33,069 bases of DNA from Pseudomonas sp. JM0905a (lineage in GTDB: Bacteria > Pseudomonadota > Gammaproteobacteria > Pseudomonadales > Pseudomonadaceae): contig NZ_JACXBU010000022.1 in assembly GCF_014700075.1 (NCBI RefSeq), positions 1 through 33,069 on the forward strand, given 5' to 3'. Positions within the stretch are counted from its first letter, which is position 1. Every line of letters begins with the position of its first letter. The notes under the pieces were generated by a model, which had not been told where the DNA came from, did not search any database, and worked only from the letters and a program-made list of their open reading frames with translations. Positions 1 through 33,069 of this stretch are shown here, piece after piece. Both the position numbers and the translations under genes were made by a program.

Positions 1-166
1 CGTTGCACAGCACCCAGTCGATGCCGTTGGCGCTGAGGGCGATGGACGACTGGCTGCGCGGCTGGGCGCGGACCTTGCCGCTGCGTACGCCCCGGCAGTT
101 GCGGCAATTGCAGTTCCACTGGGGGAAGCCGCCGCCGGCGGCGGAGCCAAGAATCTGGATATGCAT
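1..166 (-). CDS. pqqB: PqqB, PQQ biosynthesis protein (N-terminal part)
   Basis: The minus strand from the ATG at 166-164 reads [20 protein letters not shown] and continues open to the window edge, giving about 55 residues. This is the typical PqqB start, including the Cys-rich WNCNCxNC segment that forms the family's structural zinc site. PqqB is a metallo-beta-lactamase-fold protein of PQQ synthesis, with a proposed role in a hydroxylation step on the Glu-Tyr intermediate. It follows pqqA by 46 bp on the same strand, which is the usual pqqAB order. The rest of the gene, and presumably pqqC, D and E, lie beyond the left edge. The identity is firm; only the N-terminus can be judged. Confidence 0.95.
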
Positions 167-185
167 GGGATTTGCCCTGGCGGGG

Positions 186-204
186 GCCCCGGCGGAGCCG
201 GGGC
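186..204 (-). promoter_or_regulatory. Hairpin between pqqA and pqqB
   Basis: An 8-bp perfect stem (GCCCCGGC / GCCGGGGC) with a 3-nt loop lies just after the pqqA stop and before the pqqB start. There is no T-tract, so it is not a classical terminator. A structure here could slow readthrough or protect the 3' end of a pqqA-only transcript, giving more precursor peptide than enzyme. That role is inference. Confidence 0.5.
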
Positions 205-212
205 GATGCGGA

Positions 213-284
213 TCAGCGGTTGGCGAAGTACAGGGTCACTTCGAAACCAATGCGCAGATCGGTAAAGGCGGGTTTAGTCCACAT
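213..284 (-). CDS. pqqA: PqqA, PQQ precursor peptide (23 aa)
   Basis: This is a short gene found by reading the minus strand. The 23-residue peptide begins [16 protein letters not shown] and ends TLYFANR. The conserved Glu15 and Tyr19 (E-V-T-L-Y) are the two side chains that PqqE crosslinks and that become the PQQ skeleton. The length and almost every residue match Pseudomonas PqqA. A good ribosome site (AGAGGA) lies 7-8 nt before the ATG. It is the first gene of the pqq operon and follows exaC, as in P. aeruginosa. A regulon-type palindrome at 380-397 lies about 95 bp upstream, so cofactor supply is probably induced together with the dehydrogenase. The leader holds two small hairpins (307-322 and 340-353) of unknown role. 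Confidence 0.97.
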
Positions 285-379
285 GGAGCAATCCTCTTGT
301 TATGGCGCCGGAGGATTCCGGCAAGTCCAGTTAACCACCGGCCCGAAAGGGCCCGAATGGTACTTTCGGAGGAGATTTG

Positions 380-397
380 CTCGTGATTTGGTAGGGG
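380..397 (-). promoter_or_regulatory. Putative alcohol-regulon operator upstream of pqqA
   Basis: The minus strand reads CCCCTACCAAATCACGAG. It shares CTACCAAAT(C/G)ACGAG with the exaC site at 2151-2168, and the CTACCAA core with the other copies in the window. It lies about 95 bp before the pqqA start. The binder is inferred to be AgmR. Confidence 0.6.
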
Positions 398-408
398 CCG
401 GCCTCCAA

Positions 409-433
409 TCGCGAATGAATTCGCCCCCACAGG
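409..433. repeat. REP-like element, single arm
   Basis: The 14-bp palindrome GCGAATGAATTCGC (411-424) is followed by CCCCACAGG. It is one arm of the dispersed element seen complete at 10331-10370 and 3844-3874. It sits between the exaC terminator and the pqqA operator. Confidence 0.7.
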
Positions 434-483
434 TTTAGCGCCCGGGGTGAGGATGTAGCAGGTAGGTTGGTGCTACATGAAAT

Positions 484-511
484 AAAAAACGCGGCCGGAG
501 CCGCGTTTTTT
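484..511 (-). terminator. Rho-independent terminator after exaC
   Basis: A GC-rich stem (ACGCGGC / GCCGCGT) with a 4-nt loop is flanked by A6 on one side and T6 on the other, 16 bp past the exaC stop. The flanks allow it to work in both directions. Confidence 0.9.
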
Positions 512-527
512 ATTCAGGTGGCAGGGA

Positions 528-2048
<1,521 letters not shown>

Positions 2049-2150
2049 GGCGTTGCTCTCTCTGGTCGGTACCTGCCCGGCTGGGCAAGCTGTGGACCGA
2101 TCTTAGTCAGCCGTCGCCCAGCCCCGGTATGCGCCCATGGAATAGACGCC

Positions 2151-2168
2151 CTCGTCATTTGGTAGTAA
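2151..2168 (-). promoter_or_regulatory. Putative alcohol-regulon operator upstream of exaC
   Basis: The minus strand reads TTACTACCAAATGACGAG, about 102 bp before the exaC start. The left half (TACTACC) matches the consensus perfectly and the right half is degenerate. It sits just past the chemoreceptor stop codon. Confidence 0.7.
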
Positions 2169-2179
2169 TTGGCGGGCGC

Positions 2180-3748
2180 TCAGGCCCGCGCCAGAGCCTT
2201 CTTCGCCGGAGCCGGAGCAGCCGCCTGCTCGGGTCGATAACCCAGGCGCAGTCCGCCCCAGTGCCGCCCCTGAACGATGATCGGCACCGAAAGATCGTGC
2301 ATCAGCTCGCCCGTATCACGGGTGTAGGTCTGCAGCAGCAGCGGTTGCTGGTGGCTGCCGCAGCGCAGGCCGGTGCGGTCGTTGAACATGCGCTTGCTGC
2401 GGCTGCGGGCCATGTCCTGCTCGGGGTCGCCGGTGGGTGCCTGGCTGAAGGCTTTGTTGTGGGTTGGCACATAGCCTTCCTGGGTGCAGGCGATGGCGAA
2501 CACCAGCCCCTCATGCTGCTTGAGCAACGGTTCCTGGATTTCCGGCAGGACCAGGTCGGTGTAGCGATCGAAACGCGAGCTGTATTTCTGCGGGTAGGTG
2601 CCTGGCACCACCTGGAAGCGGCGGTCGAAGAGGTCGTCGAGGCTGACGCGCCCTTCCCGCACATCACGCTCGAAGCGCTCGGCAATCTCGCTCGCACCCT
2701 GCCGGGCCAGGTCGTAGATGCGCTGGTGGTAGTCATCCAACCCTACTTCGGCCAGACGCTCGCTGATGGTTTCGGCCTGCCCTTCCAACTGGCTGGCGGC
2801 GGCGGCCAGGCGGCGGGTCTGTTCGTCGCTCATGCCCAGGTCGCTGCGCATCTGCCCCACCGCCTCGAACAGCCCGGTGAGCTGGTCGCGGTTGGTCCGG
2901 GCGCCACGGGCGATCTCGTCCACCTGCCCTTCCACCGCCGCCGCCAGTCCGGCGATTTTCTCCAACTGGCGGCCGGTCAGTTCCACCTGGCCGACCCCGG
3001 CCTCCAGGTCCGTGGAGAGCTGCTGGATCTGCTCCACCACCAGTGCGGTCTGGCGCTGGATATCGGCCACCATCTGGCCCACTTCACCGGTGGCGCTGGC
3101 CGTGCGTCCGGCCAGGCCGCGCACCTCGTCCGCCACCACGGCGAAACCACGGCCGTGCTCCCCTGCCCGCGCCGCCTCGATAGCGGCGTTCAGCGCCAGC
3201 AGGTTGGTCTGGCTGGCGATGGACTGGATGACCTGGGCCACCTGCTGGATTTCTTCGCTGCGCTGGCTGAGGGTGGCGATCAGCTCGCGGCTGGCGCCGG
3301 CCCTGAGGCTCAGTTGCTGCATGAGTGCGATGGCCTGCTGTAGCACCTCGCGCCCTTCATCGCTGCTCTGGCGCGCGTCAAAGGCGGCGGCGAAGGCCTG
3401 TTGGCTGAGTTCGGACGTGGCGGCCTCGGTGGCGATCATCACCTCGGCGCTGCCGACGATGCGCTCGGCAGCCTGCAACTGGGACTTGAGGCGCTCGGCC
3501 AGGCGATCCACGGACCAGGCGACCCCGGCAGCGGACAAGGCGTTATGGCTGGTGCTGCGGGACAGGTCGCGGGTGAGACGGGCCACGTCGGCGCCCTCTT
3601 CCACCGTTGTCCGCGCCTGGGGCCTCTGGCGGAACAGCCAGGGCAGCGGCAGCAACAGGAGTACCCCCAGCCAGGGCGGCAGGCCCGTAAAGGCCACACC
3701 ACCGGCGATAAAGAAGATCAAGAGGCTGTGGATCAGGCAGTAGCGCAT
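2180..3748 (-). CDS. Methyl-accepting chemotaxis protein with a C-terminal sensory-like domain
   Basis: The 522-residue start (MRYCLIHS) is preferred because GGGACGAG precedes it; an ATG seven codons further upstream has no ribosome site. Two closely spaced membrane segments (about 4-20 and 25-40) leave almost no periplasmic loop, so the protein lacks an external ligand domain. The cytoplasmic signalling hairpin is clear, with the conserved tip [19 protein letters not shown] at about 199-217. A C-terminal extension (about 350-510) carries motifs such as PTHN, RDTGE and HWGGLRLGY. This resembles the C-terminal Cache-like module of some Pseudomonas receptors and is likely the sensor. The gene stands between exaA and exaC with a regulon-type operator 60 bp upstream, which suggests taxis or energy sensing linked to alcohol use. 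The ligand is unknown. Confidence 0.9.
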
Positions 3749-3808
3749 CGCTCGTCCCTTTGTTGTCATTGTTTTCGGGTATTAAGCGGCGAATCGCCAT
3801 CAGGCGAC

Positions 3809-3826
3809 ATGGTTCCTTGGTCGTAG
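3809..3826 (-). promoter_or_regulatory. Putative alcohol-regulon operator upstream of the chemoreceptor
   Basis: The minus strand reads CTACGACCAAGGAACCAT, which matches CTACTACCAAGGAAGTAG at 14 of 18 positions. It lies 60 bp before the chemoreceptor start, nearly the same spacing as the copies before pqqF and the 44-codon gene. Confidence 0.65.
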
Positions 3827-3843
3827 AACGCAAGGTGTAAATC

Positions 3844-3874
3844 CGAATTCATTCGCGAATGAATTCGCTCCCAC
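3844..3874. repeat. REP-like palindromic element
   Basis: A 24-bp perfect palindrome (3844-3867, centre ATTCGCGAAT) is followed by CTCCCAC. It is the same family as 10331-10370 and lies between convergent regulatory and terminator sites. It could fold as a transcript end or act as a target for a REP-associated transposase. Confidence 0.8.
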
Positions 3875-3884
3875 TTGAATGAAC

Positions 3885-3906
3885 AAGGCCCGCCGGAGCG
3901 GGCCTT
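3885..3906 (-). terminator. Terminator after the alcohol dehydrogenase gene
   Basis: A 9-bp perfect stem (AAGGCCCGC / GCGGGCCTT) with a 4-nt loop lies 8 bp past the dehydrogenase stop. On the minus strand the stem ends in TT and is followed by GTTCATTC, so the T-tract is modest. Confidence 0.75.
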
Positions 3907-3914
3907 GCAGCGCA

Positions 3915-5699
3915 TCAGCGCTTGGCTACGGTTTCTGCCTTCGGCAGCTTGAAGGTCCAGAGCATGCCGCCCTGGTTCAGGTCCTTGATGCGCTTGGCCA
4001 CTTCGCCGCCCCAGAGCGGTACCGCACCACCCCAGCCGGACAGCACGGAAACGTATTGCTCGCCGTCCATTTCCCAGGTGATGGGCGAGCCAATCACGCC
4101 GGAACCGGTGTTGAACTCATAGAGTTTCTTGCCGGTCTTGGCGTCGAAGGCCATCAGGAAGCCTTCGGGGTTGCCGGTGAATACGAGGTTGCCCTTGGTG
4201 GCCAGCACGCCGCCCCAGAGCGGCGCGTAGTTCTTGTAGCGCCAGACTTCCTTGCCGGACTTCGGATCGATGGCGCGCAGCACGCCGATGTAATCCTCGT
4301 TCAGCGGCTTGATGGTGAAGCCCGCGCCCAGGTAGGCCGCGCCTTTCTTGTAGGCGATGTTCTCGTTCCACATGTCCATGCCCCACTCGTTGGAGGGCAC
4401 GTAGAACAGGCCGGTGTCCTGGCTGTAGGCCATGGGCATCCAGTTCTTGCCGCCGAGGAAGGACGGCGCGACGAACACCGAGCTGCCGTGCTTGCCATCG
4501 GCACCCGGCGCACCGGGGCGCTTGGCGTCGTCGTAGATCGGACGGCCTTCCTTGTCCAGACCCTTGGCCCAGGTCACGGTGTCGACGAAGGGGAAACCAC
4601 GGATGAACTTACCGTTGGTGCGGTCCAGCACGTAGAAGAAGCCGTTACGGTCAGCGGTGGCCGCGGCCTTCACGGTCTTGCCGCCGTCCTTGTAGTCGAA
4701 GGACACCAGCTCGTTGACGCCGTCGAAGTCCCAGCCGTCGTGCGGGGTGGTCTGGAAGTGCCACTTGATGGAGCCGTCTTCCGGATTCAGCGCCAGGCGC
4801 GAAGAGGAGTAGAGGTTGTCGCCCGGACGCAGGTGGGAGTTCCACGGGGACGGGTTACCGGTGCCGATCAGCAGGGTGTCGGTATCCGGGTCGTAGTAGC
4901 CGCCCAGCCAGGGCGCGGCGCCGCCGGTCTTCCACAGGTCGCCGGGCCAGGTCTTGCCGGCTTCACCGCCGGAGATGCCGTTCTCGACCTTCTTGCCGTC
5001 CTTGTAGACGTAGCCCATGTGGCCTTCCACGGTCGGACGGCTCCACAGCAGCTCGCCGTTCTTCGGGTTGTAGGCTTCGATCTTGCCCACCACGCCGAAC
5101 TCGCCACCGGCGACGCCGGTGATCAGCTTGCCCTTGACCACCAGCGGTGCGGCGGAGATGGAGTAGCCGGCCTTGTAGTCAGCCACGGTCTTGCGCCAGA
5201 CCACTTTGCCGGTGTCCTTGTTCAGGGCCACCAGCTTGGCGTCGAGGGTGCCGAAGATCACCAGGTCGTCGTACAGGGCCACGCCACGGTTGATCACGTC
5301 ACAGCAGGGCATGATGCCGTCGGGCAGGCGGGCATCGTATTGCCAGAGCTTCTTGCCGGTGCGCGCATCAACGGCGAACACCCGCGAATAGGAGCCGGTG
5401 ACGTACATCACACCATCTTTCACCAGCGGCTGGGCCTGCTGGCCACGCTGCTTCTCGCCGCCGAAGGACAGCGCCCACACCGGGCGCAGCTGCTGCACGT
5501 TGTCGCTGTTGAGGGCCTCCAGGGTGCTGTAGCGCTGGCCTTGCAGGCCCAGGCCGTTGGTCACCACCTGGTCGGTGGATTTGGCGTCATCGAGAATTTC
5601 CTGGTCGGTGACACCGGCCAGGGCAACGCTGCTGGACAGCGCCATGGCGACGCACAGCAGCGTCCGGGCGAAAAGCTGGTTGGGTGTGGCGGGCTTCAT
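3915..5699 (-). CDS. exaA: PQQ-dependent alcohol dehydrogenase, probably lanthanide-type (PedH-like ExaA)
   Basis: This is a 594-residue periplasmic quinoprotein with a signal peptide (about 1-28, ending ALA) and an eight-bladed propeller. It oxidises alcohols and passes electrons through PQQ to cytochrome c550. Visible landmarks are the vicinal disulfide Cys132-Cys133 (PCCDVINRG), Glu200, Asn282 (GTGNPSPWN), catalytic Asp324 and Arg351. The decisive feature is [11 protein letters not shown], which has a second acid, Asp326, two residues after the catalytic Asp. In XoxF and P. putida PedH this extra Asp coordinates the lanthanide, whereas calcium enzymes (MxaF, ExaA of P. aeruginosa, PedE) have Ala or Ser there. 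The length also fits PedH (about 595) better than the longer calcium type. A ribosome site (AGAGGT) supports the start. The symbol exaA is used for the family; pedH would be the closer P. putida name. Confidence 0.95.
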
Positions 5700-5719
5700 T
5701 AGCGGCTACCTCTGCGGGC

Positions 5720-5727
5720 TTGTTGTT
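5720..5727 (-). promoter_or_regulatory. Candidate Hfq/Crc (CA-motif) site in the dehydrogenase leader
   Basis: The minus strand reads CACAACAACAAG, containing AACAACAA. This fits the AAnAAnAA motif bound by Hfq with Crc during catabolite repression in Pseudomonas. It lies about 20 nt before the start codon, just upstream of the ribosome site. Such control would block translation when preferred carbon is present. The role is inferred. Confidence 0.5.
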
Positions 5728-5732
5728 GTGAT

Positions 5733-5749
5733 CCGGGAAAGTTTCCCGG
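5733..5749. promoter_or_regulatory. Perfect 17-bp palindrome in the dehydrogenase leader
   Basis: CCGGGAAAGTTTCCCGG has two 8-bp arms around one base, 33-49 bp upstream of the start codon. As DNA it could be an operator. As RNA the one-base centre would force partial opening of the stem. It is unlike the CTACC palindrome, so it may be the site of a second regulator. Confidence 0.5.
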
Positions 5750-5809
5750 TCTGCCGCAAATTCTTGGTTCGCCACGTGAGGCCAACAATTGGACGCAGTG
5801 CGGATTTTC

Positions 5810-5827
5810 CTACTCCGTTGGTAGCAA
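5810..5827. promoter_or_regulatory. Putative alcohol-regulon operator between exaA and the AI-2E-type gene
   Basis: Read toward exaA it is TTGCTACCAACGGAGTAG. It lies about 110 bp before the exaA start and about 99 bp before the divergent permease gene, so it could serve one or both promoters. Confidence 0.7.
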
Positions 5828-5926
5828 TACCGCCACGCCGCTGCATACTTCAGCTGCCGATTGTGCGGCGGCCGCTTCCACTGGCAGACTGCCGCCCCTG
5901 CTTCACACTCCAATGCCCCGGGACCT

Positions 5927-6940
5927 ATGCAAGTCTTCAGTGATCGTCAACTGCTCCTGGCCAGCTGGGCCATCGTTCTCCTCGGCCTGTTGCTGGTACT
6001 GCCCTTCCGGCTCCTGCCTTCCCTGCTGTCAGGGCTACTGGTCTATGAACTGGTCATCACCCTGGCCCCCCGCCTGCAACCGGTGATACCCGGTGGGCGT
6101 CGCGCCCGCTGGCTGGCCGTGGCACTGCTGGGCACACTGGTGGTCAGCTTGCTGTCGCTGTTCTTCGTGTGGATCGCCGGGGTGGTCATGCAGGAAGTGC
6201 ACAACCCCGGCCAATTGCTGGAAAAGTTCATCACCCTCACCGAACAGGCCCGGGCACAGCTGCCGGCGTCCGTCGAGAACTACCTGCCGGCCAGCGCCGA
6301 CGACCTGCGCCGCGAACTCATGGACTGGCTGCGCGCCCACGTCGGCCAGCTGCAGCTGCTGGGCAAGGGGGCGGCGCATACCTTCGTGACCATGCTGATC
6401 GGCATGATTCTCGGCGCCATCATCGCGCTGCAGCCCATCCCCAACTTCGAGACCCTGCGCCCGCTCAGCCGCGTCCTGCTGGAACGCATGGCCCTGCTGG
6501 TCACCGCCTTCCGCAATATCGTCTTCGCACAGATCAAGATTTCACTGGTGAACACCACCCTGACCGGCATTTTCCTTGTCGTGGTGCTGCCGCTGATGGA
6601 CATCCACCTGCCACTGACCAAGGTCCTGATCCTGCTGACCTTCCTCCTTGGCCTACTGCCGGTGATCGGCAACCTGATGTCCAACACCCTCATCTTCATC
6701 GCCGGCTTTTCGGTGTCCCTCTGGGTGGCGGTCGGCGCCCTGGGCTACCTGATCGCCATCCACAAACTGGAATACTTCCTCAACGCCCGCATCGTCGGCG
6801 GCCAGATCAGTGCCAGGGCCTGGGAGCTTTTGCTCGCCATGCTCGCGTTCGAGGCAATCTTCGGCCTGCAGGGGCTGGTGGCGGCGCCGATCTACTACGC
6901 CTACCTGAAGAGCGAGCTGAAGCACGCGGAGCTGGTGTAA
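5927..6940 (+). CDS. AI-2E family transporter-like membrane protein
   Basis: The 337-residue protein is largely hydrophobic. It has two N-terminal membrane segments, then a third near 62-85, a soluble stretch (about 90-145) and a cluster of further segments toward the C-terminus. The pattern and the PIxxFETLRPLSR-like and YFLNARIVGG segments fit the AI-2E exporter family (PF01594, YdiK/PerM group). The substrate is not predictable; some members move quorum signals and others act in Na+/H+ exchange. The ATG at 5927 is used because upstream in-frame codons do not look coding, although its ribosome site is weak. The gene diverges from the alcohol dehydrogenase and shares the 5810-5827 operator region. 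It could export an alcohol-derived product, but that is speculation. Confidence 0.8.
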   Translation: MQVFSDRQLLLASWAIVLLGLLLVLPFRLLPSLLSGLLVYELVITLAPRLQPVIPGGRRARWLAVALLGTLVVSLLSLFFVWIAGVVMQEVHNPGQLLEKFITLTEQARAQLPASVENYLPASADDLRRELMDWLRAHVGQLQLLGKGAAHTFVTMLIGMILGAIIALQPIPNFETLRPLSRVLLERMALLVTAFRNIVFAQIKISLVNTTLTGIFLVVVLPLMDIHLPLTKVLILLTFLLGLLPVIGNLMSNTLIFIAGFSVSLWVAVGALGYLIAIHKLEYFLNARIVGGQISARAWELLLAMLAFEAIFGLQGLVAAPIYYAYLKSELKHAELV

Positions 6941-6961
6941 GCCCCGCCCGCAGTTGTCCGG

Positions 6962-6996
6962 TTATGGGTATCGCTTCGCTCCACCCATCCTACGGG
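6962..6996. repeat. Dispersed GGATGGGTGGAGCG-type repeat
   Basis: The element GGTATCGCTTCGCTCCACCC followed by ATCCTACGGGG is a common intergenic repeat type in Pseudomonas. It overlaps the last bases of the hydrolase gene at 6990. A rearranged relative is at 10175-10219. Confidence 0.5.
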
Positions 6997-7925
6997 GCTG
7001 GCGTATCCACCCTCGGCATCCGCGCCACCTCGTACTTCGGGTAGAGGTGGCTGACGCTCCGGATCAGCTCATAGCGGCTCAGGTTCACTGACGCAAAACG
7101 TTGGGGGATCGGCGTGCGGATCACCTCGTTCATCTCCTCTCCCTTCCCCGCCGCTTCTTTCAGCAACCCGTCCAACCAGCCCAGATAGTCGCGCATCTGC
7201 GCGAACGGCGCCTTGTCCTGGCTGATGGGGCCGTGACCGGGCACCAGGACTTTCCAGGGCTGCGCCTCCAGCATGTCGATATCCGCCAGCCAGGCGTCCA
7301 GGCCGGGGCTGTTGGGCGTGGTCAGGGCGCGTTGGTAGAACACCAGGTCGCCGGCGAAGAGCACGCCGGTGCGCTCATCCAGCACCGCGAGGTCGGCGCC
7401 GGTGTGGCCGCGCAGCCCCAGCAGGCGCAGGCGATGGCCACCGATATCGCGCTCCCCCGGCTCCAGGATTTGGCTCGGCAACACCACCTCGGTGCCGCGC
7501 ATCCAGTCCCCGACCAGTCGATACATGTTCTCCGCCATGGCGTTGCCCTGCTCGCCCAGCAGCTTGCGGGTGCCGGCCAGCGCGGCGATTGGCACGTCGC
7601 TGAAAGCCTGATTGCCCAGCACGTGATCCGGGTGATGGTGGGTCAGCAGCACCAGCGTCACAGGCTGGTCGGTGACCGCCTTGATGGCCCGGCGCATGGC
7701 CTCGCCATAGGCCCTGGAAGGCCCCGTATCGATCACCACGACACCCGCCTCGGTGACGATGAAGCCGGTATTGACGATGTTGCCGCCATTGGCCTTGTCG
7801 AAATTGTCGGTGCTGCCCTCCAGCAGCCAGGTGCCGTCGGCGATCTGCCTGGGGCTGAGTGCATAGTCCTGCCCGGCCTGGGCGGTGATGGCGACGCAGG
7901 CCAGTAATAGGGCGATCAGGCGCAT
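6990..7925 (-). CDS. Quinoprotein relay zinc metallohydrolase (metallo-beta-lactamase fold)
   Basis: The 311-residue exported protein has a signal peptide (about 1-17, ending TAQA) and a full binuclear metal site: His96, His98, Asp100 and His101 in THHHPDH, then His174, Asp193 and His231. This matches the SoxH-related 'quinoprotein relay system zinc metallohydrolase 1' group, found beside PQQ dehydrogenases. It is the last gene of the operon cytochrome c550, MoxJ-like, SoxYZ-like, hydrolase, and starts 9 bp after the SoxYZ-like stop behind a strong ribosome site (AAGGAGGG). By analogy with SoxH it may hydrolyse a thioester or persulfide carried on the neighbouring SoxYZ-like protein, but the substrate is unknown. 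Family assignment is secure and the reaction is inferred. Confidence 0.9.
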   Translation of the reverse strand: MRLIALLLACVAITAQAGQDYALSPRQIADGTWLLEGSTDNFDKANGGNIVNTGFIVTEAGVVVIDTGPSRAYGEAMRRAIKAVTDQPVTLVLLTHHHPDHVLGNQAFSDVPIAALAGTRKLLGEQGNAMAENMYRLVGDWMRGTEVVLPSQILEPGERDIGGHRLRLLGLRGHTGADLAVLDERTGVLFAGDLVFYQRALTTPNSPGLDAWLADIDMLEAQPWKVLVPGHGPISQDKAPFAQMRDYLGWLDGLLKEAAGKGEEMNEVIRTPIPQRFASVNLSRYELIRSVSHLYPKYEVARMPRVDTPAP

Positions 7926-7934
7926 GGTCCCTCC

Positions 7935-8684
7935 TTAGAAGCTGGCCTCGAACTCGTTGCCGTTGTTGTCCCGCAGCCACAGCCGCGCCTCGCCGCCGCC
8001 CTGCACTTCCAGGCTGATGGTGGGGTTCTCGCTCACCGCCGGGAACAGTTCGAGGCTGGCCAGTACCTGGCCGCTGGGGTCCCGCAGTTCGGCCTGATTG
8101 AGGAAGAACTCGGGAATGCCACCCACCAGGCCGTTGTCCATGGGGTGGTCGATGCGCATACGCAGGCGATTGCCATCGCCATGGGGGAAGCGGCCGCCGT
8201 GGACCTGGCCCAGGCGGTCCTCCCAGCCGGCCTGGGCGCGCACCACACTGGGCGCAGTGCAGCCACCGCCCGCCGCGTCGACGCGCGTGGAGCCGATGTG
8301 CCAGAGGCCGTCACGGGTCAGCACGGCGGCGCGGATGGGCGTGGCCTGCTCGACGCGGATGCGGATAGCCAGCGCCGGTGTCACCCGCTCGCCGGGCTGG
8401 AAGACGAATATCTGCGGAATCGGGTTGAGCTCGGCCCAGGCCATGATTTTCACCACCTGCCCGGCATAGGCACGGGCGTCCACCTGGATCGGAACCTGGC
8501 GCGAATCCTCGGCGAACGGCGGCGCTTCCAGCACCACCTTGGGGTCATGAACGAAGGGCTGACCACCGAGAATCCGCTGGTGGAAGTAATCCCACATGAC
8601 CGATTCGACCGGATCCTGGCCAGCGCCCAGCAACGGCGCGCTGGCCCCGAGCAATCCCAATAGCAGCAACGAACGCCTGTGCAT
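7935..8684 (-). CDS. SoxYZ-like carrier fusion associated with quinoprotein dehydrogenase
   Basis: The 249-residue start (MHRRSLLLLG) is chosen because GGAGGTG lies 6-7 nt upstream and a signal peptide follows directly; a longer frame to 8894 lies inside the next gene. The N-terminal part (about 25-145) resembles SoxY and the C-terminal part (about 155-249) resembles SoxZ. The two are joined in one chain, as in the 'quinoprotein dehydrogenase-associated SoxYZ-like carrier' family. SoxY carries sulfur intermediates on a Cys in a C-terminal GGCGG arm. Here a single Cys142 sits in AGGGCTAPS at the domain junction, so it is internal rather than terminal. The carrier presumably loads a group onto Cys142 for removal by the neighbouring metallohydrolase. 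Confidence 0.88.
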   Translation of the reverse strand: MHRRSLLLLGLLGASAPLLGAGQDPVESVMWDYFHQRILGGQPFVHDPKVVLEAPPFAEDSRQVPIQVDARAYAGQVVKIMAWAELNPIPQIFVFQPGERVTPALAIRIRVEQATPIRAAVLTRDGLWHIGSTRVDAAGGGCTAPSVVRAQAGWEDRLGQVHGGRFPHGDGNRLRMRIDHPMDNGLVGGIPEFFLNQAELRDPSGQVLASLELFPAVSENPTISLEVQGGGEARLWLRDNNGNEFEASF

Positions 8685-8697
8685 CCCGCACCTCCGG

Positions 8698-9576
8698 CTA
8701 TTGAACGTCCTGATAGAGCCCCGGCAACTCGTAGCGCAGGCCGTAGGCGGCGTAGAGCTTTTCCATGCGGCCGTCGCGCACCATGCCGTCGAGGGTTTCC
8801 TCCACGGCGTTGGCGAGCTGGCGATTACTCTCGTGCACCGCCATGCCGATGTCCCATTCGGGCTGGCCGAGGTTGGGATAGGTGTTGTCGGCATTGAGGA
8901 TCTGCGGGTCGTGAGCCTGGTGCTCCAGCCAGTCCAGCTCCCCGCGCAGAGCCATCACCGCGTCCACTTCGCCCTTGCGCATGCCTTCGAAGGCCGCTGC
9001 CGGCCCCTGGTAGTGGTGGGTATTGCGCGCCAGGCGCCCGGCGAATACCGAGGTGAGGTAGAAGGACGGCACGCTTTCCAGCTCCACGCCGATGGGATGG
9101 AACTGGAACACGCCAATGCTCAGCACCTCGGGCAGGCGCCGGCTGTCGTAGGCCACCTGCCAGCGTTCGCGCTGGTACGGACCGAACATCACCACCTGCT
9201 CGTTGGCCAACTCGCCCACGTCGTTGCGCTTCTGCGAGTAGTCACGGTCGTAAGGCACCCGCAACATCACATCGGCGAGCACGCCGGGGCGCATGTAGTG
9301 CCCCTTCCAGATGAAGTTGCGCAGGTCATCATCCAGCCGCTCTCCCGGCGTGACCCAGAGCAGTTCCAGCTTCAGCCCCAGCCCCTCGGCCAGGGCATTG
9401 GCAAGGTCGATATCCACCCCGCGCGCCTGACTGTCTTCCTTGAAGCTGTAGGGCGCGAAGTTCTCGTAGACGGCCACCCGCAGCACGCCCGAATCGACGA
9501 TGTCGTCATAGGGGCGCACCTGTGCCTGCGCCAGGGGCAGGCACAGCAGCCAACACAGCAGAACCAGCAGGCGCAT
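8698..9576 (-). CDS. MoxJ-like periplasmic binding protein of the quinoprotein system
   Basis: The 292-residue protein has a signal peptide (about 1-18, ending AQA) and a type 2 solute-binding fold (LRVAVYENFAPYSF near 32-45, then GVDIDLANALAEGLGLKLEL). This is the MoxJ/MxaJ-related group found next to PQQ alcohol dehydrogenases and corresponds to PedG of P. putida. No ABC permease lies directly beside it, so it more likely helps maturation, assembly or electron transfer of the dehydrogenase than uptake; MxaJ-type proteins have been proposed to act with their dehydrogenase. The start at 9576 gives a clean signal peptide and lies 5 bp after the cytochrome stop, with a weak GGACGAG ribosome site. 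It is the second gene of a tight four-gene operon. Confidence 0.88.
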   Translation of the reverse strand: MRLLVLLCWLLCLPLAQAQVRPYDDIVDSGVLRVAVYENFAPYSFKEDSQARGVDIDLANALAEGLGLKLELLWVTPGERLDDDLRNFIWKGHYMRPGVLADVMLRVPYDRDYSQKRNDVGELANEQVVMFGPYQRERWQVAYDSRRLPEVLSIGVFQFHPIGVELESVPSFYLTSVFAGRLARNTHHYQGPAAAFEGMRKGEVDAVMALRGELDWLEHQAHDPQILNADNTYPNLGQPEWDIGMAVHESNRQLANAVEETLDGMVRDGRMEKLYAAYGLRYELPGLYQDVQ

Positions 9577-9581
9577 GGCGA

Positions 9582-10019
9582 TCACTCGTCCACGTGCACG
9601 CTTTCCAGGTAGGTGCGGATGGCCCAGAGCGCTTCCTGGCTCAGGTAGTCGGCCATCTTCGGCATGTACACCGCGCCGTCGCGCACCGCACCGTTGATCA
9701 CCCGCTCCTTGAACCATTCATCGCCGCTGGCGTCGGCTTCCAGGAAGCGCAGGTCAGGCGCAATGCCGCCGGACTTGGCTTCCAGGCCATGGCAGCGCGC
9801 GCAGTTCTGGTTGTAGGCGGAGGAACCGATTTCAACGGCCAGGTCATGCTTGGCATAAGGCGCGCGGTAGGGGTTTTCTTCACGCCACTCCTTACCCAAC
9901 TGCTCCAGGCCTTCGGTGTTCACTGCCTGAGGCACCACGTCGCCGTGGGCCAGGACGATTCCGCTGAGGGTCAGACCGGCCAGGAATGCGAGGCCGCGCA
10001 GTGCGCTGTTCTTGTTCAT
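9582..10019 (-). CDS. exaB: Cytochrome c550, electron acceptor of the alcohol dehydrogenase
   Basis: The 145-residue protein has a signal peptide (about 1-24, ending LAHG) and one c-type haem site, Cys73-A-R-Cys76-His77. The likely methionine ligand is Met119 or Met122 in VYMPKM. Length and layout match ExaB of P. aeruginosa and PedF of P. putida, which accept electrons from the PQQ enzyme in the periplasm. GAGG lies 9 nt before the chosen ATG; two in-frame ATGs just upstream lack a ribosome site. Here it leads an operon with the MoxJ-, SoxYZ- and hydrolase-type genes, while its usual calcium-type dehydrogenase partner is absent from this locus. The best operator copy in the window lies 106 bp upstream. 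Confidence 0.92.
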   Translation of the reverse strand: MNKNSALRGLAFLAGLTLSGIVLAHGDVVPQAVNTEGLEQLGKEWREENPYRAPYAKHDLAVEIGSSAYNQNCARCHGLEAKSGGIAPDLRFLEADASGDEWFKERVINGAVRDGAVYMPKMADYLSQEALWAIRTYLESVHVDE

Positions 10020-10125
10020 CACGTACATCCTCATTAGCTGTGCAAGGCGGCGCCCCGGTGAGGCGCTGTGAGGAAATGGTAAGAAGCCCCCGATCACACC
10101 CCCATCCTGCTTTGGTGGCCTGGCC

Positions 10126-10143
10126 CTACTTCCTTGGTAGTAG
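10126..10143 (-). promoter_or_regulatory. Best copy of the putative alcohol-regulon operator, upstream of exaB
   Basis: The minus strand reads CTACTACCAAGGAAGTAG, an inverted repeat with 8 of 9 base pairs between the half-sites. It is used here as the reference for the other copies. It lies 106 bp before the exaB start. Confidence 0.8.
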
Positions 10144-10174
10144 TGCCAAGTCATGGGGCACGGGATCAGTCCAT

Positions 10175-10219
10175 AGGATGTGGCGGGCGGCGCTCCGCTG
10201 GAGCGCAGCGATACCCATC
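10175..10219. repeat. Rearranged dispersed repeat with hairpin
   Basis: This segment contains GGATG and GCGATACCCATC ends like the repeat at 6962-6996, and a perfect hairpin GCGCTCC-GCT-GGAGCGC at 10190-10206. It lies in the long spacer between exaB and the 44-codon gene, in which no further gene was seen apart from repeats. Confidence 0.5.
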
Positions 10220-10330
10220 ACTGGTGTGCGCTGACGCATCAGACCGTGGATTCGCTATGAGGACATGCCTCGCTTCCAGGGGCAGGTGCCGGAGAGGAAG
10301 GCATTGTTGTGAGTTGTAGGGCGCTTCTTT

Positions 10331-10370
10331 GTGGGAGCGAATTTATTCGCGAATGAATTCGCCCCCACAG
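10331..10370. repeat. REP-like palindromic element, complete
   Basis: GTGGGAGCGAAT at the left and ATTCGCCCCCACAG at the right bracket a TTCGCGAA centre, making a 40-bp near-perfect inverted repeat. It is the complete form of the element at 409-433, 3844-3874, 10448-10469 and 20908-20935. Confidence 0.85.
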
Positions 10371-10447
10371 GATGAGTGCCCCGCCGGCACTCGGCTGCCC
10401 GTAGGGTGCGCCGTGTGTTCAGCCGGAGGCCAGCTTCGCTGTCCTTG

Positions 10448-10469
10448 GCGAATGAATTCGCCCCTACAA
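10448..10469. repeat. REP-like element, single arm
   Basis: GCGAATGAATTCGCCCCTAC followed by AA is one arm of the same element, about 80 bp from the complete copy and just past the end of the 44-codon gene. It could contribute to a transcript end. Confidence 0.65.
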
Positions 10470-10500
10470 GGTGAGTAATGACCTGCGCCGACAGGGCGCT

Positions 10501-10635
10501 TCAATCCTTCAGCCAGATGACCGGCAACACCGAGGTACTGCCCTGGGGGTGAATGCCGGAGGGGCTGACGCGGTCGAAGCCGAGCAGGCTGAGGATCAGC
10601 AGCAAAGGCAACAGCAAGTGTTTGAGGATGCGCAT
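10501..10635 (-). CDS. Small membrane or exported peptide, 44 aa, unrecognised
   Basis: This short minus-strand frame begins MRILKHLLLPLLLILSLLGF and ends in SVLPVIWLKD. AAGGAAG lies 6 nt before the ATG. Residues 7-20 form one hydrophobic segment after a basic start, then comes a short polar tail with no Cys, so it is a single-pass or cleaved secreted peptide and not a lipoprotein. It is divergent from the ABC binding-protein gene and shares a near-consensus operator (10694-10711, 58 bp upstream). That spacing matches the chemoreceptor and pqqF copies, which is the main argument that the gene is real. No known family is recognised. It may be a small subunit or chaperone peptide of the quinoprotein or ABC system. 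Confidence 0.6.
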   Translation of the reverse strand: MRILKHLLLPLLLILSLLGFDRVSPSGIHPQGSTSVLPVIWLKD

Positions 10636-10693
10636 GGACGGCTTCCTTCTGGTTTTTGTTTGGTCATCCTAGGGCCTGGTCGCCGGCCGCCTT

Positions 10694-10711
10694 CTACTAC
10701 CTTGGTACCGC
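10694..10711. promoter_or_regulatory. Putative operator in the divergent peptide/ABC promoter region
   Basis: The plus strand reads CTACTACCTTGGTACCGC, with a perfect left half-site. It lies 76 bp before the binding-protein gene and 58 bp before the 44-codon gene on the other strand. A further GGTACTTTC half-like sequence follows at 10718. Confidence 0.7.
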
Positions 10712-10787
10712 CCGACCGGTACTTTCTTCATATTTCCCAGGCCCGGCCCCATTCCTATGCTGGCTCCACGTTCAGAGGAGCCATGAA

Positions 10788-11984
10788 ATGCGCCATTACC
10801 TGCTCCACGGCCTAACCTACTTGCTGGCGCTGACCAGCGCCGCCCTGGTCGCGACCCACGTCCACGCTGAAGACGACGGCCTGGAGGTGCGCGTCGGCTA
10901 TCTGGCCTGGGAGCCCGCGCGCGGCCCGCTGTTGTCCAACGTGATTCCCGAACCGGAAGATGCCGGCCTGCGGGGTGCCGAACTCGCCATCATCGACAGC
11001 AACAGCACCGGCCGCTTCGTCAAGCAGAGCTACGCGCTGAGCGCCGTGCGCACCGGCACGCCCGAGGCATTGCTGACCCAGGCGCGGGCGCTGCATGAAC
11101 AGGGCATTCGCCTGTTCGTGGTCAACGCCCCGGCGAAGGAGCTGCTGCAACTGGCCGATGCCCTGCCGGACAGCCTGCTGTTCAATGCCGGCAGCGCCAG
11201 CGATGAGCTGCGCGGCGGAGAATGCCGCGCCAATCTGCTGCACAGCCTGCCCAACCGCGCGATGCTGGCCGACGCCCTGGCCCAGTTCCTCGCCACCCGC
11301 CGCTGGCAGCGCTGGCTGCTGGTGACCGGCGGGACCCTGGACGACCTGGCCTACGCCGCCGCCCTGCGCCGCGCCGCCGGGCGTTTCGGCGCGAAGATCG
11401 TCGAAGAGAAACCCTGGACCTTTGACAACGACCAGCGCCGCAGCGCCCAGGCGGACATGCCGCTATTCACCCAGGCCAGCGAGTACGACGTAGTCCTGGT
11501 GGCAGACGAGCGCGGCGATTTCGGCGAGTACCTGCCCTACAACACCTGGTACCCGCGCCCCGTGGCCGGCACCCAGGGCCTGACCCCCACCGGTTGGCAC
11601 AAGACAGTGGAAACCTACGGCGCCGCCCAGTTGCAGAAGCGTTTCGAAGCACTGACCGGGCGCTGGATGAACGACCGCGACTTCGCCGCCTGGATCGCCG
11701 TGCGCAGCATCGCCAGCGCCGTGACCCGCCTGAAGAACGCCGATGCCCAGGCCATCCGCACCCTGGCGCTGTCCGCCGACCTGCCGCTGGATGGCTTCAA
11801 GGGCCGCAAGCTGAGCTACCGCGACTGGGACGGCCAACTGCGCCAGCCCATCCCCCTGGTGCAGCCGCGCTCACTGGTCAGCACCTCGCCCCAGGACGGT
11901 TTCCTGCACCCTGTGAGCGAACTGGACAGCCTGGGCTTCGACCGCCCCGAAAGCAGCTGCCACCGCTTCACCGCCGCCAACTGA
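10788..11984 (+). CDS. ABC-type periplasmic binding protein of the PQQ-alcohol cluster
   Basis: The 398-residue protein has a signal peptide (about 1-27, ending VHA) and a type 1 periplasmic-binding fold of the branched-chain amino acid receptor kind. The GRFVKQSYAL, LFVVNAPAKELL and RWLLVTGG stretches are consistent with its alternating beta-alpha layout. It fits the 'PQQ-dependent catabolism-associated ABC transporter, substrate-binding' family and corresponds to one of the PedA proteins of P. putida. AGAGGAG lies 7 nt before the ATG at 10788; an ATG at 10783 is out of frame. It heads a four-gene operon with a YVTN propeller, an ATPase and an ABC-2 permease. Similar sets are proposed to export alcohols or aldehydes, and related ones in methylotrophs (lut) serve lanthanide handling. 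The ligand is open. Confidence 0.85.
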   Translation: MRHYLLHGLTYLLALTSAALVATHVHAEDDGLEVRVGYLAWEPARGPLLSNVIPEPEDAGLRGAELAIIDSNSTGRFVKQSYALSAVRTGTPEALLTQARALHEQGIRLFVVNAPAKELLQLADALPDSLLFNAGSASDELRGGECRANLLHSLPNRAMLADALAQFLATRRWQRWLLVTGGTLDDLAYAAALRRAAGRFGAKIVEEKPWTFDNDQRRSAQADMPLFTQASEYDVVLVADERGDFGEYLPYNTWYPRPVAGTQGLTPTGWHKTVETYGAAQLQKRFEALTGRWMNDRDFAAWIAVRSIASAVTRLKNADAQAIRTLALSADLPLDGFKGRKLSYRDWDGQLRQPIPLVQPRSLVSTSPQDGFLHPVSELDSLGFDRPESSCHRFTAAN

Positions 11985-11985
11985 C

Positions 11986-11996
11986 AACAACAAGAA
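11986..11996 (+). promoter_or_regulatory. Candidate Hfq/Crc (CA-motif) site before the YVTN gene
   Basis: AACAACAAGAA runs into the AAGGAAG ribosome site of the next gene. It fits AAnAAnAA and would place Hfq/Crc directly on the translation start region. Confidence 0.5.
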
Positions 11997-12007
11997 GGAA
12001 GATCGCC

Positions 12008-12976
12008 ATGCCCACTCCCCTCGCTGCCGCCCTAGGCTCCACCCTGCTGCTGTTAGCCGGCCAGGCGCTGGCTGCTACCGCCTACGTGTCCAACGAGAAG
12101 GACGACAGCATCAGCGTCATCGACCTCGACAGCCTGGAAGTTACCGCCAGCCTCGACGTGGGCGCGCGCCCCCGTGGCCTGGCGCTGTCCAGCGACAACA
12201 AGCTGCTCTACATCTGCGCCAGCGATTCCGACACCGTGCAAGTGATGGATCTCGCCACGCGCAAGATCATCAAGGAGCTGCCCTCCGGCGCCGACCCGGA
12301 GCAGTTCGCCCTGCACCCCAATGACCGCTGGCTGTACATCTCCAACGAAGACGATGCGCTGGTGACGGTGGTGGACACCCAGAGCGACCAGGTGCTGGCG
12401 CAGATCCAGGTTGGCGTGGAGCCCGAGGGCATGGCGGTGAGCCCGAATGGCAAATGGGCGGTGAACACCAGCGAAACCACCAACATGCTGCACTGGATCG
12501 ACACCGCCACCCAGCAGCTGGTGGACAACACCCTGGTGGACCAGCGCCCCCGCCACGTGGAGTTCAGCCCGGACGGCAAGCTGCTCTGGGCCTCGGCGGA
12601 AATCGGCGGCACGGTGACGGTGGTAGACGTGGCAAGCCGGCAGGTGCAGAAGGTGCTGAAGTTCCAGATCAAGGGGGTGCACCCGGACAAGGTGCAGCCA
12701 GTGGGGGTGAAGCTGACCCGCGACGGCAAGTACGCCTTCGTCGCCCTGGGCCCGGCCAACCATGTGGCCGTGCTGGATGCCAGAACCTATGAAGTCCTCG
12801 ACTACCTGCTGGTGGGCCGGCGCGTCTGGCACCTGGCGTTCACCCCGGACGAGAAGCGCCTGCTGGCCACCAATGGGATCAGCGGCGACGTGTCGGTGAT
12901 CGATGTCGAGGGCCTCAAGGTGACCAAGTCGATCAAGGTCGGCCGCTATCCCTGGGGCGTGGTGGTGACGCCATGA
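12008..12976 (+). CDS. YVTN beta-propeller protein of the PQQ-alcohol ABC system
   Basis: The 322-residue exported protein has a signal peptide (about 1-22, ending ALA) followed by about seven repeated blades. Each has the pattern xxYVSNxxDDSxSVIDxxxxxVxxxxxVGxxPxGxA, for example at residues 25-66, and the last blade ends ...KVGRYPWGVVVTP. This is the YVTN family repeat ('PQQ-dependent catabolism-associated beta-propeller'). It probably works with the binding protein in the periplasm, as a scaffold or ligand carrier. The stop overlaps the next ATG (ATGA at 12973-12976), so it is translationally coupled to the ATPase. Related propellers occur in lut lanthanide clusters. Confidence 0.87.
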   Translation: MPTPLAAALGSTLLLLAGQALAATAYVSNEKDDSISVIDLDSLEVTASLDVGARPRGLALSSDNKLLYICASDSDTVQVMDLATRKIIKELPSGADPEQFALHPNDRWLYISNEDDALVTVVDTQSDQVLAQIQVGVEPEGMAVSPNGKWAVNTSETTNMLHWIDTATQQLVDNTLVDQRPRHVEFSPDGKLLWASAEIGGTVTVVDVASRQVQKVLKFQIKGVHPDKVQPVGVKLTRDGKYAFVALGPANHVAVLDARTYEVLDYLLVGRRVWHLAFTPDEKRLLATNGISGDVSVIDVEGLKVTKSIKVGRYPWGVVVTP

Positions 12977-13695
12977 ACGCGCTAGACCTGATCGATGTGG
13001 GTTTCTCCTATGGCCCGCGTCGTGCGCTCTCCGACGTGGGCTTCCACCTCGCGGCGGGCAGCTTCACGGCTCTCCTGGGGCCAAACGGTGCGGGTAAATC
13101 CACCCTGATCGCCCTGCTCACCCGGCTCTACGACCTGCGCCAGGGTGAGATTCGCGTCTGCGGCTATTCCCTGCGCCAGGAGCCACGCAAGGCCCTGGCG
13201 AACTTGGGGGTGGTGTTCCAGCAAAGCACGCTGGACCCGGACCTTTCCGTCGAACAGAACCTGCGTTACCACGCCGCCCTCCACGGCCTGCCGGGTCGGC
13301 TGGCGGGCGAGCGAATCGAGCAGGAACTGGAGCGGCACCAACTGGGGCCGCGCCGGCACGACAAGGTGCGCCTGCTCAATGGCGGCCACCGACGCCGGGT
13401 GGAGATCGCCCGCGCACTGCTCCACGAGCCACGCCTGCTGTTACTGGACGAGGCCAGCGCCGGCCTCGACCCGGCCAGTCGCGAAGGCTTGAACCGGCAT
13501 GTGCGGCAACTCTGCCGCGAGCAAGGCGTTGCGGTGCTCTGGACTACTCACCTGTTGGACGAGGTCCGCCCCGAGGACCGGCTGCTGGTACTCAACCAGG
13601 GACGGATCATCGCCAATGATCGCGCCGCCAACCTGGGCGCACAGCAGGAAGGCGGCCTGGCCGCAGCGTTCGAGCGGTTGACCGCATGTGCATGA
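12973..13695 (+). CDS. ABC transporter ATP-binding protein (PedB-like)
   Basis: The 240-residue ATPase has Walker A GPNGAGKST at 36-44, Q-loop Gln83 in VFQQSTLD, Walker B LLLLDE at 155-160 and switch His193 in TTHLLDE. The signature loop is LLNGGHRRR (134-142) instead of LSGGQ: the Ser and the final Gln are changed, while the two Gly remain. This variant may be the norm for the PQQ-linked group and need not mean loss of activity. The gene overlaps the YVTN stop by four bases and precedes the permease, so the three form one coupled unit. It energises the ABC-2 type permease for export or uptake of an alcohol-pathway compound. Confidence 0.92.
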   Translation: MNALDLIDVGFSYGPRRALSDVGFHLAAGSFTALLGPNGAGKSTLIALLTRLYDLRQGEIRVCGYSLRQEPRKALANLGVVFQQSTLDPDLSVEQNLRYHAALHGLPGRLAGERIEQELERHQLGPRRHDKVRLLNGGHRRRVEIARALLHEPRLLLLDEASAGLDPASREGLNRHVRQLCREQGVAVLWTTHLLDEVRPEDRLLVLNQGRIIANDRAANLGAQQEGGLAAAFERLTACA

Positions 13696-13741
13696 ACGCA
13701 AGCCGTTGCGGCGCACCCAACCCATCTTCGGAGGCATGACG

Positions 13742-14536
13742 ATGTTCGCTCCCTACTGGCATTGCCTGCGCGGCATCCTGTTGCGCGAGTGGCTGCGCTT
13801 CGTGCTGCAGCGCACCCGTTTTCTCAGCGCCCTGGTGCGCCCACTGCTCTGGCTGCTGGTATTCGCCGCCGGCTTCCGCGCGGCGCTGGGCATCGCCATC
13901 ATCGAGCCCTACGACACCTACATCACGTACGAGACCTACATAGTCCCGGGACTGGCCTGCATGATCCTGCTGTTCAACGGCATGCAAGGCTCGCTGTCGA
14001 TGGTCTACGACCGCGAGATGGGCAGCATGCGCCTGCTGCTCACCAGCCCCCTGCCCCGTCCCTTCCTGTTGGGCTCGCGATTGCTGGCCACTTCGCTGGT
14101 GTCGCTGCTGCAGGTCTATGCCTTCCTTGCCATCGCCTGGCTCTATGGTGTGCAGCCACCGGCTTTCGGCTTCCTGGCCGCGCTGCCGGCACTGCTGGTC
14201 GCCGCCCTGCTGCTCAGCGCCCTGGGGCTGCTGTTGTCCAACGGCATCCGCCAGTTGGAGAACTTCGCCGGGGTAATGAACTTCGTGATTTTCCCGCTGT
14301 TCTTCCTCTCCTCGGCGCTCTATCCCTTGTGGAAGATGCGCGAGGCCAGCGAGTGGCTGTATTGGCTCTGCGCCCTGAACCCGTTCAGCCATGCCGTGGA
14401 GATGGTGCGTTACGCCCTCTACGAACGCTTCAACGGAGTGGCGACTGCCGTGTGCCTGACGCTGACCCTGTTCTTCGCCATTGCAGCGCTGCTCAGTTTC
14501 AACCCCCAGCACGCCGCGTTGCGCAAGGCCGGCTGA
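13742..14536 (+). CDS. ABC-2 type permease of the PQQ-alcohol cluster (PedC-like)
   Basis: The 264-residue protein has six hydrophobic segments and the ABC-2 pattern, with LTSPLPRPFLLGSRLLATS before the third segment and FPLFFLSSALYPL and NPFSHAVEMVR near the C-terminus. ABC-2 permeases (NodJ/DrrB type) mainly export. The ATG at 13742 is used because GGAGG lies 7 nt upstream; the ATG at 13736 is too close to it, and a GTG at 13688 overlaps the ATPase end without a ribosome site. It is the last gene of the ABC operon. A weak 5-bp hairpin (14544-14558) follows without a T-tract. Confidence 0.9.
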   Translation: MFAPYWHCLRGILLREWLRFVLQRTRFLSALVRPLLWLLVFAAGFRAALGIAIIEPYDTYITYETYIVPGLACMILLFNGMQGSLSMVYDREMGSMRLLLTSPLPRPFLLGSRLLATSLVSLLQVYAFLAIAWLYGVQPPAFGFLAALPALLVAALLLSALGLLLSNGIRQLENFAGVMNFVIFPLFFLSSALYPLWKMREASEWLYWLCALNPFSHAVEMVRYALYERFNGVATAVCLTLTLFFAIAALLSFNPQHAALRKAG

Positions 14537-14889
14537 AAAAATATGGCCCTTTGTTAGGGCAGGGTTACAGCGCAAAGCTGCATGCGTCCGTTAGGAATCA
14601 CCGCCAAATCATTAGTCATAAAGGGCCTGACAACGGTCCGAATACCCATTGACGGCATCTTGCCATCAGTCACAGGATGATTCCGTGGGATAGAAAAGGT
14701 GCAATTGCAGGAGGTTCTTCTCTCGACTCTGCGAGGTGTCGCGGCCTTTTTGTGTGAGGTCCGACCAGGTTTCGGTTCGTGTAATCACCTGTAAATGGAG
14801 CACGCTTCAGCTTCCTTTGGCGTAGCTATCGCCGAAGGGGATTTCCTTTTGCTTGGGTTAAAGGGGTCCAAGAACGGGAGGAGGACTGA
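14537..14889. other. 353-bp spacer before the multicopper oxidase operon
   Basis: No coding frame with a ribosome site was found. The stretch is less GC-rich than the genes. It holds a weak hairpin after the ABC permease and, near its right end, a candidate operator at 14808-14825. It probably contains the promoter of the multicopper oxidase operon and a leader. Confidence 0.6.
14808..14825 (+). promoter_or_regulatory. Weak candidate operator before the multicopper oxidase gene
   Basis: The plus strand reads CAGCTTCCTTTGGCGTAG. Its complement, CTACGCCAAAGGAAGCTG, matches the reference at 13 of 18 positions. It lies 64 bp before the start codon, the spacing seen for pqqF and the chemoreceptor. 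A match of this quality alone is expected about twice by chance in a window this size, so position is the main support. Confidence 0.4.
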
Positions 14890-17124
14890 ATGTACCTTCC
14901 GAACGACGCGTCAAAGGCACGGCTGCGCGAAGCGGAACTTGCAAGAAGGAATTTCGAAGAGCTCGCGAATGCCCTCGCTAAAGGGGAAGTCACACGACGC
15001 GACTTCATCAAATGGGGCCTGGCTACATCCAGCGGCCTGCTGGTGCCCGTACACGGCCTGACCCCCTTCTCCAGCAGCGCCTATGCGGCAGTTTTCGACA
15101 TCCCCACCGGATTGCCGCCGAGCCCACTGTTCGGCGTGCAACCTTTCACCCAACCGATGCCGCGCTTCGACGTGCTGCCCCGCAAGACATTCACCTTCGG
15201 CGCGGGTGCGATGGACCCCATTCCCGCCTTCCCGGGCGTACCCGGCCCCGACCCGACCGAACAGGCCAATGTCACGCAGCAACCGGTACCCGCCGTGCTG
15301 GGTGGCGGCACCGGCCCCATCGAAGGGCGTCCCCCGGGACCGATCTGGGCCCACCAGCAGTGGGCAAGCTTCCCGCCCCAAATGGTGGTGGAAGTCACCC
15401 AGGAAGGCGCCAAGCCCAACACCGCCTACAACCCCGGCGTACCGTCAAGCCTGAACTCTGGAATCGACGCCAGCCGGCCATTCCGCCCGGCGTTCCACCC
15501 CGACTTGCCAGATCAAGGGACGCTGAAACTCTGGACCTTCAACGGCACCCTGCCGCCCAAGCTGCTGATCGGTCGTTACCACGAGTCGATCCTGTTCCGT
15601 CACCACAACCGGTTGCCGGACGATCCGACGCGCAATGGCGGCTTCGGCATCCACACCATCAGCACCCACGAGCACAACGGCCACCATGGGGCGGAAAACG
15701 ATGGTTTCACCGGCGCCTATTTCTTCCCCCGGCAGTATTACGACTACCACTACCCGATCTGCCACGGCGGCTATAACACCATCAACCTGGATGCCGCCGA
15801 GCCGCGTTGCGGCACGCCGACCGACGCCGGTGGTATCGAAAACGTCCAGGGTGACTTCCACGAAACCATGAGCACCCACTGGTTCCACGACCACATGTTC
15901 AGCTTCACCGCGCAGAACGTGTACAAGGGCAACGCCGGGATGTTCAACATCTACAGCAGCCTGGACCGCGGTAACGAAGAGATGGATGACGGCGTGAACC
16001 TGCGCCTGCCCAGCGGCTCGGCCAAGTCGTACGGCAACCTCGACTACGACGTGAACCTGATGCTCGCCGACAAGGCCTGGGATGCCGATGGCCAACTGGC
16101 GATGGACATCTTCGACTTCGACGGATTCCTCGGCGACGTGATGACCGTGAACCTGGTCTACAAGCCGTTCTTCGAGGTGGAGCGGCGCAAGTACCGCTTC
16201 CGCATCCTCAACGCGGCGGTTGCGCGGTTCTTCAAGCTGGCCCTGAGCGACGCCTCGCCGATGGTCCAGATCGCCAATGACGGTAACCTGCTGCCGAACC
16301 CGGTGGTGCTCAACACGCTGGACGAATTAGGCATCGCCGAGCGCTACGACATCGTCATCGACTTCTCCCGTTATTCCATCGGGAGCAAGGTCTGGATGGT
16401 CAACCTCGCCGAACACGAGAATGGCCGCCGGCCGAAGGAAGACCTGTCCCTGCGCGAAGCCCTGTCGGGCTCCTCCAGCGATCCCTGCGTGGGCCGTTTC
16501 CTGGAGTTCCGCATCGTGCGTGACCCGGCCCGGCCCGATGTCAGCCAGGTGCCGGAGCAGTTGATCGTGAACCCGGACCTGACGACCATTCCGGTCGCAG
16601 CCCAGCGCACCTTCGAGTTTGGCCGTGGCGCCAAGCAGAACAGCACCGACCCGATCACCAGCTTCCTGGGTCCGTGGGGCATCAAGGTCGACGGGGTTAC
16701 CACACTGGCGGCGGACTTCGGTCGGGTTTCGGCCGCTCCGCGCTTCGGCACCCGCGAGGTCTGGACCTTGAGGAACGGCGGCGGCGGCTGGGACCACCCG
16801 ATCCACATCCACTTCGAGGAAGGGCAGATCCTCGCCCGCGACGGCAAGGCGAGCAACGTGCCGGCCTGGGAACGCGGACGCAAGGACGTGTACCGCCTGC
16901 ACCCGGGGGGCAGCGTCACGCTCACCATGCAGTTTCGCGACTTCGGCGGTATGTTCATGGAGCACTGCCACAACACCACCCACGAAGACAACGCCATGTT
17001 GCTACGCTGGGAAATCGACGATGCCGGCGGCGCGTTCCTGCGCCCGCTGCCAACGCCGATTCCAACGCCACAGGGCGTGAAGTTCGTGCCTCCCGACGAA
17101 ATCCTGCCCACCGCGTTCCGCTAG
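14890..17124 (+). CDS. Tat-exported multicopper oxidase
   Basis: The 744-residue protein has an unusually long cytoplasmic lead before its twin-arginine signal (RRDFIKWG at 36-43, hydrophobic stretch to about 68). All copper sites are present: His260-x-His262 (THEHNG), His333-x-His335 (HWFHDH), His636-x-x-His639-x-His641 (HPIHIH), and the His692-Cys693-His694...His698...Met703 motif with the type 1 Cys and axial Met. Multicopper oxidases take electrons from phenols, metals or other donors and reduce O2 to water. The size is larger than CueO or laccase, and the substrate cannot be read from sequence. GGAGGA precedes the ATG. The next genes encode a SCO-cytochrome fusion and an exported protein, which suggests copper delivery and electron transfer to or from this oxidase. 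Confidence 0.9.
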   Translation: MYLPNDASKARLREAELARRNFEELANALAKGEVTRRDFIKWGLATSSGLLVPVHGLTPFSSSAYAAVFDIPTGLPPSPLFGVQPFTQPMPRFDVLPRKTFTFGAGAMDPIPAFPGVPGPDPTEQANVTQQPVPAVLGGGTGPIEGRPPGPIWAHQQWASFPPQMVVEVTQEGAKPNTAYNPGVPSSLNSGIDASRPFRPAFHPDLPDQGTLKLWTFNGTLPPKLLIGRYHESILFRHHNRLPDDPTRNGGFGIHTISTHEHNGHHGAENDGFTGAYFFPRQYYDYHYPICHGGYNTINLDAAEPRCGTPTDAGGIENVQGDFHETMSTHWFHDHMFSFTAQNVYKGNAGMFNIYSSLDRGNEEMDDGVNLRLPSGSAKSYGNLDYDVNLMLADKAWDADGQLAMDIFDFDGFLGDVMTVNLVYKPFFEVERRKYRFRILNAAVARFFKLALSDASPMVQIANDGNLLPNPVVLNTLDELGIAERYDIVIDFSRYSIGSKVWMVNLAEHENGRRPKEDLSLREALSGSSSDPCVGRFLEFRIVRDPARPDVSQVPEQLIVNPDLTTIPVAAQRTFEFGRGAKQNSTDPITSFLGPWGIKVDGVTTLAADFGRVSAAPRFGTREVWTLRNGGGGWDHPIHIHFEEGQILARDGKASNVPAWERGRKDVYRLHPGGSVTLTMQFRDFGGMFMEHCHNTTHEDNAMLLRWEIDDAGGAFLRPLPTPIPTPQGVKFVPPDEILPTAFR

Positions 17125-17133
17125 GAGGTCGAC

Positions 17134-18096
17134 ATGGGCGGCTTGAAATGGCTGGTGCTGCTGGCCGTCAGCGCGCTGACGGCCAGCGGGGCGTTCGCGG
17201 CGCAGCCCTGGGGCCCCGGCTACTTCCCCGACGTGCCCCTGGTCACCCAGGACGGTCGGACCGTGCACCTTTATCAGGACCTGCTGAAAGGCAAGCTGGT
17301 AGCGATCAACATGATCTTCACCTCTTGCGCGGACAGCTGCCCGCTCAGTACGGCCAACCTGGCCAGGGTGCAGCGGCAACTCGGGGACCAGGCGGCGAAC
17401 ATCCACTTCTACTCCATCACCGTCGACCCCGAGACCGACACGCCGGAGGTGCTCAAGGCCTATGCCGAGAAGTTCCATGCGGGGCCGAACTGGCTGTTCC
17501 TTACCGGTAAGCCGGAGGACATTCGCCTGGCGCAGAGGAAGCTGGGCCTGTGGTCCAGCACCGATGCCGAAGACCCGGACGGACACCTGACCAGCCTGAC
17601 GGTAGGCAACGAATCCACCGGGCAGTGGATGCGCCAATCCACCCTGGACAACCCGAATTTCCTCGCGGCCAAGATCAGCACCTTCCTGCTCGGCTGGCAG
17701 AACCAGCGCGGAGTGGCTACCCAGAGCTATACGAACGTGCCGCCCATCGCCAACCCCGACGCCGGCCACCTGCTATTCCGCAAGACCTGTGCAGCCTGCC
17801 ACACCATCGGCAAGGGCGAGGCGTTGGGACCGGACCTGCGAGGTGTGACCACGCGGCGCGACAAGGACTGGCTACGGCGCTTCATCACGGCCCCGGACCA
17901 GATGCTGGAGCAGAGGGACCCGATCGCCATGGAGCTGTTCGCCCGCCACAACCAGGTGCGCATGCCCAATCTGCACCTGAGCAACGAGGATGTAGAGGCG
18001 CTGATCCACTATCTCGAACAACAAGGCGCGACCCCACCAGATCAGTCGGAGTCGCCGCCCCCTCCGCCGAGCGGGGGGAGCCTGGCGACCCCCTGA
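17134..18096 (+). CDS. SCO1/SenC copper chaperone fused to cytochrome c
   Basis: The 320-residue protein has a signal peptide (about 1-22), a thioredoxin-like SCO domain (about 25-190) and a class I cytochrome c domain (about 205-297). The SCO copper site is Cys65-x3-Cys69 (TSCADSC) with a probable His151. The haem site is Cys219-A-A-Cys222-His223, with Met277 (VRMPNL) as likely sixth ligand. A Pro-rich tail closes the chain. SCO proteins deliver copper or reduce thiols for copper enzymes; the fused haem domain adds an electron carrier. It starts 9 bp after the multicopper oxidase gene with AGGAGG before the ATG. The pairing suggests it matures the oxidase, feeds it electrons, or both. Confidence 0.9.
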   Translation: MGGLKWLVLLAVSALTASGAFAAQPWGPGYFPDVPLVTQDGRTVHLYQDLLKGKLVAINMIFTSCADSCPLSTANLARVQRQLGDQAANIHFYSITVDPETDTPEVLKAYAEKFHAGPNWLFLTGKPEDIRLAQRKLGLWSSTDAEDPDGHLTSLTVGNESTGQWMRQSTLDNPNFLAAKISTFLLGWQNQRGVATQSYTNVPPIANPDAGHLLFRKTCAACHTIGKGEALGPDLRGVTTRRDKDWLRRFITAPDQMLEQRDPIAMELFARHNQVRMPNLHLSNEDVEALIHYLEQQGATPPDQSESPPPPPSGGSLATP

Positions 18097-18113
18097 GGGT
18101 CGAGGAGGTACAG

Positions 18114-18608
18114 ATGAACATCGATCGACGGCATCTACCTGCCGCACTCTTGACCTTTGCAGGCCTCCTGGCCGCCACGGCATCAGGTATCGCCAAGGCG
18201 CTGCCGCTGTTCACGCGAAGAGCGGACCAGCTCATGGTGCCCATTGCCGGCACCCTGACGACCGCAACCGAAGACATCAACCTGAGCGGTATCGCTCGCA
18301 TCAGGAGCACAGAATTCAGCGACGCCGATTTCAATGGTCCGCCAGGGGCCATCCTGCACATCGACTTTGTCAACGTGGTGGGGGCTGGAATGAGCAGCAA
18401 GACCCGCTTCTTCGCCCATGGCGAACACCAGGTGGTGCGTGAATTGCGCACAACCGACGTCGTGGAGCTGACTTTCCTCATCACGCCAGTTGGCGCCAGG
18501 GCCACGACGGTGGCAATTCCCGTGCTGGCCACCTTCCAGTTGACCTTCAATGTCGACCAGGGCCAGCTCACCGCTGCCACCGGGAGCTTCTCGACTCCCG
18601 CCTTCTGA
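18114..18608 (+). CDS. Exported protein of unknown function in the multicopper oxidase operon
   Basis: The 164-residue protein has an N-terminal signal (basic MNIDRRH, hydrophobic to about 29) and then a Thr/Val-rich sequence that looks all-beta. There is no Cys, haem motif or recognisable family. GAGGAGG precedes the ATG, and the gene follows the SCO fusion by 17 bp, so it belongs to the same operon. A GC-rich hairpin (TGCCGG / CCGGCA, 18623-18642) without a T-tract follows. It may be a periplasmic partner of the multicopper oxidase; the function is not known. Confidence 0.75.
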   Translation: MNIDRRHLPAALLTFAGLLAATASGIAKALPLFTRRADQLMVPIAGTLTTATEDINLSGIARIRSTEFSDADFNGPPGAILHIDFVNVVGAGMSSKTRFFAHGEHQVVRELRTTDVVELTFLITPVGARATTVAIPVLATFQLTFNVDQGQLTAATGSFSTPAF

Positions 18609-18650
18609 ACTAGCGGTGGCCGCTGCCGGACGCGGGGCCGGCAGGGCCAT

Positions 18651-18668
18651 CTACTACTTTGGTACAGG
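18651..18668 (+). promoter_or_regulatory. Putative alcohol-regulon operator upstream of the CxxxCW gene and agmR
   Basis: The plus strand reads CTACTACTTTGGTACAGG, 79 bp before the CxxxCW gene. Because agmR follows on the same strand after a 53-bp gap, this site could also give autoregulation. Confidence 0.7.
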
Positions 18669-18747
18669 TTGCCCCCTCTCAACGTCGAATACCCAAAGCA
18701 GCGGCGCTGGCCTGTAATGGATACATAAAAAGAACAGAGCGTCCGCC

Positions 18748-19293
18748 ATGAAACGCCTACTCACCTGCCTCGCCTGCATTGTCCTTGCGCTGCCCGCCTT
18801 CGCCGGCGAGACGGCCGACACCCCGCTGTTCTCCGCCGACGGCTACCGCCTGACGCGCTACCGCAGCCCCACGCCTGCCCACGCCGAAGCCGCCCGAACC
18901 CTGGATACCCCCCAGCTCCAGGCCCAGTTGAAGGCGCAGCCCGACACCCTGCTGGTCGACGTCTACCGCCGCCAGTGGCTGCAGGGGCAATTCATCGAAG
19001 ACGAGCCCCATGCCAACCTGCCCGGCAGTCTCTGGCTGGCCAACACCGGTGACGGCGAACTCAGCGCCCAATGGCAGGACTACTTCAGCCGCAACCTGCA
19101 ACAGGCCAGTGGCGGCCGACACGACCGCGCCCTGGTGTTCTACTGCCGCTCCGACTGCTGGCTCAGCTGGAACGCGGTGAAGCGCGCCGCCGCTCTGGGC
19201 TACACCAACCTCTACTGGTACCGTGACGGCATCGATGCCTGGGAGCAGGCCGGACTGCCCCTGCAGCCCGCCCGCCCCGTGCCCTTCCCCTGA
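18748..19293 (+). CDS. PQQ-dependent catabolism-associated CxxxCW rhodanese-like protein
   Basis: The 181-residue exported protein has a signal peptide (about 1-19, ending AFAG) and a rhodanese-like fold. It carries the defining motif YCRSDCWLSWN, with Cys133, Cys137 and Trp138, followed by KRAAALGYTNLYWYRDGIDAW. This family occurs almost only beside PQQ alcohol dehydrogenase systems. Rhodaneses move sulfur on an active-site Cys, so with the SoxYZ-like carrier and SoxH-like hydrolase it may belong to a thiol relay whose purpose is unknown. The ribosome site is weak. It is followed by agmR on the same strand and has a good operator upstream. Confidence 0.88.
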   Translation: MKRLLTCLACIVLALPAFAGETADTPLFSADGYRLTRYRSPTPAHAEAARTLDTPQLQAQLKAQPDTLLVDVYRRQWLQGQFIEDEPHANLPGSLWLANTGDGELSAQWQDYFSRNLQQASGGRHDRALVFYCRSDCWLSWNAVKRAAALGYTNLYWYRDGIDAWEQAGLPLQPARPVPFP

Positions 19294-19346
19294 TCCGGCG
19301 TGTCCGGATAAGCCGCACCATAATGAGAAAAACGAGGTGAAAGGCC

Positions 19347-20009
19347 GTGTACAAGATTCTGATTGCCGATGACCACCCACTGTTCCGCGAAGCCATCCAT
19401 AACGTCATCAGCGACGGCTTCCCGGAAAGCGAAGTGATGGAGACCGCCGACCTGGACAGTGCCCTGGCGCTGACCCACGAGCACGACGACCTCGACCTGA
19501 TCCTGCTGGACCTGAACATGCCCGGCATGCACGGCCTGAACGGGCTGATCAACCTGCGCAATGAGGCGCCGACAGTGCCGGTGGTGATCGTCTCCGCCGA
19601 GCAGGACAAGCAGGTTGTGCTGCAGGCCATCACCTACGGCGCGGTGGGCTTCATCACCAAGTCCTCGCCGCGGGCACAGATGACCGATGCCATCGAGCAG
19701 ATACTCAACGGCAACGTCTACCTGCCGTCGGACATCATCCGCACCCAGAAGGCCTCGCCGCGCCGCCACCACGAAGAAGCCAGCATCCCGCCCGAGCTGT
19801 TGCAGGCCCTGACCCGCAAGCAGCTGCTGGTGCTGGAGCGGATGACCAAGGGCGAATCCAACAAGCAGATCGCCTACAACCTGGACATCGCCGAAACCAC
19901 GGTGAAGGCCCATGTCTCGGCCATCCTGCGCAAGCTCAACGTGCACAACCGGGTGCAGGCCATTCTCTCGGCCAGCGATATCGACTTCACTGCTTACCTG
20001 CGTCGCTGA
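19347..20009 (+). CDS. agmR: LuxR/NarL-family response regulator AgmR (ErbR/PedR1/ErdR type)
   Basis: The 220-residue protein starts with GTG ([17 protein letters not shown]) behind GAGGTG. The receiver domain (1-120) has Asp8-Asp9, phospho-acceptor Asp55 ([10 protein letters not shown]) and Lys105. The LuxR-type helix-turn-helix is at about 155-210 ([25 protein letters not shown]). It closely resembles P. aeruginosa AgmR/ErbR and P. putida PedR1/ErdR, known activators of alcohol oxidation genes. NarL-family dimers bind inverted repeats, so this is the best candidate to bind the 18-bp palindrome found throughout the window. Its likely partner is the soluble hybrid kinase encoded at 21004-23574. 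Confidence 0.93.
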
Positions 20010-20037
20010 CCATCCGGGTACTTCCCTAAGGACGACC

Positions 20038-20895
20038 ATGCCTGCCGCCCGCACGCTGCTGTTCACGGCCCTGGCCATGCTGGCCTTCGCCGGCAATTCC
20101 CTGCTCTGCCGACTCGCCCTCAAGCACACCGACATAGACGCGGTGAGCTTCACCGCTATCCGCATCGCCTCCGGCGCCCTGATGCTCTGGCTGCTGCTGC
20201 GCCTGCGCCGTCAGCCCCTGGCCGCCACCGGCAACTGGCGCGCGGCCGCGGCGCTGTTCGTCTACGCCGCCGCGTTCTCCTACGCCTACCTGCAACTGGA
20301 CGCCGGCGCCGGGGCGCTGCTGCTGTTCGGCGCGGTGCAGCTGTGCATGGTGGTCTTCGGCCTTGTGCGCGGTGAACGCCTGAACCTGCAACAGGCCCTG
20401 GGCTTCGCCCTGGCGACCGGGGGACTGGTGGTCCTGCTGCTGCCCGGTGCCAGCGCACCGCCGCTGGTGGGCGGCCTGCTGATGCTGCTCGCGGGCCTCG
20501 CCTGGGGCGCCTACACCCTGCTCGGACGCCAGGCTGGCCTGCCGCTGGCGGCCACCGCCGGCAACTTCATCCGCGCCCTGCCCTTCGCCGCGCTACTCAT
20601 GCTGCCCTTCATCGACCAGCTGCGCCTCGACCTGCCGGGATTCATCTACGCCGTGCTTTCCGGCGCCCTGACCTCCGGCATCGGCTACGCCATCTGGTAC
20701 AGCGCCCTCCCCGGCCTCGGTGCCCTCCAGGCCGCCAGCGTGCAACTGAGCGTCCCGGTCCTTGCAGCCCTTGGCGGCGCCCTGCTGCTGGGCGAACACA
20801 TCAGCCTGCGCCTGGCGCTGGTTTCAGTAGCCGTGCTTGGCGGCATCGCCCTTGTGCTGCGGGCGAAGTTCCAGGCGGTGCCGCAGCGGGCTTGA
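20038..20895 (+). CDS. EamA/DMT-family permease
   Basis: The 285-residue protein has ten predicted membrane segments arranged as two five-helix EamA halves; the second half includes LLMLLAGLAWGAYTLLGRQ and SVQLSVPVLAALGGALLLGE, both typical of the family. DMT permeases usually export metabolites or amino acids, and the substrate cannot be predicted. The gene lies 28 bp after agmR with TAAGGACG before the ATG, so it is probably co-transcribed. A permease in the same place follows the agmR homologue in P. aeruginosa. REP-like sequence follows the stop. Confidence 0.88.
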   Translation: MPAARTLLFTALAMLAFAGNSLLCRLALKHTDIDAVSFTAIRIASGALMLWLLLRLRRQPLAATGNWRAAAALFVYAAAFSYAYLQLDAGAGALLLFGAVQLCMVVFGLVRGERLNLQQALGFALATGGLVVLLLPGASAPPLVGGLLMLLAGLAWGAYTLLGRQAGLPLAATAGNFIRALPFAALLMLPFIDQLRLDLPGFIYAVLSGALTSGIGYAIWYSALPGLGALQAASVQLSVPVLAALGGALLLGEHISLRLALVSVAVLGGIALVLRAKFQAVPQRA

Positions 20896-20907
20896 TACAC
20901 GCTTCTC

Positions 20908-20999
20908 TGTGGGGGCCGAATAAGTTCGCCCCTACAAAAAAGCGCGTCGTCCTGTAGCTAACAATGGCGTCGGTTGCCTTCCCTGTAGGGGCAATTGGC
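20908..20999. repeat. Degenerate REP-like elements between convergent genes
   Basis: A degraded element (GTGGGGGCCGAA...TTCGCCCCTAC, 20908-20935) and a second half (CCTGTAGGGGCAATTGGCG, 20982-20999) fill the space between the convergent permease and kinase genes. No other terminator was seen, so these may act as the transcript ends. Confidence 0.6.
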
Positions 21000-21003
21000 G
21001 CCT

Positions 21004-23574
21004 TCACCGCTCCAACAAATGACTCATCGCCGTCTTCAGCTTCATCGGCCGCACCGGTTTGTGCATCAGGGTGTGGCCGAGTTCGCGCATCTGCTGTTTG
21101 AGCTCGTTGCTGTAGTTGGCGGTGATCATCAAGGCCGGGAGCGGTGTGCTGCGGCGGGCGTTAATGGTGGCGACGGCGTCGACGCCGTTGCAGCCGTTGT
21201 CCAGGTGGTAGTCGGCGATCAGCAGGTCGGCGTCGGCGTGGAAGTTCTCCACCTGGCGTGCCAGGTCTTCTTCCGAGAGCGCGGTGGTGACCTGGCAGCC
21301 CCAGCCTTCCAGCAGGGTACGCATGCCCGCGCAGATGGCGGCGTCATTGTCCAGCACCCAGATCCGCGCGCCGTTGAGCCGCTCCAGGACCGCCTCGGGC
21401 TCACTGCGTTCCGGTTTCTGCCGGGGCACGCGCCGAGCGAGCGGCACTTCCACCGCGAACAGCGAGCCCTTACCCAGTTCCGAGGACACATGGATGCGAT
21501 GACCGAGCATGCGCGCGATTTTCTCGACAATGGCGAGGCCCAGGCCGAGCCCGCGGTCCTGCTTCTCGCGTACCACCTCCCCGCGTTTGAACTCCTGGAA
21601 AATCTCCCCGAGCTTGTCCCGGGGGATGCCGACTCCGGTATCGCGGACCTCGATCCACAGGCTCTGCCGTCGACGACGGCAGCCCAGCAGGATGCGGCCT
21701 TGCGGCGTGTAGCGGATGGCGTTGCTGAGCAGGTTGCGGAGGATGCGCGCCAGCAGTTGCAGGTCGCTGCGTACCAGGGCCGAGCTGGGGACGAAGTCCA
21801 GCTGCAGGCCTTCGCTGGTGGCGATCTGGCGATATTCCACGGCCAGGTTGTCGAGCAGTTCGCCGACGGCGAAGGACGCGATATCCGGCTTGATCACCCC
21901 GGCATCCAGTTTGGAGATGTCCACCAGGGTTCCCAGCAGGTTCTCCACGTCTTCCAGCGAGTTGCTGACATTGCGCACCAGGGCCAGGTTGCAGGTCTGG
22001 CTGCGCTGTTCCAGTAGCGCACTGGTGAACAGCCGTGCGGCGTTGAGTGGTTGCAGCAGGTCATGGCTGACCGCCGCGAGGAACTTGGTCTTGGACAGGT
22101 TGGCCTTCTCCGCCTCGAACTTGGCTTCACGCAGGCGCAGTTCCATCTGCGCGCGCTCGTCGATTTCGCGACGCAGCTGGCTATTGAGTGCGGTGAGTTC
22201 GGTGGTGCGCTCACGCACCCGTTGTTCGAGGTTCTGGTAGGCCTGGTGGAGAGCCTCAGCAGTGCGACGGCGCTCAGTGATGTCGCGGATCAGCACGAAG
22301 ATGCCGACCACCTCGCCGTTGGCCAGGCGATTGGGCACATAGGAGCGCAGCATGCAGCGCTCCTGGCCGTTGTGGTTGGTTTCCGTGACTTCGAAGGACA
22401 GGCTTTCACCATTCAGCGCCCGCTCCACGTAAGGCTCCAGGCGCAGCCAGTGTTCTTCACTGTGCACCTCGCGCAGGCTCTGGCCGAGCATCGAGCCACG
22501 CGGCCAGCGGTACCACTCCTCATAGACCTTGTTGGTGAATTCGTAGACCAGGTCGGCGCTCAGGTAGGCGATCAGCGCCGGAACATGGTCGGTGATCAGG
22601 CGAATCCAGCGCTCGCTCTCGGCCAGTGCCTCGGCATGGCGATAGCGTTCGGTGATGTCGGTGAACGTGTTGACGAAGCCGCCGGTGGGCAACGGATGGG
22701 TGCGCACCTCCAGCACGCGGCCGTTGTATAGGCGCTGCTCCATCTCGCGAACGGGACGGCCGTTGGCGTCGCGGGTGTCCGGGGTGAGCAGCGGCAGTTC
22801 GCTGTCGGCCATGACGCTGGCGAAGCTGCGGTGCGCTTCCACCGGGGCCAGCCCGCAGAGTTCGAGGAAGCGGTGGTTCCACAGCTCCAGGATGCCCTCG
22901 GCGCTGACCATGGCCACGCCCTGGGACAGGTTGTCGACGGCGCGCTGCAACAGGCGCGACTTCTGCGCGATCGCCTGTTCGCGGCGGGCGGTTTCGCTCT
23001 GCTTCACTTCGGTGATGTCGGTATAGAGGATCACCAGCCCGCCCTCGCGGGTGGGCCGTTCGCTGACCTGCACCCAGCGGCCGTCATGCAGCCGGTAGAG
23101 GACGTTGTCGTCGCTTCCTCGATGCTCTTCGACGATCAGGCCGGTGCTGTCTGCCAGGCGACGGATCTCCGAAAGCCGGGTACCGGCGCCGATGCGCGCA
23201 CGGGTGCGGGCCCAGAAGGATTTGAAGCGGCTGTTGAAGAGGACGATGCGCTGGTCACGGTCGAACAGCACGAAGGCGTCGGAGATGCTTTCGATGGCGT
23301 CGATCAGGTGCTGATGGGCAGTCTCCGCCCGCAGCCTGGCGTCACTCAGCAAGCGGTTGCTGGCCTTGAGTTCGGCCATGGCCTGGTTCAGCGCATCGGT
23401 GCGCTCGCGTACCTGCTCGGCCAACACCACCGAATGCTGGAAGGCGGCATAGCTGTCATCGCGACGGGAAGCGCTGGACTCGACCCGCTCGATCAGGGCC
23501 GCATTGATGCGGCGCAGCTTGCAGTTCTCTTCCTCCAGCGCAGCCAGCCGCGCCTGCTGTTCAGCGGCATCCAT
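21004..23574 (-). CDS. Soluble PAS hybrid histidine kinase (ErcS'/PedS1-like)
   Basis: The 856-residue protein has no membrane segment. An N-terminal coiled coil (about 5-75) is followed by three PAS regions (about 83-190, 206-311 and 321-436), a second coiled coil, a HisKA domain with His504 (FLAAVSHDLLQPLNAAR), and an ATPase domain (NAIRYTP, DTGVGIP, GLGLGLAI). A C-terminal receiver follows, with acceptor Asp788 (LLIADYHLDNG) and Lys near 839 (HKPVRP). The start at 23574 overlaps the FIST stop by 14 nt and keeps the coiled coil; a longer frame to 23631 is possible. Related kinases control ethanol oxidation in P. aeruginosa. With AgmR next door it likely senses an internal redox or aldehyde signal. 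How the signal passes from the receiver to AgmR, perhaps via a separate Hpt protein, is not visible. Confidence 0.92.
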   Translation of the reverse strand: MDAAEQQARLAALEEENCKLRRINAALIERVESSASRRDDSYAAFQHSVVLAEQVRERTDALNQAMAELKASNRLLSDARLRAETAHQHLIDAIESISDAFVLFDRDQRIVLFNSRFKSFWARTRARIGAGTRLSEIRRLADSTGLIVEEHRGSDDNVLYRLHDGRWVQVSERPTREGGLVILYTDITEVKQSETARREQAIAQKSRLLQRAVDNLSQGVAMVSAEGILELWNHRFLELCGLAPVEAHRSFASVMADSELPLLTPDTRDANGRPVREMEQRLYNGRVLEVRTHPLPTGGFVNTFTDITERYRHAEALAESERWIRLITDHVPALIAYLSADLVYEFTNKVYEEWYRWPRGSMLGQSLREVHSEEHWLRLEPYVERALNGESLSFEVTETNHNGQERCMLRSYVPNRLANGEVVGIFVLIRDITERRRTAEALHQAYQNLEQRVRERTTELTALNSQLRREIDERAQMELRLREAKFEAEKANLSKTKFLAAVSHDLLQPLNAARLFTSALLEQRSQTCNLALVRNVSNSLEDVENLLGTLVDISKLDAGVIKPDIASFAVGELLDNLAVEYRQIATSEGLQLDFVPSSALVRSDLQLLARILRNLLSNAIRYTPQGRILLGCRRRRQSLWIEVRDTGVGIPRDKLGEIFQEFKRGEVVREKQDRGLGLGLAIVEKIARMLGHRIHVSSELGKGSLFAVEVPLARRVPRQKPERSEPEAVLERLNGARIWVLDNDAAICAGMRTLLEGWGCQVTTALSEEDLARQVENFHADADLLIADYHLDNGCNGVDAVATINARRSTPLPALMITANYSNELKQQMRELGHTLMHKPVRPMKLKTAMSHLLER

Positions 23575-24727
23575 TGCGCCCCCGGCGGCCGATGGCAACT
23601 CCGGTGAAGGTCTGGTTGATGTGCATGCCATTGAACTGCTCTCCGTAGGAGTTGAAGCCGATGACCCGCTGTCCGCGCAGGATTTCAGAGGTGCGCGTCA
23701 CCGCGTCCGCGTCGTTCTCGATTTCCAGCCGACGCAGGAAGCAGTCGCAGCCGATGGTCAGCAGGGGCGGGCCAAGCCGCTCGCCAAGACGCCGAAACAG
23801 CGCCTCCAGGTTGGGTAGCAAGGGGCCGGTGCGCATGGCGGTGAGGACGATGCCGTTCTCCACTGCGCAGTAGAAGGTCAGGCTGAGGTCCGGGTTGACC
23901 CGCTGGATGGAGCGCACGTAGTACGAATCCCCTAGTCGCACCGCCAGTGGATGCGCAGCGAACATGCGCAAGTCGAGGGCGCTGAGCGGAACGCCGACCA
24001 TCCGTGCATAGACTTCCGCAGCTGGCTCGGCATTGAGCTCGAAGACCCGTCGGCTGGCGTTGTCGGCCCGGGTGACCACCAGCTTTTCCGTACCCGGCAG
24101 GATGTGGTGGGTGCTGAACACCTCGAAATCCAGTGCCGTGTTCACTAGCACCACCACCGCCGCGCCTGCATGGAAGCGCCCTTCGTAGTAGACGTGGGTG
24201 TGCTTGAGGTGATGGTCGTCGGCCGCCGAACCGCCGAAATGCGGGATGCTGCCAAAGGCCGCGCCAAGTGCCGCGAGCACCACTTCCTCACGGCTGGACA
24301 GACCATCCAGCAGGGTCAGGGCGAAGCTGTGGCCCTTGATCGGCGCCAGGGAGTTGGCCCGGCAGTCCTGCACCAGGCGCTCCACCAATTGCTGGGCGTC
24401 GATCAGGCCGAAGCGGTCCATCTCGTCCACCAGCGCGCTGGCGATGGAAAAGCTGCGATGGTCGAAACCCACCGCGCTGACACAATTGCGGCCATAGCCC
24501 AGGGGCGTGATTTCGCCAGCGCTGGTGCAACCCACCAGCCGCACGCCGCCGAAATACTGCTCCAGGGCCTGGCCGAGTGCGTCGAGGTCGTATTCTGCCG
24601 AGCAGAAGAACAGCACGAAGCCCAGGTGCGGGTGGATAAGCTGGCGCGCCAGGTCCTGGGCCACGGCCTCCGCCTCGCTGGCCAGGGACATGGCGGTGAC
24701 GACGCCCTCTGCCGGTTCTTCGAGCAT
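23561..24727 (-). CDS. FIST-domain sensory protein
   Basis: The 388-residue protein has a FIST N-terminal domain (about 25-205, with LVGCTSAGEI and IPHFGGSAADD) and a FIST C-terminal domain (about 210-370, ending GFNSYGEQFNG). FIST proteins are intracellular sensors thought to bind small ligands and act with kinases or chemoreceptors. The start at 24727 is chosen because GAGG lies 6 nt upstream; a GTG four codons further out would contain that site. It overlaps the hybrid kinase by 14 nt, so the two are translationally coupled, and the FIST protein probably supplies the input for the kinase. The same pairing occurs beside agmR in P. aeruginosa. Confidence 0.9.
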   Translation of the reverse strand: MLEEPAEGVVTAMSLASEAEAVAQDLARQLIHPHLGFVLFFCSAEYDLDALGQALEQYFGGVRLVGCTSAGEITPLGYGRNCVSAVGFDHRSFSIASALVDEMDRFGLIDAQQLVERLVQDCRANSLAPIKGHSFALTLLDGLSSREEVVLAALGAAFGSIPHFGGSAADDHHLKHTHVYYEGRFHAGAAVVVLVNTALDFEVFSTHHILPGTEKLVVTRADNASRRVFELNAEPAAEVYARMVGVPLSALDLRMFAAHPLAVRLGDSYYVRSIQRVNPDLSLTFYCAVENGIVLTAMRTGPLLPNLEALFRRLGERLGPPLLTIGCDCFLRRLEIENDADAVTRTSEILRGQRVIGFNSYGEQFNGMHINQTFTGVAIGRRGRNGCR

Positions 24728-24793
24728 CCTCGGCCTCACTCAATAAGCCTGTTCGCGATGTGGAAATTCTACGGAGGGGGTCCGGAACGCCCC

Positions 24794-24811
24794 ATCCTTC
24801 TTGGGTAGCGG
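24794..24811 (-). promoter_or_regulatory. Weak candidate operator upstream of the FIST-kinase operon
   Basis: The minus strand reads CCGCTACCCAAGAAGGAT, which matches the reference at 12 of 18 positions and keeps CTACC. It lies 66 bp before the FIST start. It is suggestive by position but not significant alone. Confidence 0.35.
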
Positions 24812-24869
24812 AGGACTAGTTCGAAGGTAGGGGCTCGCAGATGCACACCAACACAATGTGTTTCTGAAA

Positions 24870-24903
24870 TAAAAAAGGCGGGAGGACAACAGTCTCTCCC
24901 GCC
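24870..24903 (-). terminator. Rho-independent terminator after the porin gene
   Basis: An 8-bp perfect stem (GGCGGGAG / CTCCCGCC) is followed on the minus strand by TTTTTTATTTC. It lies 26 bp past the porin stop. Confidence 0.92.
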
Positions 24904-24929
24904 AAAACCGGAGCAATCTCGATCAGGGC

Positions 24930-26108
24930 TTACCAGGTCAGCACGGCACCCAGGGCAACGGTGTCGGTGTCTTCGTTCTGGGCATCACCCTCGTGACCAT
25001 CGATCTCGAACTGGTTGTACTCGGCCACCAGCTTGAGGTTGTCGTTGATGTCGTGGAACAGCGCGATGCCGCGGGTTTCGTAGTCAGCACCGGTGTTCAC
25101 CACGCCGTTGCCATCGTCCTTGGTCTTGCCGTAGGACAGCGCCAAGCGGTTCTTGCCGAAGCGGTAGGAGCCCTGCAGCAGGTAGCCGTCGCTGTCCACT
25201 TCGCGCAGGGTCGGCTCGCCGGCGTTGTTGGTGAAGAAGGGGTTGATGCCCTTGGCCTGGAAGCCGGAGCCTACCAGGGTGAAGGCGCCCATCTTGGCCT
25301 GCACGCCGTAGCCCAGGCCCTTGGAGGTGACGGAGTCGACGTTGGGATCGGTGTTTTCCGAAGTCTGGTAGGCGCCGTTGACCCAGGAGTAGATCTGCGC
25401 GCCGCCCAGGTCGAATTCGTAGGTGACCTCGCTCTCGAAGCGCGGGTTTTCCTGGTAGGCCTTGCCGGTGGGGCTGTCGTCGTTGGTGTCCACCGGGTCC
25501 ATGATGCCCACAGCGGCGCGCAGGCCATCGGTTTTCGGGCTGCGGTAGGTGATCTGCGAGGTCGGGAACGGATAGGGATAGCCGCTGCCGATGTTGCCGA
25601 AGGACACGCCACCGCCATCCACCAGGCCGAGGGTATCGCTGACCTGGCCGTAACCGGCGAGCAGTTCATCGAGCAGGATGTTTGAACGCGCGAACAGGCC
25701 GAAGTCCTTGCCCACCAGCACCTCGCCCCAGTCGCTGCCGGCGGTGCCGTAGAACTGGCGGACGTCGATGGCGGTGGCGGTGCCGTTGGTTTCGCTGTCG
25801 TTGATGGTGACCCAGAAGGAGGAACGGGCGCCGAGCTTGAGGTCGTCCACCTGCTTGCCCATGTTGAAACCGATCCAGTTGGGCAGGAAGCCCATCTTCA
25901 CCCGCGACTGGCGGCGGTCGAACTGCTCACCGTCGCGATCCACATCGCTGTTGACGTAGAAGGCGTTGACGTAGCCGTCGGTGGAGAAGGTGGTCTGGTC
26001 CTTATCGTACAGGACGATCTCCGCGGCGGCCTGCTGGGTGGCGAGGGCTACCGCTGCCGCGAGGGCAAGGCGGGACAAACGGGCTTGGGCGATCTTCTTG
26101 TTGTGCAT
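24930..26108 (-). CDS. Outer-membrane porin (Gram-negative porin family)
   Basis: The 392-residue protein has a signal peptide (about 1-28, ending QQAAA) and a long beta-rich body with alternating hydrophobic and polar residues. It ends in the aromatic C-terminal signature of outer-membrane barrels (VALGAVLTW, final Trp). It fits the general trimeric porin family (Porin_4, DcaP-like) better than OprD. The ATG at 26108 is behind GGAGAG; an in-frame extension to 26498 is not coding-like. The substrate is unknown. Its place between the FIST gene and pqqF suggests possible entry of alcohols or other substrates, but its 250-bp upstream region has no convincing operator copy. Confidence 0.9.
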   Translation of the reverse strand: MHNKKIAQARLSRLALAAAVALATQQAAAEIVLYDKDQTTFSTDGYVNAFYVNSDVDRDGEQFDRRQSRVKMGFLPNWIGFNMGKQVDDLKLGARSSFWVTINDSETNGTATAIDVRQFYGTAGSDWGEVLVGKDFGLFARSNILLDELLAGYGQVSDTLGLVDGGGVSFGNIGSGYPYPFPTSQITYRSPKTDGLRAAVGIMDPVDTNDDSPTGKAYQENPRFESEVTYEFDLGGAQIYSWVNGAYQTSENTDPNVDSVTSKGLGYGVQAKMGAFTLVGSGFQAKGINPFFTNNAGEPTLREVDSDGYLLQGSYRFGKNRLALSYGKTKDDGNGVVNTGADYETRGIALFHDINDNLKLVAEYNQFEIDGHEGDAQNEDTDTVALGAVLTW

Positions 26109-26303
26109 GACGCTCTCCGCTGTGGGTAGACGACCGGGCAGGTCAGTCGAGTCGGAGGCGATTATCGAAACGCCATCAGGTCTTCCATACGCTGCATTGG
26201 CGGGGGTTTCGTCCTGCTTTGGCCGGGTTTTGCAAGCCGCGCCGGGAAGGCTTAATACCGGGCTCGTCCAAGGTCTTAACCCGACGGACGGTCGAGCAGC
26301 ACG

Positions 26304-26333
26304 AAAGGACGCAGCCCTTTCGGGCTCGTCCTT
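26304..26333 (-). terminator. Probable terminator after pqqF
   Basis: A two-part stem, GGACG plus AGCCC pairing with GGGCT plus CGTCC with one bulged base, is capped by a 4-nt loop (26307-26330). On the minus strand it is followed by TTTCGTG, so the T-tract is short. It lies 26 bp past the pqqF stop. Confidence 0.55.
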
Positions 26334-26356
26334 CAGCACAGGAATGGAGGGGGAAA

Positions 26357-28813
26357 TCAGTACGAGAGGTGCCAGGCCGGCACAGGGGGTTCGGCATTGG
26401 CCAGGGCAAGGCAGGTCGTCCCTGCGATCAGGCAGTCGAGCTGCTCTTGCAGGTGACCGGGTTGCAGCTCGGTCAATGCCTGGTGCACACGCGAGCAATG
26501 GTCGACCGGCAGGCCGGCCAAGTGATCAAGCCAGCATTGGCGAGCGTAGCTGGCGAATACCGTGTTTTCCCGGACCAGCCGCTGGGTGAGACTCAATCGC
26601 AGATCATCCAGTTGTGCCTGGTCCAGCACCGCCAGACGCTCGCTTTGACGTTGGAGGAAGTCCTGGAGGTGCGCGAACAACCCGGCCACGGATTCACGCG
26701 GCGACTGCACGGCGAACAGCAGGCCACGGTGCGGCCCGAACTGCTTGAAACCACAGGCCAGCGCGTAGCCCAGTTGCAGCTCGCCCCTCAGGCGCTGGTG
26801 AAAGGCCGGCTCCAGCAGACTGGCCAGAAGCCGCGCAGATGCCTCCGCCGCGGCGCTGGCTGGATCGAGTGGATAGAAGAGCAGCAGTGCCGCTTCACCC
26901 TCCATCTCCAGCCGATGCCAGGTACGTCCGCCCTGCCCGGCCAACACGCTGGGTGTGGCAGGCAGGCCCGGCAGTTCGGCGTCCACCACCACATCACCCA
27001 CGACCAGGCCCTGCCGGCGTGCCTGGCACCACAAGTGCGCCAGGGCTTCAGCCTTGAGCACTGCCGGCGCCTCCGTGGCCGCTGCAAGCAAGCCCGGCAG
27101 ATGTTGCAGCATCTGGCGCAAGGGCAGCTCGCCGGCATTGCGACGCGTCGCACTTCGCTGCAAGCGCGGCCCCTGGGCAAGGCTCCAGAGCGGCGGGGCC
27201 TGCAGCAGCGGCAGCACATCGCGGCTCACGTGACGTAGCACGCGGACATCGCCCAGCAGCTCAAGCGTAATCCCGCCCTGCTCCGCCTTGAGCCCCCCTG
27301 TCACGCCAGCCCCGGCGGCGCCCCCCAGAATGGGGCGCAACGCCCGTTGCAGGGCTGGGACGAGCCCATGGGGCACCCCGCTGTCCGCGGGTTGCCAGTG
27401 CAGGAACAGCGCACCCTGGCCGCTAGCCTCGGGTAAGCCGGGTCTGGCGGGCAATTGCGTATGAGTCGCCGCCAAAGGCGCCGACGGGATCAGATAAGGG
27501 TTGGGCGGCGGCAGTCGCCAGTTACAATCGGATGTTCTGCCGGAGCCATCCTCGAGCCGCTCCAGGTTCAGGGGAAAGCCGGCCGAAACGTCGTTACTTG
27601 CGCAATCGGAATCATCGACCTGGAGATGGATCAGGCATTCGACTCGCAATTGTTCAAGCAGCGCCTGGACTTCCTCACGGGTCGGAAGCCGGGGCGCCAT
27701 CGCGACATCCAGCGGCGCCAGTTCGGCGTGGCGTTGGCGCAGACGCTGCAGCCGCTCCTCCCAGAGGCCCGGCCAGGGTGCGGTAGCGCGCAGGAAGTCC
27801 AGCCAACCCAGAACCTCCGCCTCCAGTTGCACACAGTCCGCGTCTTCCACCCGCTCGAAGTCCATCACCAGCAGGCCTTGCCCGCCATCGGCGCAAGACA
27901 GGCGCAAGTGCACGCCGTCACTCAATTCAAGGACGCCGAGGCGCTCTTGCAGGCCGCCGGCTGAGTCGTCCTGGACCAGACACTCCAGAAAGGCCGTGGA
28001 CGCCTCCAGAGCATCGCCTTGTTGCGCCACGGCGAACGCCAGCAGGAGACGTCCGCCTCCGCCTGGCACACCAAGCCGAAGCCGTTTCGCACGAAGCGGC
28101 AGCATGGGCGGCACGACCGGCTCCGGCAAACCTCTGCCCGCCTGTAATGGCTCGCCGTAGCGCCGGGCCAGCTCCAGCTGTTGCTCCAGCGGGTGCGGCG
28201 AAATCAGGGTCAGGCACATGCGGCCCGGCTGGTAATGGTCCCGATGGAAGCGATGGAGCGCAGGCATGAATGCGGGGGATTCCAGCTTCAGACTGGCTGC
28301 GTTGCCCGCATGAAAATCCGCCAGCGGGTGACCGTCCGCGAGGGCCGATGCCAGCGCGGCGTCGCAGAGGGTCCGGCAGTCCCGCGCGCGGGCACTGAAC
28401 TCGGCTTGCAGCACCTCCCGCTCACGCCAGATCGCAGCCGTTTCCAGCAAGGGATTGGCCAGCATGTCCAGAAGCCGCGCCAGGGCCTGATCGAGGTGCG
28501 CCGCCGGCACCTCGCAGAAGAAGCGCGTGCTGCGTGGGCGGGTACTCGCATTGACCCGACCACCGAGGCCCTGGACGAATGGAATCAGGCCCTGTTCCGG
28601 GGGAAATTCGCGGCTACCCAGGAACACCAAGTGCTCAAGAAAGTGGGCCAGCCCGGGATAGTCGCCGGGTTCGTCGTGGCTTCCGTCGCGAACCTCCACC
28701 AGCACCGCGCAGAGCGTCGTGCCAGGCCGATGCAGCAGGCGCACTTCCAGGCCGTTGGCCAGGTGAGTGGTCAGTGACGGCTGCTGTTCGGACGACTCGA
28801 CAAGGCTGGACAT
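26357..28813 (-). CDS. pqqF: PqqF, M16 zinc protease of PQQ biosynthesis
   Basis: The 818-residue protein belongs to the pitrilysin (M16) family. The inverted zinc motif HFLEH is at about 58-62 (GLAHFLEHLVFLGS), with the downstream Glu-containing EREVLQAEFSARARD segment. The context GGRVNASTRPRSTRFFCEVP matches PqqF, which cleaves crosslinked PqqA. The C-terminal half is a diverged inactive M16 repeat. The start at 28813 (MSSLVESS) is chosen because homologues begin just before the LANGLEV strand and because a putative operator lies at 28873-28890. The ATG at 28903, with AGGACG before it, would put that operator inside the gene. The ribosome site at 28813 is poor. The gene is 26 kb from pqqA, yet seems tied to it by the shared operator. 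Confidence 0.88.
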   Translation of the reverse strand: MSSLVESSEQQPSLTTHLANGLEVRLLHRPGTTLCAVLVEVRDGSHDEPGDYPGLAHFLEHLVFLGSREFPPEQGLIPFVQGLGGRVNASTRPRSTRFFCEVPAAHLDQALARLLDMLANPLLETAAIWREREVLQAEFSARARDCRTLCDAALASALADGHPLADFHAGNAASLKLESPAFMPALHRFHRDHYQPGRMCLTLISPHPLEQQLELARRYGEPLQAGRGLPEPVVPPMLPLRAKRLRLGVPGGGGRLLLAFAVAQQGDALEASTAFLECLVQDDSAGGLQERLGVLELSDGVHLRLSCADGGQGLLVMDFERVEDADCVQLEAEVLGWLDFLRATAPWPGLWEERLQRLRQRHAELAPLDVAMAPRLPTREEVQALLEQLRVECLIHLQVDDSDCASNDVSAGFPLNLERLEDGSGRTSDCNWRLPPPNPYLIPSAPLAATHTQLPARPGLPEASGQGALFLHWQPADSGVPHGLVPALQRALRPILGGAAGAGVTGGLKAEQGGITLELLGDVRVLRHVSRDVLPLLQAPPLWSLAQGPRLQRSATRRNAGELPLRQMLQHLPGLLAAATEAPAVLKAEALAHLWCQARRQGLVVGDVVVDAELPGLPATPSVLAGQGGRTWHRLEMEGEAALLLFYPLDPASAAAEASARLLASLLEPAFHQRLRGELQLGYALACGFKQFGPHRGLLFAVQSPRESVAGLFAHLQDFLQRQSERLAVLDQAQLDDLRLSLTQRLVRENTVFASYARQCWLDHLAGLPVDHCSRVHQALTELQPGHLQEQLDCLIAGTTCLALANAEPPVPAWHLSY

Positions 28814-28872
28814 GGCGCATCGGAAAAGGGAGGAACCTGATTCTAGATTCCTGGCCACCTTCTGAGCTAGCA

Positions 28873-28890
28873 ATGCTTCCTTGGAACTAT
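28873..28890 (-). promoter_or_regulatory. Putative alcohol-regulon operator upstream of pqqF
   Basis: The minus strand reads ATAGTTCCAAGGAAGCAT, which matches the reference at 13 of 18 positions with an intact CCAAGGAAG. It lies 59 bp before the preferred pqqF start, like the chemoreceptor copy (60 bp). Confidence 0.6.
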
Positions 28891-29055
28891 TCCGGTGGCT
28901 CATGCGTCCTATCCGACCGCGTAATGGCCAATTTCCTACAACCTGTTGAGAGATTTGCCAACCTCTTGCATGGGCGTGACGCCATCGTTGCAACTGACAT
29001 CTCACACCGATAATGGCGCAATGCCATATGGACTGGTGGCCCAATCGGAGCATTC

Positions 29056-29382
29056 ATGGAACAGACTCCCCAACAACAAGTACCGCCAAGCGAAATCGCC
29101 TTGCTGGCCAATATCCTGGCCCTGACAACCCGCAACATGACCGCCATCACCACTCTGCTGGCAAAGGTCACCGCGAACATGGCCAATTCCACCGACAGCA
29201 CCCTCCAGGCGGCATCAGTCGGCCTGCTGGACCAGGTCACGGGCCTCGGCCACGACCTGGAATTGCAGTGGGACCTGATCCAGTCACTGGACCGTTACTG
29301 CCCCCTGCTCGCCCGTACACCGCCGGCGCGAACCTCGCTTGTCACCGAAATCGACATCAGCCAGCTACCGCTCAGTCACTGA
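29056..29382 (+). CDS. Small protein of unknown function, 108 aa
   Basis: The protein begins MEQTPQQQVPPSEIALLANI and is rich in Ala, Leu and Thr, with a predicted helical middle (about 12-80) and no signal peptide or membrane segment. CGGAG lies 6-8 nt before the ATG. It diverges from pqqF. No family is recognised. The helical, amphipathic look is compatible with a small regulatory or phasin-like protein, but nothing in the sequence proves either. Confidence 0.6.
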   Translation: MEQTPQQQVPPSEIALLANILALTTRNMTAITTLLAKVTANMANSTDSTLQAASVGLLDQVTGLGHDLELQWDLIQSLDRYCPLLARTPPARTSLVTEIDISQLPLSH

Positions 29383-29780
29383 AGGCTTGATTTTTGCCAG
29401 GCGATCCTTTAGGGTCGCCGCCGTTAGTACCAAGTTGTAAGTCAATCGGCCTTTCGATCCCTCGCCTCTCCCCCCGAGCAGGCCAACCCAAAGGGACCCA
29501 GCCACCCCCGCCGACTCACCGACCGCACTCCCGCCCCAGGCGATGCAGTAAAGCTGTCATGAGCGAGCGATAGATTGACCAGGACTGCCAGTCGGGCCAG
29601 ACCCTTACCTGACGCAGCACCTGGCATCCCAAGTACCAGCTGCCAGAGCTTGATCCCGTTTGGGGAACTTCATGCCGGCACCCTTGCTCCGATAAGGATC
29701 ATCCGACCAGAGTCTGTTGCTCGGCGGATTCGGAGCCATTGTCTGGCGGCCCATGGCCGCAAAACGAAGGAAGCAACACG
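29383..29780. other. 398-bp spacer without a recognisable gene
   Basis: No frame with a ribosome site and coding-like sequence was found. A GTTAGTACCAAGTTGTAA sequence near 29423 looks like a poor operator copy but has no gene start nearby. A small hairpin (GCGGCC-CAT-GGCCGC, 29745-29759) lies just before the ribosome site of the next gene. A small RNA cannot be excluded. Confidence 0.4.
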
Positions 29781-30005
29781 ATGACCATCCATCATCAAGC
29801 CCAAGCTGCAATCAGCACCCTGACCCGCGCATTTGCGCCGTTCACCTGCCATATCACCGCCGCTCGCAACGGCAACTTCAGCTTCACCATCGTCAACGAG
29901 TTTGGTGTCGCCCGCCACAGCGAGCGTTTGTACCCGGAGCACTATGGCGACGCCGATCACCTGCAGAATGTGATCGACCGGACGCACAAAGCGCTGAATG
30001 CCTGA
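29781..30005 (+). CDS. Small protein of unknown function, 74 aa
   Basis: The protein starts MTIHHQAQAAISTLTRAFAP. It looks like a compact alpha/beta domain, with strands near CHITAARNGNFSFTIVN and a C-terminal helix. AAGGAAG lies 7 nt before the ATG and a strong terminator follows, so it is very likely a real single gene. It resembles the small Pseudomonas-restricted domains of unknown function such as DUF3509, but that assignment is not secure. Confidence 0.72.
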   Translation: MTIHHQAQAAISTLTRAFAPFTCHITAARNGNFSFTIVNEFGVARHSERLYPEHYGDADHLQNVIDRTHKALNA

Positions 30006-30021
30006 AGATGCAGGCCACGAC

Positions 30022-30048
30022 AAAAGCCCCGCAAATGCGGGGCTTTTT
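30022..30048 (+). terminator. Rho-independent terminator after the 74-aa gene
   Basis: A 10-bp perfect stem (AAAGCCCCGC / GCGGGGCTTT) with a 4-nt AAAT loop ends in a run of five T. It could also stop transcripts from the other side. Confidence 0.93.
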
Positions 30049-30189
30049 CATGGGCGTTCGATAGGGGCACCGCAGCTTCATCGGTTGGTTGGGCACGCCC
30101 CGCAATCCTCCACCACGCCGACAGCCTGTTACCTAAGCACGACAGACCGGGCATAATTCGCCCCTTCAAATCGCCAGCCCAGCGTCTCC

Positions 30190-31713
30190 ATGCGAATTCA
30201 CGTCACCTTCATCGACCGCGTCGGCATCACCCAAGAGGTCCTGGCCTTGCTCGGCGGCCGCAACCTCAACCTGGATGCGGTGGAAATGGTGCCACCCAAC
30301 GTCTATATCGACGCCCCCACCCTCAGCCCGGAAGTGCTTGACGAGCTGCGCGACGCCCTGCATGCCGTGCATGGCGTGCAGGCAGTGACGGTGGTGGACA
30401 TCCTCCCCGGCCAGCGCCGGCGCCTGCAGCTGGATGCGCTGCTGGCGGCGATGACCGACCCGGTACTGGCGGTGGATGGCGATGGCCGTATCCTGCTGGC
30501 CAACCCGGCACTGATTGCTCTCTACGGCGCCGAACCGGAGGGCCAGCCCCTGGCGCAGCTGTTCGGCGACGACAGCCTGCACAGCGCCCTGCTGGAGCAC
30601 GGTTTCCGCCTCCCCCTGCGGGAAATCACCCTCAAGGGACAGGCCCTGCTGCTGGATGCGGTGCCCATTACCGAGGGCGATCACCTGACCGGCGCCCTGC
30701 TCACGCTCTACCAGCCCAACCGAATTGGCGAACGTCTCTCGGCGCTGCACCACGACCACGCCGCCGAAGGTTTCGACGCCCTGCTGGGCGACTCAGCCCC
30801 CATGGCCACACTCAAGGCACGTGCCCAACGGGTGGCGGCCCTGGACGCGCCGCTGCTGATACGCGGTGAGACCGGCACAGGCAAGGAACTGGTGGCTCGC
30901 GCCTGCCACGCCGCCAGCGCCCGCCGCAACCAGCCGTTCCTGGCGCTGAACTGCGCCGCACTGCCGGAGAACCTGGCCGAGAGCGAGCTGTTCGGCTATG
31001 CCCCCGGCGCCTTCACCGGCGCCCAGCGCGGCGGTAAGCCCGGCCTGCTGGAACTGGCCCACCAGGGCACGGTGTTCCTCGACGAAATCGGCGAAATGTC
31101 GCCCTACCTGCAGGCCAAGCTGCTGCGCTTCCTCAGCGACGGCAGCTTCCGCCGCGTGGGCGGTGACCGCGAGATCAAGGTGGACGTGCGCATCCTCAGC
31201 GCCACCCACCGCAACCTGGAGAAGATGGTTGGCGAAGGTGCCTTCCGCGAAGACCTCTTCTACCGCCTGAACGTGCTCAACCTGGAAGTGCCGCCACTGC
31301 GCGAACGCGGCCAGGACATCCTGCTGCTGGCCCGCTTCTTCATGCAGCAGGCCTGTACCCAGATCCAGCGCCCGGCCTGCCGCCTGGCACCCGGCACCTT
31401 CCAGGCCCTGTTGGGCAACCGCTGGCCGGGCAATGTGCGCCAACTGCAGAACGTGATCTTCCGCGCCGCCGCCATCTGCGAGAGCAGCCTGGTGGAAATC
31501 GGCGACCTGGACATCGCCGGTACCGCAGTGGCGCGCCAGAGCGACGGCGAGGTGAACAGCCTGGAAGAGGCCGTTGAGAACTTCGAGCGAGCGCTGCTGG
31601 AGAAGCTCTTCGTCACCTATCCCTCGACCCGCCAACTGGCCGCGCGACTGCAGACCTCCCATACCGCCATTGCCCACCGGCTGCGCAAATACGGGATCCC
31701 AGGCAAAACCTGA
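30190..31713 (+). CDS. gcsR: GcsR-type sigma54-dependent activator (TyrR family)
   Basis: The 507-residue protein has an N-terminal ACT-like domain (1-70, MRIHVTFIDRVGITQEVL), a PAS domain (about 78-175), and an AAA+ domain with Walker A GETGTGKE (226-233), the sigma54-contact loop GAFTGA (273-278) and Walker B FLDEIGE (296-302). A C-terminal TyrR-type helix-turn-helix is at about 465-505. The intact GAFTGA loop means it can activate sigma54 promoters. Its place directly before gcvH and gcvP matches P. aeruginosa GcsR (PA2449), the glycine-responsive activator of the glycine cleavage genes. Three matching binding sites and a sigma54 promoter follow it. No clear ribosome site precedes the start. 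PhhR/TyrR paralogues are the main alternative. Confidence 0.88.
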   Translation: MRIHVTFIDRVGITQEVLALLGGRNLNLDAVEMVPPNVYIDAPTLSPEVLDELRDALHAVHGVQAVTVVDILPGQRRRLQLDALLAAMTDPVLAVDGDGRILLANPALIALYGAEPEGQPLAQLFGDDSLHSALLEHGFRLPLREITLKGQALLLDAVPITEGDHLTGALLTLYQPNRIGERLSALHHDHAAEGFDALLGDSAPMATLKARAQRVAALDAPLLIRGETGTGKELVARACHAASARRNQPFLALNCAALPENLAESELFGYAPGAFTGAQRGGKPGLLELAHQGTVFLDEIGEMSPYLQAKLLRFLSDGSFRRVGGDREIKVDVRILSATHRNLEKMVGEGAFREDLFYRLNVLNLEVPPLRERGQDILLLARFFMQQACTQIQRPACRLAPGTFQALLGNRWPGNVRQLQNVIFRAAAICESSLVEIGDLDIAGTAVARQSDGEVNSLEEAVENFERALLEKLFVTYPSTRQLAARLQTSHTAIAHRLRKYGIPGKT

Positions 31714-31973
31714 TATTTATTCGAGATACAACAAATATCTCATTGATAGATATCGTTTTTACTCATGCGCCTTTAGACGAAAAACCTGAATCGCACGCAT
31801 GACCGAGCAACTCCGCAGGGTGCGCCATGCCTAGCGATTCCAGTATTGGCACTGATGCCGGCGTAGATATCTGGTGCGCAGGGCGTATCCTGCCCAAACT
31901 CTTCTCATAAAAGATTAGATATCATCATTAAGTAATTGTTTTTTATCGCTTTAATTTGAAATCTATCGCAAGC
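31714..31973. other. AT-rich spacer after gcsR
   Basis: This stretch is markedly more AT-rich than the coding parts. An inverted repeat (GAGATA / TATCTC, 31723-31741, with an alternative longer-loop pairing GATATTT / AAATATC) follows the gcsR stop and may end its transcript, although it is weak. No gene was found. Confidence 0.45.
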
Positions 31974-31991
31974 CGTAGCGAAATCGATACA
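31974..31991 (+). promoter_or_regulatory. GcsR-type binding site 1
   Basis: CGTAGCGAAATCGATACA fits the GcsR dyad plan, TGTAACG-N4-CGTTCCG type: 7-bp half-sites separated by four bases. It is one of three copies upstream of gcvH and lies one base before site 2. Confidence 0.7.
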
Positions 31992-31992
31992 G

Positions 31993-32010
31993 CGTAACGA
32001 TTCCGCAACA
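31993..32010 (+). promoter_or_regulatory. GcsR-type binding site 2
   Basis: CGTAACGATTCCGCAACA has the same half-site spacing. It starts 19 bp after site 1, nearly two helical turns, so both can be bound on one face of the DNA. Confidence 0.7.
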
Positions 32011-32073
32011 TCAAGCCAGAACCCCCGCCACTCCTGGCTCCCCACTCATTCCCGCCAAAAGCGCTCATCACCC

Positions 32074-32091
32074 TGTAGCGATTTCGCTACA
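32074..32091 (+). promoter_or_regulatory. GcsR-type binding site 3
   Basis: TGTAGCGATTTCGCTACA has perfect 7-bp inverted half-sites around ATTT and is the strongest copy. It lies 65 bp before the sigma54 -24 element, a usual distance for an enhancer-binding activator. Confidence 0.8.
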
Positions 32092-32156
32092 GAGGCCATC
32101 ACCCATTTTCTCCGCTAACACTCGCAAGGCCTTGATTCACAAGGCACACAGCCTTC

Positions 32157-32171
32157 TGGCACTACCTTTGC
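32157..32171 (+). promoter_or_regulatory. Sigma54 promoter of gcvH
   Basis: TGGCACTACCTTTGC is an exact match to the sigma54 consensus TGGCAC-N5-TTGC, with GG at 32158-32159 and GC at 32170-32171. Transcription should start near 32183, leaving a leader of about 80 nt before gcvH. Confidence 0.9.
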
Positions 32172-32264
32172 TAATGGCCGGGCAACAGCGCGCGGCGATG
32201 ACCGCGTGCGGGGCTAAGCGCCTGGCAGAAGAAACAGGCGCGTCATACGAGTTGAGGACCAAAG

Positions 32265-32642
32265 ATGAGCGTATTGCGTTTCACCGCCGACCACGAATGG
32301 CTGCGCCTGGAAGAGAACGGCAGCGTCACCGTAGGCATTACCGAGTACGCGCAGGACGCGCTGGGCGATGTGGTCTTCGTTCAACTCCCGGAGCTGCAGG
32401 CCTATGCCAAGGGCGAAGAAGTCGCCGTGCTGGAGTCGGTGAAGGCCGCCAGCAACATCGTCATGCCGCTGGATGGCGAAGTGATCGAAGTGAACCAGCA
32501 ACTGGCGGACAGCCCCGAACTGGTCAACGAAGAACCCCTGGGCAAGGGCTGGTTCTTCCGCATGCAGCTGGCCGACACCAGCGTCCTCGACGGCCTCCTC
32601 GACCAGGCCGGCTACGAAAACCTGCTGAAAGCCAACGGCTGA
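32265..32642 (+). CDS. gcvH: Glycine cleavage system H protein
   Basis: The 125-residue protein carries the lipoyl-lysine motif VLESVKAAS with Lys60, the site that shuttles the aminomethyl group between the P, T and L proteins. The start MSVLRFTADHEWLRLE is typical of the family. GAGG lies 8 nt before the ATG. It is the first gene of the operon driven by the sigma54 promoter at 32157-32171, and gcvP follows after 9 bp. By position it corresponds to gcvH2 of P. aeruginosa, the glycine-inducible copy used for glycine catabolism. Confidence 0.96.
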   Translation: MSVLRFTADHEWLRLEENGSVTVGITEYAQDALGDVVFVQLPELQAYAKGEEVAVLESVKAASNIVMPLDGEVIEVNQQLADSPELVNEEPLGKGWFFRMQLADTSVLDGLLDQAGYENLLKANG

Positions 32643-32651
32643 GGAACGACC

Positions 32652-33069
32652 ATGAGCCTCTCAACCCCCATCCTTGGCACTGCCAACGAATTCATCGCCC
32701 GCCACATCGGCCCGCGCGAGGCCGATATCAAGGCCATGCTGCAACTGCTCGGCCATGAAGACATCGAAGCCCTGACTGCCAACGTCATCCCCGACAGCAT
32801 CAAGGGCACCAGCGTGCTCAACCTGCCGGCCGGCCAGGGCGAGGCCGAAGCCCTCGCCGCGATCAAGGCCATCGCCGCGAAGAACCAACTGTTCAAGAGC
32901 TACATCGGCCAGGGCTACTACCCCTGCCACACCCCCAGCCCAATCCTGCGCAACCTGCTGGAAAACCCGGCCTGGTACACCGCCTACACCCCCTACCAGC
33001 CGGAAATCTCCCAGGGCCGCCTGGAAGCCCTGCTGAACTTCCAGACCCTGGTCAGCGACCTCTCCGGCC
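32652..33069 (+). CDS. gcvP: Glycine dehydrogenase (decarboxylating), P protein, N-terminal part
   Basis: The frame is open from the ATG at 32652 to the window edge, giving 139 residues of a protein that is normally about 950. The N-terminus carries [37 protein letters not shown] and [16 protein letters not shown], all characteristic of GcvP. This PLP enzyme decarboxylates glycine and passes the aminomethyl group to GcvH. GAGGAACGACC precedes the ATG. It would be gcvP2 by context; glyA, sdaA and gcvT genes may follow outside the window. Confidence 0.95.

Follow-up and report, generated by a model that had tools for sequence, protein, structure and literature searches.

Paired palindromic sites at alcohol-oxidation and PQQ promoters of Pseudomonas as candidate operators of the response regulator AgmR

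A degenerate palindrome before alcohol and PQQ genes

An imperfect 18-bp inverted repeat recurs in front of genes for alcohol oxidation and PQQ in a 33,069-bp stretch of DNA from Pseudomonas sp. JM0905a (the window, meaning the whole stretch analysed), and the locus raises the question of which regulator reads this element and how it is arranged within a promoter. The answer we put forward, and consider very probable on comparative grounds, is that AgmR uses the palindrome as its operator and that most promoters of the regulon would carry two copies of it, 22–23 bp apart, upstream of a –10-like element.

The initial annotation had placed palindrome-like copies before ten promoters, and all ten sequences are indeed present at the positions it gave. 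Nine of the ten are conserved in relatives; the tenth, before the multicopper oxidase gene at 14808, occurs in only two of six aligned genomes (G000 and its close relative G015) and is not supported. A strict search of the 5.79-Mb genome with the exact 18-mer, allowing up to three mismatches, was uninformative, returning one occurrence only. Because this 18-mer matches once in the window and once in the genome, the copies must be regarded as a degenerate family. Common to six of them (380, 2151, 5810, 10126, 10694 and 18651) is CTMSTNNNTTGGTA on the + strand, a pattern with seven matches in the genome, six of them in the window, a count that is circular in that the pattern was derived from those same six sites. 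The shorter TACCAA occurs eight times in the window, seven of them outside a hand-made gene list that covers 84% of it. At 10126 the arms read CTACTTCC-TT-GGTAGTAG around a 2-bp centre, and relatives are alike; the inner TACC/GGTA bases are the most conserved and the outer triplet is variable. The six main sites, found in an alcohol or PQQ gene context, have GTA arms (arm end GGTA), and among the listed window sites a GTC arm is seen at 3809 only. Whole-genome searches were made with patterns, and a matrix built from the six window sites was applied to the window and to the promoters and loci of relatives. We note further weak matrix matches in the window at 29424 (13.0), 14598 (12.4) and 23804 (11.0), the one at 14598 not being kept in the aligned genomes.

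As the initial annotation had anticipated, the palindrome is kept in orthologous promoters: of 81 promoters held out from 17 related species, 78 have a matrix site, and its distance to the start codon is nearly constant (promoters with no aligned start codon, three for exaA, two for pedF, three for pedA1 and three for the CXXCW gene, were left out). The best matrix score in 666 shuffled upstream stretches, which keep base composition only, was 14.7. Outside the genus, 53 of 56 agmR loci have at least one site at 14 bits or more, the three with no site at that threshold being L155, L159 and L167, and 60 loci from other genera yield 168 matches at this level, compared with 7–12 in five shuffles that keep dinucleotides. 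From 483 relatives, 80 named agmR loci were retained, some of them belonging to the same genomes as the 56-locus or genus sets; 75 of these 80 have at least two sites and all have at least one. Kinship among genomes inflates every count given here. One relative (G009) keeps two sites although its agmR match is split in two and interrupted by a stop.

Matches were also expected to concentrate at alcohol and PQQ genes, and in relatives they do: the pattern has 123 matches in the 17 held-out species, and 73 of them fall no more than 30 kb from agmR, where 1.17 would be expected if they were uniform. A reversed control pattern gives 146 matches in the same genomes, so that it is the placement of the pattern that is enriched and not its number. 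The lower number would suit a reading in which promoter sequences that contain AT resemble one another by chance because the genome is GC-rich, but the positions are conserved, clustered and spaced, and with conservation and both of the shift tests described below already contradicting it, we give chance almost no credence. Pattern matches that recur outside the cluster are also present in relatives.

A second site and the position of a –10-like element

The single palindrome per promoter originally described is mainly the distal half of a putative two-site operator, whose second site had been missed. Taking six promoters together, a second, weaker site lies 22–23 bp downstream of the strong (distal) palindrome, and, counted from the first base of that palindrome, a –10-like hexamer begins at 62–63 bp. 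In circular-shift tests, 20,000 for each, the pairing at offset 22 was reached once and the –10 offset of 62–63 not at all.

At pqqA (start codon at 284) the distal site CTCGTGATTTGGTAGGGG (380–397) is kept in 13 of 14 aligned genomes, a count that takes in the window's own genome, as do those for all promoters below except FIST; the proximal site ATGGTACTTTCGGAGGAG (357–374) lies 23 bp from it, and TTAACT at 329–334 is the –10-like hexamer. The site is absent in G005, whose pqqA match is probably false because G005 has no pqqB match. In the ortholog comparison the pqqA query was out of frame and its start one base off; orthologous DNA was found, with identity values that are meaningless. At exaC the distal site (2151–2168) is kept in 14 of 15 genomes, 101–105 bp from the start, with a weak proximal site at 2129–2146 and TAAGAT at 2100–2105 (offset 63). 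The distal site of the PedH-type exaA (5810–5827), which also faces a + strand gene at 5927, is likewise kept in 14 of 15 genomes, at 109–110 bp, and is followed by a weak proximal element (5788–5805) and AAGAAT (5760–5765). The best palindrome is the distal site of the pedF (cytochrome c550) operon (10126–10143), kept in 16 of 16 genomes at 106–112 bp from the start, with the proximal site ATCCTGCTTTGGTGGCCT at 10104–10121 and TACCAT at 10076–10081. The promoter of pedA1A2BC, divergent with an ORF for a 44-aa peptide, has its distal site (10694–10711) in 13 of 13 genomes, a proximal element at 10716–10733 and TATGCT at 10756–10761 (offset 62). At the CXXCW-agmR operon the distal site (18651–18668) is kept in 14 of 14 genomes, 79 bp from the start, and in L152–L154, where the CXXCW gene is absent, it stands 119 bp before agmR; the proximal element here (18673–18690) is very weak, and TGTAAT lies at 18713–18718.

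The FIST (nosP-like) promoter was outside both tests and outside the derivation of the layout, and it fits both the pairing and the –10 offset. The weaker copy noticed there at first (24794–24811) is real, since none of the 14 aligned genomes differs from it by more than one change. It is the proximal member of a pair: a distal site, CTAGTTCGAAGGTAGGGG (24816–24833), new with respect to the earlier list, lies 22 bp away, and TAGAAT (24766–24771) is at offset 62. The distal block is visible in the genus alignment and is more changed in G008, G009 and G017; candidate start codons are 24739, 24727 and 24691. Two promoters differ. The chemoreceptor gene has a single site in the proximal position (3809–3826), letter-identical in 11 of 13 genomes (G016 differs by one change, and G013 lacks it), and CTTAAT at 3781–3786. 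The pqqF site (28873–28890) is of the proximal class and scores weakly with the matrix. Of 14 aligned genomes, nine have its core CCAAAGnAGCATTG exactly and five, the window's own genome among them, have it with one or two changes, and no –10 element is seen at the expected offset (score 1.2 at offset 40). With a chemoreceptor start at 3748, the stated distance of 58–110 bp from start codons holds for eight sites, as 59–110 bp; with a start at 3769 it fails for that gene (39 bp). The three spacing classes proposed from these distances can be recast, in that the class near 60 bp (chemoreceptor, FIST and probably pqqF) consists of proximal-type sites.

We propose that, once alcohol is sensed, AgmR would be phosphorylated and dimerise, and that the dimer would bind the inverted repeat through arms CTACTnCC and GGTAGTAG about the 2-bp centre. 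Since 22–23 bp is close to two turns of the helix, both dimers would lie on the same face of the DNA. Relative to the predicted transcription start, the stronger, distal site would fall near –65 and the weaker, proximal one near –43, just upstream of the –10 hexamer, where the proximal dimer could touch RNA polymerase and so activate transcription. The two-site set would comprise pqqA, exaC, exaA, pedF, pedA1A2BC, FIST and the CXXCW-agmR operon, membership of the last implying positive feedback through putative autoregulation of agmR at its distal site; the chemoreceptor gene and probably pqqF would use a single proximal-type site.

It could instead be that the AgmR operator is real but is occupied by one dimer per promoter, the element 22 bp away being the site of another factor or a –35 core promoter element. 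The mean scores of the proximal elements at exaA (–1.9), CXXCW (–2.4) and pedA1 (–0.4) are poor, as one dimer per promoter would suggest. Against this, offset 22 ranks first among 88 at exaC, pedF and CXXCW (second at pedA1, fourth at exaA), offset 23 ranks first at pqqA (where 22 is 32nd), both FIST sites score well (14.3 and 11.7), and the proximal pqqA site is the stronger one in many lineages; we consider a single dimer unlikely. The –10 position at 62–63 is only second best at pqqA and third best at pedA1, and at CXXCW it shares its rank. Returning to the two-dimer arrangement, the distal site is the strong one at pqqA in the window's genus and the proximal one in many other lineages, and the spacing is held. 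That spacing persists while operator strengths swap would argue that selection acts on the pair, as cooperative binding of two dimers would require. The pqqA layout is not uniform, since in G115, G121, G056 and G026 the best pair takes the recognisable site as distal. On balance we lean towards the view that the alcohol and PQQ regulon of Pseudomonadaceae follows one grammar, in which two phased AgmR operators 22–23 bp apart precede a –10 element at a set position.

The regulator that may read the palindrome

The best candidate binder is AgmR (ErbR/PedR1), a NarL-type response regulator encoded in the window at 19347–20009 on the + strand, beside the CXXCW gene and pedS1- and nosP-like genes (18748–24739), which is the context of AgmR/ErbR/PedR1. 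Matches to agmR at an E-value of 1e-75 or better occur in at least 72 of 119 genomes of the family, with up to 25 candidates scored in each. NarL is the best solved match to AgmR by E-value, the alignment spanning most of AgmR; in NarL-type proteins the recognition helix reads DNA, and this helix is TVKaHV in AgmR and TVKvHV in NarL. The best NCBIfam match of AgmR is the ErdR model, at 189.6 bits, below the cut-off of 390 bits.

The palindrome was predicted to move with agmR, and at pqqA it does. A pair score, computed with a matrix made without pqqA and devised after the single-site result at this promoter was seen, has a median of 15.1 in 55 copies of agmR-containing genomes compared with –4.6 in 22 agmR-less genomes, whose agmR candidates were rescored in full (AUC 0.965, p 1e-10, a statistic that treats genomes as independent of phylogeny); the comparison excludes the agmR-less G059 and G111 (contig edge) and the agmR-containing G039. 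Scores of at least 10 are reached by 43 of the 55 copies and by one of the 22 genomes, the 12 copies below 10 being those of G023, G027, G034, G049, G056, G070, G084, G088, G091, G115 and G121 and the second copy of G045. Of the two pqqA copies in G045, the one within the ped cluster carries the pair (16.9) and the other lacks it (–0.4). Single sites of at least 12 bits are found in 18 of 55 and 3 of 22 (Fisher p 0.16; rank test p 8e-5), the threshold test failing to reach significance because the strong site is proximal, and in variant form, in many lineages. Comparative evidence favours the initial view of a single alcohol and PQQ regulon whose palindrome is recognised by a regulator of the NarL type, AgmR being the likeliest.

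Two other regulators have to be weighed. ErdR/CrbR, the acetate regulator, belongs to the closest paralogue family of AgmR; the NCBIfam match above, although below the cut-off, speaks for it, and the ACTU motif of ErdR/CrbR shares the TACTACC half; the published ACTU sites TACTACCATCGTCGAAT and TACTACCAAAGTCTAAT resemble one arm of the palindrome (PMC5715377). One arm of the chemoreceptor site, GGTCGTAG, is ACTU-like, and the published ACTU matches include a chemoreceptor gene; because of this arm, AgmR may share that site with another regulator. Control of agmR and ercS by ErdR is reported for P. aeruginosa, although neither is among the ErdR targets mapped there (PMC9927353). One agmR-less genome, G122 (a single contig), retains the pqqA pair (15.1), with its distal half decayed (1.0). 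A paralogue of AgmR at 43–46% is present in all 22 agmR-less genomes, and the ErdR cut-off is passed by the three such paralogues tested and by the window genome's own; yet 21 of these genomes, each with its ErdR-like protein, lack the pair, and the arms of the six main sites end in GGTA, not GGTC. We therefore think it improbable that ErdR/CrbR is the reader of these sites. The other candidate is ExaE/PedR2, local partner of PedS2 and reported controller of exaA/pedE: ExaDE (EraSR) controls exaA in P. aeruginosa (PMC4686015) and PedR2 induces pedE in P. putida (PMC13390443). However, ExaE is absent (best matches 35–40%) in 8 of 14 genomes, this one included, and the exaA site is kept in all seven of these that were checked (G025 was left out); the presence of ExaE tracks the PedE-type dehydrogenase in 13 of 14 genomes, and not the sites, and its helix is TVSNYL, not TVKaHV. 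The exaA of the window is itself of the PedH type, matching 6zcv at 1151.6 bits and 1flg at 691.8. A 12-residue stretch with WDFD, which we read as the metal motif, is present both in its product and in 6zcv, which we take to be PedH. That the sites are ExaE operators is accordingly a very remote prospect, and ExaE as sole binder in this genome is refuted unless an unrecognised ExaE exists here, no orthologue having been found.

Implications and relation to known systems

If AgmR does read the palindrome, the site and its layout would allow direct AgmR targets to be separated from indirect ones and would make the known regulon of AgmR, for which a central role in the alcohol and PQQ metabolism of Pseudomonas has been described, directly testable. 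The layout suggests feedback of AgmR on itself and could serve as a design rule for alcohol-responsive promoters, and the exaA site kept without ExaE bears on whether a PedH-type exaA needs ExaE. The site further hints at how the close paralogues AgmR and ErdR may keep their targets apart, through a difference of about one base in each arm (GGTA and GGTC).

AgmR has been known since 1991, according to the reference list of a review that describes it as an activator of ped and pqq genes (PMC12997753), and the ErbR-2 iModulon of P. aeruginosa runs from PA1975 (nosP) to PA1990 (PMC9023270). We found no AgmR DNA site in the open literature searched; subscription papers (Gliese 2004) and supplements, outside that scope, may describe one. 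With the regulon already published, what would be new here is the proposed site and the promoter layout. A DAP-seq study of response-regulator binding in P. aeruginosa reportedly exists, and it too may describe an AgmR site. The regulator is the same as in the AgmR/ErbR/PedR1 regulons of P. aeruginosa and P. putida, and so for the most part are the genes (ped/exa, pqq, agmR and nosP-like); the window genome differs in having a PedH-type enzyme and no PedR2/ExaE orthologue.

The ACTU motif of CrbR/ErdR in P. fluorescens is, like the palindrome, an imperfect inverted repeat with TACTACC, and at acs it lies at –52 to –36, as the proximal site would here. It differs in its GTC arms, its acetate genes and the one site reported at the acs promoter; the six main sites here, with GTA arms, do not conform to ACTU.

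The NarL heptamer has the consensus TACYNMT, and its outer TAC is not the most conserved part here. The palindrome appears to work like a NarL-type operator and is not a NarL site. NarL sites in E. coli (7-2-7) are also two-arm inverted repeats with a 2-bp centre that are used in tandem, with the proximal site close to –44: ogt is activated by a pair at –44.5 and –77.5 (PMC7419079). Those two sites are 33 bp apart, whereas the sites described here are 22–23 bp apart, are most conserved in the inner TACC/GGTA and are used across a carbon-oxidation regulon.

Conservation of the palindrome near agmR

The window is part of contig 14 of a draft genome of 5.79 Mb, and the NCBIfam and Pfam names in it include ExaC (acetaldehyde dehydrogenase), a PQQ alcohol dehydrogenase, SoxH- and SoxYZ-like quinoprotein-associated proteins, cytochrome c550 PedF, a PQQ-system ABC binding protein (PedA1), a CXXCW protein, a FIST protein, a porin and PqqF domains. 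AgmR (ErbR/PedR1) is a relative of NarL (match to 1a04 over residues 4-206, E 6e-26). For the alcohol dehydrogenase the nearest match is 6zcv, PedH of P. putida (1151.6 bits), with 1flg (ExaA) far behind at 691.8 bits, so the enzyme is probably lanthanide-dependent.

The initial annotation placed copies of an 18-bp imperfect inverted repeat before about ten genes of the 33-kb window and read them as one alcohol regulon under AgmR; we recover all ten where they were placed. A matrix built from the six main sites (pqqA, 380; exaC, 2151; exaA, 5810; pedF, 10126; pedA1, 10694; CXXCW-agmR, 18651) was applied to the 300 bp 5' of orthologous genes, scores of at least 14 bits at the window's spacing being counted as positive and the window's own six promoters being left out; the genus is represented by 18 genomes. 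That orthologous promoters keep the palindrome is borne out in 78 of 81 held-out cases (pqqA 12/13, exaC 13/14, exaA 13/14, pedF 15/15, pedA1 12/12, CXXCW 13/13), and the top score among 666 composition-shuffled stretches was 14.7. The three promoters without a site are exaC and a doubtful pqqA match in genome G005 and a PedE-type paralogue in genome G004. Outside the genus, 53 of 56 agmR loci (with agmR sharing 75-95% identity with the window's copy) carry at least one site of at least 14 bits, mostly 5' of the same genes, with none of that strength at loci L155, L159 and L167; these 56 and four other loci give 168 matches, versus 7-12 in five dinucleotide shuffles. Among the best 80 of 483 relatives in a scan of named genomes, a set that overlaps in part with the genomes already counted, 75 loci have at least two sites, including those of P. 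aeruginosa PA7, P. citronellolis, S. stutzeri KOS6 and P. putida GM4FR. At three loci that lack the CXXCW gene (L152-L154) a site stays 119 bp 5' of agmR, which supports a putative autoregulation of agmR. We note that in genome G009 the agmR match (C1:341375-342036) is in two pieces with a stop, which may mean a broken gene or a sequencing error; both the pedF site and the CXXCW site of this genome are intact.

Six of the ten copies share CTMSTNNNTTGGTA, which matches the whole genome seven times, six of them inside the window, the pattern having been derived from those six. In 17 other species of the genus, all held out, it has 123 matches, 73 of which lie within 30 kb of agmR versus 1.17 expected if uniform. 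With the pattern reversed, these genomes give 146 matches, so what is raised in relatives is placement near agmR and not the total.

Several other sequences were seen. In genome G014, 15 of 23 pattern matches are one 14-mer, CTACTTGATTGGTA, on 15 contigs, and it is probably part of a mobile repeat. Relatives also have, outside the ped cluster, a recurring similar motif, CTACTAATTTGGTA or CTACTAAATTGGTA, which is probably the site of another factor; at the two loci read (L026, 1501-1514; L113, 3053-3066) it lies about 60 bp 5' of a gene for a 194-aa protein that resembles NfuA. In the window, an intergenic repeat, GCGAATGAATTCGCCCC(C/T)ACA, occurs at 411-431, 10349-10369 and 10448-10468, one copy just past the pqqA operator; a 13.0-bit match, CTTACAACTTGGTACTAA, lies at 29424-29441 (- strand), 3' of a small gene without a Pfam match; and a 44-aa hydrophobic peptide ORF (MRILKHLLL...; 10501-10635, - strand) is divergent from pedA1, the 10694 operator region being common to both.

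A second site and a -10-like element at near-fixed spacing

Aligning the promoters by the palindrome (the distal site) reveals a second conserved block 3' of it (the proximal site). When 88 offsets from the first base of the distal site were ranked with the same matrix, offset 22 came first at exaC, pedF and CXXCW, second at pedA1 and fourth at exaA; at pqqA offset 23 was first and offset 22 ranked 32. The mean over the six promoters peaks at offset 22, a value reached by 1 of 20,000 circular shifts. Proximal scores are good at pedF (8.8) and, at offset 23, pqqA (8.6), modest at exaC (2.2) and poor at pedA1 (-0.4), exaA (-1.9) and CXXCW (-2.4). When -10-like hexamers were scored by -10 base frequencies, offset 62 or 63 ranked first at exaA, exaC and pedF, shared first place at CXXCW, and came second at pqqA and third at pedA1. 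With the six promoters pooled and one base of slack allowed, the mean observed was equalled by 0 of 20,000 shifts. A -10 hexamer begins about 12 bp 5' of the transcription start, and if that rule holds here the proximal site would be centred near -43 and the distal site near -65.

In the FIST promoter, which took no part in these calculations, the distal site lies at 24816, the initially annotated 24794 site follows after exactly 22 bp, and TAGAAT stands at offset 62; across 14 aligned genomes its proximal block shows one change or none, and all 14 retain TAGAA. Of the spacing classes first distinguished, that near 60 bp stands, as proximal-type sites, and the others resolve into distal sites. 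The chemoreceptor has a single site, proximal in position, and CTTAAT stands at offset 40. At pqqF a proximal-type core is conserved and the -10 position does not fit.

Candidate regulators

We compared three NarL-type candidates: AgmR, ExaE/PedR2 and ErdR/CrbR, the closest paralogue family of AgmR. Of 14 genomes examined, six have an ExaE/PedR2 orthologue (at least 80%) and eight, the window's among them, have none; the exaA site is retained in 7/7 promoters read among those eight. ExaE accompanies a PedE-type dehydrogenase in 13/14 genomes; the exception is G005, where ExaE is present and no dehydrogenase matches at E 1e-100. We also note that eight genomes with neither (G000, which is the window's, and G010, G036, G108, G068, G040, G115 and G025) have, of the two enzymes, the PedH type alone (window 3915-5699).

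For ErdR the test gene is pqqA, which occurs in genomes that have agmR and in genomes that lack it (among 119 genomes of the family, agmR is present in 72 and pqqB in 90). We compared the pqqA promoters of 22 agmR-less genomes with those of 55 pqqA copies from 54 agmR-containing genomes outside the window's genus, scoring the distal-proximal pair with a matrix built without pqqA. The palindrome pair goes with agmR, as had been expected of the palindrome itself: medians are 15.1 with agmR versus -4.6 without (AUC 0.965), the genomes being related and the agmR-less set comprising five genera. Scores of at least 10 occur in 43/55 copies versus 1/22 genomes, using a pair score devised after a simpler single-threshold test had failed (Fisher p 0.16; rank test p 8e-5). 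All 22 agmR-less genomes hold an AgmR paralogue at 43-46% and nothing closer, and the three tested pass the NCBIfam ErdR cut-off (390 bits), as does the window genome's own (432.6-448.6). Because ErdR-like paralogues are present where the pair is mostly absent, the pair does not track ErdR alone. Genome G045, with two pqq loci (C139, L171; C43, L205), offers an internal control: its ped-cluster pqqA carries the tandem operator and scores 16.9, the other -0.4. The main exception is genome G122, in which agmR is absent and the pair is kept.

Proposed mechanism and known systems

We propose that alcohol leads to AgmR activation, presumably by phosphorylation, and that AgmR dimers would bind both phased operators and recruit RNA polymerase to the predicted transcription starts, the strong distal dimer cooperatively helping to fill the weak proximal site. 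The arms of the ErdR motif differ from those of the palindrome mainly at one base, GGTC versus GGTA here, and this difference could keep AgmR and ErdR apart. One arm of the chemoreceptor site is ACTU-like, and that site may answer to ErdR.

That AgmR controls ped and pqq genes is already published (PMC12997753); in the open literature searched we found no AgmR DNA site described. An ErbR iModulon of P. aeruginosa extends to PA1975, the nosP gene (PMC9023270), in agreement with the FIST operator. At ogt, NarL activates from positions -44.5 and -77.5 (PMC7419079), and at acs the ACTU motif, that of the ErdR/CrbR family, spans -52 to -36 (PMC5715377). The two-site layout described here would be a regulon-wide variation on NarL-type activation.
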